Shown here one piece after another: positions 1 through 64,000 of a DNA stretch of 64,000 bases. Under the pieces are notes generated by a model. It saw only the letters and a program-made list of their open reading frames with translations. It was not told where the DNA came from and did not search any database. The DNA is from Nitzschia sp. pyKryTriq1 (taxonomy: Eukaryota; Bacillariophyta; Bacillariophyceae; Bacillariales; Bacillariaceae). Location: the NCBI GenBank assembly GCA_956465555.1, contig OY101122.1:62001-126000 (forward strand), given 5' to 3'. Both the position numbers and the translations under genes were made by a program. Positions within the stretch are counted from its first letter, which is position 1, and every line of letters begins with the position of its first letter.

Positions 1-2
1 AT

Positions 3-161
3 GGTGCTGGCGCTTCCCTCAAGGAACGTTTCCAACAACGAAAACGCGAATTCCAAGAAAAAATGATGAACAAACGACAAGACCAACAACAACAACAACA
101 AGAACAAACTACTCGTGCTGCTGCTGTTCAAGAAACTACTGCTGAAACTGTTTCCGCATAG
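3..161 (+). CDS. C-terminal end of a truncated gene, unknown product
   Basis: Frame 3 is open from the first base of the window and encodes 52 residues ending at TAG 159-161. The visible peptide is charged and helix-prone (LKERFQQRKREFQEKMMNKR), then a Gln run, then an Ala/Thr/Glu tail. It looks like the coiled-coil or disordered C-terminus of a larger protein whose body lies left of the window. The other two frames of this stretch stop early. No family can be named. The composition matches the Gln-rich tails of other genes in the window. Confidence 0.55.
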   Translation, partial: GAGASLKERFQQRKREFQEKMMNKRQDQQQQQQEQTTRAAAVQETTAETVSA

Positions 162-1324
162 AATGGATGAATGCATGCATGCAAGCTGGCTAATTGCCAT
201 CAGTCAACTCTCCATCATTTTATTGATCATGACGAACAATGAATGATGATAATCTATCTGTATAAAAGTTTTGTTGCATGATCAATACGAATACTCCTGG
301 CATGGATGCGGGACGATACAAGTACTACGATATCGTACCTCGCGGTACCAGTTCGTCCTGTAGACCTACAGCACTTCGCTTGCCACCTGTGCGGCCTACT
401 ACCACTCCTATTAGCTCTAGTAGTAGTAGAGAGAGCTAATAGTAGTACTACTACTTCCCGACTACTAGCTAGAGCTACTACTACGCTAGTACTAGCTAAC
501 TACTACTTTCTCTAGAGTAGAGCAATTGGGTAGAGAGACACGACTCCTCCTTACTAATCCACTCCCATATTACAAGGCAGTCATGTCGCAATAATGTGAG
601 CAAGCCAACATGAGACAGCCATTATGTAGTACCGGTAGTAGAGAGGGAAACAGATACCTACTAGCTAGTAGAGGTATTGTAGTAGTACTGTAGTAAAATC
701 GCTGACACAATTTCGCGTTCTATCTACCTGTACTTGTACTACAGTACCGTACACTACCAGGTACCATGTACCAGGTACCAGGTACCGTACCACCTGGTAC
801 TGGTACCGGTACGAATACAGTACTGACTCGCTCGCTTTACCGTACCAGTACTGGTAGACCAGGGTTCGCCTGATCGGCGTGCGTGCACATGGAGGATTGC
901 CTGCCTGCCTGCGCGCGCCTGCCGATCATCTTTTGTGTAATTAGCGGAAAGGCGAGCGCATCTGTAACATACGTTTTATACCTTTTTGAAGGTTTTTCAA
1001 TGATATCGGCGACAGGGCATATTCTATCAATTATGGTTACTTAGACCCGAAATCTTCGCCTGTAAAGGAGAATCCACTATCAATTGGTATTAGATGTCAC
1101 GAACTCGCTCTGGCGGGAGTTCCCATGTTCTTGATTCCGATGTTCACATGTTGTACCGGTATCTCTTTAGCAACAACATCAGCTAATACCACCATATCTT
1201 CCTTCGTCTCGCGTTGTGACAGCAGGAACCGCAAAACAAATTATTGTTCATCTATTGCGTTGCACCGCTTTCTTATTTCATTGATTCATTGATTGATTCA
1301 TTCATTTGTCCACATCCATCGAGG
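162..1324. other. Intergenic region, low-complexity palindromic words
   Basis: No credible gene. From about 320 to 860 the sequence is dominated by CTACTAG/CTAGTAG and GGTACC/GTACCGGTAC words, many self-complementary. From 960 to 1320 it is ordinary non-repetitive sequence and may be the upstream region of the gene starting at 1325. Short open frames here are made of repeat words. Confidence 0.5.
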
Positions 1325-4300
1325 ATGATGAGAGCCACAGCATCCTCGTCGCCTGCTGCTGGCGGTTCCTCTCCCCTTCCGTCCAACGTAGGATTGATGA
1401 TGTATCAGCAGTTTCAGGAAGAAAATGATGATGATGGGCAAGAGCAGCAAGAAGAACATCAGCAAGGGCAAGAAGAAGAAGGAGAAGACGAAGAGCATGA
1501 TGATTCTGAGTGTAAATATGTGACTTTTACCAAAGGCAATCCTTCGAATGCTAGTACCAGCACTGCCACTCGCGGTAGCGGCAATCACAGCCACCGCCAC
1601 CAAATCAACAACAACAACAGCAACCACAACAGCAACCACAACAGCAACCATAACAGCAACCACAACAGCAACAACAACAGCACCCACAACAGCAACAAAA
1701 ACGGCCGAAGATCGCGAGAGCAGGATTCCATCACGCAACCATCGACCAAGGAATCGTCGTACGATACGGCAACGACAGACGATGATGATGATGATGATGA
1801 TTATGATTATGACGACGCCCTCGTCCTGGATATTGGCATTATGCGTTTCATGTGCTTTGCCAGAGAGAATTCTCTATTGCCAGAAGCAACAGCAGCAGCA
1901 GCAGCAACGGCTGCTTTGGAAGAGGGTGATGATGATGTATTTGAAGAAGCAACATCCGCAGCCGCATCCATAGCAGCAGCATTCGCAGCAGCAAAGGGTA
2001 AGGAACCGGCAGCAGTGACGAGTTCGAATACCAAAAAGGGCAACAGCAAGGAACCGGTCCGTATCAAGGACATTTACGTTCGATCGCCACCCACTTCGCC
2101 TATGAATGACGACGGCGATGGTACTGGTGTTGGTCGGGGTGGTGCTTCTGCTGTCGTGGTTGTTGCGTCTAGTATTGGAAGTGCGTTTGAAAGTCGCGGT
2201 GTCGCTTCCGGTGCTGATGCGGCGGCGGCAGAAGCGGCGGCGGCTCTAAAGGGAGATGATCCCGACCATTCCGTCGCAGGAGCTCGTCAGGTACTATCGA
2301 ATCAAAATCCCTCGGAAAGGAACTATACCCAACAAGAACGAAGACTTTTGTCACCATCAGCTGCTGGCTTGAACGAGGAAGATGCTGCTGATGCTGATGA
2401 TGATGATGCTCATGTTGCCGCTGCTGTTGGTACCGGCGACGACGACGATGATGATGACGAAGATGATGTGGAGCTCAACTTGTCATTTCATCGTTACAAC
2501 AACAACAACAACAACAAAGAACACGACGACAAGACGAACGACGACAAGAAGAACAATGATCCTACAACAAGTAGGATTCCAGAAAAGAACGCCAAGCCAA
2601 GACCGCCAAGACCGCCAAGACCATGCTCAGTCGCTAGCAGTCTCACTACGATGAGTCGCGATAGCAGTGAAGCGACATCATACTTTGGTCGTAGCTTGGG
2701 AGAACTTGTCAGCAACCACCATCATGCCGTAACTTCCTGTTTCTTATTGCCTCCGACTCACCACCACCACCACCACCACCAGCATCAAGAATCGCTTTCT
2801 GTTACAGAGCAGCAGCAGCAGCAGCAGCCCCATATCATGACAAATGTTGTCGATAAGTGTAATGTCATTGCGGATCAGCAGCAGAATCTCATCACGACAT
2901 TGTGTCTTGATGGTAAACAAGGTACTGCAAAGAATACTATTGCAGGAGGAGGGAGAGGAGGGGTACCGCAACCAGGATCTCTTGAGCAGCTCTTTTGTTT
3001 CAGCGAAGGGAGAGAACTCCTTTTCAATTTGGGAACTGATGCTGCTGATCCTCCTTTCAAGAAAGAGGAGTTGCAGGACGAACAGCGAACACTTTTGGTA
3101 TGTGGTGACAATAGAGATATTCTCACCAGCAACGTATGTACCTCTCTAAAGAAGTCCAAGAAGGAACCCAAACAGTTGGAAGGAGGAGAAGATGAAACGG
3201 AACTGAAGCTTGATAGCTGGCAGCAAGAACGAGCAGGAAATGATTCATCGAATGCTATTTCATTCGAATCATCAAATCGGCAGCTGTTGTTTCAACACCA
3301 AGATTCGGAAACAAGAAGCTCGGCCATTCCGTCTCCTCAAATGAGCAACGCAACTAGCGCTGCTTCATCGTCGTTCAGCACAAAGAAAATCCAAGACTTT
3401 GAGAGCCGACAAGATTCCAATGACGGGCGTTCTAGTTCAAATCGAACATCGTGGTCCGATGCAAGTGCGAACAGTACTAGTGAAAGCCGAGAATCACCGC
3501 GTGAACCCCCTCCACAGGGAAAGGAAGAATTTATGATTCCTTCTTCGTCGTCTTCTTCTTCCTTGAAGCCTCACTACCAATTGCCGGAGCTTCCCGGGAA
3601 CGATCGCCGTCCTGCTTTCGAGAACCCATTGCCGGTACATCCCGGAAACGATCACCGTCCTGCTTTCGAGCACCAATTGCCAGAACTTCCCAGGAACGAT
3701 CACCGTCCTGCTTTCGAGAATGCTAGGAAACCAAAGCTTTTCGTGGAGCCGCCGCGGCAGCAGCAGCAGCAGCGACCGCAAATGCAGGTTGCCTACCAAA
3801 CGCCGAATCGTCCACCCAAGGCACCACCTGTCATGATGGAAACGATGGACTCACGCCAACAGCTTCTAAAAGAGAGAAAGGAATACTACCGTCAGAGACG
3901 TCTTATGTACTTGGAATCTCATGTCCGATTGAATTCATCATCCGAGACCAGCTCTTGTGGTAACGGCGAGGACTTTCGGGAGCAACATCAGTTGTCTATT
4001 TCGTTTGACGACCATCCATTTGTTGAAATGGCTCCAGCACCTGAGGACGATGACGACGAGGAGGTCATTGTTGATAAACCCCAAGAATCATCATCATTGA
4101 GGAGCTCATGGGACGATCAGCCATTTGATTGCTCTCCTCGTCCTCGACGAGGAATCACGCTCCTCAATCAAGGTGCTTTTGGCTCTGTATCCTGTCATCA
4201 GCGCACCACCATGACAACTATGGATCACCACAAGGAGCAATTGGGGGGACAACACGCTGATCGGTCCGTATCATGCCACCAAAGACGAACACTTCAACCT

Positions 4301-4993
4301 TTGCCCCCTCAATCCAAGGTATCAGTAGCACCTACGCCACATGATTTATACATGAAACGTAAACAGATGGGTGCATCCAAGGTAGGGGCTACTACTACTT
4401 GTCCCCGTCCAACGAATACCAGTAGAGCGGCATCAAGTCAGCCGCCAACTGAGCCGTCGTCAAGAGCTAGCCCAGAAAATACCCATTCATCTGGGGATGT
4501 GAGTCGCCGAGCCAACCGATTGCATTTCCTAAAGACCGTCAAGGGCATCAAGAAGAATGGATCATCTTCGCCACCTCCGACGACATCCATGGATCCGTCC
4601 TCTTCTTGGGAGAACCAGCGTATTGCCACGAGAAGTCCTTCTTCGGCAGCTGCAGCCCCCTCACCTACACCCTCCTCTTTTAGTAGGAGCGGCAGCACTA
4701 CTACTAGCAGCAACGACGATTTCCATCGTCGAATGAAATCTCTACAGCATTTGGCTCCGACATTCACTCCTCGGAAGCCAAACAAACGAAAGGATACTAC
4801 CAGTAGTAGCAACACCACCACTCCCACTCCCACTAAAACTAGTACTGTGAGGAAGTCTCCGACTACTGGTACCAACAGCATGACACAACCAGCGCGAACA
4901 GGCAACTCCTCAGCTTCCTCAAAGAACAAGAGGATGCTGCCAACCCATTCTTCGTCCTCTTGGCATCCACAACGCGCTGTTGCACAACAATAA
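1325..4993 (+). CDS. Large intrinsically disordered hypothetical protein
   Basis: I start the protein at the ATG-ATG pair at 1325/1328; the frame is open upstream to 1244 but only from a TTG codon. The product is about 1,222 residues with no recognised domain. It is built of low-complexity tracts: Glu/Asp/Gln acidic runs, an (NHNS)n tract, poly-Asp, Ala-rich stretches, poly-His and poly-Gln. Around 3580-3720 there are three tandem copies of a 17-residue unit with the core GNDHRPAFE. A basic helical segment (RQQLLKERKEYYRQRRLMYL) follows near 3850-3910. Two SVSCHQR motifs and paired DDHPF/DDQPF motifs recur in the second half, and the C-terminus is Ser/Thr/Pro-rich and basic. I see no signal peptide or membrane segment. 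A scaffold or regulatory role is possible but not shown. Confidence 0.7.
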   Translation: MMRATASSSPAAGGSSPLPSNVGLMMYQQFQEENDDDGQEQQEEHQQGQEEEGEDEEHDDSECKYVTFTKGNPSNASTSTATRGSGNHSHRHQINNNNSNHNSNHNSNHNSNHNSNNNSTHNSNKNGRRSREQDSITQPSTKESSYDTATTDDDDDDDDYDYDDALVLDIGIMRFMCFARENSLLPEATAAAAATAALEEGDDDVFEEATSAAASIAAAFAAAKGKEPAAVTSSNTKKGNSKEPVRIKDIYVRSPPTSPMNDDGDGTGVGRGGASAVVVVASSIGSAFESRGVASGADAAAAEAAAALKGDDPDHSVAGARQVLSNQNPSERNYTQQERRLLSPSAAGLNEEDAADADDDDAHVAAAVGTGDDDDDDDEDDVELNLSFHRYNNNNNNKEHDDKTNDDKKNNDPTTSRIPEKNAKPRPPRPPRPCSVASSLTTMSRDSSEATSYFGRSLGELVSNHHHAVTSCFLLPPTHHHHHHHQHQESLSVTEQQQQQQPHIMTNVVDKCNVIADQQQNLITTLCLDGKQGTAKNTIAGGGRGGVPQPGSLEQLFCFSEGRELLFNLGTDAADPPFKKEELQDEQRTLLVCGDNRDILTSNVCTSLKKSKKEPKQLEGGEDETELKLDSWQQERAGNDSSNAISFESSNRQLLFQHQDSETRSSAIPSPQMSNATSAASSSFSTKKIQDFESRQDSNDGRSSSNRTSWSDASANSTSESRESPREPPPQGKEEFMIPSSSSSSSLKPHYQLPELPGNDRRPAFENPLPVHPGNDHRPAFEHQLPELPRNDHRPAFENARKPKLFVEPPRQQQQQRPQMQVAYQTPNRPPKAPPVMMETMDSRQQLLKERKEYYRQRRLMYLESHVRLNSSSETSSCGNGEDFREQHQLSISFDDHPFVEMAPAPEDDDDEEVIVDKPQESSSLRSSWDDQPFDCSPRPRRGITLLNQGAFGSVSCHQRTTMTTMDHHKEQLGGQHADRSVSCHQRRTLQPLPPQSKVSVAPTPHDLYMKRKQMGASKVGATTTCPRPTNTSRAASSQPPTEPSSRASPENTHSSGDVSRRANRLHFLKTVKGIKKNGSSSPPPTTSMDPSSSWENQRIATRSPSSAAAAPSPTPSSFSRSGSTTTSSNDDFHRRMKSLQHLAPTFTPRKPNKRKDTTSSSNTTTPTPTKTSTVRKSPTTGTNSMTQPARTGNSSASSKNKRMLPTHSSSSWHPQRAVAQQ
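3580..3726 (+). repeat. Three in-frame copies of a 51-bp coding repeat
   Basis: Each unit encodes about 17 residues with the core LPELPGNDRRPAFE. The copies vary at LPEL/LPVH and DRR/DHR. The repeat lies inside the large disordered protein and keeps its frame. Confidence 0.75.
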
Positions 4994-5863
4994 ATAAGAA
5001 AAGTCGTCATCGATTAATTGCACCACAGGAAGGAGAATGTATGTACTTCTAAAACACTCGCAGCAGCAGAGACATCATGTTGTTGCTTCTTCATTCATGA
5101 TCACCTCCTCATCTAGTACAACATGATCATGAAGGCATCATCATAACACCATACACAGATAAATTATTATAAATAGAGGTTGTTCCATACTACTACTAGT
5201 AGAGAAAGAACTACTACACGTATTATTCCCATTCTACCGACACGTTCTCTTTTTCCTCTCCATATATAACCAATATGGGCATAATATCACGCCAAGTGTA
5301 ACTGTTGGCATATATAATACAGTGACCCTCCAGGCAGGATACAACATGCAATACATAAATGCATGATGCACATGATGTACGAACCGCACCTACCGGCGGT
5401 AGAATGAATTGCACAGAACAATCACTAATCAACAGGCACGTGCCGCATGCATGAAGCGCGTGCTTTGTATTGTCCCCCGCCCGCCCGTACAGTACCTGTA
5501 CCGTTATCCTTGCTTGCTTGTACCTAGTACTGTACGTGGTGGTGAAAACAGGGGCCAACGGACGGAGCCACAGACGAGCGCGTCAGGGCGGGGGCCGCGG
5601 TCATACTAACTGTACAACATAATAATTACTACCTGGTACCTGGTACCGGTAGAGTTAGTACCGGTACCGGTTCTCTTGCACCACCAACTGACGGACTGTC
5701 TGTCGGAAAACGCTCGAAAAGTGCACATCATCAATCATCTACCGCGCGGTATTATCATCGCATCTCATGTCTCATGTCAATAATAATAAGAATATATTCA
5801 AAGAAGAAAAGTAGTGTAGTCTAAGAGCACAAAAGGCACAAGCATAATAATAACGACCGCGGC
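4994..5863. other. Intergenic region
   Basis: No credible gene. The first 200 bases are an A/T-rich 3' flank. From about 5620 to 5680 there is a GGTACC/GTACCGGTAC cluster. The stretch just before 5864 is A-rich and probably the leader of the LRR gene. Confidence 0.45.
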
Positions 5864-8182
5864 ATGTCCATTACTTCCTTTATTCAAACGATAGTGCAAT
5901 CTGCACGATTTACTACTCGACATCACCAGCACCAGCACCAGCAGCAGCAGCAGTCAAGCAATAACAACAATAGCAACAATACCCGGCAGCATCGTGGTAA
6001 TAGTAGTAGTAGCAATCGCAACATGGGGCGTATTGTTATTGAAAACATTAGCAATACGACACAAGGAAGTTTGGACGATGCTCGCTACTTTGGTGGTGAT
6101 GATGAGAATCATCATCATCATCATCATCATAGTACTATTCATGCGAACGAGGCAGCAGATGTCTATAATGAGGATGAGGATGATTTGAACGGCGACGACG
6201 ACGACGATGAGGAGGATGATGATATTCATATTCATTTAGATCGGATTCCGGCGGGTATTACTACTACTAATCTTCTCATGTTGGGCGCCTATGTGGAACC
6301 CGTCACAGCCGAAGTCACAAGCAAAGATGTCTTTGAAGGTGTGGTAATAGTCAACGATGATGATGACAATGATGATAATAATCATGGCAACAGAACAAGA
6401 AGTGGAGATGATTCTTCCTCTTCTGCCAAGAAACTATTACGCCGCCGGCCAGCATGGCTCCTATTATCCTTTTGCTTTTGTGTAATATTCGTGCTGATGC
6501 TAATAGCAGTGGCGGTGGGAGTATCTGTCAAGTTTGTTGGAGAAGGCAAAGACTCCTCATCCTCATCCTCACTCTCGAGCAAGGATGGTGATGATAACGA
6601 CGATGCTGCTGCTGCTGCTGCCCCTTCCGATGATACTGGTGGTGCACACACTACCACTACGTATCCCCCCTCGACATTTCCCACCAGCGCACCTACATCT
6701 CCACTCCTCATGGACTTTATCGACGACCTACGATTACGTCTACGAGTACCCAATGCAGATTTGTTATTACAAAACAAGAAGAACGACGACGATCATGATC
6801 CGTCATCATCATCATCTCCACAATACTTGGCAGCACGGTGGATGACCCAAGTCGATCAGTACGAGCCGTGGAATGATGAAGATTTGTTGCAACGCTATGC
6901 CTTGGTCGTCTTTTATTATAGTACCAAACGGGGGCCATTGGCATGGACCGTCCCCTGTGGGTTTCTCGATCCGACCACTCATGTCTGCGAGTGGAATTGC
7001 GCCATGACTTACTTTGGACGATTCTTCAACGAATTGTTGACACCCATCAATGTGCACGCCATGGGAGTCTATTGTCCACCGCCGCCAGAAGAAGAAGAAA
7101 AAGACAACAACAACAACAACAATATTACTACGATCCGGGCAGTCACCGGCATTCAACTACGTACGTACGAATCATCCTTTCTTGGGGTGGACGCATGGCA
7201 TGGCATGGTACTTCATCTTTCACAACTCGTCTCACACTGTTATTTGTTTGTTTGCTTTGTGTTCAATCATTTTTATTTATATCTCTCTCTATATATATAT
7301 ATTATTATTATAGCCGCGAATCATCTCGATGGTACTGTCCCTGCCATGGAATTTGGGCGACTACTTTCGAATTTGACCTTTTTGAATCTATCCATGAACC
7401 GCCTCACTGGCTATTTTGACCTTGGACACTTGCCTCCCTCTATGGAACATATTGCCTTTGTTTCCAATTTCTTTCCCACGTCCTTGATGGGCGGGGGGGA
7501 TGACAATGATGGTGATTATGGTACTATTGGTAATGGTAATATTGGCCACTTGACGAACCTCCAGAGCTTGCAACTCTCCTCCAAGTCCCTAACGGATCTA
7601 TTCCCGGACGATATTCCACAAGATATTCAAGTGCTAGGAAGTATTCCTACCGAAATTGGACTATTGACCAAATTAAAGCTGATTGCCCTGGAAGATGTCC
7701 AATTGACATCCAGTAGCATTCCGACAGAACTCGGCCGATTGACCCAATTGACGCATTTGGCCTTGTCCTACAATGCCCTGACAGGATTTGTCCCTTCGGA
7801 ATTGGCCGCCTTGACCCAACTTGAAACACTATCGCTGGAATCCAATGTCAACCTCAAAGGAACATTGGAAGGTCTTTGTGCTTCTTCTTCGTCTAGTAGT
7901 AGTACTACTACGACGACTACTACTACGGCACCATCCTCCTCTACTACTACCGTGGCGCCCACCACGAGTAGTGAAAGTTCTGCTACTACTACTAATAGTA
8001 GTGGTAGCAATGTTGAAAAAGATGATCCTTCTCCTGCTGTCAAGGCCTTTTCTTCGGATTGTCTCTTGACGACAATTTCCTGTTCTTGTTGTCAAACATG
8101 TTGCCGTCCGAATGGAGATTGTCAAAACACCGATAACGCCAACCACACCACCAGCGGCGGCGAACCTGCTGGTGTACCATAA
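5864..8182 (+). CDS. Membrane-anchored leucine-rich-repeat protein, one intron
   Basis: This is a type II membrane protein with an extracellular LRR domain, a class abundant in diatoms. An acidic, His/Asn-rich cytosolic tail (about 190 residues) precedes one strong membrane segment (about 197-222, WLLLSFCFCVIFVLMLIAVA). Next comes an LRR N-terminal cap-like region with YALVVFYYST, a CEWNC pair and GVYC. LRRs follow (NLTFLNLSMNRLTGYF, LTQLTHLALSYNALTGFVPSEL, and similar). After a Thr/Ser-rich stretch the C-terminus carries CSCCQTCC. An intron at 7161-7313 (GTACGT...TAG) is 153 nt and lacks stops, so the frame reads straight through it. Removing it restores the LRR string IQLPANHLDGTVP and gives 721 residues. 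The role is probably surface recognition or adhesion; ligand unknown. Confidence 0.85.
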   Translation: MSITSFIQTIVQSARFTTRHHQHQHQQQQQSSNNNNSNNTRQHRGNSSSSNRNMGRIVIENISNTTQGSLDDARYFGGDDENHHHHHHHSTIHANEAADVYNEDEDDLNGDDDDDEEDDDIHIHLDRIPAGITTTNLLMLGAYVEPVTAEVTSKDVFEGVVIVNDDDDNDDNNHGNRTRSGDDSSSSAKKLLRRRPAWLLLSFCFCVIFVLMLIAVAVGVSVKFVGEGKDSSSSSSLSSKDGDDNDDAAAAAAPSDDTGGAHTTTTYPPSTFPTSAPTSPLLMDFIDDLRLRLRVPNADLLLQNKKNDDDHDPSSSSSPQYLAARWMTQVDQYEPWNDEDLLQRYALVVFYYSTKRGPLAWTVPCGFLDPTTHVCEWNCAMTYFGRFFNELLTPINVHAMGVYCPPPPEEEEKDNNNNNNITTIRAVTGIQLRTYESSFLGVDAWHGMVLHLSQLVSHCYLFVCFVFNHFYLYLSLYIYIIIIAANHLDGTVPAMEFGRLLSNLTFLNLSMNRLTGYFDLGHLPPSMEHIAFVSNFFPTSLMGGGDDNDGDYGTIGNGNIGHLTNLQSLQLSSKSLTDLFPDDIPQDIQVLGSIPTEIGLLTKLKLIALEDVQLTSSSIPTELGRLTQLTHLALSYNALTGFVPSELAALTQLETLSLESNVNLKGTLEGLCASSSSSSSTTTTTTTTAPSSSTTTVAPTTSSESSATTTNSSGSNVEKDDPSPAVKAFSSDCLLTTISCSCCQTCCRPNGDCQNTDNANHTTSGGEPAGVP
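7161..7313 (+). other. Stop-free intron of length 3n inside the LRR gene
   Basis: The donor is GTACGTACG and the acceptor is preceded by a T/A-rich tract ending TTATTATAG. Retained, it would add 51 hydrophobic residues between two LRRs. Spliced, phase 1 is kept and a canonical LRR is rebuilt. Confidence 0.8.
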
Positions 8183-8434
8183 TGAGACTGATGATGATGA
8201 TGATGGCAGATGGGAGGATGATGATCATGGAGAGCCGCACTGAGCGATAACAACGCGACGATGATTTTTTACAATATGAATGCGTGGAAGGGCAAGCAAG
8301 CATGGATCCAGTGTTTGTCTATTTACATATATATTCATTTTCAGATCCTATGCAGTCAGTCTATGGAGTCAGTCACTGGCATGACGCTTTCTCAAGTCAA
8401 GCCAATGCTGCAAACATGTCAGTGCATGTAAAAT

Positions 8435-9628
8435 TCAAGCAGCCGCCGCCGGATGATGCTCCTTTCGTCGAAGGAGAAGACGGACATTGAGAAGACTGCC
8501 ATACCTCAATTCCCGAGCTACGACCGAATTGTGATCACTTGTTCTTGCCGCCACTAATGGAGCACCGATCGTTCTCGACGTATATTCTTCCGGTACCAGT
8601 ACTACTATGTTGCTGAATGGTGTGGACGCAGCACTCGCCGCCAGTAGTGCCACTTGTTGAAGACACCATTGGGATTGCTCAAACTCGCCTTGGTAGTAAT
8701 GGATATGGGATCGATTGTTCCAAGCAGCGATTTGCACGAGGACGAGAAGTTTTGTCGTTGACGACGACGACGACGACGTAACGCCACTGCCAGCAGTATC
8801 TTCCAATCTCGCCTGGTCGTTTTGGGCACTTTCGAAAAGTTCAATGGAGGAATCATAGAGCTTGGAAGCCTTTCTCAAGAGGTTGCGGGAGTTCGAGGCA
8901 AGAATGCCTTGCTTGTGCAAAGATATCGCCATGTTGAAGGTGGTATACCCCACTAATGCCGTTAGAGAGGTGGGCCGGCACCATTCCGAATCCAGATCTT
9001 CTTGAGGCTGCTGAGGATCTTGTCGCCGTTGTTCCTGAGTGGTTTCACGAGGACATTCTTCCATGGAAGCAGCGCCATCAGAAGAAGAAACATCGATTGG
9101 ATGGTAGGCAATATAATAATTGAACATGTAATGTCCACTGCTGGTTTCAATCGCGCTTGAAGTAGCTACGTAGTACTGTGGACCGTAAAAAGAAATTCGC
9201 ACCTTTGCTTGGTGTCCTTTGGAGTCGACTACCCACCCAAATGGCGAGGTAGGTTCTTGTTGCTGTGCAGCACTCCTCCCCCCAGAAGAAAGGATAGATC
9301 GGAAGACTTGCAACGACTGGGCTAGAGCTTTCAAACAACTTCTTATGGACACAGGAGGATTGGCGGGGCTACTAGCAGCACCAGCAGCACCATTCACGGC
9401 CTGGAATATTCCTAACATATTCGTTAGCGTCGCGTGTTGAAGCCGCATCCAATTGATGGACGATGCTTCCGGTAGTATTACTACTACCGATTCTTCTTCG
9501 TCCTGTTGCTGCTGTTGGAGACGGCTACTGCTGCCACCACTAGTATTACCTGCCACCATCTTCGTGCCGCTACTCTCTAGTAGTACTGTAGTAGGATTGA
9601 AAATGCGTCGGAGCAGCGCTGTTTGCAT
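8435..9628 (-). CDS. TPR-like hypothetical protein
   Basis: A 397-residue protein starting at ATG 9628. The N-terminal 50 residues include a short Gln/Glu run, and a Ser/Pro/Ala linker sits near residue 90. The C-terminal half contains helical pairs resembling tetratricopeptide repeats: TTFNMAISLHKQGILASNSRN, LLRKASKLYDSSIELFESA, and VQIAAWNNRSHIHYYQGEFE followed by QCLQQ-type helices. No catalytic motif, signal peptide or membrane segment is visible. Similar short TPR-like proteins are common in diatoms and usually unnamed. It converges with the LRR gene, with a 252-bp gap between stops. A protein-interaction role is inferred from the repeats only. Confidence 0.7.
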   Translation of the reverse strand: MQTALLRRIFNPTTVLLESSGTKMVAGNTSGGSSSRLQQQQQDEEESVVVILPEASSINWMRLQHATLTNMLGIFQAVNGAAGAASSPANPPVSIRSCLKALAQSLQVFRSILSSGGRSAAQQQEPTSPFGWVVDSKGHQAKVRISFYGPQYYVATSSAIETSSGHYMFNYYIAYHPIDVSSSDGAASMEECPRETTQEQRRQDPQQPQEDLDSEWCRPTSLTALVGYTTFNMAISLHKQGILASNSRNLLRKASKLYDSSIELFESAQNDQARLEDTAGSGVTSSSSSSTTKLLVLVQIAAWNNRSHIHYYQGEFEQSQWCLQQVALLAASAASTPFSNIVVLVPEEYTSRTIGAPLVAARTSDHNSVVARELRYGSLLNVRLLLRRKEHHPAAAA

Positions 9629-10955
9629 GCATGAGCGAGTTTTATGAGAAAAAGTGTGATTTCAGCATCTCGCCTCTTCGTACGCACGTAAAGAGCTATG
9701 TCTGCATCACATCTTCGCACTAAATATAATAGACTGCGGCTTTTCACTCAATTCTGGCTTTTCAGCACATGCGAAGCAGATTCTGCTTCGCATCCCGAAT
9801 CTGCTTCGCGTGTGCTGTTTTGAAATTCAACAGGGGCACTAGTATGTTCTTAACGAGTTTCTACCCTCGGCTGCTTCCTTCTCCTGCATGCCTGAAATAA
9901 TCATGCCTTTCGTGCCTGCGTGCCTGCTGCCGGCGGGCTCACCAGTTCTTCTTTTTTGTCGTTTTCCGAATCCCTTTTGGAGTTTCTAGTTCTCGAACCC
10001 CTTACGCCTGCCGGCGAGGACAGGGCAGAAGCGATCTTTCCCGGATTTCCCTCGACCTTTGAGTGTGAAGCCCCCTAGTCCGAATGGGCATGGATCGGGG
10101 GACCAGATGTTCGGGCTTGACGGTAGGTATGGCTGGCGACATAAGTGCCGACACGCACGTGGTGCTAGCTGGCGTTATCAGCAAAAGAAATACCATCAAA
10201 CAGTGCCGATAATACTAGTATCTGCCTACGATAGTAGTACCGGTAATGATGTAGGAAGAGTAGTGATGTACGTCGTACTAGCTAGTAGTAGGAGGGAGGT
10301 TGAAGGGACGAACGATGTCCATACGATAACATCACTACTACCGGTACTACTGCTACTACCGGGTAGAGCTCTCTCTCTACTACTACTACTAGTAGTAGTA
10401 GTAGTAGAGTAGCTAGCTACTACTACTACTACTTCTAGTAGGAGCTAGCAGAGTAGTAGTACTGTAGGCGTACTCTCTACTAATTCGATTTGGAAACATC
10501 AACCATCAGTAGAAACCAGCAAGTCCCGTGGTCAACAGAAGAAGGCCCGCCCTCGCTCGCTCGGCATCAGCAGACACTTGCCAAGAAGAAGAATATGACA
10601 ATAAAAAGAAGTCAATGATTCTTCTACTACTAGCTACTAGTAGACTAGTAGAGTAGCAAGATATTCAACGATTCTTCTACTATACTAGTAGAGTAGCAAG
10701 ATACTATTCAACGGTTTCTGTTCTACTACTAGTATTAGTACCCTACTAGTAGTTGTTACAGACTACAGCAACTATACTTGTGGTACTACTATCCATACAA
10801 ATACTGTACCGGTAGAGGACGATCACCATGATCCACCGCTACAAGTACAAGTAATCATACTACTACTACTACTACTACCGGTACTGTAGTACTACTACTA
10901 CTACTAGCTAATAATTTATAGTCGTCACTCCCGCCCAGCAAGAATCATGATCATA
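9629..10955. other. Intergenic region with palindromes and CTACTAGTAG arrays
   Basis: No credible gene. It holds nested palindromes at 9763-9817, part of a dispersed repeat near 9965-9988, and dense CTACTA/TAGTAG and GTACCGGTA words from about 10210 to 10920. The open frame near 10059-10412 consists largely of these words. Confidence 0.5.
9763..9817. repeat. Nested inverted repeats (alternative hairpins)
   Basis: The word GCGAAGCAGA occurs once, followed by two copies of its complement TCTGCTTCGC. The inner pair (9769-9793) forms a perfect 12-bp-arm palindrome with a one-base centre. The outer pair forms 20-bp arms with one mismatch (9763-9782 against 9798-9817). The two folds are mutually exclusive. 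It lies about 135 bp upstream of the minus-strand TPR-like gene start. Confidence 0.85.
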
Positions 10956-12415
10956 CTACAGTAATTCGATAAGACACAAGTGCGGCCAATATTTTCCCGT
11001 CACCCAATACCATTGTGGTTGGTGATTGTTGTGATTCTCGTCGTTCTTGTTGTTGTGGTTGTTGTTGTTGTTGTGGTGGTGGTGAGAATCATGATGATGA
11101 TGAGGATTATGATGATGATATACAGCAATCCCATTCATAACATCGGCATTTTCCACTCGATCGGTATAGAGTGTCGACAAGTCGTAGATTTTCAACACTT
11201 GTCCGGTAGTAGGATGAATTCGTACCAAGACATTTTGAAACCATACATTGGCCAATATCGTACCGGTAATAATACCGGTACCGGTACCGGTACCGGTACC
11301 ATTACCATTACCATTACCATCACCATTACCATCACCATCACCACCACCACCGTCATCGTAAAAATAATATGGTGATGGATCCCATTCCAATTCATTAATC
11401 AATTTCAATACCCGTCGATCATCATTCTTGTTGTTGTGTTTGTTGTGTTTGGTGGTGGTGTGTTGTTGTTGTTGTTGTTGCTGTAGTAGATACGTGACAC
11501 GAAACCTTCGAATCTCTTGGAAATCATCTAAATTATTCCATACCAATATCCATTCCGATCCATCACTGACATAAAAGACTTGTTCGATAGGATCAAAGGT
11601 GATGCCCCATCCTTGCATAGTAGTAGTAGTGTAATGAAAGGAATGGACCAAACGCAAACGCAAATCATCATCATGGTCATGATAATGATCATCGTCGTGG
11701 TCGTGGTCGTCGTCGTCGGCGGCACTGCTACTAGTACTAGTACTAGTAGTACTAGTACTGCTACTACCTGCATCGTAAACAAAGGCAGTCTTTTCGTACC
11801 ATGTCAATTGAATGTATCGATCCCGTCCTTGAGCGTCTCGAAACCAACACAGTCCTTCTCCAAAAAAGGCGGGATCCAAATCGATGGATCGTTCTATCCG
11901 TAATATAAGAGGGTCAGGAGGATAAGGAGGATATGGAACAACATCATCAATGGTGCCATCATCATTTTCTTCTTCTTCTTTATGTTCTTCTTCTTCCTGA
12001 AATAATGACGAAACGAAAAGGAAGGGATCCCAGATTCGTACTTGTGATTCTCCGTACTGGCCAGTCGATTCTACCAAACGTTCCTTGTGCCATACCAATC
12101 CTTGGGTAAAGGCCTTGGGATCATGTGGAAATTGTTGAATGACTCGATATTGATTGCTCACCGTAGCAATTCCGTCAAATTCGTCGTCATGATCATTCTT
12201 GTTGCTCCGTGACGCTGCTGATGCTGACGCTGATGCCGCTGCTGATGATTCGTCATCATCATCATCATTTTGATCTTGGACGAGTGATGGTGGTGGTGGT
12301 GGTTGTCGCAAGAATAAGAATGACGATAAGGACGATGTCGCCCAAAGAACGGCCACTCCGACGACCAGCAGTGAAGTTGCCAGCACCATGATAGAATTAC
12401 TCTTGCTGTTACGGT

Positions 12416-12479
<64 letters not shown>

Positions 12480-12629
12480 ATTTTTTCTTTTTCCGGAAGG
12501 GAACGCTCCGGTTCTTAATATAGCAGGAGATGTTGTCTTGGTACTCGTAGTAGAAGTCTTCTTGAAGGCTGGATGATGCGGATGCTGATGCTGAGAATGG
12601 TTTCGTCTTTTATTATTGATATTGGCCAT
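10956..12629 (-). CDS. Glutaminyl-peptide cyclotransferase, plant type
   Basis: A 557-residue enzyme of the plant/bacterial glutaminyl cyclase family, which converts N-terminal Gln of proteins to pyroglutamate. A cytosolic Asn-Ser tail (residues 50-79) precedes a membrane anchor (81-108), then an acidic linker, then a beta-propeller domain from about residue 160. Family landmarks are PHDPKAFTQGLVW, ESTGQYGESQVR, FGEGLCW, LTWYEKTAFVYD, MQGWGITFD, YVSDGSEW, INELEWDPSP, ANVWFQNVLVRI and NADVMNGIAV. The GEG, ELEW and MNGIA motifs match conserved positions of this family. Asp/His, Gly/Asn/Thr and Asn/His tracts interrupt loops, so the protein is longer than the usual ~270-residue domain. The anchor implies Golgi or secretory action, where pyroglutamate would protect secreted proteins. 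Confidence 0.9.
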
Positions 12630-14294
12630 TATTTATTATTTCGAATTATGTTGTATGTGTCGACCGGATAATAATTAATATGTTTGTTATGATGCGAGGG
12701 AAGATGAGACCAACCACAATAACACACACACACTCTCATAAAAACGACGATCGTTCTCTTCTCGCGTACTACTGTACTTGTATTACACCCTCCGCAAGCT
12801 CTGGTATGGTATACCGCTACGTCCGTACCGATATACCGCGGTACGTATGATCAGCATGCAGTCAATCGATCGATCAATCAATCAATCGATCAGTCAGTTG
12901 ATTGATGATGATGATGATGATATATTTTGAGGAAGGAGACATCAGCAGCAGGCGAGACTGCAAGCAAAGAATGCATAAATAGCACATCGCGCATATACCG
13001 TACATAGCTACCGTACATGGTAGTAGCACCGGTATTACTCGCGTACCGGTCGTACAGTACAAGGTACAGGTACTGTACTGTACGTTGTACTACTGTAAAA
13101 GCAGCGAAAAAGTCAATCGCGTTGTGTCTGAAGGTTGCAGAGGGACTTCGATCGGAGGAGTCAAAATACGTAAAGGTTCAAAGTTCAATGGCATACTGTA
13201 CTACTGTACGCACTGTGTACCGTTACTTGTAGTCTACTCTATGCGCGAGAGCCTGCCCTCCTTGCCACCAAACGGCGCTAACCTACAGATACCAGGTACC
13301 GGTACAGTACCTGGTACTACAAGTACGGCACTGTACCTGCTCGTCATCGTAGCGAAGCGAAGAACAGAACAAATAAGAATTGTAACGGTAGTCATAGTAC
13401 AGTATTCAAATCTATCGTGCCTTTCTTGGATGTTCGTTCCGCCTGCCGCTCGCCCGGCGTGCATTGCTACTACTGTACTGTACAGGTACTGTAGCTTCCT
13501 CTACCGGTACTTTACACAGGCTGTACAGCAACGGTGCCGTACACGTGCTCTACTGGTGCAGTATTTACTTGAACGGTAGCTCTGTTTAAGGCACCACGGG
13601 AACACAAAGAAGGGAGTGGGAATTCTGTGTACTTCGCGGAGTGCTCCAATATCCGATATAATATGTAAGACACATGGTTAGCAATATTTCAGGGGCATAT
13701 TATTGGGGTGGGAATTCGGGATTTCTCCGATATAATATGTAAGACACATGGTTAGTAGGCTTTAAGGGGCATATTATTGGGGTGGGAATTTGGGTATTTC
13801 GGAGTTTGGAAAGACGGCGAGTCGGGGAAAGGAGGCTTTCAGGGGCTTATCTGATCTGGTTTTATCGGGACACATATACAAACGAACGGAAAATGATGCC
13901 TAAGTAGTTCCCTCTGATGTCATTTTTTTTGAGGATGGGAAGAAAGTTCTTCGGCGAACGAAAACATCACGGTACCACCGTAGTGTTTTGAATTATTCGT
14001 GCGTATCCCGAGACACCATACATTGATGGATGATGGAAACGAGAAAGGCAACATTCTCACAACTCACACAACACCGAGGTTTTGGAGCATTCAAAAGTAC
14101 GTACGCACCGCTATTCATTACTTTCATTTCACTCTATCACAGCAGCATAACATCATCGGCAGCACTCACTAATCATAATCTTTCCTCTGCTCGTGGTTGT
14201 TGTTTTCTCGATCTCCTCAAGTAACAGAGCAGCTGCAACGAGAACATCTTGCAATCTTTCGAAGAACGACGGGACATCAGTATCTGCAACCACA
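12630..14294. other. Intergenic region with a tandem repeat
   Basis: No credible gene. GGTACC and TACAGTACC words dominate 12770-13560. A 74-bp direct repeat lies at 13653-13800. The last 250 bases are the probable leader of the secreted protein starting at 14295. Confidence 0.45.
13653..13800. repeat. Two tandem copies of a 74-bp unit
   Basis: Copies begin CCGATATAATATGTAAGACA at 13653 and 13727 and share GGGGCATATTATTGGGGTGG downstream. The copies differ mainly in a short central stretch. Confidence 0.85.
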
Positions 14295-17261
14295 ATGGGG
14301 AATCGAAGCCATGCGACTACTGCCAGCACCGACAACGGGGCGCGATCCGTTGGCCTGCTTTTTCTCTCTCTCTTCATTGCTGCTGGAATGGTGTTCAGCG
14401 GAGAGATGATGATTCGGCGGCTTGGTCATGATGATTACGAGTCGTCCTTGGCGAAAACAAACACAGTTCTTGCTGTGCCGCAAGACGAGGCACGAGAAGC
14501 AACGCGAGTCCGACGTCTACTATCCGTGCAGGCTGGAGCATCCTCGGCGCGCGCTCCCAAGGCTAAGATCATCGAGACGTCTGACGAGGACTACGAGAAC
14601 GGGGCACGCTACTCTCGCGTCAGTGATCGAGCCTCTGAAGGTGGTGCGGGAGCTTATGCGGATGCGTTCAGAAGTTCGAATGTTGGTCCCAACGGAAAAG
14701 GCAGCAAGAAGGACTGTAAAGGAAAAGGTGGAAAAGGAAACGGCGGCAAAGGTGGAAAAGGAGAAGACGGCAAAGGCGGAAAAGGAGAAGGAGACGGCAA
14801 AGGCGGAAAAGGAGAAGGAGACGGCAAAGGCGGAAAAGGGGAAGACGGCAAAGGCGGAAAAGGAGAAGCAAGCGGAGGAGCAGAAGGCGGAAAGGGCGAA
14901 ACAAGCGGAGGAGCAGTAGGAGGCGGAGCGGGAAAAGGCGAAACAAGCGGAGTAGGCGGAGCAGGCGGAAACGGAGAAACAAGCGGGGCAGGCGGACAAG
15001 GCGAAACAGGCGGTGCAGCTGTAGAAGGCGGAACAGGCGAAACAGACGGGGCAGCAGTAGGCGGCGGGGCTGGTGGACAAGGCGAAACAGACGGCGCAGG
15101 TGGAGCAGACGACGGGGCTGGTGGACAAGGCGAAACAGACGGCGCCGGTGGAGCAGACGAAACAGGCGGTAACGGCGAAATAGACGGAGCAGGCGGAAAA
15201 GGCGAAACAAGCGGAAGAGGCGAAACAGGCGGGGCAGCCATAGAAGGCGGAGCAGAAGGACAAGGCGAAACCGACGGAGCAGGTGGAGCAGACGAAACAG
15301 ATGGAGCAGACGAAACAGGTGGAAAAGGCGGCAAAGGCGGCAAAGGCGAAACAGACGGAAAAGGAGGAAAAGGGGAATCAGGCAAGGGAGGCAATGTTGG
15401 AGCTGCCTCGAGGACCTCCAGGACCAAGGCAATCTCGTCCACTGCCGAGGACGGAGCTGCCACGTACAGGTATACCCGAGGAAGCCCGAGAGCGCAAGAG
15501 GGAGAGGCAGGTATTGCCTCACGCCTTGACTTTCATAAAGCAAAAAAAGGCGAGACAGGAAAAGGCGAGACAGGAAAAGGCGAATCAGGAAAAGGCGAAA
15601 CAGGAAAAGGCGAGACAGGAAAAGGCGAATCAGGAAAAGGCGAATCGGGAAAAGGCGATTCAGGAAAAGGCGAATCAGGAAAAGGCGCGTCAGGAAAAGG
15701 CGCGTCAGGAAAAGGCGAATCAGGAAAAGGCGAATCAGGCAAGGGCTCTAAGAGCTCCAAGAAGTCCAAGAAGTCCAAAAAGTCCAAGAAATCCAAGCGC
15801 TCCAAGTCCTCCAAGTCTAGCAAATCTCCGGACGACTGCCCAGACGAAGAAGATCCGACCCCATCACCAATTCCTCAGACATCAACAGTTCCGCCAGTAG
15901 CACCAACTGGTCAAGTAGTACCACCGACCCCAGCACCAGTTACAAATACCCCAGCACCAATTCCTCAGACATCAACAGTTCCGCCAGAAGCACCAACTGG
16001 TCAAGTAGTACCACCGACCCCAGCACCAGTTACAAATACCCCAGCACCAATTCCTCAGACATCAACAGTTCCGCCAGAAGCACCAACTGGTCAAGTAGTA
16101 CCACCGACCCCAGCACCAGTTACAAATACCCCAGCACCAATTCCTCAGACATCAACAGTTCCACCACAACCAACTGGTCAAGTAGTACCACCGACCCCAG
16201 CACCAGTTACAAATACCCCAGCACCAATTCCTCAGACATCAACAGTTCCGCCACAACCAACTGGTCAAGTAGTACCACCGACCCCAGCACCAGTTACAAA
16301 TACCCCAGCACCAATTCCTCAGACATCAACAGTTCCTCCGCAACCAACCGGTCAAGTAGTGCCAGGGAGCTCACCACCGACCAATGCACCAGTTACTGCA
16401 ACACCAACCTATGCACCAGTTACTGCAACACCGACCTTTGCACCAGTCACTGCACCGCCGACCTATGCACCAGTCACCGCACCACCAACCTATGCACCAG
16501 TCACTGCACCGCCGACCTATGCACCAGTCACTGCACCACCGACCCCAGCACCAATTGTTACTGCACCGCCGACCTATGCACCAGTAGTTACTGCACCACC
16601 GACCTATGCACCTGTTGTTACTGCACCACCGACCTATGCACCTTTTGTTAGTACTGCTGCACCAGTGACTTCTTCACGACCGACCTGCCCACCGACCCAC
16701 GCACCCGTAGGAGGTACTTCTTTACCAGCCGCGACGCCTCCTCCTACTTGTGTGCCGATTCCCTCGCCATGTACCGGTTCCGAGGAATGTTGCTCTGGTT
16801 GCTGTCATGCAGACACAAAGACATGCTGCGTCCCTGACGGTGCGATTTGCCTTCCTCCTTCTCCTCCTTGTTTTCCTATTCCCTCGCCATGTACCGGTTC
16901 CGACGACTGTTGCTCTGGCTGCTGCAATTCAAACACAAAGACATGCTGCCCCCCAAACCCACAAGAAGGTTTTTGCCTTCCTTCTTCTTCCTCTTCGTCT
17001 TCTTCTTGTACGGCGGATACCCAGCGCTGTGCCAATTCCGAGGACTGCTGCTCCCAATGTTGTAATATGGTCACGAAATTATGCTGCCCCCCTGGCCAAG
17101 CGACGTGTGTTCCTCTTGTTGAGAATCCTACTGCTCGAACAAGATTCCTTTTGGATGTCATCATGAGCAGCGGCAGCACCACCTACGGCAGCACCGAGAA
17201 GAAAGTTGAAAAGGAAGGAGTGAGCTCGGCCACGGCCTCGTCCAGCGTCCTTCGATGGTAG
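14295..17261 (+). CDS. Secreted Lys/Gly/Glu-rich cell-wall-type protein with VLRW tail (paralog 1)
   Basis: 988 residues from ATG 14295; the longer open frame begins at a GTG. Order: signal peptide (about 14-38), RRLL site (73-76), and the module YSRVSDRASEGGAGAYADAF. A Lys/Gly block with one Cys follows, then a long KGGKGE/GETDGAGG region (about 136-370). Next are a second module (YRYTRGSPRAQEGEAGIASR), KGETGKGES repeats (about 415-485), a KKSKKSKKSK stretch (about 487-508) and DDCPDEE (about 513). The stalk is six ~30-residue Pro/Thr repeats plus APVTAPPTY repeats. Three knottin-like motifs (CCSGCC...TKTCC, about 820-938) follow, then RFLLD and VLRW-stop. KXXK clusters and RXL sites are known from diatom silaffins, so a silica or extracellular-matrix role is inferred. 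An adhesive or wall stalk protein is the main alternative. Confidence 0.8.
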   Translation: MGNRSHATTASTDNGARSVGLLFLSLFIAAGMVFSGEMMIRRLGHDDYESSLAKTNTVLAVPQDEAREATRVRRLLSVQAGASSARAPKAKIIETSDEDYENGARYSRVSDRASEGGAGAYADAFRSSNVGPNGKGSKKDCKGKGGKGNGGKGGKGEDGKGGKGEGDGKGGKGEGDGKGGKGEDGKGGKGEASGGAEGGKGETSGGAVGGGAGKGETSGVGGAGGNGETSGAGGQGETGGAAVEGGTGETDGAAVGGGAGGQGETDGAGGADDGAGGQGETDGAGGADETGGNGEIDGAGGKGETSGRGETGGAAIEGGAEGQGETDGAGGADETDGADETGGKGGKGGKGETDGKGGKGESGKGGNVGAASRTSRTKAISSTAEDGAATYRYTRGSPRAQEGEAGIASRLDFHKAKKGETGKGETGKGESGKGETGKGETGKGESGKGESGKGDSGKGESGKGASGKGASGKGESGKGESGKGSKSSKKSKKSKKSKKSKRSKSSKSSKSPDDCPDEEDPTPSPIPQTSTVPPVAPTGQVVPPTPAPVTNTPAPIPQTSTVPPEAPTGQVVPPTPAPVTNTPAPIPQTSTVPPEAPTGQVVPPTPAPVTNTPAPIPQTSTVPPQPTGQVVPPTPAPVTNTPAPIPQTSTVPPQPTGQVVPPTPAPVTNTPAPIPQTSTVPPQPTGQVVPGSSPPTNAPVTATPTYAPVTATPTFAPVTAPPTYAPVTAPPTYAPVTAPPTYAPVTAPPTPAPIVTAPPTYAPVVTAPPTYAPVVTAPPTYAPFVSTAAPVTSSRPTCPPTHAPVGGTSLPAATPPPTCVPIPSPCTGSEECCSGCCHADTKTCCVPDGAICLPPSPPCFPIPSPCTGSDDCCSGCCNSNTKTCCPPNPQEGFCLPSSSSSSSSCTADTQRCANSEDCCSQCCNMVTKLCCPPGQATCVPLVENPTARTRFLLDVIMSSGSTTYGSTEKKVEKEGVSSATASSSVLRW
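15839..16650 (+). repeat. In-frame Pro/Thr stalk repeats of paralog 1
   Basis: About six 84-90-bp units encode an IPQTSTVPP...PTGQVVPPTPAPV pattern. They pass into shorter units encoding APVTAPPTY. The units are near-identical at DNA level, which suggests recent expansion. Confidence 0.85.
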
Positions 17262-18607
17262 GAGGAAAAATGAATAACAAGAACAAACAGAGTTCACGTA
17301 CCGAAAAAGAAAGAAAAAAAAAGAAAGAAAGAAAGAATATATTGGAAAGAAAGAAAACAGAAAGAAAGAAAAGAGAAAGAAAAAACATAAAGAAAGAAAA
17401 ACAGAAAGAAAGAAAACAGAAAGAAAAAACAGAAAGAAAGAAAACAGAAAGAAAAAGAAAACAGAATAAGCGGAATATACCATCTTCATAAGCGCCATAG
17501 ACAATAAAAAGCTAGACAACGACAATGACAACGACGACGACAACAACAACAATATAAAGCCAAAAGAAAATGACCGGCGCCCGATTTCCGATTTTGATGC
17601 GGTAGTATAACAAGTATCATTATCCCAGCGATGGTGGTGGTGGAGGTGGTGGTGGTGCGAATTTCACAACAAGAACAACCACATATATCCTCCTTCTTCG
17701 AGTCCTGTGCTTGCATCCTTCGTCGAGTTCACGCAACGAAAGATCAGGCTGCTGCCAGGAAGCACGTAGTATAGCTAGCTTCTCTTCCATGCATAGCTGT
17801 TGGCAGCGCAGGGTACCGAACGATTTCATACAACTGATTGCTTTGCCTTGCCACAAAAAATTCAACTTGGGTCATGATGTCACGAATGATTTGAGGCCTG
17901 TAGGGAGTGTTTTCTTCACGAAGGTGCTCCATGATGTTGTGGCGGACAAAGGTGTTACTCGGTATGTACATTCCTTTGCAGGAGAGACCGGACACCAGTG
18001 CAGTGCTGTTGGAAGCGTAGTAGTAGTAGTAGTAGTAGTAAAACACATAAATAAAATAGACTACTACTGCTAGAGAACTAGCTTCTACTACTTCTAGCTA
18101 GTAGTAGATAGAAGATGATGAATGAAATTATGTATATTTAGGGGCGTGAACCCGGTATGTATATGCATATGTATATGTATCTTAGTAGTACTACGACACT
18201 ACTACCGGTAGTACCAAGGATGGTACCCACCAGTAGCAGTAGTAGTCTCCGCCTGTCGACAACGACGCGTGATATTATATGCCAGTTGTTCATGTTCATG
18301 TGGATGTGGATACGACTGCTGCTGCTGCTGCTGCTGCTCCTTTGTTCTTACTGCTTGCACCCCGCCGGAACGACGACGACGAGGCAGAGAAGCAAAGCAA
18401 AGCACAAAAGATGATGAACGAGGAACCAATTCAGCATCAGCATCATTCCTGAAGAAAATTGGGATCGTCATCCATTATATTCATCCGTGCACGTCCGATC
18501 TACTACTATCGAAGGATCGATCGAGCAGGAGGAATTCCCTTCGCTTTCCTTTCCTTCCTTCGCTTCATTTGAATATTTCGTTAGTCCCTCGCTAGCTAGC
18601 TAGCTAG
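17262..18607. other. Intergenic region with a polypurine tract
   Basis: From about 17300 to 17470 the plus strand is an almost pure A/G tract (AAAGAAAG) directly after the stop of paralog 1. A possible gene remnant lies at 17620-18046 on the minus strand. The rest is low-complexity sequence. Confidence 0.5.
17620..18046 (-). pseudogene. Possible frame-split gene remnant, unknown
   Basis: Two overlapping minus-strand frames look protein-like. The first has PSNTFVRHNIMEHLREENTP and DIMTQVEFFVARQSNQLYEI. The second, offset frame has CMEEKLAILRASWQQPDLSL. Neither alone makes a complete protein. Joining them near 17800-17830 would give a helix-rich segment, so a frameshifted relic or a missed short exon structure is possible. 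No family is recognised. Part of the N-terminal frame is a codon-repeat tyrosine run. Confidence 0.25.
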
Positions 18608-20825
18608 CTAGTTCAACTTGTAGACATTGGTCCCATCGACATGATCCGTCGCTCCATCATCCAGTACGGGACGAAGTGGTTCTTCGGTCGCATCTTCTTC
18701 ATCCATGGCGGCCGTTTCTTGATGGGCCACATGATGATGCCTCTTGTTCATGTTCATGTTGTTGGCGGAGGAGGATGTTGGTTTGGAGACATGATGATCG
18801 TCGTCGTCGTCGTCGTCGTTGTCTTTATGATCCTCGTCCTTGTCCTCGTCCTTTTCCTTTTTGTTTGGTGGAGTAAAGGCCTCATCCATGGGATCCAAAT
18901 AGACAAGATCGTTTGGATTGAAAAAGTAGGCGACGACGTAAGAACGAAAGGGCACGAGTGCCGCAATCAAGGCCGGAAAGATATAACCTTGAATAGTAGT
19001 TGTTGTAGTAGTTGTTGTGGTAGTAGTAGCAGTATACAAGTACAAAAGTAAAAGTAGGAGGTGTGAGGAGAGTGGATCAAACAAAAAATGAAACAAACGA
19101 ACCAACCAAAATCGAAAACCAAAACCAATAAGAAAACAACGTACCGACGGATGCAAATTGGGATACACCAAAGATGATTGCCGTACATCCGACTTGGGTC
19201 AGTGTAAAGAGTTGAACCGTCCGCCACGATGAGACCTGGGTGACAATGGGTACCGGAGGACGTTTTTTGGGCAACATGGCATTGAACAACAAGCGTTCCC
19301 AAATGGCATTGCCATGCAAGGCGACAATACCCAAATAGAGCAATACACCAAAGAGACTACCGACGGGAATCCATGAAATGGCCGTCATGCAAGCCAATGC
19401 GACAAACATTAGTGCGGCTTGTAAAAAGCCGGACCAACGTTGTTCTTCACATTTCGTATAGACTTCTCGTTTCACTCCATCAATGTATTGATATTCCTTG
19501 GTACAGAGGGATCGTGTATGGAGTGGTGCTTGGGGGATCAAGCCATTGCCGGGTGGTAATCCCAGCATACCACAAGGAAAAAAGGTAATACCTAGAATGA
19601 AAAAGTCCCAATGATAGGCCGGCGGTTTTTTCAAATTGTACTTTGGAAGTTGACTCAATATACTCGAAACATTATGATCAATGAAAAAGAGTAGATAGAA
19701 CATGAGTCCTGGAAAGAGTGCACCAAAGATACCGCGCAAATCGATATCGTAGGTAGGAATGACCCACCAATTCCGATTGGGATCGGTGGGTTGCCAATTC
19801 CACGGTACCACCGGAATGTTGATTCGATCGAGGGCACCGTCTTGATCGACTCCCGGTAGGTACGACAGGGCCGTCACCAGTACCAAGGAAAGGACCATGT
19901 TGTAGGCGGCCAAAAAGGTCCGAACCGAACGGGTCCAATACACCCAGGTATCGGCAAAGTGCAATACCCAACAAATCCCGCATGTCAAGAGTCCAATCAA
20001 GAGACCGGCATAGGCTGCCGCTCGATCTTCCGGAGTGGTGGTGTGTTCATAGTCGAGCAAGTGAATGGGAACGATGAGATCTCGAATGCCCGAATAGATA
20101 AAGGCGGATGCAATAAAGAGTTCAAAGATTTGCAACGTAAAGGGTGTAATGTGCCATACCAGATTCACCACGCCAATCATGGCGGAAATCATATGCAACA
20201 ATCCGGCCCAAATACACGTCCACCAAAAAAAGGAAAAGTAATCGGCATCAAAGACATCCGATGCCAATTGATAGGACGTTCCCAACAATATCGCGACGGG
20301 ACCCGTCACTCCCATAATGACCAAGGGTTGTCCGGCAAAGACGGCATAAATGATACCAATAGTACCGGAGCTCATGAGTGTTTCGGCCACCGCCAATTTG
20401 CCTTGTGTTTGTCGATCGAGCAATTCGGCAAAAATCAGGGCCGGAATGAGTTGGACCATGAATGCATACACTACGGCATTCAGGACGGTAATGATGCGAC
20501 CATTGCCGGGTTGGACCTTCCAATCATCGAGATAGTACGGAGCACGAGCTTTCAAATCGCCCATCATGCCCGTCATACATTGAATCATCGTGCTGGGCTC
20601 TTTCTTCGTCTTCATGAAGGAGTTGTTGTTGTTGTCATCATCATCACTGCCACTGTTGCTGTGAGAAGACGACTCGGGAGGAGTTCTAGTACCCTTTCCC
20701 CTTCCCCTCCCAGCACCCGTGTTGGGTGTGGGATGAAACTTGATATTCTTCTCCGGATCCTCGGCGGCGCCATCAGCATCATGGGGAGACGGCGGACTGG
20801 CCGATAACGTGACTTCTTGAGACAT
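18608..20825 (-). CDS. SLC4-family anion/bicarbonate transporter, two exons
   Basis: Exons 19145-20825 and 18608-18987 join across a 157-nt intron (donor GTACGT, acceptor TTCAAG) to give 686 residues. The join rebuilds SVGYIFPALIAALVPFRSY, the usual last membrane segment. Residues 1-100 are disordered and the multipass core begins near 108. Landmarks are GPVAILLGTSYQLA (about 175-188), FFIDHNVSSIL (380-390), KPPAYHWDFFILGI (400-413) and GLPPGNGLIPQAPLHTRSL (422-440), followed by EEQRWSGFLQAAL. These match the SLC4/BOR superfamily, which moves bicarbonate, borate or other anions with Na+, H+ or Cl-. The C-tail is acidic and His-rich. In diatoms SLC4 proteins take up bicarbonate; borate export cannot be excluded. 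It lies in the same orientation as the SulP gene behind it. Confidence 0.93.
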
Positions 20826-22660
20826 TATTCTTATTGTTCTTGTTCTTGTTCTTGTTATACGTACAAGAGTAGGTTAGAGTAGGTTAGTTGATGATGAGTA
20901 TGGTATTAGGTAAAATGGCGTTATCGGTGAAACTTCATTTTCCATCATCATCATCCCCTTCATCACACTTATTCTTCCTCTTCATCATCGCGCATTATTC
21001 TTCTTCATTCATTATCCGACCTCTCTTCGCGAGGTTCTTATTTACGTATGTATCATCTATCTTGTGGTTCTCTGCGTCCGCTCATTGGGCCTCTATTTTA
21101 CTTTTTCGTACATATTGTACGTAGAACTCTACGTAAACATCCATTATTCATTCTACTCGCACACTACGTACAAGTACAGTACCGCCGGTACACGCGCATC
21201 GCGATCGCCACGCACCACGTCATTAAAGTCCAACGTATGCCTACGACATTCACTAGGACATGGGAGGGCAACGGATCTTTATTACCTACATCTACATTAC
21301 TGTAGATATGTTAATGCATGCGTCATCGCGCACATTCACAATAATGGAAGTGTGTGTTCTGTTGTTCTTCTTGGATGGACCTCGCAAGCAATAATAATCA
21401 TCGGCACTTTCATACACGCACGCAAGCACACACAAAATCGTTCTTTGGACTGATCTATTTCCGACCTCGTGTACGTACGAATCTTGCTTCGCTTCGGGAT
21501 GGGTTTGTTTGTTTGGAAAGAAGAATTATTATTATTCTTCATCGATCGATCATCGATCTTCGCCTTCATCTTGGTTTTGCATCTCTCAACTTTCTACATT
21601 ACTGGTACAGTACTATGATACAGTATTATTTGGTACTGGTCCATGCGGTATTACTACTACGGGCGGTAGATAGTACTTGCATGTACTACCGGTACTGTAC
21701 CGGTACTGTACCGGTACTATTTTACAAGATGATGATAAGTATACTGTATATCTATCTATGGTACTACTATCTTCGTTTGGATTTTGTTGCGAACCCATGC
21801 ACGAACCCCATGCACGAATGAATGAATGGTGATGAATGGAGACGAATGGAGACGAATGGAGAGACGAATGGAGACGAATGAATGGATGGATGGATGAATG
21901 ACGAACCAACAAGCTGCTGCAACAACAACAACAAGCCAATCCTGCATCAGCATCGATGGATGATGATACTAATAACTAGTACTACCGGTACTTGTTTTAC
22001 CGCATCGGTACTTGTACTAGTAATACCGTAGTAGTACTACTATTACTGTAAACGAGGAGGATGACGATGATGATCATGATCATGATCATGATGATCCGAT
22101 CTGGCGTACTACTAATTGTACAGTCTACAACAAGAAGCTAGTCGACGACGACGACGACTCGTACAGTACGGAATCAGGACGAATGATGAATCATGAAAGA
22201 AGAAGCAAGTGCTGACACATACTACTAGTAGTAGAGAAATATTGAACTCTCTACTACTACTCTACTAGAGTGCTAGAGTAGTCGACGAGGAGTAGTCGTA
22301 CAACTACTACTCTAGTAGTAGAGTATGGTGCAGTACCGGACAAGTACTTGTACTGGTGGTACTTTCTCTACTACTACTAGTAGAGTAGCTACTACTAGCT
22401 AGGTCGCTTGATACAGTACAATGCGATTTGTTATCATACAACAACAACTGCTACTACTCGAGAGTCGTGCTACTCTACTAGTAGTAGAGTACCTACTATT
22501 TACGCTGCTTTAGCTTATTGGTAGTAGTAGTCTACTACTAGTAGTGGTAGTATGAACATCACAGCTACCCAGCATAACCGACACTCCACCACTGTAATAC
22601 CAACGTATCATTATTATCGTTGTTGTTGTTGCAGTCAATACTACTACTTCTAGTAGAGTA
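20826..22660. other. Intergenic region, 1.8 kb
   Basis: No credible gene. It includes the leader of the SLC4 gene, a GAATGGAGAC repeat patch (21825-21900), GTACCGGTAC words (21660-21720, 21980-22030) and CTACTAGTAG/TAGAGTA words (22220-22560). Open frames in it are unsupported. Confidence 0.45.
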
Positions 22661-25474
22661 CTACTCGCCCTTTTCATGAATATCAAGAATCTTGTCTCCT
22701 ACTGCTTGCTGATGCGTCAACAACAATACCTCAACTTCATCATCCAAGTCGATTGCGGGGGATTGAAACATGGGCAAATGACTGAGAGTTTCTCCGACTT
22801 GGTATTCATCAATCATGTGATGCTGATGATGCTGAGTAGGATGCGATGGATGTATCGGCGCCTCCTCGGTTCCCACTACCGTTTCATTACGTTGTTGTTG
22901 TTGTTGTTCCAAATCGACAGCATCATGATCTCCTTTCACCTTTACTTCTACTTGTTCTTCTTGTTGTTGTGGTTGCACCGCTTTTTCAAGAATGATAGTA
23001 TCATGATCATGATCATGATCATATTGGGTCATGATTGTTCTTGTTTGACGTTTCAAGGCTCGATGATCACCTGTGCGATGCAATCGACCATGCGATTTGG
23101 TCGCTACATTGACCAATTGGACGACTTTGCCGGCCTGTTCAAAACGATGACAAATACCTTGAATGGCAGCAACGGCCGAATGATCGACAATCAATGCATC
23201 TTTCAAATCCATCACGACAAAGGAGGGATCTTGTCCGACATGAAAGAAATTGACAAATTTGCGCGTCGAGGAAAAGAAAATGGCACCTCGGACATGGACA
23301 TATTTGACTGTTTGCTCGACGCCATTGACCATCATGTTGGGTTTGATGACAATATCGGCATCGACATGGGACCCACTGTCCCAGGCATGGACGAGGGCCG
23401 AAAAGACAATTCCAATTCCAATCGCAATGGCCAAATTATAAATGACAGCAATACACGTCACCAAGACGATTGCGATACTGTCACTCAATCGACCATATCG
23501 TAAAATGACAAAGGTCTTCCATTGAAAGGTCGACAAGACGACCATGAATAGGACACCCGTCAAGGTCGAGACGGGAAGTAGATTGATAAAGGGAGACAAT
23601 GCGACAATGAAGAGGAGCATGAAAATTCCTGAAAAACTACTGCTCATCCGATGTCGAGCTCCATTGGTAATATTGATAGTCGATTGACTGGTGTATGTAT
23701 GGTAAAGAATGGAGTAGAAGGAGTAGAATGGAATCACAAGAATGAAATAGCATAACAAAGTGCATGAGTGAGTGTGTATGAGTGACGAGAAGAATCATAA
23801 GTCGATAAGATAGTCGGCCAGTCGACGGCAGTCAGTATGTAGAATGTAGAATGTAGAATGATGCATACTGTTTTACGTACCCAATCATGGCATCTCCCCC
23901 CATGGCTTGAAAGAGTCCACACACTGCATTGGCCAATCCTTGAGCGAATAATTCTTGATGACTATCGGAAATCTTGGGTACCGTATCGGTAATTTCATTG
24001 CAGGCTTGCAACGTCAATACCGATTCGACGCTACCAATAATGGCCAAGGTAACGGCAAAGGACAACATGGTCGATAATGTAGTAGTAGTAGTTGTAGTAT
24101 TTGTATCGTCCGTTCCAAGACTCATGGCCGGCCAATGAAATTGTGGTAGGGAGCCACTAATGGGTGCCGTTTCTTCCACTGTACGTGTCGCAACACCGAA
24201 TGCCATTCGAAACAAGGTATGTTCCATCAAGGTTCCAATCAAAAGTCCCATGAGTGATGCTGGTACGACCTTGCCGACCTTGGGGACCATGGGCCAAAAT
24301 TTCATAATGGCCATGCACATAAAGACATGTACCAGACTCAAAATCAACACCCAGCGGGTATTGACGTTTTGAAAGGTCAACCATTGACGTTGTTCCAAGG
24401 TACATTCAATAAAGAGGGGTTCGGCTGTACAATATTGAAAGGCGGGGAGTTGGGCCATGAATATAATAATCGCCAGTCCATTCATAAATCCAATCAGGCC
24501 CGTTTCGGGAATGAGTCGTACGATCTTGGCAAGACGTAGCCATGCCATGCCGATTTGAAACAGTCCGCAGGTAAACATGGTCATGTACAATACATTCAAT
24601 CGTTCCGGAGGCGATAGATAGTTCAGAGGACCATCGTCCGAGGTCAAATCGGCCACGACTACTGCCAAGGCACCGGCGGCGCCTATAATATCCAAGCAAA
24701 TAACAACAACAACAACAATGATTAGAATGATTAGAATGATTAGAATGATGATGATGACGACGACGACGACGATGATGATGATTAAAATGCAAAGAACACA
24801 AACGTGATATTCAACAACAAAGAACAAAGAACAAAGAACAAACACAAGAACGTATGTATGTACGTACCAGAGATCATTCCCGGCTTTCCTCCAAATATTC
24901 CCGTAATCAATGCCATCCAAAACGTTGCTTGCAATCCGCTCAAGGGTGGGACGCCTGCCACAAACGAAAAGGCAATCGATTCGGGCACTTGCATAATCGC
25001 CACGGTAAATCCGCTAATGATTTCCGAAAACAAGATCCGAGGATGGGCCCGATAATACTGGTACGTTTCATGTACCATATAGTCATAACTCCAGGAAGGA
25101 AATCGAAGGACGGCACTCTTGGCAATTTTGGTTTCGTCGCGGATCAAACCTCCGGCCCAACCGGCGACCTTGGGCACAAACGCAAGAAAGGGTTCGCGTT
25201 TACCAATAGTACGCGGCTGCTGCTGATGAGAAGGATGAGGATGATGAGGAGGAAACGAAGAGGAGGAGGTGTCATCCTCCTCGTCGGGTAAAACGTCCGA
25301 GTCAGCCGTCGTCGGGTGTTCTTCTTCTTCTTCTTCTTCTTCTTTGTCTGGAGTTGTGGATGGAAGATGATGATGATTACCACCACCACCACCACCACCA
25401 TCATCATAGCCGTCCCCGCCGTTCTTCTCACCGCCGGTGACTTTTGTCTTTGTCTTTGTCTGCTGTGCTACCAT
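22661..25474 (-). CDS. SulP-family anion transporter with STAS domain, three exons
   Basis: Exons 24868-25474, 23881-24682 and 22661-23687 (introns 24683-24867 and 23688-23880, both with GTACGT donors) give 811 residues. The joins rebuild GKPGMISGAAGALAVVVADL and GGDAMIGQSTINITNGARHR, both SulP signatures. The acidic, His/Gly-rich N-terminus (about 90 residues) precedes the transporter core beginning GFTVAIMQVPESIAFSFVAG. About ten further membrane segments follow. A STAS domain lies at about 596-666 (VKYVHVRGAIFF, FVVMDLKDALIVDHSAVAAI). The C-tail is Gln/Glu/Asp-rich. SulP proteins carry sulfate, bicarbonate or other oxyanions. Sequence alone does not settle the substrate; closeness to the SLC4 gene suggests bicarbonate, while sulfated wall glycans would fit sulfate. 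Confidence 0.93.
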
Positions 25475-26379
25475 GATAAGGTGAGGCTGTCGCTGATGTT
25501 GCTATTATTGTTGTTGTTTTTATCGATAGTATTGGAATAAAGAAAGAGGAGTGCGAGTAATACTGTATGATGAATGAATGAATGATGATGTCTCTCGCGC
25601 TAGCTAGCTGTCTTCTTTTCTGTGACTTGCTTGTTGGGAGTGTTCGGGTTGAAAAGATCCGCCGCCCCGCGCCAGTACGTGGACCGTACACGTACCCTCC
25701 TTTTTTGGACTTCGCATTTTCGCAATCGCACGCTATTTGTACATTCTGTACCGCATCGCTACAAGTACATACATACATAGAAATAATGCTACCAACACCA
25801 CAAAATACAAAACTTCCACCAATACTGTACACACGTTCCGCCCATCGCCCGCCCGGCGCGTTCCGAGTGTTGGCTAGCGGTGTGGCTGGCCATGGCTGAA
25901 GCAAAAAGCAGGGACCTTCGGGAATTCGCCATTTTTGGCGAATTCCCGAAGGTCCCAGGCAGGCAGGCAGGCAGGCAGGCAGGAGGAGTCGTCGTCGGGT
26001 AGAACGCAGCGCGACTATCATGCTTGTGCCCCGGTACTGGTACACTGGTACTGGACGTGCCGGTACAGTACGAGTACACGAGGAGTATTCTCGTACGAGG
26101 GACACGAATATTCGACATAAAAAAATCATTGGTCCTCAAACAGGTCATGGGCTCTAAGAGATGTCGAGACGTGGATAAAAGATGGGGGATATCTCGCGAT
26201 ACGCGATACGTACGACGAGTAGTACTGTAATGATGATAAAATATAGAGCCACACGGCGGAACGATGGAAAGAAAAAAAAAACGACGCGATATTATGAGAT
26301 AATAATATGCATGAGAGGATGTGATAACATCGAACGACGGCATCATCATAATATAACACAATACACCACAATCACAAGA
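25475..26379. other. Divergent intergenic region between SulP and HGH1
   Basis: The two flanking genes are transcribed away from each other, so this 905-bp region should hold both promoters. It contains a long perfect hairpin (25911-25956) followed by a CAGG array (25957-25983), and GGTACTGGTAC words near 26030-26060. No credible gene. Confidence 0.5.
25911..25956. repeat. Perfect 21-bp-arm hairpin with TTTT loop
   Basis: The left arm 25911-25931 begins GGGACCTTCGGGAATTC. The right arm 25936-25956 is its exact reverse complement. The loop is TTTT. A CAGG tandem repeat follows immediately. Confidence 0.95.
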
Positions 26380-28275
26380 ATGTCCGCCTCTACTACAACA
26401 TCATCATCCGCTGCTGCTGCTGCTACTGCTGCTGCTGCTTCAAGTACCAGTGCTACTGCTAGTAGTAGTAGTAATCATCATGATGATGATGGTACCGCGG
26501 CGTCGGTCTATCAAGATTTGATTCAATTTTTACAATCGCCACGCCAAGATTTACGTTTGGAAGCAACCAAGGCGGTCCTACAAGTAGTCCAAGATCGGTG
26601 AGTAGTATTAGTAGTAGTAGTAGTAGTACTTACGAGGAGTATATGATGTATAATTCGAATCATGTGATATGCATCACGAAACAAGGAATACTATTTTCTA
26701 ATAAAAAATACACATCACGTTCGTTCTTCTCGTTCTTTCTTCTTGTTCATTCATTTCAGGAATCAAGTCTTGGCGTTGCTGGAACATGGTGTCTTGTTGC
26801 CTCTGCTTTGGATTCTATCGGACAATTCAACCGCCAATCTCGACTCGGCGATCAACGCGTCTCGAGCGATTTTGTACATGACATCCACATCCACATCCAC
26901 ATCATCAGCAACATCGGCATCCGCATCTTATCATTCCGTGCCGATTTCGATGGTCGACAAACACCAAGAAGTCACAACCAGCACCAATATTACATCCTGT
27001 GTCGAAGAGCTCTTGGAACACAAGGCGGTCGGTCGATTGATTGAATTGGTCTTGAGTACGACTCCTTCTACTACTACCAACAACAACCAGAACAAACATC
27101 ATCACAAGAACGAGAACCACAACAATGATAACAACAATGATAATAATAATAACAATAAAAATAATACGCTCATCAATTTGGCCTTGGCGATTTTGGCCAA
27201 TTTGACAAGGACCGAAGAGGGAGCCGTGGAATTGGTGGGAAAGACTTTGCCCGATTATGCGGTTCCAAAGGAAGAGGAGGAGGCAGTGATTGCCAAATCC
27301 ACGGAACGTCCTACCCTCCTCTTGTTGTTGGATCGGTTTTTGAATCGAGACTACTACTACATCACCACAGCGCCATTATCATCATCATCATCATCATCAT
27401 CAAGATTGACAACCTATACCATCAATGAAGAAGAACCATCACCCTCGTCACAATTATCATCATCATCTCCAACCACGAATACGAATCATGAAGAATGGGA
27501 TACTCAATCGAATGATCCGTATCAACATTTTTCGGCCATTCTTATGAACATTACTCAATTGGAATCGGGACGGAAATTTGTCTTGAGAACCGGAGGAGGA
27601 GAAAGCATGGAACAACAACAACAACAGCAGCAGCAGCAGCACCAAGGCAGCAACAAGAACACCCACCAACGACGATCGGTACTGGAAACACTTCTTCCTC
27701 AACTAGCATCATCATCACCTAATCCTATTCGCAGACGGGGTATTTCCGGAATGATTCGGAATTGTTGTTTAGAAAAGGAGGCGGCGTGGTGGATGTTGAA
27801 TATTGCCAAAGTCTTGACTCCGCTACTCATGCCGTTGGCAGGTCCCGAAGAATTGGATTGGGACGAGAAGCAAGGAATGGACCCCGATTTGTGGCTTCCG
27901 GGACCCGACAAGATTCGAGAAATCGATACGACGACACGGCAACATTGTGTCGAAGCCTTGCTGTTGCTGTGTGCTTCGGGACGACAAAGCCGCAAGACCT
28001 TGCGATTGGCTCGTACCTATGTGGTGTTGAAATACGCGGATATGGTGGAAGAATCCGAAACGGTCAGTGAACGGATCAATGAATGTGTCCAATACCTTCG
28101 TCGCGATGAAGAAGGGACACAAGAAGGCAGTAGCGATCAAATGGTGGAAGAGGAATTGGCGACTACTACCAGTAGTAGTACTTCCAGCCAGCTCAACAAA
28201 CTGCTGTTGTTGCCATCGTCAGAAATAATCCAAAAAGAAGCAACTGCCGATCATGATTATGATGATGTCGACTAA
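26380..28275 (+). CDS. HGH1: HGH1/FAM203-type armadillo-repeat protein, two exons
   Basis: Exons 26380-26597 and 26760-28275 (162-nt intron, GTGAGT...TTTCAG) give 577 residues. The join restores VLQVVQDRNQVLALLEHG. The N-terminus is Ser/Ala/Thr-rich, then armadillo-like helices run throughout: YQDLIQFLQSPRQDLRLEAT, INLALAILANLTRTEEGAVE and FSAILMNITQLESGRKFVLR. The diagnostic C-terminal HGH1 region is present: RRRGISGMIRNCCLEKEAAW, LTPLLMPLAGPEELDWDE, then LPGPDKIREIDTTTRQHCVE. Yeast HGH1 is a cytosolic cochaperone that helps eukaryotic elongation factor 2 fold with the TRiC/CCT chaperonin. Long Thr/Asn, poly-Ser and poly-Gln inserts make it larger than the usual ~390 residues. Confidence 0.92.
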
Positions 28276-28705
28276 AAGTTCAGGGCAGAATAATGCAAGG
28301 CATACAGAATGGATAATGAAGAATGCACGACGACGATATCAATAATAGATAATAAATGATGTACATATCATTCTCTAGTTACGTTCCAACATTATGAAAT
28401 AGCCTGGATACTCATCATTACTACTTCCAACCAAGAAGAACTTTCTGTTCCTCATAGTGATAGTAGTAGTATGCTCCTCATCAGGGAATAAACTAACTGG
28501 CAACTTCCAGTTCTCTTCTTCTAGTAGTATACTATAATATTTGTAAATTTGTTGGTGCTGCTCTGCTGGTGCTACTACTTCTACTTTCATCATTACTTCT
28601 TGCGACTGCTGCCAATAAAAAAGCGGCCGGCGGCAGCAGACCTGCTTGCTTATACTTCGTTCGTTTCTTGTTGTTTACTGTTCTTGCCGTTCGCTCTCCC
28701 TACTA
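28276..28705. other. Convergent intergenic region between HGH1 and paralog 2
   Basis: The 430-bp gap between two stops. A 72-residue minus-strand open frame sits at 28375-28593. The last ~100 bases resemble the 3' flank of paralog 4. Confidence 0.45.
28375..28593 (-). CDS. Small open reading frame, doubtful
   Basis: A 72-residue ATG-started frame with non-repetitive, mixed composition (YKYYSILLEEENWKLPVSLF, MRNRKFFLVGSSNDEYPGYF), unlike the repeat-derived frames of other gaps. No family is recognised and there is no signal peptide. It could be a small gene, an exon fragment or part of the 3' UTR of paralog 2, which is read in the same direction just upstream. Confidence 0.25.
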   Translation of the reverse strand: MMKVEVVAPAEQHQQIYKYYSILLEEENWKLPVSLFPDEEHTTTITMRNRKFFLVGSSNDEYPGYFIMLERN

Positions 28706-30316
28706 TTACCATCGAAGAACACCCGAGGTGGTGGTGGTGGTAGTACTGCCGTCAAGTAGAAATCTTCTAGTGCAACTTCCCCTAGCTTGGCATGTACCAC
28801 TAACACAACAGCCCGAACAACAGCCATTGTTGTTTTTACAAGTCTGACCATCAAGCGTTGTCGTAGCACATGCCACCGCGACAGGGCATGAATCACCCGG
28901 GTTGACACATTGATTATTTGCATTGTTGCAACAGCAACTACAACAATCCGCTGACTGGAACTTGTTTCCCCCCACGGACGCTGGTTCGAAACCAGAGGGA
29001 GGAAAGCATTTACTGTTGACGCCATTCGCAAATCCATAATCCACGATGACGGTATTCCCATTTCCGTCCACTTCTACTACCCTCCCCTCTACTGCGGTTG
29101 CCGCATTACACCACGAACCTATTTTCCCATTCAAATCAGCATCAGCATCTCCCGGCCAGGATCTGGTTGGATCGACGCTACATGTGAACGGTTCCTTCGT
29201 CGGTGGTGAAGTGATGGGTTTGGCAGTGGGTGTTGCAGTGCTGGGTTTGGCAGTTGGTGTAGCAGTGCTGGGTTTGACAGTTGGTGTGGCAGTGCTGGGT
29301 TTGGCAGTCGGTGTGGCAGTGCTGGGTTTGGCAGTCGGGGTGGCAGTGCTGGGTTTGGCAGTCGGCGTGGCAGTGCTCGGTTTGGCAGTCGGTGTTGACG
29401 TAATTGGTGCACCTGTTGTTGGTGCTGGTCCACCGCCTAAAGTCGGTGCTCTAGTCGGTGGTGAGGTATTTGAACCTTCTGGGCAGTCTCTTTTTTTAGC
29501 TTTGCTAGACTTGGAACTTCCTTTTCCTGACTTTCTTGATCCTTTACTATCTCCTCTTCTTGAGGAGTATTCAAGATAGTTAGACGCATATACTCCACCA
29601 CCACCAGTGATTGCTCGAGGACTTGTGCGAAGATAATATTCTGGAATATCTTCTTCATCTTCCTCCAAGTGTTGGTAGTATTCACCGTCTTCTTCTATTT
29701 CTCCCTGGGATGACATTCTTAATTTGTCACCCCCTTTACTTTTCCCGCCTTGTTTGCCTCCTTTCCCAGCCTTGGCTGTTCCTTTCCCAGCCTTGGCTGT
29801 TCCTTTTCCAGCCTTGCCTTTTCCGCATCCTCGGCGGCTTTTGCTGCTGCCTTTGCCACGATGCTTGGAATAGGCGTAATCGAGATCACTGTAATATTCT
29901 CCAGTGTTATCTCGATATACCGCTTTGTAGCTTTCACGTTCATAGACACTGGTGGTCGTGCTGCTGGCGGACTCTTCATACTCATCTTCGGCCACATTCT
30001 CGACGGGAGATGTCGTCGGATCGTCTTTCATTTTCATCTTCGTTTGAAGACTTCGACGATAGACGACGACATCATGACCATCATCTTCGCCCTCTTCCTG
30101 GTGTGGTTTCTCTTTTGGTTCAACAACAGAATGACGACGACCACGACTAGTAGCATCAGCAGCAGCACCCTCCTCACCACGTTGTTGCGGCTGCTCTGCT
30201 TGTTGTCCTCGGACCAGCGTTCTTCGTGCATGAGTACCGTGGTCGCATAGTAGTACCCAAACAATGAAAAGAATGATGGAAACGATGATGTGTTGTCGTG
30301 AGGATAGTATCTTCAT
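28706..30316 (-). CDS. Secreted Lys/Gly/Ser-rich protein with VLRW tail (paralog 2)
   Basis: 536 residues from ATG 30316. Signal peptide 1-30 is followed by an RTL site (32-34) and RRSL (87-90), both RXL type. Module one (ESYKAVYRDNTGEYYSDLDY, 128-147) leads into GKGSSKSRRGCGKGKAGKG and AKAGKG repeats (154-192). Module two (EYYLRTSPRAITGGGGVYAS, 226-245) leads into a Lys/Ser block ending RDCPEG (276-281). A stalk of PTAKPSTA repeats follows. The Cys domain combines KFQSADCCSCCCN...NQCV with a CCSGCC knottin-like motif, then RRFLLDG and SGVLRW-stop. The N-terminal two thirds are nearly identical to paralog 3, while the C-terminal domain matches paralog 4, so the gene is a mosaic. A wall or silica-matrix role is inferred from the composition and RXL/KXXK features. 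Confidence 0.8.
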   Translation of the reverse strand: MKILSSRQHIIVSIILFIVWVLLCDHGTHARRTLVRGQQAEQPQQRGEEGAAADATSRGRRHSVVEPKEKPHQEEGEDDGHDVVVYRRSLQTKMKMKDDPTTSPVENVAEDEYEESASSTTTSVYERESYKAVYRDNTGEYYSDLDYAYSKHRGKGSSKSRRGCGKGKAGKGTAKAGKGTAKAGKGGKQGGKSKGGDKLRMSSQGEIEEDGEYYQHLEEDEEDIPEYYLRTSPRAITGGGGVYASNYLEYSSRRGDSKGSRKSGKGSSKSSKAKKRDCPEGSNTSPPTRAPTLGGGPAPTTGAPITSTPTAKPSTATPTAKPSTATPTAKPSTATPTAKPSTATPTVKPSTATPTAKPSTATPTAKPITSPPTKEPFTCSVDPTRSWPGDADADLNGKIGSWCNAATAVEGRVVEVDGNGNTVIVDYGFANGVNSKCFPPSGFEPASVGGNKFQSADCCSCCCNNANNQCVNPGDSCPVAVACATTTLDGQTCKNNNGCCSGCCVSGTCQARGSCTRRFLLDGSTTTTTTSGVLRW

Positions 30317-31603
30317 TCTTCTTTCGACTTTTCTCTTGGTGTTGATCTTGTTTTTCTAGTAATGGTTGTTGTGTGGTTGTAGTAGAGGAATGATTAAAAT
30401 TGTCGTTTTTGTTGTGGCACGCTGCAATGCGTTGGACGGAGGACGTGAAAGCGTTGAGATTCGGCTCAACTGATGATCGGAAAATGTGGGCATAAATAAA
30501 CCTAGTGATGCAAGTCGACAGGTTCGCGTTATGTTATTATTTAGAACCAAATTTCATCTTGCTGACTGCACATGCTCGCTGTACATAGACGAACTCACTC
30601 GATCGCCGATCGACCGGTGGGAGGAGTGGTAGGTGCGCGACTGGAAAGGTTCCGTTGAGGGATGTTTTAGGTTGTCTTCCATTTAATGGCGACGAAGGAT
30701 GCAAATGCTACATAACGAACATCTCCCGTTTCCAATCCAAATTAATAAGCCTCTCTATTCTTCCATGATTGATTCAATAAAGAGTAAGCATGATGCGGAA
30801 ATATCACGAGCTACAAGTACGGTACGTACACCGGTAGGATGTTACTACTGTACCTGTACTGAACTGCATTGTACCTCTCTATTGGTGCGAGAAAGAGACT
30901 TACCGCATCATCATCATCATCATCATCATTCCCCTATGCTGGAGTATTGGTAACGCAGCTACATTCATTCATTCATTCATTCATTCATTCATTCATTCAC
31001 ACGATCATCATGGTCACTTCCAAAACCGAAGAAGCAATATTATAACCGTCATCAGCCAGCCAGCCAGCCAGCCAGCCAGTAATGCGAGTAGTCGCCGTCA
31101 AAGCAATGCTATTATACTGTAATATATCTGCACATGGCGCCGCGCTTCGTCCTTCGGTGAAACACTTATACCACAACACAACACAACACAACACAACACA
31201 ACATCCAGCATCCAGCCATATTATCCAGCCATATTATCCGGCCATCTTATTTCTACCAGGAGCCTGCAAGAATATGCGGCGCTAGCAAGAGGATGACCAC
31301 AGGATGACGACGACGACGACGACGACGACGCGATGATGATGCGCTTATTTGTTATCAGATGATTCATGTGTTTTTCTTCTTTACACGACGCACCGCAAGA
31401 ACAAGCAGCAAGTCACGATAATATTATGCTCCTCGCATAAATATATGAACAATGTGGATGCGATGGACGCGTGGCTGGTTTATTGCTGGCTATAATATCT
31501 ATACATGTTTTGTGCGCTGTTGCTTGCTTGACCGCCTACTATGATATACTGTACTAATACGAGTACTCAAGTTTCGTCGTCGGATGTGGCTGCGTCGCTC
31601 CCT
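29402..31603. repeat. Segmental tandem duplication, copy 1
   Basis: Copy 1 covers the 5' two thirds of paralog 2 and about 1.29 kb of its upstream flank. It matches 32932-35617 in the same orientation almost base for base outside indels. The shared block starts at ATTGGTGCACCTGTTGTTGG and ends at GGATGTGGCTGCGTCGCTCC. Confidence 0.9.
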
Positions 31604-31979
31604 CTGTTTCAGTGGCTTTCTTTGGTGGTCCCACCACCCACGGCAAAAGGTCTACTTCTGTAGAGTGCTGCTGCTGTCATTGGTGTAATATAGGATTAGC
31701 GGGATGAACTCCTCTATTAGATGATGTAGTAGCTAGTAACAGTAATAGAGTAGCAGTAGGAACAATTCACTATTAGAGTAGAGTAACTCTTCGTAATCAG
31801 CAAGCCTTACTTATTTTAATAGTAGGCTGTCTGTCGTCCAAGCAAAGCAAAAGATACAATTTCGACAACCATTATTTTTTATCTTGTTTACTATGTTCTG
31901 TTATTATCGCCGGCTAGCAACCAGCTACTACTACTATGGCCAATGTAAATGCTATAATGGGGCGCATCCTCCTTTGGTA
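30317..31979. other. Intergenic region, upstream flank of paralog 2
   Basis: Up to 31603 this is duplicated at 34080-35617. It carries microsatellites: CATT repeats (30961-30998), CCAG repeats (31055-31079), AACAC repeats (31170-31202) and CGA repeats (31301-31331). After 31604 it is single-copy sequence leading to the stop of paralog 3. No credible gene. Confidence 0.5.
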
Positions 31980-34046
31980 TTACCATCGAAGAACACCAGA
32001 TGCCGAGGCCGGGCTCGTTCCTTCGTCTTCCTCTTCTTCTACTTCTTCGGTGCCGTCCAATAGGAATCGCCTTAAATTGCCGGTGCAACCAGCGCTTTGA
32101 CGAAAGTTTGTACATTTGCCGTTCGAACCATTTATGGAGGCACAGCATGAACAACATTCAGTTGCAGGGAAGAGAACGCCGGTGGAACCACCAGGGGTTT
32201 CAGTCGTAGTGGTCTGCTTACCTGATGCAATCCCATAATTAAACCCATCCTTAATAACTGTAGGTGTAGAAGGGGGCGACGGGGCGGCACAAAAGTCTGT
32301 AGGGGATGCTGTTGGAATTCCTCTGTTGGGACAGCTGGTCGGTTGTGGAGTCGGACTAGGAGTTGCTTGCGGTGCTGGAGTTGTTTGCGGTGCTGGAGTT
32401 GTTTGCGGTGAAGGAGTTGCTTGCGGTGCAGAAGTTGCTTGCGGTGCTGGGGTTGCTTGCGGTGCTGGAGTTGCTTGGGGTGCTGGGGTTGCTTGGGGTG
32501 CTGGGGTTGCTTGTGGTGCAGGAGTTGCTTGTGGTGCAGGAGTTGTTTGCGGTGCAGGAGTTGCTTGCGGTGCAGGAGTTGCTTGCGGTGCTGGAGTTGC
32601 TTGCGGTGCTGGGGTTGCTTGCGGTGCTGGAGTTGCTTGCGGTGCTGGAGTTGCTTGGGGTGCTGGGGTTGCTTGGGGTGCTGGGGTTGCTTGTGGTGCT
32701 GGGGTTGCTTGCGGTGCTGGCGTTGCTTGGATTGGTGCTGGAGTTGCTTGTGGTGCTGGGGTTGCTTGGGGTGCAGGAGTTGCTTGCGGTGCTGGAGTTG
32801 CTAGCGGTGCTGGAGTTGCTAGCGGTGCAGGAGTTGCTTGCGGTGCAGGAGTTGCTTGTGGTGCAGGAGTTGTTTGCGGTGCAGGAGTTGCTTGCGGTGC
32901 TGGGGTTGCTTGCGGTGCTGGAGTTGCTTGGATTGGTGCACCTGTTGTTGGTGCTGGTCCACCGCCTGAATTTGGTGCTCTAGACGGTGGTGAAGTAGTT
33001 GAAACGTCTGGGCAGTCTCCTTTTTTAGCTTTGCTATACTTGGAACCTCCTTTCCCTGACTTTCTTGATCCTTTACTATCTCCTCTTCTTGAGGAGTATT
33101 CAAGATAGTTAGACGCATATGCTCCACCACCACCAGTGATTGCTCGAGGACTTGTGCGAAGATAATATTCTGGAATATCTTCTTCATCTTCTTCCAAGTG
33201 TTGGTAGTATTCACCGTCTTCTTCTATTTCTCCCTGGGATGACATTCTTAATTTGTCACCCCCTTTACTTTTCCCGCCTTGTTTACCTTTGCCTTTACCT
33301 TTGCCTCTTTTACCAGCCTTGGCTGTTCCTTTTCCAGCCTTGCCTTTTCCGCATCCTCGGCGGCTTTTGCTGCTGCCTTTGCCACGATGTTTGGAATAGG
33401 CGTAATCGAGATCACTGTAAGATTCTCCAGTGCTATCTTGATATGCCGCTTTGTAGCTTTCACGTTCATAGACACTGGTGGTCGTGCTGCTGGTGGACGC
33501 TTTATATTCATCCTTACTGCTGCTTTTGATACCACCACCACTCGCCGAAGTAGTACTGTCATTGTAGTATCCTTCTTCTTGACCATCATTATCATCATCA
33601 TGTATATCACGATCATCATGGTCCTCATTCTCCTTTTGTTCGTCGGCCACATTCTCGACGAGAGATGTCGTCGGATCGTCTTTCATTTTCATCTTCGTTT
33701 GAAGACTTCGACGATAGACGACGACATCATGACCATCATCTTCGCCCTCTTCCTGGTGTGGTTCCTCTTTTGATTCATGTTCAGTAGTAGCAGTTGTTGT
33801 TGTTCCGTCACCCTCGCCAATAGTACCACCTGCAGCAGCACCGGCAGCAGCAACAACAACAGAATGACGACGACCACGAATAGTAGCATCAGCAGCACCC
33901 TCCGCACCACGTTGTTGCGGCTGCTCTGCTTGTTGTCCTCGGACCAGCGTTGTTCGTGCATGGGTACCGTGGTCGCATAGTAGTACCCAAGCAATGAAAA
34001 GAATGATGGAAACGATGATGTGTTGTCGTGAGGATAGTATCTTCAT
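31980..34046 (-). CDS. Secreted Lys/Gly/Ser-rich protein with VLRW tail (paralog 3)
   Basis: 688 residues from the ATG at 34046, which is shared with paralog 2; an in-frame ATG at 34079 could add 11 residues. It has the same signal peptide, the RRSL site, both aromatic/Arg/Gly modules and both Lys blocks. The first block is GCGKGKAGKG and GKGKGKQGGK; the second ends GDCPDV. Compared with paralog 2 it has two acidic or Ala/Gly-rich insertions and its first RXL is changed to RTTL. Its stalk is about 35 units of ATPAPQ. The Cys domain is short (ECCSCCASINGSNGKC), followed by RRFLLDGTEE and SASGVLRW-stop. The stalk probably grew by repeat expansion. A role in the extracellular matrix or frustule is inferred. 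Confidence 0.8.
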   Translation of the reverse strand: MKILSSRQHIIVSIILFIAWVLLCDHGTHARTTLVRGQQAEQPQQRGAEGAADATIRGRRHSVVVAAAGAAAGGTIGEGDGTTTTATTEHESKEEPHQEEGEDDGHDVVVYRRSLQTKMKMKDDPTTSLVENVADEQKENEDHDDRDIHDDDNDGQEEGYYNDSTTSASGGGIKSSSKDEYKASTSSTTTSVYERESYKAAYQDSTGESYSDLDYAYSKHRGKGSSKSRRGCGKGKAGKGTAKAGKRGKGKGKGKQGGKSKGGDKLRMSSQGEIEEDGEYYQHLEEDEEDIPEYYLRTSPRAITGGGGAYASNYLEYSSRRGDSKGSRKSGKGGSKYSKAKKGDCPDVSTTSPPSRAPNSGGGPAPTTGAPIQATPAPQATPAPQATPAPQTTPAPQATPAPQATPAPLATPAPLATPAPQATPAPQATPAPQATPAPIQATPAPQATPAPQATPAPQATPAPQATPAPQATPAPQATPAPQATPAPQATPAPQATPAPQTTPAPQATPAPQATPAPQATPAPQATPAPQATPAPQATSAPQATPSPQTTPAPQTTPAPQATPSPTPQPTSCPNRGIPTASPTDFCAAPSPPSTPTVIKDGFNYGIASGKQTTTTETPGGSTGVLFPATECCSCCASINGSNGKCTNFRQSAGCTGNLRRFLLDGTEEVEEEEDEGTSPASASGVLRW
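32344..32935 (-). repeat. ATPAPQ stalk-coding minisatellite of paralog 3
   Basis: About 590 bp of 18-bp units (plus-strand sense GGAGTTGCTTGCGGTGCT) encode the six-residue ATPAPQ stalk unit. Sporadic variants encode T, L, S or IQ. Confidence 0.9.
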
Positions 34047-35022
34047 TCTTCTTTCGACTTTTCTCTTGGTGTTGCTCATCTTGTTTTTCTAGTACTAATG
34101 GTTGTTGTGTGGTTGTAGTAGAGGAATGATTAAAATTGTCGTTTTTGTTGTGGCACGCTGCAATGCGTTGGACGGAGGACGTGAAAGCGTTGAGATTCGG
34201 CTCAACTGATGATCGGAAAATGTGGGCATAAATAAACCTAGTGATGCAAGTCGACAGGTTCGCGTTATGTTATTATTTAGAACCAAATTTCATGTTGCTG
34301 ACTGCACATGCTCGCTGTACATAGACGAACTCACTCGATCGCCGATCGACGGGCGGGAGGAGTATGTAGTAGGTGCGCGACTGGAAAGGTTCCGTTGAGG
34401 GATGTTTTGGTTTGTCTTCCATTTAATGGCGACGAAGGATGCGAATGCTACATAACGAACATCTCCCGTTTCCAAAACTGCTTATCTATTCTTCCATGAT
34501 TATTAATAAATAAAGTGCAATAAGGATCGTTCGTCGGACATGGAATAAATAATAGTCACATGTGGTGCTCAATAACAACGTTGAGACGATGACTCAATGA
34601 GAATATCATTGAGTGCACAGTTTTGCGTCATGAAATTTCTACCCGGCTATTATTGAACTAGGTAAATACTAATTAGAACTTCAACCAAGCTTCAACGTCA
34701 TGTAGTAGTGCCATAGTAAAAAGCCTCTCTATTCTTCCATGATTGATTCAATAAAGAGCAAGCGCGCATGATGCGGAAATATCACGAGCTACAAGTACGG
34801 TACGTACACCGGTAGGATGTACTACTGTACCTGTACTGAACTGCATTGTACCTCTCTCTATTGGTGCGAGAAAGAGACTTACCGCATCATCATCATCATC
34901 ATCATTATTCCCCTATGCTGGAGTATTGGCAATGCAGCTACATTCATTCATTCATTCATTCCTTCATTCACACGATCATCATGGTCACTTCCAAAACCGA
35001 AGAAGCAATATTATAACCGTCA

Positions 35023-35067
<45 letters not shown>

Positions 35068-35617
35068 AATGCGAGTAGTCGCCGTCAAAGCAATGCTATT
35101 ATACTGTAATATATCTGCACATGGCGCCGCGCTTCGTCCTTCGGTGAAACACTTATACCACAACACAACACAACACAACACAACACAACACAACATACAG
35201 CATCCAGCCATATTATCCAGCCATATTATCCGGCCATTTTATTTCTACCGGGAGCCTGCAAGAATATGCGGCGCTCTGCCGTATAGAGAGAGCATCAAGA
35301 GCATGACCACAGGATGACGCTGACGACGACGACGACGACGACGCGATGATGCGCTTATCTATTTGTTATCAGATGATTCACGTGTTTTTCTTCTTTACAC
35401 GACGCACCGCAAGAACAAGCAGCAAGTCACGATAATATTATGCTCCTCGCATAAATATATGAACAATGTGGATGCGATGGACGCGTGGCTAGTTTATTGC
35501 TGGTTATAATATGTATACATGTTTTGTGTGCTGTTGCTTGCTTGACCGCCTACTATGATATACTGTACTAATACGAGTACTCAAGTTTCGTCGTCGGATG
35601 TGGCTGCGTCGCTCCCT
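32932..35617. repeat. Segmental tandem duplication, copy 2
   Basis: The partner of 29402-31603, in direct orientation. It differs by insertions within the coding part (about 33520-33660 and 33780-33860) and by a ~235-bp insertion upstream of the gene (about 34493-34730). Flanking words, microsatellites and the end point are conserved. Confidence 0.9.
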
Positions 35618-36180
35618 TTGACACCTACTAGCCGCCAGCATACAGCATCCTATCCCAATCGCATCCGAAGCAGAATCAGCATGATCATGACATGACCGAC
35701 GCGACACCTCCTGCTATTATACACTCGCATTCTTCTTGTGTGCCAGTGGAAGCGGCATCATCAGCATCAGTGATATTATTATTGTTATTGTTATTGTTAT
35801 CATGATTATATTTTTCTCCTCATCGCTATCAACAACAACAACAACAACAACATGACCATGATAATCTTGACTCCGCAGCAGCAGCAGCAGTATACTTACT
35901 AATGATGATGATGATGATGATGATGAGCGCGGTGGAGTCTCCTCTTGTATTTCTTCAAAGTATGTATTACTTGTTGTTTTGTTGACCGTGCATCCATCCT
36001 CCATGTCATGATATATTCCGGGAGGATACATAATACCGCACAGCATAAGCGACTACTACTACTAGGTATTTATTTCCTTTCGAACTTTTCTTGTTGAGTT
36101 GAGTTGTTGTTCCAAGAAGTATATCGTTCATTAGCTATTTTCTTGTTGTCTATTGTTCTTGCCATTCGCTCTCCCTTCTA
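34047..36180. other. Intergenic region between paralogs 3 and 4
   Basis: It consists of the duplicated upstream flank (to 35617), including an insertion at about 34493-34730, and then single-copy sequence with CAT/ATG and CAG/GTT microsatellites (35750-35930). No credible gene. Confidence 0.5.
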
Positions 36181-37869
36181 TTACCATCGAAGAACACCCG
36201 AGGTGGTGGTGGTGGTGGTGGTGGCAGATTTCGTTGTTCTATTCTCTTTTCCTTTCTTGCCCTCCACTAGGAATCTTCTATCATCCACCGGGGCAGGGCA
36301 AAAGTCACCTGGCGAAACGCACTGATTGTTTTCAGTGTTGCAACAACAAGAACAACACGCATCCGACTGGAACTTTTTATTGGTCTCGTTGTCAGGATTC
36401 TGAGCTACAGGCACCTTTCCTTCAGGAAGGAAACATTCACTGTTAGCGTTCCCGTTCTTATATCCGTAATTCGGAATGAATGGTCTTCCGTTTACCGTAG
36501 TAGTTGGTGGAGCTGACGGGCCGCTGGAGTTGCAAAAATTGTTTATGTCTCCATTCTTGGTCGTTGGAGATGGTGTTCCATATGTTCTTGGTGATGGGGC
36601 GGCACACGTGAAGGTAGTAGGTATGGGAGCAGCAGTTGCTTGGGGTGCAGGAGTTGCTTGGGGTGCTGGAGTTCCGGCACCTAGAGTTGGTGGTGGAGTT
36701 GCTTGGGGTGCTGGAGTTGGTGTTGGAGTTGCTAGGGGTGCTGGAGTTGCTTGGGGTGCTGGAGTTGGTGGTGGAGTTGCTAGGGGTGCTGGAGTTGCTT
36801 GGGGTGCTGGAGTTGGTGGTGGAGTTGCTAGGGGTGCTGGAGTTGCTTGGGGTGCTGGAGTTGGTGGTGGAGTTGCTAGGGGTGCTGGAGTTCCGGCACC
36901 AAGAGCTGGTGCTGGAGTTGGTGCTGGAGTTCCGGCACCAAGAGCTGGTGCTGGAGTTGGTGCTGGAGGTGTTTCCTCTGGGCAGTCTCTCTTAGATTTG
37001 CTTGACTTGGAGGACTTGCTAGACTTGGAAGCCTTTGCTTTTGCATTATGGAATTCAGCTCGTGCGGTAATACCTGCCTCTCCCTCTTGCACTCTCGAGC
37101 TTCCTCGGGTGTACCTGTACGTGGCAGCTCCGTCCTCGGCAGTAGACGAGATAACCTTGGTCCTGGAGGTGCCACCACCATTGCTGCTGCCCCCCTCTCC
37201 CTTTGGGGTAGCGGCAGGCAGCCTCCTCTTCTTGCGTCTTTCGTCCGCTCCCTTGCCTTTTCCTTTTCCTTTTCCTTTGCCGCAGTTGGAAGATTTGGAG
37301 GACTTGTTGATGCCCTTTGTTCCACCATTCGAACTCCTGAAGGCGTCGGCATAGGCTCCTCCGCCACCTTCGGAGGCTCGAGCACTGATGCGAGAATAAC
37401 GTTCCGCACCACCTGCTACTGCTGAGCGGTCCGCGTCCTCATCCCCTTCGCCATGATGAAGGATGGTCTCATAATCGTCAGAGTACTTGCTCGAAGTCTC
37501 GAGGATTTTAGCCTTGGAAGCACCCGCCGATTCTCCAGCCTTCTCGGATAGTAGACCACGGAGTCGCGTAGCTAGTTCATCCTCCTCCTTTTGTCCTTCC
37601 GGCAAAGCAAAACTGCTTGTTTTCGACGACGAAAAGAACGACGATGACGTCTCCTCGTAGTCTTCTTTCATGCCAGCACCAGGAGCATCATCATGATGCT
37701 GAAGTCGAGAAGAAGTGGTCATGACCACCTCTCCGCTAGACAATCCAGCAACAAGAAGTAGAGAGAGAAGAAGCAGGGCGACAGATCGCGCCCCGCCCGT
37801 GCTGCAGCCGACACCGTTGCTGGCAGCAGCAGTCGGCTGGATCAGATTCCTGGAGCTCATCATCTTCAT
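36181..37869 (-). CDS. Secreted Lys/Ser-rich protein with pentalysine cluster and VLRW tail (paralog 4)
   Basis: 562 residues from ATG 37869; the frame extends upstream only from a TTG. A signal peptide (about 27-46) is followed by RGLLSEKAG (104-112), which aligns with the RRLL site of paralog 1. Module one YSRISARASEGGGGAYADAF (158-177) leads into a Lys/Gly block with one Cys (NCGKGKGKGKGKG). Module two YRYTRGSSRVQEGEAGITAR (251-270) leads into an exact KXXKXXKXXKXXK cluster (279-291) and RDCPEE. The stalk is PAPTPAPALGAGT and TPAPQATPAPLA repeats. The Cys domain has KKFQSDACCSCCCN...NQCV, then RRFLVEG and SGVLRW-stop. Pentalysine clusters direct silaffins to silica in a model diatom, so silica association is a reasonable inference here. 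Confidence 0.82.
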   Translation of the reverse strand: MKMMSSRNLIQPTAAASNGVGCSTGGARSVALLLLSLLLVAGLSSGEVVMTTSSRLQHHDDAPGAGMKEDYEETSSSFFSSSKTSSFALPEGQKEEDELATRLRGLLSEKAGESAGASKAKILETSSKYSDDYETILHHGEGDEDADRSAVAGGAERYSRISARASEGGGGAYADAFRSSNGGTKGINKSSKSSNCGKGKGKGKGKGADERRKKRRLPAATPKGEGGSSNGGGTSRTKVISSTAEDGAATYRYTRGSSRVQEGEAGITARAEFHNAKAKASKSSKSSKSSKSKRDCPEETPPAPTPAPALGAGTPAPTPAPALGAGTPAPLATPPPTPAPQATPAPLATPPPTPAPQATPAPLATPPPTPAPQATPAPLATPTPTPAPQATPPPTLGAGTPAPQATPAPQATAAPIPTTFTCAAPSPRTYGTPSPTTKNGDINNFCNSSGPSAPPTTTVNGRPFIPNYGYKNGNANSECFLPEGKVPVAQNPDNETNKKFQSDACCSCCCNTENNQCVSPGDFCPAPVDDRRFLVEGKKGKENRTTKSATTTTTTTSGVLRW

Positions 37870-38852
37870 GATTCTTTCAGAGTCGTAGTAAGAAAGACTG
37901 TTCTTCTTGAGTGAGGACGACAAGGCGAGTAAAAAGTAAAGCAAATGGGGTGAGCCCGGTGGTTCGCTACCGGTAATGAGGAAGAGTGAAAGTATATCGG
38001 TACGTACTCTCGAACGCTGCAAAAAACGGACTTTTCTTTTTGTGTGAGTTAGTATTGCGAGGTGCAGTACTTTGTTTTTGTTTTGTTTTGTTGTGTTTTG
38101 CGGTTCCATCGATCCGCGAATTGGTGCTGCCGACAAGGATGCATACTATCAATAATGGCTTCGACGAAGAAGAACAATACTTAGAGACCCAATGTCGTTT
38201 TGTTGAATCTGTCTTCTGAACGGAACAAAATTGAATAAGCCCCCTACCGACCGGCCCGTCTTTTTGTCTAATTACTGAAAATTTCAGAAGCTATTATTTT
38301 CATCAACACGATACAACCCCTTAAAGGCTTCGATTATCATTGTCACTAACTATTGCTTTACGCAACCATTGCGCCTTCAACGGATGATGTACTTGTACTT
38401 AAAGATTGATTATTCGCGCGATGGATGACCTCGGGTCACGTGGGCAGGAGCGATCGATAGCCTCGATCGATGTCATGATGTATGTGATGTCATGAATGCA
38501 TGGTACAGTAGGTGTCATAATGCCACGTGTAAGCGTTGGATGACAGGAGAAAGTCGGATGAGTCATGAAGGGAGGTCGGTTCATCATCCCAACTCCTCAG
38601 GACGGGCATTTCGCTCGGTGGGGTCATAATTTAGACATTGCCCTTTTGCGCTGCTGCGTAGCCTACTACTACTGCAGCGATATACAGTACTACTACTACC
38701 AGTAGTAGTACAGTAGAGAGTAGTAAACCGAGGACAAGTTGCTACTGTATGATGATAGTTCGTCTTGTTCCAACACAAATACTAATATTAAAATATTAGC
38801 CAGCATCATCATCATCATCATCATCATCATACCTCGCCGTGTCCAAACAAAA
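37870..38852. other. Divergent intergenic region
   Basis: This separates paralog 4 (minus) from the PC-esterase-like gene (plus). No credible gene. It holds an inverted ATCGATCG patch near 38449-38470 and CTACTAC/CAGTAGTAG words near 38670-38720. Confidence 0.45.
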
Positions 38853-41717
38853 ATGCTGCCACCAGCAGCATCAGCATCAGCATCAGCATCAGCATCATCT
38901 GCATTCTCGGTATCCTTTCGGACCCTGTCCGTAGGGACTGTCGTGTTGTTGTTGGTGCTGTTCAACTTTGCGAACTTTTCGGTTTTTCTCAAGAAGAAGC
39001 AGCAGCCAAACAACGTTTTTATGGGAGTAAGAGGAGGAGGAGGAGGAGGAGGAATGTTGTGGTCCTACTTTGGCAACGGCAACAGCAACGGCAAGAAGAA
39101 AAAAGCAGCCGCCGCTGCGTTGCGGCAACAGTTGTCGGTGGAAGCTCAAGCATTCTTGGATCGACACCAACAACGGTACTTGGACGCTGACCGGCTACAG
39201 TGGTGGCAACTACGACATTTGGGCTATTTGTACGAAGAACATCAAGTGTTATTGGCTGCCGTATTGCCCACCGGTACCGGTACCGATGCTTCTGCTGTGC
39301 TATCAAATGTCGGACGGCAAGTCATTCGAATATACAATGTGTGGAATAGCATTGGCAACAACAACAGCAGCAGCAGCAACAACAACAAAAAGACAAAGAC
39401 CCAAGAAGATCCTGAGGACGAATGCGAAAAGCTCACCCTTTGGGTACGTGTGAATGGTCCGGAATTATTTGCCGGATCGGCCGTGGCTGTACGAGACGAG
39501 GACGAAGACAATGATATTGATGATGATGCTTGTCACTGGGAATTTCCATTTGATTTACAAGTTCCTGGAAACTATCAGGTAGAGATCAAAGTTTTAGTGT
39601 GGAATGACATCCCACTATTATTAAGCCGCAATAAGAGTCATCTTCCGGGCCATGGTGAGGATGAGCTTTGCGACTCGGAAGTTCTTGACGAGGAGCAGAG
39701 AACGAGCCTCATCCGCAACAACACTGTCCACCTCAAGAAGATAATGATGATGAATCAAGAACCGCCAGCACCCACAGAGCAGCAGGGGCTGGTATTGTCT
39801 TTGGATGACTATGAACATTCAGGCTTTGTGGCATTCAAAATGTACTTGCCTGCTGAGACTTGCTGCACTCTCTGCAATCGTTTCCGTCCCTGGTGTTTGT
39901 ATTAGATCACACCAGCACTCCAAATTCAAAATCCAGAATTTACGACGACAGGATGTGAATTCCTCTTCCGCCGCAACGCCCCAACAACTCCCAAGAAGTA
40001 TCTGTTACAATCTCATTTGATTTCAAAACGATGGCCTGCTGCTTCTGCTTCTGCTTCTGCTGCTAACCAGTCACGGTATCCCGGGTTGATGAATAAGGAT
40101 TATCAAGTTCTCATGGGTCGTGTGGCCTCGTGGTCCTCGTCTCCGTCCATTTCATCCCAACTGGAGACAGCAGAAAGACCACCACCACCACCGTCACCAC
40201 CGAGCTCCTATTTTCTGGGCTGCGGATGGTTTTCATGGACATTGGATTTCCCATGCTTGGATGGGAATGATGACCAGATTTACATGGCCTCGACCAACTT
40301 TACTTTGCAACCACCACCGGCACCAGTAGTTGTAGAAGCGCCGGCCAAGGAAGGAGCGCCCTCACATCCAGAAGTGCAACCAGCCACTTCTTCTATTGGT
40401 GTTGGTACCACCCTACTACCACAACTGCCGCTTTGTGAATTGGAAGACGAAGTAATGTTTCTCAAGAACGACGACTACGACCACAGGAATACTACTACCA
40501 CTACTACTACTCAGAGCAACAACCAAAACAACATGCCCAAGGGACGATGGGTCCGCGAGGAATGGCCGGACGAGGAGGATTGTGGTCCATTCGAATGGGA
40601 TTCTAGTTTCCAATCCAAGTTCCGTTTGACCAAATTTATTGCCTCTCGCCCCCATTGCTGGCATCGGGATGACTTTTCCGACGTCGGTAATAGATGCATG
40701 GAAATGAATTGTGAATTTATCGAGGCAGCATCACGCTGGAAAAGTAGTGTCCATGCCGAGACGCAATGGATGGGAGTATGGCGAAATTACCATTGCGATT
40801 ATCTCGAATTTACGAATCAGCAACTACAAGAATGTTTATCCCAACGAAAGATTGTCTCTATGGAAACAGCGGGGGCATCCATCGCCGAATTTTTGAATGA
40901 ATATCTTCAGGCACGGCTGGCTCCTCTCAACTTGACGGCGGCAACGACGACGACGACGACGACGACTTCCAATGATGATTCTGTCAAGGTCATCTTTTCG
41001 ACACTCAATTCTTTTCATCGAGGGAAGGAAAAGAATCTAACAGCCTACCTGGAATCAGACAGATTTCCACCCGCGAACAATCGCACACTCATATACTGGT
41101 AAGTCGAGATCACGGCTTCTTCTTCTTGCTGTTGCTTTATTCCTTTCTCGTGATTGTTCTTCTTCTTCTTCTCGTCTTGACCGCAATCAATAACTGATCG
41201 TCGTCGCTGTCGCCGTCTTCGTCGTCGTCGTCATCTTATCAGGGTCACTTCTGCCTATCTATCCTCTGAACGAGAGATCAACATGTACGTGGGGGTACCG
41301 GAAGCTATGGATCAAGTCAGCTATCATGTCATGAAAAGAAAGGGTTATCATATGATTGACATGCATGACATGACCCCCGCCTTTACTTATGATACTGCTA
41401 CGCAATACGATGGAATGCACATTATCGGTACGTACTCGACTAGCTAATAGTAGTGGTATTCGTCGTACTGTGTTACGATCAAAAAACGCGGTCATGATGA
41501 TGCGCATGGTAGCATTGCACTAGTACTACTACTACACCCAGTATCTACGAATTCGAATCGAGGGAACAACAATTACTGTACCACTCACCGTCGTTTCTTT
41601 GTTTTCCTACCACTCTACTCTTTACTACTACTATTATTAGGCCCGCCAATGAAAATGGCGATCACCAAACTCTTTCATTACCTATGTAAAGACGTTGTGG
41701 ACGGAAGTCGAGTCTAG
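38853..41717 (+). pseudogene. PC-esterase/SGNH-like type II membrane protein interrupted by one in-frame TAG
   Basis: Three exons: 38853-41098, 41243-41427 and 41641-41717 (introns GTAAGT...CAG and GTACGT...TAG), 835 codons. The membrane anchor is about 24-45. An Ig-like region (LTLWVRVNGPELFAGSAV, CHWEFPFDLQVPGNYQVEIK) is followed by ETCCTLCNRFRPWC. Then come YFLGCGWFSWTLDFPCLDGN, a Cys-rich part (PHCWHRDDFSDVGNRCMEMN) and NYHCDYLEFTNQQLQECL. ETAGASIAEF may supply the Ser, and the last exon join supplies the DGMHI Asp-His pair. The TAG at 39903-39905 is in frame; coding-like sequence resumes at once (ITPALQIQNPEFTTTGCEFL). The context WCLY-stop-ITP suggests a lost Trp (TGG). Either it is a fresh pseudogene, the stop is read through, or there is a base error. 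The family is assigned from motif memory. Confidence 0.7.
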
Positions 41718-42305
41718 TAGGTAATGTAGTAGTAGATCGTGGACGAGGAGAAAAGTCCTACTACTAGTAGTAGTAGTCTACTACTAGGTACCTTGCACTC
41801 GGTAGCTACGAGCCGAACGAAGAATGTGGACTACCAGGACCATGGCGTCGACGTGCTCGAATTTCCTGGAAAGATTTTGATAGTTTTTGAGGTGTCGAAT
41901 TGGCAATTTTCCAATTTTGAGCAAAAGGTGTTTGACACGTCACTGTTAACGTCATCTACTGCGATTTCTACACAAGTCTTTTTACTAAGGAGAACCCTCT
42001 ACGGCGAACCCATGCATGGTGCCGGTCATTATTGTACCTTCGCAGTATCACTGCTTAATTTCGCGTTAATTATGAGGTACCATATTGTGGTATTTGGTAC
42101 CTGACCGAATGACCACTATTAGAAACTCCAAAAGGGATTCGGAGCCTCGCGTCGCGAATCCATTTCACGCGACAGTCATTATGAGGGGACTGTATCCAAA
42201 TTCCGAAACATATGTCAACAAACTAATCAATACCATACATATTTCAGGCAATACAACCATCTCTTCAAGCTGTAGATCGTTGCATCTCAACAGCAGTGCA
42301 CCGCC
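41718..42305. other. Intergenic region with a dispersed repeat
   Basis: No credible gene. 42120-42143 is a 24-nt inverted match to 9965-9988, and 42191-42209 shares 19 nt with about 45741-45760. This suggests pieces of a dispersed element. Confidence 0.45.
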
Positions 42306-43574
42306 ATGACAATTTCGGTCCGCAGAGATCGCCGAAGATGCCCGCCGGGCGTTTCTGCTTCTGCTTCTCCTTCTGCTGCTGGCGGCGGCGGAGGAATAAT
42401 GGTGATCGTCGCTGCTATTTTGGCTTTCGGGCTGCTATTCCGCTCTTCCTCCATCTTGGAGAATATCTTAGTAGACGACCGCCCTATGATAACGACAAGT
42501 AATTCTGCAAGTACTAGTAGTAGTGGTGGTGTTTCCTTTGACGTTGGCGAGGTGTGCCGATCGAAAACCATGAATACGCCGGGCGATGCGAATGCTGATG
42601 AGGATCATCATCACCAACTATTACCATACTCGGAGCTGATGGAATTGGGAGAGGTACGCTCGGTACTGAGGTATTGGTACGAATTCAACTGTCAAAAAGG
42701 CATGGGGGAAGTACAAAAAGGCTCTTGCAGCTTTGCCTCAATTGGTCAGCACTTACTTTATCACGCTATCCAACTCAACCAGACCCTCCTTACTGTACAA
42801 GTTGGAGCAATGGATGGTAAAAGCAACGACCCCATGTATGAGATGTTTGTAGCTGACAGCGCACAGCAACACGTCAGGGCTATGGAATCCTCACCATTCA
42901 GCAACTTACGAAACTGGTTGCCTGTTTTGATCGAACCTGTGCCAGCGAATTATGAAGCGTTGGTGAAAACCTACATGGAGATTTCCAAGACCAAGGGTCT
43001 TGCTTGTGCTGTACCGATCAACGCCGTTGTCTCGTACGATCATAGTCATGACGAGGACGATTCTTCTTCCAACCAACAAAAGACAACACGAACCACCACC
43101 ACATGTCCATTTTGTCGCGTCAATACAGCCAAGGGTGCCCCCAAAGAATGCACCACAATACCGGACTGGGCCAAGTTCCAAATCGGAACACTTGACTGCG
43201 CCCATTCCAGAAAATTCTTTGGGAAGGACTTTGACCTTTGCATTCTTCAGGATCCACTGCCTTGCTCCTCCATTACCAATTTACTACTTCAACAATCCCT
43301 GTCATCGGACAACATTGCTATACTCCAGATTGATATCGAAGGCTATGAATATCGTGTCTTTGAGGGATTATTCCTTGGAGAACTTCCGGAGTATAGTTTA
43401 CCACCCGTTATTCATTTTGAACACAAGGTGATGAAGGAGCAAGATGAAGCCCGACTTACAATGGTGAAGAAACTGATACAAAGCAAGGGATACGAATTGC
43501 ATCAGCAAGGCGAGGATTATCTTGCAGTCCGAATGGGTGGTGGTGCTACTTCTGGTGATGCGGGACACCTGTAG
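42306..43574 (+). CDS. FkbM-family methyltransferase, membrane-anchored
   Basis: 422 residues from ATG 42306, apparently a single exon. A signal anchor lies at about 31-46 (IMVIVAAILAFGLLF). The Rossmann methyltransferase fold begins near 160 with TVQVGAMDGKSNDPMYEM, the SAM-binding glycine motif. LPVLIEPVPANYEALVKTYM follows, and the FkbM hallmark ILQIDIEGYEYRVFEG lies at about 339-354. A C-terminal VIHFEHKVM strand and SKGYELHQQGEDYLAV complete the fold. FkbM proteins O-methylate sugars or small molecules. The anchor points to the Golgi lumen, so glycan O-methylation is the likely job. It shares the DIEG(Y/S)EY motif with the gene at 46023 but is only distantly related. Confidence 0.88.
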   Translation: MTISVRRDRRRCPPGVSASASPSAAGGGGGIMVIVAAILAFGLLFRSSSILENILVDDRPMITTSNSASTSSSGGVSFDVGEVCRSKTMNTPGDANADEDHHHQLLPYSELMELGEVRSVLRYWYEFNCQKGMGEVQKGSCSFASIGQHLLYHAIQLNQTLLTVQVGAMDGKSNDPMYEMFVADSAQQHVRAMESSPFSNLRNWLPVLIEPVPANYEALVKTYMEISKTKGLACAVPINAVVSYDHSHDEDDSSSNQQKTTRTTTTCPFCRVNTAKGAPKECTTIPDWAKFQIGTLDCAHSRKFFGKDFDLCILQDPLPCSSITNLLLQQSLSSDNIAILQIDIEGYEYRVFEGLFLGELPEYSLPPVIHFEHKVMKEQDEARLTMVKKLIQSKGYELHQQGEDYLAVRMGGGATSGDAGHL

Positions 43575-43819
43575 TTACTGCTGTGCTCGTGCTCTTCTTG
43601 TCAAAACTAAAACTAAACATAATATAATTCAAATAGTTCGTATGTTTGTATGTATGTATGTATGTAATTTATAAATTCGGCCGAGAACAGCGTTTCGCTG
43701 TTTCTTTCCTTTGAAATCGTTTGTTTTATATGGATCCGTTTCGTCTTGGGGGATGATCTGCTCCGCGTTATATTGAAAGATCGATGTGGCCATGAGGTTC
43801 AAAATGAGAGCCGTCCTAG

Positions 43820-43890
43820 CCAAAGTTTAATCAAGAAATGGGAATCCTCACTCGCGTCCTTCAAGTGTAAGGTATGGTAGCAGATTTCCA
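43820..43890 (+). pseudogene. Relic of the 3' end of the METTL24-like gene
   Basis: This stretch matches 47665-47751: ATCAAGAAATGGGAA, then CTCGC-TCCTTCAAG, then GGTATGGTA and GCAGA-TTC. It has an internal deletion of about 15 nt and a stop where the intact gene has none. It is therefore a degenerate duplicate lying 3.8 kb upstream of its likely parent. Confidence 0.7.
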
Positions 43891-44832
43891 CCACTAGCCG
43901 TCGGAAGCGAAGAAAAAGAAATGTTCTGATGCATCCTAGCTCCAGTGACTTAGGAGTGCTGTTACCGGTGGTAGTACTACTGTACGAGCAAACTCTGGTG
44001 CCATAGTAGGCCAGAGTGGTACTGCTACTAGTAATAGTATTATAGTACTACTAAGAAAGAAGGTGTAGTAGTAGCTCCACTCCAGGCCCACAATGCTCTT
44101 GAACTACTACTTCTACGCTATATTAACGAACAAGGGCGGCGTGCAGAGTCTTCGACACTTCTAAAAAAGTAAAGTAGTAGAGACCATAGCGCGAAGAACT
44201 CGCGTCATGCATCGCCCGCACCGACCAAGCAAAACAAAATGACTTCACGGTCATAGACGAAATTTCCGATATTCTTCTATTGACTTCTCTTCCTCAACAT
44301 TCACGCGGTCCTTGTTCATCACCCCCTAGTAGTCCGTCGAGAGTAGAGTGGGTGGCTGTCACGTGCGTCATGTCCGTTCTTTTACAATATTTGGCGAGTG
44401 CGCTGCGCGTTGTGACATCGGGTGAGACACAACTAAGATTCCGCCTTACTTAATGGGGATACCTGAACTCTACTCTCTCCCAAAGTTCGAGGTGCGCTCA
44501 ACTCCGGAGGCACTGGATCACTATCACCAAATCAAACGACTGATGTTTCGAATCATCTAAGTATCTTTAGATGGAGTGTGCAGTGCAAGGGTATGACCTA
44601 CAAAGCTGTTTATGATCATTCAGAGCTTTGCCCTATTTTACATAGTAATATCGCGACCATTGCTATTCATTGATCCCGAGCGGTAATGTGCCCTCTCCCG
44701 CCCGCCCGCCCCAGAGAAACGTACCCAATCTTACCTAAATATGCATGGCATACAAGGGGTATCGAAAGATATGGTCTGCGCGCAGCCATAACGTGCCGGT
44801 AAGGCTTGGGTTGTTTAGAGGGGTTACCTAGA

Positions 44833-45009
44833 TTGAGTGTGGACATCGAGGGGTTACGTAGAATGAGGGGGTTACCTAGATTGAGTGTGGACATCGAGGG
44901 GTTACGTAGAACGAGGGGGTTACGTAGATTGAGTGTGGACATCGAGGGGTTACGTAGAACGAGGGGGTTACGTAGATTGAGTGTGGACATCGAGGGGTTA
45001 CGTAGAGAG
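44833..45009. repeat. 48-bp tandem repeat, about four copies
   Basis: TTGAGTGTGGACATCGAGGG recurs at 44833, 44881, 44929 and 44977, each followed by GTTACGTAGAACGAGGG. The unit length is 16 codons, so both strands stay open through it (LSVDIEGLRRTRGLRR on plus). Confidence 0.9.
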
Positions 45010-45341
45010 GGGGTTAAAGGTTCGATCAAAAGGTATCCCTACCCTAGCCCGCCCAAAGAGGTTATCCCCCGAATAGCTGGAGCTTTCGTTGACGCGTCAA
45101 AACATCTCGCATGACCGACGAGCGCAAAGCCTACTGGCGTGCACGTAACATTTCTACTGTGTTATGCCCTGCCACTTTTGCATGACGAGTCGGTCAAACG
45201 CCACCCCTACAGTACCTGGTACCGGTACCGGTACTGTACTGGTACAGAACGATGCGATGAACATGCGCAAGAGAGAGCGAGAAATTCTCATGGGCCAGTC
45301 GTGACATCACGCGAACGTACGCACGCACGCCCCTTGAACAC

Positions 45342-45470
45342 GATCTGACTGGCCGGAAGGAATAATCCGCATGGAATACATATGCCTCGGGCGCGCATAC
45401 TTGCGCATGCTTCTCCGATCTGATTGGCCGGAAGGAATACTCCGACTACAAAATACATATGCCTCATTTT
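45342..45470. repeat. 75-bp direct repeat, two copies
   Basis: GATCTGACTGGCCGGAAGGA at 45342 recurs with one change at 45417. Both are followed by AATA(A/C)TCCG and ATACATATGCCTC. Confidence 0.8.
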
Positions 45471-46022
45471 TTGAATGACCGTATTCACGACTGGTAGAAA
45501 TCTACGAGTTTCTCCGTAGCACGAATAAACTGCGTCACTTGGCCCTTAATTATCTGCCGTTTTTTTTGCGCCGCAAACTGAACTCAAAAAATCAAAGCTG
45601 TCCCAAGTGCAAAGTCGACGGTCTGTTCGTCTCACGCAACACGGGAAAGTACGGGGGAGATAGGAAGCGCTGCGCGCAGATTACTTATGTACAAACATAC
45701 CGGGTACATCCGGTCATTATTAGGCGGGAAGCAAGCGAAGCGTGCGTATCCAAATTCCGAAACAACAGAAACATCGACAATAATAGATCGTCGTATCTTA
45801 GGACGCTGGTCTTCTTTCGACGCATCATTCATTCATACTGTATTACACCGGTACCGCAGCATCACACTAATAGACTACAGTACCTGACCAGGTAATGCTT
45901 CTTTCTCTTCATCAACTCTATTCTTCTGCCTGCCTGCTTCTATATTAGTCGGCACTCGGATAACAGAGCGGTATAATATCCTATCCTATTATTACAGTAC
46001 TCCTCTTCATCACCTCACCGCC

Positions 46023-47742
46023 ATGGTCGTCACCGTGGTATCATCATCATCATCAAAAATACAACCATCGTCACCAGCAGCAAATATATACAAACATCGG
46101 CATCATCCTCATCCAAGTCATCATCATCATCATGTTGGTGGGATCAGCAAACGGCAGCGACCGCTCGCAATCTTGGCCGCTTTGGCCACGGTGATTTATA
46201 TACCAATATGGATGGTTCATCATTATACGACGAGTACTAGTACGACGATCCAGAACAATAATAGTGATACGCATCCATTCTTACTGGATCCATCATCATC
46301 ATCATCAATAACAACAACAACAACGTCTTCCGGAAGGAACGGAGTTTTTGTTGGAGGAATTCCTTCTTTGGTTTCATTTATCGCTGCAAGCAGCAGCAGC
46401 TCATCAGGAATGGAAGGTTCTTCTGGTCGTACTAGTAGTAGATCCGGAAACAGCAAGAATGTCCAACAAAGATTGACATTGGCTGCTTCGACGACGACGA
46501 CGACATCAGATCATACTAGTGATGCAGCAGCAGCAGCAGCAGCATTCGCAACATCCGGCGCCTCGGTCGTGAAAGACTTGGAAGATCGGGTGCATTACTT
46601 GGAAACCAAACTCAATGCGTACCTTTCCTTCACTTCGGATCCGTTTTTGAGTGCCAAAGAATCCGCAAAGTGTGAACATAGAGTCATGATCAGAGATATT
46701 GCATGTGCCAAAGAAAAAGAAACAGGGCGAGTACTACCATGCGAACTGGACGACCAGAGTATTTGTCTGGACCAATTTCCCAACGCGATATTACCTGTCG
46801 TCGTCGTTGCCACCGCCCAAAAGAACAAGGAGGAGGGCGGCGGGGGAGAACCCCCATCGTCATCATCATCGTCGGCATCATCCATAGCCCAACAAAAGGA
46901 AAAGATACCATGTGTTGTGTATGATTATGGTATCCGACGATCGCCAGAGTTCGGTTTGGCGTTTGCCAACGAGCCCTTCCAGTGTCATGTATTTGGATTT
47001 GATCCATCCCCGATAACAGTTCAATGGTGGAAGGAAAAAGAACAGGAAATCAAGCAAAAGTATCCCACCAGATATACATTTGAAGCGATCGGTGCGGGTG
47101 GTCACGACGGCCCTCTGGTACTTCGGGAATACGACTGGGGTCAAGTATCGATTATCGAATTCCCCCAACGGGTAGTAGACACGAACAATTGTACTGCCGA
47201 AGGTGCATGCCGATACAAAATCCACGAACAGCAAAAGACGTTCACTATTCCTGTGAAAACCTTAAAGACAGTCATGGAAGAAAAGGGTCATGACCGCATT
47301 GATTTGCTCAAGTTGGTAAGTACTGGTACTGCTGCTCTTGAACCTGCATGTGTGTGTGTTTGTGTTTGTGTGTGTGGCGTCTTCTCTCATCATGTACTAT
47401 GATCATCGTCCGTTTTTCTACGGTATCGTTGCACCATACTATTAGGACGTCGAAGGAAGCGAATACATCTTTTTGGAGAAAATGATTGATGACTTTTCCT
47501 GCCGAAAGGTGGATCAGCTCAATTTGGAATGGCATCACTACGATTACGATACTCGGTACGGTATCACGAGCAATCCGCAAATCAATGTCCTAGTAGCATT
47601 GCTGAAGGATCGATGCGGCCTCGAACAATTCTGGACTCATGGCTCCAAGGGATGGCCGTCCAATCAAAAGGTTTATCAAGAAATGGGAATGAATTTGTAC
47701 TACACACTCGCATCCTTCAAGCGTACGGTATGGTACTCGTAG
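46023..47742 (+). CDS. METTL24-like methyltransferase, membrane-anchored, two exons
   Basis: Exons 46023-47315 and 47446-47742 (130-nt intron, GTAAGT...TTAG) give 529 residues. The join restores LLKLDVEGSEYIFLEKM, the Asp-Val-Glu-Gly motif of the FkbM/Methyltransf_21 fold. The N-terminus is His/Ser-rich with a signal anchor at about 46-66 (LAILAALATVIYIPIWMV). A Ser/Thr/Ala-rich stem precedes a coiled segment (VKDLEDRVHYLETKLNAYL). The catalytic domain has VVYDYGIRRSPEFGLAFA, CHVFGFDPSPITVQWW and YTFEAIGAGGHDG. The C-terminus reads LNLEWHHYDYDTRYG...LASFKRTVWYS. It is probably a Golgi-type methyltransferase of unknown substrate. A TG/TGTGTTTG run sits in the intron. A relic of its 3' end lies at 43820-43890. 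Confidence 0.85.
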
Positions 47743-48356
47743 CAGACTTCGACGGAGCAGAGAGGTTGACTAAGAAGAAAGGAGATGGTCGATTATGGTG
47801 TTGATTGTCTACTACTACTACTAGTATGATAGAGCTCGTGGTCGTGTCTCATACTATGTTCATCACTAGCTAGATACCACTACTAGCTAGTAGAGAGCTC
47901 CTTCCTCATCAATAAGAATTCACTACTGATAGTCTGCTGTCTTCTGATGGATGGGTTGTTCCCGATCTTGTGACGACTGACGACGACTACTCCTCCATCA
48001 CATTGAATACGGGGCCACTAATTTATCCCAAACAGGTCCTTGTATGATACACGTAGGCCTCTGGACTGATCCCCTAAATTGCACCCCCTACATGAGTATG
48101 TTTTTTTTCCCGTTTTTTATTATGTTCTTTTGTTCGATTCCTATTAGTCGGCAAGTACGACCGCCGGCCGTTATGATGGGTACCTGAAGGTATGGGCTGC
48201 TACCCCCGCCCGTAACTTGCAGTTAAGGCTGGGTTCGATAGAGAGGGGTTAGTTGGTTCGATAGAGGGGTTAGTTGGTACCCATCAAGGGGATAAACCAT
48301 ACCCTAGACCCTCAAAAGGGTTAACACCTAAATGCACCGCCCCCAAAACACCCCAT

Positions 48357-48500
48357 TTGGTTCGATCACTAGGAATAAATGCTAGGTTCGATCACTAGGA
48401 TTCAATGCTTGGTTCGATCGATTCGACTGAAATCCTTGGTTCGATCACTAGGATTCAATGCTTGGTTCGATGGATTCGACTGACTGAAATCCTTGAAAAA
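48357..48500. repeat. Tandem repeats of GGTTCGATCACTAGGA units
   Basis: GGTTCGATCACTAGGA(T/A)T(C/A)AATGCT recurs four times, alternating with GGTTCGAT(C/G)GATTCGACTGA and AAATCCTTG. The result is a compound repeat of about 60 bp. Confidence 0.75.
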
Positions 48501-48740
48501 GAGTGGTCTGGCACCGGTCCTAATGATACAGTAAGAAAAGGACCGGTGCTCCGAATGACTCATCAGAATCCAAAATTTCATGGGCGCGCATCACATCATG
48601 GTGGTATGTAAGTACCCCATTGAACCGCAATGGGGCAAGCACCCCATTGAACCTTTCCGCGCGATATTACGTGTTCTTGATCGGGACACGGGCACGGTTA
48701 CTTATGTTCATATGTAATAGAGGATAGTTCAAACCATATA

Positions 48741-48798
48741 TATGAGCATACGTAAAAATTTGACGGCCATGGCCGTCAAATTTTTATGTATGCTCATA
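48741..48798. repeat. 58-bp near-perfect palindrome
   Basis: The centre is GGCCATGGCC (48765-48774). The arms extend 29 bp each way to TATGAGCATAC / GTATGCTCATA with a single mismatch (48752 against 48787). No spacer, so it could extrude as a cruciform or fold as a hairpin RNA. Confidence 0.95.
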
Positions 48799-48981
48799 CA
48801 TGAAACAAAGGTATGTATAAATATACGCACAGAGGTGGGGGATGGACTAAACGAGCGATACCAGTTTTGTTGTTCTTCGTCCGTTGGGCGGAAAGATACG
48901 CCTGCAGACAAAAAGACCCACGCCACACGCAGCACAATCTCTCTCTCTCTCTCTCTCATTCGCACTTATCGCTTGTTTGTT

Positions 48982-49188
48982 AGCTTTCGATACGATCCCC
49001 GATTTAAAATCGGCTGGAACGATCGATCGTTAAAAAACAAGAGAACAAGCCAAGGAACGAGCAATAGCTTTCGATACGATCCCCGATTTAAAATCGGCTG
49101 GAACGATCGATCGTTAAAAAACAAGAGAACAAGCCAAGGAACGAGCAATAGCTTTCGATACGATCCCCGATTTAAAATCGGCTGGAAT
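48982..49188. repeat. 84-bp tandem repeat, about 2.5 copies
   Basis: Units begin AGCTTTCGATACGATCCCCG at 48982, 49066 and 49150. Each carries two short palindromes, GATTTTAAATC-like (GATTTAAAATC) and AACGATCGATCGTT. The third copy stops after GGCTGGAA. Confidence 0.92.
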
Positions 49189-49604
49189 AGCAGATTATTA
49201 TTTTTTGTTCGTGTGGATGATCTTCGGTATGTACAGTATCCATACGATAACGTGCTGCTGGTACTTGTACAGTTGTACCGGTACCGGGTAGTACTGTACG
49301 GTAGATATCCGGGTCTTGCAGCGTGACTTGGTCGATCCCATCTTTGACTTTTGAGCGCGGTATGTTTACGATGACATTACACGTGGCGTGTTTGAGGCCG
49401 ACTAAAATTCTTCCCGCCAAAAAATCTTCCGCGTCGTCCTTCGCGAATGAATGAATGAATGCGAAGAATCATCAATCAAGCACATCTCATACAAGCAACA
49501 AGTACTCGTACTTCGTATTCTTGGTAATAATAGAGAATCATCAGAAGGATAACTATATATCATCGTCAGCATTCCGCATTTATTCTCTACTCGACGTTTG
49601 AACA

Positions 49605-50951
49605 ATGATGGCTGGTGTAATAGGCCACCAGCCAGTACAGCGGCGTTTCGTACGTCCTCGTTTCTTGTATTCAGTCTTCCTGTTGTGGCAGGCGGTGAGC
49701 CAAGAAAAAATTGATGCATTTTCTTTCTCCCGTCATTATTATGATCATCATCGGAGGATCTTGATCATCGGTGGTTCATCCAGCACCACCACCACCACCG
49801 GCAAACAAGGTACCTTGGTCAAACTGTCGGCAGCAGGAGCAGGAGCAGGAGGAGAAAGCAGCAGTACTACTGCTAGTACTAGTACCAGTACCAGTAGTTA
49901 CATCAATCCTTCATCCTTACTTTACGCCGAACATGAAAAATTATTGGTCAGTCGAGGAGAATTTGAAGCCCAACTCATGGCGCAAGCTCCCTGCGTCCCC
50001 TTGGCGGCCAATATAGTCAAAGGATCCGGAGGTGGAGGAGGATTTGGAAACGCCAATAAGAAAGGTGGTGGTGGTGGTACGAAAAGGTCGCTCTTAAAAG
50101 AGCAAGCCAAATCTCATGCCAAAGTCTTGAGGGAACAAGGAGTGGTACGCATTGACAATGTCTTGTCGTCCGAATTGGCAGATTCCTTACGAGATACAAT
50201 CTACGCAACTCGAAAACAAACAGAACAACTGGTCGCCGATGGAAAGTTGTCGATGCAAGCACGATTTGCCGATGTCTTGTTGACCCATAATCGACGCGAT
50301 ATGACGTTGCCCATTGGTGATGGAGCCGAAGAATGGACGGCACAAGCCTTACAATCTATATTACTCGACTCGGCCGTTGGAGCAACGATCGAAAATCTCT
50401 TGGGCAAGTCGGCCATTCTTCGTGAATGGTCGTGTCTCATGAGCGATCCGGGCAGTCAACGACAGGTGACTCATCCCGATACTCCCTGGCAAGAAGAACC
50501 GGTACTATATACCTGCTTTGTCGCCCTTCAAGATATTACCGAAGAAATGGGACCAACCACCTGGCTTCCTCAAACTCATACTGAAGAAATGCATCAACGT
50601 TTCCAAGATGAATCGGTAGGAAGCGGTGGAGGCTCCGATGCTGTCAGTTCCAAGGATCGATTACTGTCGACACAACCCAGCGTTTTGGGGACCTTGCCCA
50701 AGGGAGCGTGTGCGATATTTGATTCTCGATTGCTGCATTGCGGTGGTGCCAATCAATCGTCCCAAAATTTATCGAGAGCCTTGATGTATTGTAGTTTTCA
50801 AAATCCGCAAATCACCCAAGTGGGCAATCCAGGATCGATTCGAAGTAACTTGATTGGAAAATGGACACTCCAAACTCTTCAGAAAGAATTGGAATTGTTT
50901 TCCAAAGGCAAACCGAATCAACTTGTAATTCCAGAAGGAGGGAAAGAGTAG
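49605..50951 (+). CDS. Phytanoyl-CoA dioxygenase-like (PhyH) 2-oxoglutarate/Fe(II) enzyme, possibly plastid-targeted
   Basis: 448 residues from ATG 49605, no intron evident. The PhyH-type domain starts near 165 (AKVLREQGVVRIDNVLSSEL). Iron-ligand candidates are H290 and D292 in VTHPDTPWQ and H378 in DSRLLHCGGANQS. R391 in LSRALMYCSF would bind 2-oxoglutarate. The N-terminus has a hydrophobic segment (FLYSVFLLWQAV) followed by KIDAFSFSRHYY. An Ala-Phe junction after a signal peptide is the mark of diatom bipartite plastid presequences, so plastid import is plausible. A Ser/Thr/Gly linker separates it from the enzyme core. The substrate is unknown; the family hydroxylates lipids, amino acids or small metabolites. 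Confidence 0.85.
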   Translation: MMAGVIGHQPVQRRFVRPRFLYSVFLLWQAVSQEKIDAFSFSRHYYDHHRRILIIGGSSSTTTTTGKQGTLVKLSAAGAGAGGESSSTTASTSTSTSSYINPSSLLYAEHEKLLVSRGEFEAQLMAQAPCVPLAANIVKGSGGGGGFGNANKKGGGGGTKRSLLKEQAKSHAKVLREQGVVRIDNVLSSELADSLRDTIYATRKQTEQLVADGKLSMQARFADVLLTHNRRDMTLPIGDGAEEWTAQALQSILLDSAVGATIENLLGKSAILREWSCLMSDPGSQRQVTHPDTPWQEEPVLYTCFVALQDITEEMGPTTWLPQTHTEEMHQRFQDESVGSGGGSDAVSSKDRLLSTQPSVLGTLPKGACAIFDSRLLHCGGANQSSQNLSRALMYCSFQNPQITQVGNPGSIRSNLIGKWTLQTLQKELELFSKGKPNQLVIPEGGKE

Positions 50952-51033
50952 TAGTGCGCCATTTGATTCTAATACTCTAGCATGTAGTATAGGTACAAAC
51001 CAATAAGTCGTATAGCAGCCAAGAAGTAGGCTT

Positions 51034-51689
51034 TTAGATGGCACTACTAGTAGTAGGAACCAAGTTGACGGTCCACATCCAATACGTCAGATGACGACGA
51101 TGAATGGATTCGATTCTGCGCACTGTCTCCAAACAAGAGTTATGCTTCGGCGTTCCTAACTCTTCCCATTCTACTTCGTCGCGTCCCATAAACTTGCGGA
51201 CCAAAATGAGAACACACAAGCGCATAATGGCGACATGATTCTCCGGATGAGGAATGATGTTGGGATAGTAAAAGAAGCTCTAGTATTATTTCGCATCAGC
51301 AGCTGGAAAAATTTAATCTATCTTCTTGCCCACCGTTCGTAATAATCCCCATATACAGCGGGTTCGATCATGTTTTGATACAAATCGATCAGTGGGTGGT
51401 GTAGATTTTTGAACCTGTTCGTCCAATCCAATTCGGTAAACGTATTGTTTTGTTTTAGTTCTTCGCAGATCCAGGATTCTGCCTTCCATCGCTCTTCCGC
51501 GGCTTCGATTGGATGCAGTGCTAATGGTTGTAGCGTGCTCAAGTACTGACATGATGCCGCCCAAAAGTTACCGGAAAAATGAGGCCATGGTTGATTTTGC
51601 CACTGCACCCCGCAGGCCCAGAAGTTGCCGTTAATAATGCTCTCGATACAAAGTCCTTCACCTTGGTGTTGCGAATCACAGGAACTCAT
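51034..51689 (-). pseudogene. Glycosyltransferase-like gene fragment
   Basis: The minus strand has a 123-residue frame (51318-51689) with WPHFSGNFWAASCQYLSTL and EERWKAESWICEEL. This resembles the GNFWWA...AEMW segment of a eukaryotic glycosyltransferase-like family. Downstream, 51034-51290 reads in another frame as FFYYPNIIPHPENHVAIMRL through LGTPKHNSCLETVRRI to a stop. A 50-nt GC-AG intron (GCAAGA...ACTAG) would join them after YYERW. The N-terminal half of the enzyme is missing upstream; a TAG splice-like site precedes PKKSQWKQ. It may be a degraded gene or a short gene with unseen exons. Confidence 0.4.
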
Positions 51690-51876
51690 TTGTTTCCATT
51701 GACTTTTCTTAGGCTATTGGTACATTTGGGCCTTTCAAACACTGCCTAACAACATGTCCAAAAAGCCTACGAGATGAAGCACATTCTGTGTTTCGTGAAA
51801 TCGCGCAAAAAGTAGTCCAGACCGCATCTAAGAACGACGCTCTAGGTTTAGTATGTCCCCTCTTCTGCTTCTGTCC

Positions 51877-53154
51877 TCATTGTTTTGCTTTCAAAGCTTC
51901 TCTTGCTTGCGTGGCAAATTTATCGTGATCTATCCATGCTGATTCTGTTCTCACTGGCAAACTCTCAGGTGGATGTTCATATCGCCATGTCAAAAGGTCG
52001 GTCCAAGCTCCTAGGTCAGGTTCTCCAGGTTCGTCATACAAATAATGCAATGCAGTGTTCCAGTACTCATCTGTGTCTCTATTGTCTTCCTCGCCCCCTG
52101 TGGGTTCTTTCTCATACTCAACGCAAGACAACATTCCGTTGACGGCGGATTCGGCAATCAGGATCGTCGAGGTAACATTCTTGTTGGTGCATGTCTTTCG
52201 ATGGGTCTGGTAGGCGGTCGGTGTGGACAGGTAAGAATCCTTGAAATAATCAGTCCTGGTAACTTTCGGTGCAACGCCGTGATGATGCGACACGCACTTG
52301 GGACCGGTATGCAAAAAATCGGCACAAAATGCCGAACCGAACCAGGTTTCGAAATCACAATTGATATCTCTGCAAGTCTTGTCACAAAGTTCCTTCATCA
52401 TATCTTTGTAGATTGATTTGTCAAACTTTTGTATTTTGGCTGTTGATAGCATAAACATCTCTCTCCAACCCTCCACCCATGAATCCAGTTTGAGTATTTC
52501 AGGTATCATTTTGGACTGCATAGCAGCCACCACTTTATCATCTGTCAAATGCCATGCTCCACGCACACATCGAGCTAAGGATTTATAGGTAGTTCCTTTG
52601 ATGTAGGTTTTGATATCGTGAATCAAATGAGGATTCTCCGTCAAGGCACCGCCCTGTACAAAGGCTGCCATGGTAGCCGCAGCCGCCGTGGTGTCGCCGC
52701 CATCGCCGCCATCGCCGCCATCGCCGTAATTATCCACCATGTAATGAAGAAAGGCGTACTCCTGGGTGGCACAGTTATCTATTTGAATGACCGTGATGCA
52801 GCCCGCAACCTTGGTAAAGGTGGGAATGTTATCGACTCCACATTTGGAGTAAATGTGGAAATGCACACCTTGACATGATCCAAACCCGTCCAGCCATTGC
52901 AAATTTTCATTGCAGTGCGCGACCACTATATCAATCCTCTCTTCGTTCTTCTTATCGGGTACAGGAGAGAATGTCGCAGCCCGAGGCTTTTCTGCGGCGC
53001 TAAACAAGGCGAGCTCGTCTTGCGCCGGGAATACAAATAGCGATCCCTGGCCCATCTTCCCGTAAGAGAACACCTGGACCAGAGCTAAGCATGCTACAAC
53101 GGCGATAATTCCATGTCTTATCTGGTGGGGTTGCAGTTTCAGTTGGAGTTTCAT
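51877..53154 (-). CDS. DUF3431-type membrane-anchored protein, glycosyltransferase-like
   Basis: 425 residues from ATG 53154; the frame opens further upstream to 53271. A type II anchor (GIIAVVACLALVQVFSYG, about 15-32) precedes a stem. The core has IDIVVAHCNENLQWLDGF, FHIYSKCGVDNIPTF, EYAFLHYMVDNYGD and AAFVQGG. These match the DUF3431 pattern of an R/H-x-N-E-x-L-x-W start, a YL-H-x-I-x-NY block and a VF-x-QG block. A Gly/Asp codon repeat (GDGGDGGDGGD) is inserted before AAFVQGG. The C-terminal half is Cys-rich (CDKTCRDINCDFETWFGSAF, CADFLHTGPKCVSHHHG). The family has no established activity; glycosyltransferase-like folds are suspected. Position and anchor suggest Golgi. Confidence 0.75.
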   Translation of the reverse strand: MKLQLKLQPHQIRHGIIAVVACLALVQVFSYGKMGQGSLFVFPAQDELALFSAAEKPRAATFSPVPDKKNEERIDIVVAHCNENLQWLDGFGSCQGVHFHIYSKCGVDNIPTFTKVAGCITVIQIDNCATQEYAFLHYMVDNYGDGGDGGDGGDTTAAAATMAAFVQGGALTENPHLIHDIKTYIKGTTYKSLARCVRGAWHLTDDKVVAAMQSKMIPEILKLDSWVEGWREMFMLSTAKIQKFDKSIYKDMMKELCDKTCRDINCDFETWFGSAFCADFLHTGPKCVSHHHGVAPKVTRTDYFKDSYLSTPTAYQTHRKTCTNKNVTSTILIAESAVNGMLSCVEYEKEPTGGEEDNRDTDEYWNTALHYLYDEPGEPDLGAWTDLLTWRYEHPPESLPVRTESAWIDHDKFATQAREALKAKQ

Positions 53155-54751
53155 CGTAGAATAGAATACTGTAGAGAGTTCGGAGTTGGAAGCTACTTTG
53201 CGATTATGCGAAATGCTGATTTCGTTTTCAACAGCGTGAACAAGGTGGTGGAAGCAGCATGCATGCTGCATGCAGCTTCATGTACAGTACTCGAACAGTA
53301 CAGAAGTTCACGTACTACCTGTACTACGAGGCCGGCGAAGGTGTCGTCAGACGAAGAAGAGAAGATGCAGAAGCAGGTCTCGTCCTTCCTCCGTCTTTCT
53401 GATTGGATGCCATGCCAGCAGATGGCCCCGCCGACGAGCCGCCCGCCGGTACAGGTAGTACAGTACGAGTATTACCGGTACTGTACGACCACGACCAGGC
53501 GATGCATGTGCATGCGGCGAGACAATGGATCGATGATAAGTTTCTGATGTTGCGCCAGAAGATGCGCGCGAAAAGGCTGGCTCGTGCATCGCTTTAGCCA
53601 ATCAAAATAAACCACCGTTAGGGCATTATCAGAATGTGAATCCCCCTTCTTTCGCGTTCTGAAGATTTCTCTGAAGTTGTTCTTTGCTTGAAGTTCTCCC
53701 TCCAAGGCGCGCTTTCCCCTTCCTTCTCTTTACGTACCAGCAAAGCAATAACAAAGCAACAACACCACACAACACCACACAACACCACACAACACCACAC
53801 AACACCACACAACACCACACAACACCACACAACACCACACAACACCACACAACACCACACAACACCACACAACACCACACAACACCACACAACACCACAC
53901 AACACCACACAACACCACACAACACCACACAACACCACACAACACCACACAACACCACACAACACCACACAACACCACACAACACCACACAACACCACAC
54001 AACACCACACCACACAACACCACACAACACCACACCACACCACACCACACAACACAACACAACACAACACAACACAACACCACACCACACCACACAACAC
54101 AACACAACACAACACCGACCGACCAGTCGACCTCTACTGGTACAGTACCGGTACAGTACAATCCCTGGTTGAACGATGTAGAGTTCCTTTCGGAGTTTCG
54201 TGTGTCAAGGACATCCTTCCGAGCTCTACACAATGAATTTACTATTTAGATTATCTATTTACTATTTCGATTAACATGCATTCTAAGAACGCTTTCCAAA
54301 GTTCAAATATGGTTCTGCATTGGGCAGAACCTGCTGGATTTCTTCGTCATGAAATCCAGAATCCCTCAACTCTTTGATCCGGCGGATTGTGTTCAGAAAA
54401 AGCCAAAAACATTTCGGACCCCCGAGCGGCCGGGAAATCAATGTCTGCGGATTAGAACGCAGGACAGACCACGGAAATTGTCTTGTGAGGCAAGCGCAAA
54501 ACCAGTAATTCCACGATTAAAAAGTGTATCCGCGCGGTAAAGCCAATTCCTTGGTATTGTTCGTACGATCGCCAACATTGTTGCACATCGCCAAATGTTG
54601 CAAAATTTGCAACAATGATGTTGCAAAAGCGCGACCATCAGCGATGGGAAAGGGGGAATGCGCCGCCCCCCCTACAAACAGACGCCGCAGACACGACAGA
54701 CACTATCGATTGGATATATCATAAAAATTATTCGGATATGGAGAATTCTGA
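53155..54751. other. Intergenic region with an A/C-only minisatellite
   Basis: No credible gene. It is dominated by the AACACCACAC array at 53757-54116. It also holds GTACCGGTAC words near 53450-53490 and 54130-54160, and a TTGCAAAATTTGCAA inverted-repeat cluster near 54573-54623. Confidence 0.5.
53757..54116. repeat. A/C-only minisatellite, (AACACCACAC)n
   Basis: 360 nt with no G or T on the plus strand. The first ~250 nt are near-perfect 10-bp units, then shorter ACACC and AACAC variants. It opens long frames in several phases on both strands that are not genes. Confidence 0.97.
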
Positions 54752-55249
54752 ATGTTGGCCTATCCATTGGATATGCAAAACAGGCCAGGCGGCGAATATA
54801 TCAATGGACGTGATTGCAATCTGAACCCAGCACCACCCAACACAACGGACAACAACAACAACAACGACGACGACGACAACATTTTTGGGTGGCGAGAACG
54901 AATCTTGAATGAAGTGGCTACAAACCTAACGTACCGAGTGCTGATCTCGGATGGCTCATTGTTGACACGAGGAGTGGGGGAGGACCCAGCAGTACCACCA
55001 CCCCCCAAAAATAAGCATGACGATGATGATGATGACAATGATAATGATGATGACAACAAGAGTGATTTGTTGATGATTCTTCCGTTTTTGAATTTTACCA
55101 AGTCACTTGGTTACCTTCATCACTGGCAAGTTGGTTCCCAGGGTTCCAACGACTGCACCCATTTTTGCGTAAGCCCATTTCTTTGGATGCCTCTTTGGAG
55201 ATCCTTGAGAATTAGCCTCGAATACAAAGAACAAACAACAAGATCATAA
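54752..55249 (+). pseudogene. PC-esterase-like C-terminal fragment
   Basis: 165 residues from ATG 54752, directly preceded by an in-frame TGA. The C-terminal part LPFLNFTKSLGYLHHWQVGS then DCTHFCVSPFLWMPLWRSLR resembles the end of PC-esterase/SGNH proteins. There the D-x-x-H of DCTHFC provides catalytic Asp and His. The N-terminal Ser block (GDS) is absent, and Asn/Asp low-complexity inserts occupy the middle. It is therefore a truncated copy, or a last exon whose upstream exons are not visible. Upstream to 54240 nothing matches the missing half. Confidence 0.45.
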
Positions 55250-55274
55250 TACAAAGAACAAACAACAAGATCAT
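55221..55274. repeat. 27-bp direct repeat, two copies
   Basis: AATACAAAGAACAAACAACA followed by AGATCAT occurs twice in tandem, at the end of the PC-esterase-like fragment. Confidence 0.85.
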
Positions 55275-55635
55275 CATCATCATCATCTTGAAACTAAAGA
55301 AAGAAAGACACTTAATACTACAAGTACGTACTACTACTACTCTACCCTACTACCTCTAGTAGTAGAGACTCAACTCTCTACCGGGTCTACTATACCTGGT
55401 ACCGATCTCTCTACGGTTTGTACGTAGTCACGAAGAAACATATCTAATCAAATCAACTTATTGAAGACTCAACAGATAAGTAGTGAGCCGCAAAGTAAAA
55501 GATAAGTAGTGAGCCGCAAAGTAAATTCGAGTTGAGTGAGGAGTCTAAAAAGGGATATAGGATATTGCTAGAGATGATGCGACGACTAACATGAAGCTCC
55601 CCCTTGTTTGTACGTGTGCTCATATTTCTATTCGT
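55250..55635. other. Intergenic region with a 26-bp tandem repeat
   Basis: Two tandem copies of AGATAAGTAGTGAGCCGCAA plus AGTAAA lie at about 55474-55525. CTACTAC/TAGTAG words lie at 55330-55385. No credible gene. Confidence 0.5.
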
Positions 55636-58311
55636 TTAGTAGTAAAGACCGTATCCATCATTTTCCGAAATCGAGGCGTGCAAGACATCTCGGTAGCTCG
55701 TTTCGAAAGATGGACGAAGAAACGAAGAGAGATGTCCAATATCCTCCTCCTCTTCGTGTTCAACATCTCCATTCTCACTCTCGTCGTCGTCGCCATGATG
55801 GTGAGGGCGAGAATGAGGATGAGGATGAGAATGATTTCGATGAAAGAAGAAATTGCTGGTCGACCCTTGTTGTTGCGTTCCAATTAAATTATGGCTGGTC
55901 ATGGAGGATCTCATTAGCATAGACGGGTTGGATGTAAAGCCGTAGGGCAACTGCACCAGACTTTCCGTATAGTTGAGATATTCATCCTTGTCCATGGGAT
56001 GGAAGAGGTAGCGATACAAGGGAGATAAAAGCAGTAGATCCAAGGCGGGATATAGCGCCAATCCCCATCGAATGACTCGACTGTATCCGACTGCTCGCGC
56101 AGCCTTGGAAAAATACGATAATAGATTCGGAATGGTTTGAGGTACCGTCGGATGGTCCAAGACTTGGATGAGAGTTCCGGGCAATATACACCTGGAAAAG
56201 AAGGGTTTGGGAATCACGTTCCCAAATTCATCCAATTCGCCAGTATAGAACCATACCAAGATATCCAAAAAGCCAATCAAGTCAATGGCAAACTCACTCC
56301 ACCACGCCAAAGTCAAACTGAATTGGGAGGAGGGACTCGACTGGCGACACGTATCCAACCAGGGATGATTGTGAGGAAGTCGGACCAATTTACCCAACAA
56401 TGTACGAAAGGGCCGACTCTTGGTTTGACACAATCCCAACAATCGTTTGGTCAAATCCCTATATCTCAATTCAAACGTTCCCGACAATTGCCATGACATG
56501 AGTAATCGACCTAGTTCACTCAAGAGGGCAAAGGTGACACAAAGTCTCCACGCGACACTGAATCTAGTTTGAGGACTGATCAAGTGTTGATTCCAAACAG
56601 CCGAATGGACCGTTCGGGTGACTTCTTGCGTCAAGGCCATGAGTCGATCGTACAAGTCACTGGTAATCCTGGAACTTTGTCGTAAGTTTTGTTTCAAACG
56701 ATCCAAGCGTCGTTTCAATCGTTGACTTTCTTGTTTCTTTTTGGCAATCAAAACTGCTACCGAGTCTCGGGTAGGAGTAGTGTTGGTAGAAGATGTCGTA
56801 GACGAAATGGCCAGTGGCGTGCCATCCGCAGGCGATGGTGTCGTGGAAATCGTCATGGTAGTGGTCGCTTTTTTGTTGGTTGGATCAGCTTTACTATTGG
56901 TCGTTTGGAGTAGTGGCTCCTCATCTTCATCAGCCGAGACAATGGTGGTCATTGTCAAGAAGGCCTCAGGACTGTCCGGACGAGATGGGCGTACGGACAA
57001 TGACGACAACGAAGCAGTGGACGCTGTCGTGACGGCCATCAAGAGTGGTCCTTCATGCTGGCGCTTGCCGAGATCATTATTTGCATTGGAATTGGAATTA
57101 ATGTGGTTATTGATCAGACCGCCAAACGTAAAGGTTGATGGCAGAGATGCCAGTCGCGTTTGTAGTTTGGTCAAGCTTTCGAGTCGCTGAATATCTTGAA
57201 AGAACATGCTCTTGCTGGCCAATCGTTGGGCCTTTTGAGACTGGGCGGCCCAATTTTGTCTCCACGTCTTGCCAAAGACCCTGAATTGATCTTGCAATTT
57301 GAGTAACAATCTGAGTAAAGGTCCAGCATAACGAAAATATCGAATCCAACGAGAGAATAACCGTAATCGTTGAATAAATTGAATCGGTTGCATCCACAGT
57401 AACTTGACGGGAAGGGCAACCTTCCAAAGCCACGTGAAAAAGGCATCTTGATAACGAAGAAAAGAAACGTAGACCCAGGAGGTGACCTGAGAGATCCAAA
57501 CGGTAGCAAGTGCAGGATCGTCGCCACAAGAGTGGTAGGATTGATGTTGTGATGCGCCGCCTCGCCACAAATGGTAGTCCTTGATTACTTGTCGAAGGGT
57601 GGAAAAGACCCCATTCGGGAGTAGTGAATAAATCAGCAGAGGCCATGGCAGTAGGAGAAACCATCCAACCAGGGTTGAGACGACCGGGGTCCATACTCGA
57701 ATGAATTTGCGCGTGATAGCAAAGTCTTGATCTTGTATATTACTTGTTGTAGAAGAAGAAGCAGCCGAGGAGGCGGTCGAAGAATGTCGAAAGAGTCGAG
57801 TGGCACTGTACAGACTGGCCAAGGTCTTTTCAAAGTCATCGAGCGCAGCGGTATCCAAGGCAGTCTGTCGCGCCTCGAGTGCTCGACGAATCGATTCGAC
57901 AATACAACAGAAACAAAACAGGACCCCCCATACATGATGATGATGGTGTCGCTGCATCAGAAATCGAATCAAGAACCGTTTCCAATTACCTCTCTTGCTG
58001 CTGCGGCCGAAGAGAAAGAAATACGAGGACGATGCACAATTTGGATGAGAATAAAAATCTTCATTCTCGTCTTCTTCTTCCGCTGTCGCCGGGCAAGACT
58101 CAGTTCCATTGGCTTCCCCCTCGCGTTGGTGCTGATGGTGAAATCCATGCACATGAGATTGCTTTCTCCCTTCCGTCCAACCGTCCATCCACGTGGAGAA
58201 GCAGGAAGCAAAATCCAAAAGTGCCAAGAGCGCAAAGAGTATCGTCCAGGTGGGTTGGACCCAGTCCTTGACGCGGGGCTGCCGGAAGAAGGCTTGTATT
58301 CGGTCCTTCAT
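55636..58311 (-). CDS. Large multipass membrane protein, unknown function
   Basis: 891 residues from ATG 58311, a single open exon. Hydrophobic segments occur near the N-terminus (TWTILFALLALLDFASCF; VWGVLFCFCCIVESI) and middle (TPVVSTLVGWFLLLPWPLLI). Others lie in the C-terminal third (FSVAWRLCVTFALLSELGRL; FAIDLIGFLDILVWFYTGEL; IRWGLALYPALDLLLLSPLY). A basic coiled-coil stretch (KKKQESQRLKRRLDRLKQNL) lies between Ser/Thr-rich linkers. VIPKPFFSRCILPGTLIQVL follows the TGELDEFG segment. The tail is His-rich and acidic. I do not recognise the family; it looks like an algal conserved membrane protein. Peroxin-11-like or channel identities were considered but no signature supports them. Confidence 0.7.
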   Translation of the reverse strand: MKDRIQAFFRQPRVKDWVQPTWTILFALLALLDFASCFSTWMDGWTEGRKQSHVHGFHHQHQREGEANGTESCPATAEEEDENEDFYSHPNCASSSYFFLFGRSSKRGNWKRFLIRFLMQRHHHHHVWGVLFCFCCIVESIRRALEARQTALDTAALDDFEKTLASLYSATRLFRHSSTASSAASSSTTSNIQDQDFAITRKFIRVWTPVVSTLVGWFLLLPWPLLIYSLLPNGVFSTLRQVIKDYHLWRGGASQHQSYHSCGDDPALATVWISQVTSWVYVSFLRYQDAFFTWLWKVALPVKLLWMQPIQFIQRLRLFSRWIRYFRYAGPLLRLLLKLQDQFRVFGKTWRQNWAAQSQKAQRLASKSMFFQDIQRLESLTKLQTRLASLPSTFTFGGLINNHINSNSNANNDLGKRQHEGPLLMAVTTASTASLSSLSVRPSRPDSPEAFLTMTTIVSADEDEEPLLQTTNSKADPTNKKATTTMTISTTPSPADGTPLAISSTTSSTNTTPTRDSVAVLIAKKKQESQRLKRRLDRLKQNLRQSSRITSDLYDRLMALTQEVTRTVHSAVWNQHLISPQTRFSVAWRLCVTFALLSELGRLLMSWQLSGTFELRYRDLTKRLLGLCQTKSRPFRTLLGKLVRLPHNHPWLDTCRQSSPSSQFSLTLAWWSEFAIDLIGFLDILVWFYTGELDEFGNVIPKPFFSRCILPGTLIQVLDHPTVPQTIPNLLSYFSKAARAVGYSRVIRWGLALYPALDLLLLSPLYRYLFHPMDKDEYLNYTESLVQLPYGFTSNPSMLMRSSMTSHNLIGTQQQGSTSNFFFHRNHSHPHPHSRPHHHGDDDESENGDVEHEEEEDIGHLSSFLRPSFETSYRDVLHASISENDGYGLYY

Positions 58312-59674
58312 ACTGTGGAAGGGATATTTGTACCGGAAGGGAAGGAATGGGTTTCGTGTGAAATTTGCTTCTTTGATGGGAAATTATGTGCTTTTTTTGA
58401 CTGCTTCCATAATCACAATATGTAGCATGCGTCGGCCCCCCTTTGCTTTTGTCTTCCAGAGTAACACTTCTGCCGTTATTGTTATTATTTGGAAAGCAGA
58501 AAATAGTAGTCGTCCACCTCCAACCAACGTAATACGCACTAACGAGTGAGAAAAGAATGCAGCTCTCGTCCGAGAAAAAGGAAAGAGCTAATAAAATTGA
58601 CGCCGACACCACTGAACGACGCCGAATTCCGCATGAAAAAAATATTATTCATTCCCATTGGTCGATGCCATTGACACGCTTGCGGCTTCGCTCGATCTGA
58701 TCGCTCGGTCATTGCCCGGTCTTGCGCGCCGAAAGCGCACGCCCATAAGCCCAACCACGCGCGGACGACGTTCAGGCGCATCCGGGGGCAGGGATGGTCT
58801 GCCTTTTACGTGTATTATCATACCGGTAATAGTCCAATAAAATTGGCCAAAAAGGACAGTGGGGTCAGCGCGGGCCATTCGGACGATGAGCAGCTTAACG
58901 TCCTCGAACTTGGGCTTGTCCGCAGCCGATGGGCGAGGGGTGGATGCCACGAGTTCAAAGATACTCTTGTAGTCAGCGAGAGTAAGGTTGGGTGTTGGGA
59001 CTCCGGAGTTGCCGGCGAGGATCATTCTTGTCGACTACCTCGTGCATAGGGCAGTGGAGTGTGCTACCACGCGTGGTTGGTAGGACGTGACGGAACCTTC
59101 ACAAAGGGGATTCTATTGGGACCACTTGAAGAGCAATCGCGACAAGTACCCTTTGGACGAGTATATTCATAGGTACGGAGGGGAAGTCAATTTTCATGTA
59201 CAACAAGAGAAGGAATGATGACGCAGACGTGGCTGTCCATCTTGCGTCAGCAGGTAGTATGATGGTGGCGTTACTAGTTTCTGGTTTTGTAGACATTTCA
59301 CGTTTTTTAAAGAACTAGCTAGAGATCAAAGTGCTCATTTGTCCTCGTCTACTACGAGCTAGTAGTCTGCTCGTCACGGTGTTAGGCGCGGATGACTTGC
59401 AGAACGGAACTCAGTCCGTACCTCATCCGTCAGCCGCCCTGCGCGGTCGTGGATGACCACAACGCGATAGCGGTATGTAGTTCTCTAGAATACTACTAGG
59501 GGTATACGCGGCACTACTAGTAGTAGAGGGTAGAGAGCCGCTAAGCATTTTTGTCAACACCTTCCTTCAAGCCTCCTCAATAACAAAAGTATATGCTGTG
59601 CATAGGCAGACGCCTCGAGGCATCCGAAACTACTAAATAATATGAAGTCAATTTGGAGAACGACGGGTACAATA
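58312..59674. other. Intergenic region with possible decayed coding pieces
   Basis: No intact gene. Protein-like stretches occur at 58645-59025 (minus) and about 59110-59215 (plus, RGFYWDHLKSNRDKYPLDEY). Another lies at about 59390-59475 (minus, RYRVVVIHDRAGRLTDEVRT). They are in different frames and strands and may be decayed transposon or gene fragments. Confidence 0.4.
58645..59025 (-). CDS. Unassigned open reading frame, possible fragment
   Basis: A 126-residue ATG-started frame. Its first half has ordinary protein composition (LTLADYKSIFELVASTPRPS; KFEDVKLLIVRMARADPTVL). The second half is Arg/Pro-rich and less convincing. No domain is recognised. It may be a remnant of a mobile element or an unrecognised short gene. 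Confidence 0.25.
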   Translation of the reverse strand: MILAGNSGVPTPNLTLADYKSIFELVASTPRPSAADKPKFEDVKLLIVRMARADPTVLFGQFYWTITGMIIHVKGRPSLPPDAPERRPRVVGLMGVRFRRARPGNDRAIRSSEAASVSMASTNGNE

Positions 59675-61897
59675 TTACTTGATGCACTTGCGTACAGACA
59701 ACGTCACGATTTTGACCTTGTTTCCTTCCCGTCCTGCTAACTTCGGCTTGGTCGTGACGATGATGGAACATTGGCCGGTACAAGCCATCGGTGACGCCGT
59801 GTCCTCGGCCAGTGGAATATCCGACGGAACCGATATTCTAGGCTTCCACAAGCCATCGACCTCTATGTTCGTTCGTTGTTTCGTGTTTCGATCCAAAACG
59901 GTAACCGTGAAGGCGCCCATATTTTCGTACGATTTCAGCACAGCTAGATAGGGTACATAGCATTGGCCACTTTGGACGACAGGCAAGTCTATATCAAACT
60001 GGATCGATTCGCCCCCGACAGGATTTGTGGCAATCCACCCAAAGCGTCCAAAAGAATCCGCAAAATAGGTAAATCCGGCCGAATGGTTCGACGCTTCCAG
60101 CATTCGTTTCTTGACAAATATTTCGAACGTATCGTTGACCATCATAAAGTTGTACCGTTGATCGAGCTTGATGGGATCCGAGACCATCCATCCTGTCGAG
60201 GGTAGAATGGCCTTGCGGGCGAATGTTTCACTCTTTTGGCAAACATCCCGTGCGGTACTGGCAATGGCGTCGATGATCAAATCAGCGGCGATTTTATGTC
60301 CAATGCCACTGGGATGGATTTCGTCGTGTGCAAAAAAAGGTATGTGACACGGTTCTCGTCCTTCTGGCAGAATCTTACAATCCTTGGGAGCGTCTGCGGC
60401 GCCCCCGGTTCGTTGCATCCGGCATAAATCGGCCATACATCCATTGACACGAAATTGGTCGATCATGTGCTCAGGGACGCACGGATGACATCCATGAGGA
60501 TAAGGTAGGACGGTATCTCCCTTCCGCGTCGAGTAATTGAATGGTTTGAGTACTTCTAGCAGATATTGATAATCTGGAAAGAGTGCTTGCTCGTAGCTTA
60601 TCACTGGTATCTGATAATGTTGTGCGGCGCCCATGTGCAGGAGGGAGGCGGTTTTACGAGCAACAATGCTAGTTCTCATTTCCAAAAAGACAATAGCGGC
60701 CTGGGGATAATGGTGAAGCAACCTGTGGAGCACTGTTTCGGTACACATGGCAATATTCTCAAATCCCTCAAAGAAGACATCCATTTTAAAGTCAATTTGG
60801 GTTTTGTGATCTTGTCCCTGATAATCATTGACGGCGAATTCCAATACAAACAAATCAACATGCGGCGGCAAATCTTGAATCAACAGCGTCAGGCGTTTGG
60901 CCATCGCACAAATCTAGAAGAGTCATCATCATCGAGGGAGGGGGGGTAATTTTGAGTATTTGTGAGGACACAGACGTAACAGTAACACAACAACAACAGC
61001 AGCAACATCAAACCGTCGCGTCCTTTTTTTGCAAGGCTTCGTACATACATCTGCTCCATGACTACCCCTGTTCAAAATTTGATGCTGCTTCTTTGATGAT
61101 GATGATGAGGATGATTCTCCATCAGGCTTAGGCGGCGGCAATAATGGAAAGTATTCGTTCAACCACTGTTCTAATCGGTTCGAATAACGCAAGTGTTCCA
61201 CTACCCCATGTCCCAGCGAAATCGATCCTCCCGAAACCACCCCTACAATTGGCTCCTGCTGCTCCTGCTGTCGTTGTTGCTGGAGTAGTAGTAGTTTTTG
61301 TCCCAATTCGGCCAAACGTTTGCGACTACCGACATGCGCCCAACTGCGGCGTATATTCTCCGGTGTTAATCCTGTCGTTGTTCGATCATTCGAGGTGACG
61401 CGTTGGTATTCCAATTCGCAGGCATCCTCCTCCTCAATGTGTTGTGGTGGTGGTGGTGGTGGTGGTAGTGGTGCTTGTTGTTGTTGTTGTTGTTCCTGCT
61501 GGCTGTTGTCTACTATTTTTTGTGAAGGTGCTGCTTTTGGTTGTTGCGCAAATTCCTCGAGACTTCTGGCGATCGCACTGCTCCTACTACTAGTACGAGT
61601 AGTAGCAGTTTGGCATAATATGGTTGTATTCTCGTTAATAATACCCGCTCCACCAATCAAATAAAAATAATGAACGGCCACATTCAAAGCGGTCGTAAGG
61701 AAGAATAGGAGAAACATCCAGTGAGCTCGCTTGTGTGCTGGTGGAGGACGCGGCGATGATGATGATCGGCCAAGACCAAACCCCACACTACTACTAGTAG
61801 TAGAAGACATCTTAGATATATTCATGCCCTGCTCCTTTCGGTACGGTGGTGTTGGTCGTCGACTGCTAGCTCCTTTTAGATGACAATAATAATGCAC
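59675..61897 (-). CDS. SGNH/GDSL-type hydrolase, membrane-anchored, two exons
   Basis: Exons 61049-61897 and 59675-60913 (135-nt intron, GTATGT...TCTAG) give 695 residues, or 671 from the in-frame ATG at 61825. The join restores NRGSHGADICAMAKRLTLL. A signal anchor lies at about 60-80 and a Gln/Pro-rich stem at about 134-152. The SGNH blocks are all present: GGSISLGHG (Ser 225), SHGADICAM as the Gly block, LEFAVND (Asn 312) and HDEIHPSGIGH (Asp 480, His 483). A C-terminal ~200-residue beta-rich module (GFTYFADSFGRFGWIATNPV; GAFTVTVLDRNTKQRTNIEV) may bind carbohydrate. Such enzymes de-esterify or acyl-transfer on polysaccharides or lipids. The anchor places it in the secretory route. Confidence 0.9.
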
Positions 61898-62690
61898 ACC
61901 AGTTTTCTCTCTTTGCTCGGATCATCCGGCAGGCACAAACGCAGAAATAGACCAAGTTACGTGGAGGGACGCAAGGGGCCTTCTTTGAGCCGAGAGTGGG
62001 TCATTCCCGAAACTGTCAGAGTACACGCCTGTTAAAGTAGTCGAAATACTTGTACGTACGACGGACAGACTTTACTGTAGAATTGAATCCACGTAGTGAT
62101 CAAATTCCCGTGGCACAACTCAAGATAGTATTACACGTCTGTATATCTCCTTTTGAATTGTGAGCTAAACAGATTGATTACTCTACTCTATCCGTTTTTC
62201 TCTTTCAGGATCACAATCATCTTGATTCCAAGATTAACTTCACGATCAATCCTAAGCTCCGTCTTGACATCCAATGTTCTAGATTCCAAGCTAGATATTT
62301 GCCTGTTCTAGCTACAGACCAATGTGTCATGCTTTAAAAGAACTTTCCAACCCATTCAATGGCGCAACCTAGCAATCCTCATCGGTCTACAGTGTCCGAG
62401 AGAGTTGAGGGTTTGTTATTGGCGCCAGCGCCAATGAGTGCGCGCGACGAGTCCGAGTTGACGTAGAATTCTACACGTACAGTACAAGGACGCTCAATCG
62501 AACTGGTCAATCGCACCGAACGTCGGCCGCCGGCCCACCGCCTCTCTCTTTCCGACATTGATGAGAGAAGTTAATAATAGTGCGGCAACACAACACAACA
62601 CAACACAACACAACACAACACAACACATGCAAGCAGATCGATCAATTTTAAATAATGATGGATGCATACGGTTGATGATGCCCAAGGAGG
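61898..62690. other. Divergent intergenic region
   Basis: This separates the SGNH gene (minus) from the O-fucosyltransferase-like gene (plus). It holds an AACAC repeat (62587-62626), like those at 31170 and 35160. No credible gene. Confidence 0.45.

Positions 62691-64000
<1,310 letters not shown>

Follow-up and report, generated by a model that had tools for sequence, protein, structure and literature searches.

A linked family of four putative silaffin- or cingulin-like cell-wall proteins with mosaic gene histories in a Nitzschia genome

Four linked genes, A to D, lie in a 64,000-nucleotide stretch of Nitzschia sp. pyKryTriq1 DNA (the window) and encode proteins which, judged from their sequences, are probably a lineage-specific silaffin/cingulin-like family of secreted diatom cell-wall biosilica proteins. 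A sequence-only reading of this DNA had placed paralogs at positions 14295, 28706, 31980 and 36181, with their parts in a common order. An uninterrupted open reading frame (ORF) was found at each of these positions, and all four proteins have this order (Table 1). It starts with a hydrophobic stretch, a candidate RXL site, a module, a Lys block and a second module, and continues with a Lys/Ser block, DCP(E/D), a Pro/Thr/Ala stalk, a Cys-pair region, RFL(L/V) and VLRW-stop. Between the N-terminal hydrophobic stretch and the stalk, each protein has exactly two Cys residues, one in DCP and one in the first Lys block, where a single Cys had been correctly described. The pI values of the whole proteins A, B, C and D are 5.71, 8.72, 6.08 and 9.08, respectively, and each protein has one to four Trp residues. 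The choice of start is ambiguous in C, where the ATG could be that at 34079 or at 34046, and in D, which has an in-frame upstream ATG.

Table 1 Features of genes A to D. Positions are counted from the first letter of the window.
Feature	Position	Strand	Remarks
Gene A	14295..17261	+	988 aa, uninterrupted ORF
A hydrophobic N-terminal stretch, putative core of a signal peptide	14349..14393	+	Kyte-Doolittle 2.51 over 15 aa
A RRLL, candidate RXL cleavage site	14511..14522	+	
A module 1	14610..14675	+	YSRVSDRASEGGAGAYADAFRS
A inter-module stretch	14676..15470	+	block of Lys/Gly containing one Cys, followed by Gly/Glu/Thr-rich repeats; acidic as a whole
A module 2	15471..15536	+	YTRGSPRAQEGEAGIASRLDFH
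A Lys/Ser block 2	15537..15845	+	ends DCPD
A Pro/Thr stalk minisatellites	15858..16642	+	90-bp x5.7 + 27-bp x9.7
A Cys region	16746..17108	+	three CC-x2-CC repeats; similarity to B-D undetected
A RFLL, candidate C-terminal RXL site	17142..17153	+	
A VLRW-stop	17247..17261	+	
Gene B	28706..30316	-	536 aa, uninterrupted ORF
B duplicated block (first half + 5' flank)	29403..31606	-	matches 32932-35620 with gaps; four pieces, 90.9-97.1% identity
B RSL, candidate RXL site	30047..30055	-	
B module 1	29879..29944	-	core motif only (YERESYKA...), Tyr-rich
B module 2	29570..29635	-	YLRTSPRAITGGGGVYASNYLE
B DCPE	29477..29488	-	
B stalk minisatellite	29199..29397	-	27-bp x7.4
B Cys-pair region	28769..29182	-	
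B RFLL	28754..28765	-	
B VLRW-stop	28706..28720	-	
B last 12 codons + stop + 42 nt 3' UTR	28664..28744	-	near-identical to D 36139-36219; 93.8% over 81 nt
Gene C	31980..34079	-	699 aa, uninterrupted ORF; start could be 34046
C RSL, candidate RXL site	33702..33710	-	
C module 1	33405..33470	-	core motif only (YERESYKA...), Tyr-rich
C module 2	33099..33164	-	YLRTSPRAITGGGGAYASNYLE
C DCPD	33006..33017	-	
C stalk minisatellite	32359..32930	-	18-bp x31.6
C Cys-pair region	32076..32333	-	
C RFLL	32058..32069	-	
C VLRW-stop	31980..31994	-	
Gene D	36181..37869	-	562 aa, uninterrupted ORF; extra in-frame ATG at 38109
D RGLL, candidate RXL site	37549..37560	-	
D module 1	37333..37398	-	YSRISARASEGGGGAYADAFRS
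D module 2	37048..37113	-	YTRGSSRVQEGEAGITARAEFH
D DCPE	36976..36987	-	
D stalk minisatellite	36634..36892	-	48-bp x5.5
D Cys-pair region	36280..36606	-	
D RFLV	36265..36276	-	
D VLRW-stop	36181..36195	-	

The core of the module, Y-x-R-x-S-x-[RK]-[AV], occurs eight times, twice in each protein, and nowhere else in the six-frame ORFs of at least 60 residues within the window (56,264 residues); the pattern was derived from these same eight modules, so the count measures how specific the pattern is, without being an independent discovery. A longer alignment, Y-x-R-x-S-x-R-A-x-x-G-G-x-G-A-Y-A, had been claimed for all modules; its core is found in all eight, but beyond the core only six can be aligned. 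These are both modules of A and of D and the second modules of B and C, and in shuffle tests (2000 shuffles, 28 tests uncorrected, boundaries set by hand) the scores of 13 of their 15 pairs were reached by at most 7 of 2000 shuffles, the exceptions being D2-B2 (52/2000) and D2-C2 (265/2000). In the same uncorrected tests, modules B1 and C1 match each other, while 134 to 1882 of 2000 shuffles reach their scores against the other six. Tyr makes up 17-23% of the 30-residue modules in B and C and 7% in A and D. The Tyr-rich modules of B and C adjoin Lys blocks.

The pairing of each module with a polycation block, as had been proposed, holds loosely. The 60 residues that follow module 1 have a net positive charge in all four proteins, but the inter-module stretch of A, taken as a whole, has 26 Lys against 44 Asp or Glu residues. 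By the published rule for pentalysine clusters, which is five non-consecutive Lys within 12-14 residues, clusters are present in every protein (3 in A, 5 in B, 5 in C and 6 in D). Among the other ATG ORFs of at least 100 aa in the window, 3 of 74 have such clusters, and these are other frames over A (two) and D (one). The counts of five Lys within 14 residues are 16 in A, 6 in B, 10 in C and 8 in D, and they were reached by 0, 2, 0 and 0 of 1000 shuffles, respectively. The proteins were also screened for repeated KXXK, where X is Ser or Gly, spaced 1-6 residues apart. With overlapping pairs counted, A has 10 pairs, D has 2 and B has 1; C, with no such K[SG][SG]K pair, fails this screen.

The signal peptides that had been claimed correspond to hydrophobic N-terminal 15-mers in all four proteins, with Kyte-Doolittle values of 2.51-3.34; this is a measure of hydrophobicity only, by which they are candidate signal peptides. 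Each protein has one candidate RXL site in the N-terminal region and one near the C-terminus, and the positions align in all four. The R and the L are invariant in this alignment; RXL is frequent by chance, and its support is positional. The VLRW-stop tail is present in all four proteins. The whole genome was scanned with a degenerate pattern for S[GS]VLRW-stop, in which the second-place Ser is covered by AGY codons only; it gave seven matches, against two for a reversed control. Codon-by-codon reading showed that the four matches in the cluster encode the tail and that the remaining three do not. A literature search for VLRW and diatom found no paper.

The stalk is encoded by minisatellites whose unit lengths are all divisible by 3. 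Low-complexity minisatellite makes up a large share of each protein. The Cys regions of B, C and D are alignable, with identities of 44% for B-D and 33% for B-C, but the Cys region of A, used as a genome query, had no match in B, C or D; the CC-rich part, which had been described as common to all four, is not a single domain, and the three CC-x2-CC repeats of A show no detected likeness to the regions of B, C and D. Compared with Pfam, the Cys regions gave nothing over the cut-off. Toxin_21 matched that of A below the cut-off (E 0.042), which we read as a chance likeness in Cys spacing. The pattern CCSxCC had 14,036 matches in the genome and 7,211 when reversed, and is uninformative, the signal being swamped by microsatellites.

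Searches of the genome with single proteins found the family in the cluster only, bar two weak outside matches, and support the claim that the family is distinct, within this genome. The queries were the N-terminal halves of B and D, B's C-terminal region, the Cys region of A, and module 2 with the Lys block of B; the resulting counts are lower bounds. Both outside matches were rejected on reading of their ORFs. C4 (L013, E 0.046) lies in a different frame over a long ORF, which we take to encode a Pumilio-type protein, and C9 (L064, E 0.03) lies in an ORF of other Cys repeats that is presumably Notch-like. Two weak DNA matches were also set aside: C11 (L065), a protein with Ser/Pro repeats and a brief KGEGGKG stretch, and C13 (L066), which has no ATG ORF of at least 180 aa. 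One scan of prokaryote contigs with the N-terminal half of D and one of viral contigs with the Cys region confirmed no relative in these prokaryote and viral sets. None of the four proteins was over the cut-off in Pfam-A (best E 0.32) or had any match in NCBIfam at E 0.01, and nothing meaningful was matched in the PDB (best E 0.33). In a search without a positive control, a Lys region from a published cingulin had no match.

Eight loci for silicon transporters exceed the curated cut-off in this genome, which by this measure is most likely that of a diatom; an identical search found none in 14 control genomes. These loci, the pentalysine clusters of all four proteins, and their Lys-cluster, RXL and PT-repeat traits, which agree with those of silaffin-like proteins in the published accounts excerpted here, together suggest a candidate silica role. 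The wall or silica-matrix function that had been proposed fits this evidence. The failure of C in the KXXK screen, the acidic inter-module stretch of A and the Tyr-poor modules of A and D count against the silica reading.

Proteins A to D were likened to known wall proteins by composition and description, not by sequence homology, and the descriptions are those in excerpts of the cited papers. Silaffins are defined biochemically, by isolation from biosilica dissolved in HF and by their modified Lys and phosphoserine. In T. pseudonana, silaffins and silaffin-like proteins (SFLPs) are secreted, as A to D would be; like A to D they have RXL and pentalysine clusters, and some have PT repeats (PMC5501833, PMC4557024). 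Among the new KXXK proteins of this species, 8 of 10 have pentalysine clusters and all 10 an RXL site, and PT repeats are carried by 14 silaffin-like or KXXK proteins (PMC5501833). RXL has been proposed as a general processing site (PMC4557024). However, silaffin-like proteins are an operational class, whose excerpted descriptions do not include the repeated module, the DCP or the VLRW tail. The cingulins CinY2 and CinW2 of T. pseudonana resemble A to D in that Lys-rich regions of the K-S/G-S/G-K type alternate with aromatic stretches (PMC9650480, PMC4557024), and Y-type cingulins share the richness in Tyr of the B and C modules. Cingulins are highly repetitive, with KXXK regions alternating with W/Y-rich ones (PMC4557024), whereas A to D have only two alternations, the modules of A and D are Tyr-poor, and the Pro/Thr stalk, the Cys-rich region and the fixed tail are absent from the cingulin descriptions in these excerpts. 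The girdle biosilica protein Tp12162 of T. pseudonana has, like A to D, a region enriched in lysine and, close to its C-terminal end, an RXL motif, which follows residue 410 of 415, but it has the 'unknown motif' of Y-type cingulins, and its description, as excerpted, has no Cys region (PMC9650480).

Targeting to the frustule has been linked to pentalysine clusters and lysine-enriched regions (PMC9650480). In the published accounts of the cingulins, CinW2 1-187, without lysine-enriched regions, was not mislocalised, single CinW2 lysine-enriched regions gave a mainly intracellular signal in 2 of 4 cases, and a CinY2 fragment without such a region still reached the frustule (PMC9650480, PMC4557024). 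By these accounts, lysine-enriched regions are neither always necessary nor always sufficient for frustule targeting.

The same composition could belong to adhesive or mucilage proteins of the cell surface with no silica role, in which Lys and Tyr would serve adhesion, the Pro/Thr stalk would be glycosylated and the Cys-rich ends would cross-link into strands. Adhesion candidates of Amphora were sought as Lys/Tyr-rich secreted proteins, often with Pro-rich modules (PMC4220933), and B and C have their Tyr-rich modules beside Lys blocks. One such protein, AC3362 of Amphora coffeaeformis, resembles A to D, which are putatively secreted, as a secreted, Lys/Pro/Tyr-rich protein with KG-dipeptide repeats; compared by excerpted description, not by sequence, it exceeds all of them in Lys (15.5 mol-%) and Tyr (8.0 mol-%). 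Yet AC3362, although chosen as an adhesion candidate, is located in the cell wall, from which hot SDS extracts little of it (PMC4220933), and the pentalysine clusters of A to D match silica-targeting peptides in the published excerpts. We consider an adhesive function unlikely. It is decidedly unlikely that A to D are cingulin- or pleuralin-like structural components of an organic matrix in the girdle or plates, which would bind finished silica and be cross-linked by disulfides with no part in forming silica. Such a role would suit the Cys-rich C-terminal half of each protein and its Lys half, which has two Cys and no more, and the pleuralins of Cylindrotheca fusiformis join a Pro-rich domain to Cys-rich repeats in a similar order; these, however, are PSCD repeats of ~90 residues, Lys blocks are absent from the excerpted description (PMC4557024), and the likeness is one of description, not of sequence. 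That A to D are compositional coincidences or decaying repeats and not functional proteins, as the amount of minisatellite in each might suggest, is extremely improbable, given four frames kept open over dS 0.06 to saturation, stalk units divisible by 3, and common motifs outside the repeats, with VLRW-stop in all four.

As biosilica proteins, A to D would enter the ER and then be cleaved at the N-terminal RXL site. Their clustered Lys may be methylated or polyamine-modified and their Ser phosphorylated, and in the silica deposition vesicle both Lys blocks would bind silica or precipitate it. The modules, which are rich in Tyr in B and C, could serve as spacers or as patches for self-association, and chains could be cross-linked through the two Cys. 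A disulfide-rich knob at the C-terminus would be extended by the Pro/Thr/Ala stalk, which may carry hydroxyl groups or glycans. If the protein were also cut after RFL, it would lose 16 to 36 C-terminal residues that end in VLRW, and this peptide may be a sorting peptide or a pro-peptide.

The genes of the cluster are mosaics, which is a new observation. B and C have in common their promoter and the first half of the gene (dS 0.06), as far as the edge of the minisatellite in the stalk, beyond which they diverge. The close sharing between B and D is limited to the last 12 codons and 42 nt of the 3' UTR; this tract sits in the tail and 3' UTR and not in the stalk, so an exchange at the stalk is supported by the B-C break only. 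With a common first half, a different second half and a repeat junction that preserves the frame, the B-C pair may represent a route by which fast-changing wall proteins diversify. In the excerpted literature, the delivery of proteins to the silica deposition vesicle is partly explained, as lysine clusters cover some cases and other signals act too; a short C-terminal peptide beside an RXL site, kept across otherwise dissimilar ends, is a small candidate signal. Speculatively, a silica-binding half, with two module-Lys-block pairs and one Cys in each, and a Cys-rich half might be re-paired between linked genes at the stalk minisatellite, while the VLRW peptide after RFL would be a silica deposition vesicle sorting tag that every recombinant must keep; as a whole, this scheme is quite unlikely to be right. 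Across 15 region-pair comparisons, no finite dN/dS value exceeded 0.84. The value for module 1 of A and D is 0.09 over 25 codons, and that for the first halves of B and C is 0.84, which is weak evidence of constraint. Apart from the B-C duplication, one upstream match was observed, between A and D (25 nt at 84%, E 0.001).

Genes B, C and D, which encode Lys-rich proteins with candidate signal peptides, are consecutive and on the same strand, and their paralog A lies 11 kb off on the opposite strand. Between A and this row are a HCO3-transporter gene, pieces of a sulfate transporter and a DUF383/DUF384 gene. The order of parts claimed for the four proteins in the sequence-only reading was seen in all of them by alignment and landmark scans. 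It runs from a hydrophobic N-terminus to the candidate processing site RXL, a module (an aromatic/Arg/Gly unit), a Lys block with one Cys and a second module, and continues with a Lys/Ser block ending in DCP(E/D), a Pro/Thr/Ala stalk, a Cys-pair region, RFL(L/V) and the tail VLRW-stop. Each protein has exactly two Cys residues from the N-terminal hydrophobic stretch to the stalk. The four proteins had no Pfam match above the respective cut-off and no NCBIfam match at E 0.01. Cys-pair ends also occur outside this family: an LRR protein at 5864-8182 (plus strand), which has an internal hydrophobic stretch, ends in a Thr/Ser-rich stretch and SCSCCQTCC.

Positions in the window of the four genes and of two stalk minisatellites
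Feature	Position	Strand	Remark
Gene A	14295-17261	+	single uninterrupted ORF
Gene B	28706-30316	-	single uninterrupted ORF
Gene C	31980-34079	-	single uninterrupted ORF
Gene D	36181-37869	-	single uninterrupted ORF
Stalk minisatellite of B	29199-29397	-	best-scoring unit 27 bp
Stalk minisatellite of C	32359-32930	-	best-scoring unit 18 bp

Six-frame ORFs of the window, 56,264 residues in all, contain the module core Y-x-R-x-S-x-[RK]-[AV] 8 times, two per protein. The eight modules, with boundaries set by hand, were compared pairwise in 28 tests against 2000 shuffles of one partner. Among A1, D1, A2, D2, B2 and C2 (the digit gives the first or second module), 13 of 15 pairs had scores reached by at most 7 of 2000 shuffles; the two others were D2-B2 (52) and D2-C2 (265). 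B1 and C1 match each other, and neither matched the other six modules, the score being reached by 134 to 1882 of 2000 shuffles. The full consensus proposed earlier therefore covers six modules only, and B1 and C1 retain just the core. Per 30-residue window, B and C modules have 7, 5, 6 and 5 Tyr residues (17-23%), against 2 (7%) in every A or D module.

B and C have in common their 5' flank and first half, as four matching pieces whose identities range from 90.9 to 97.1% (29403-31606 and 32932-35620), with dS 0.057 and dN 0.048 over 277 codons. This tandem segmental duplication takes in the first halves and more than 1 kb of 5' flanks, and the duplicates keep one order of small repeats: CATT, CAGC, CACAA and ATCCAGCCATATT. 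The match stops at 29403/32932, the edge of the stalk minisatellites, and past this point, 3' UTR included, DNA comparison gave no match. Stalk units differ among the four genes (best-scoring units are 90 and 27 bp in A and 48 bp in D), and every one is a multiple of three. A genome search with the C-terminal region of B recovered D (40% identity, E 1.5e-15) and missed C; when these regions are aligned, identity is 44% for B-D and 33% for B-C. From their last 12 codons through the stop to 42 nt into the 3' UTR, B and D show 93.8% identity over 81 nt, a tract that begins past RFL rather than at the stalk. B and D also match more weakly in the Cys region (94 nt, 74.5%) and near where the second Lys block ends (102 nt, 73.5%); C and D have a related stalk repeat, with several matches at 72-88%. 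Unequal exchange at the stalk would best explain the B/C pattern, and a short conversion or a retained end the likeness of the B and D tails. These two tails consequently do not count as independent, and the separate contexts that retain VLRW number about three (A, C and B/D). Over 15 region-pair comparisons, dN/dS ranged from 0.09 (module 1, A-D, 25 codons) to a highest finite value of 0.84 (B-C first half). For the first halves of B-D and of C-D, saturation at synonymous sites leaves no ratio, and values that include the stalk (e.g. dS 1.30, B-C second halves) rest on repeat alignments and are not trustworthy.

Whole-genome protein searches for which segments of B, D and A served as queries, and whose counts are lower bounds with introns ignored, found the cluster and two weak matches elsewhere, dismissed after reading them. 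A degenerate S[GS]VLRW-stop pattern, blind to tails with different residues preceding VLRW, gave 7 matches genome-wide versus 2 for the reversed control. Four are the tails of the cluster; in the other three the tail is not encoded, by codon reading. On contig C11 (203500-209500, at 1945-3528 of this excerpt), a Ser/Pro-repeat protein with a KGEGGKGEGGKG stretch resembling the first block of A was judged not to be a family member. A single scan of prokaryote contigs, which used the N-half of D and gave 589 pattern matches, confirmed no relative, and neither did a single scan of viral contigs for the Cys region (312 pattern matches). In the passages of literature consulted, mainly open-access text, no description of module or tail was found.

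We favour, as rather probable, that A-D are biosilica-associated proteins resembling silaffins or cingulins. Under the published pentalysine rule, which asks for five non-consecutive Lys in a span of 12-14 residues and is quoted in PMC5501833 and PMC9650480, the cluster counts of A, B, C and D are 3, 5, 5 and 6. Any such cluster occurs in 3 of 74 other ATG ORFs of at least 100 aa in the window, which by position are other-frame overlaps, two with A and one with D. In A, B, C and D there are 16, 6, 10 and 8 occurrences of five Lys within 14 residues; counts at least as high arose in 0, 2, 0 and 0 of 1000 shuffles. Directly after module 1, a stretch of 60 residues contains 15, 18, 20 and 17 Lys/Arg and 9, 2, 2 and 3 Asp/Glu, respectively. 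Against the silaffin/cingulin-like reading count the entire inter-module stretch of A, with 26 Lys versus 44 Asp/Glu, and the lack in C of any repeated K[SG][SG]K pair. A role as adhesive or mucilage proteins, a chief rival, seems unlikely; that they are cross-linked organic-matrix proteins that do not form silica, the other, is less likely still. The biosilica reading also calls for caution because targeting does not always require a Lys region, and such a region does not always suffice: according to PMC9650480, deletion of both Lys regions did not mislocalise CinW2 1-187, two of the four CinW2 Lys regions taken singly were mostly intracellular, and a CinY2 fragment lacking such a region reached the frustule.

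The window belongs to contig C8 of an assembly of 40.65 Mb in 20 contigs. A family search found 8 silicon-transporter loci in this genome, all above the curated cut-off; of 14 control genomes none had a match above it and one had a sub-threshold match. Silicon transporters reportedly also occur outside diatoms, according to a coccolithophore study, so the loci make it highly probable rather than certain that this genome is a diatom's. Four of the loci lie inside 42 kb of contig C1 (275839-317295), which has a fifth at 79892-81523.

Other repeats in the window are an array of the 10-bp unit ACAACACCAC at 53759-54116 (35.8 copies, 97% match), an 84-bp repeat within an open frame at 48981-49187 (2.5 copies, 100% match; SFRYDPRFKIGWNDRSLKNKRTSQGTSN), and a 48-bp repeat at 44820-45016 (4.1 copies, 97%), partly in a minus-strand open frame (STLNLRNPLVLRNPSM).
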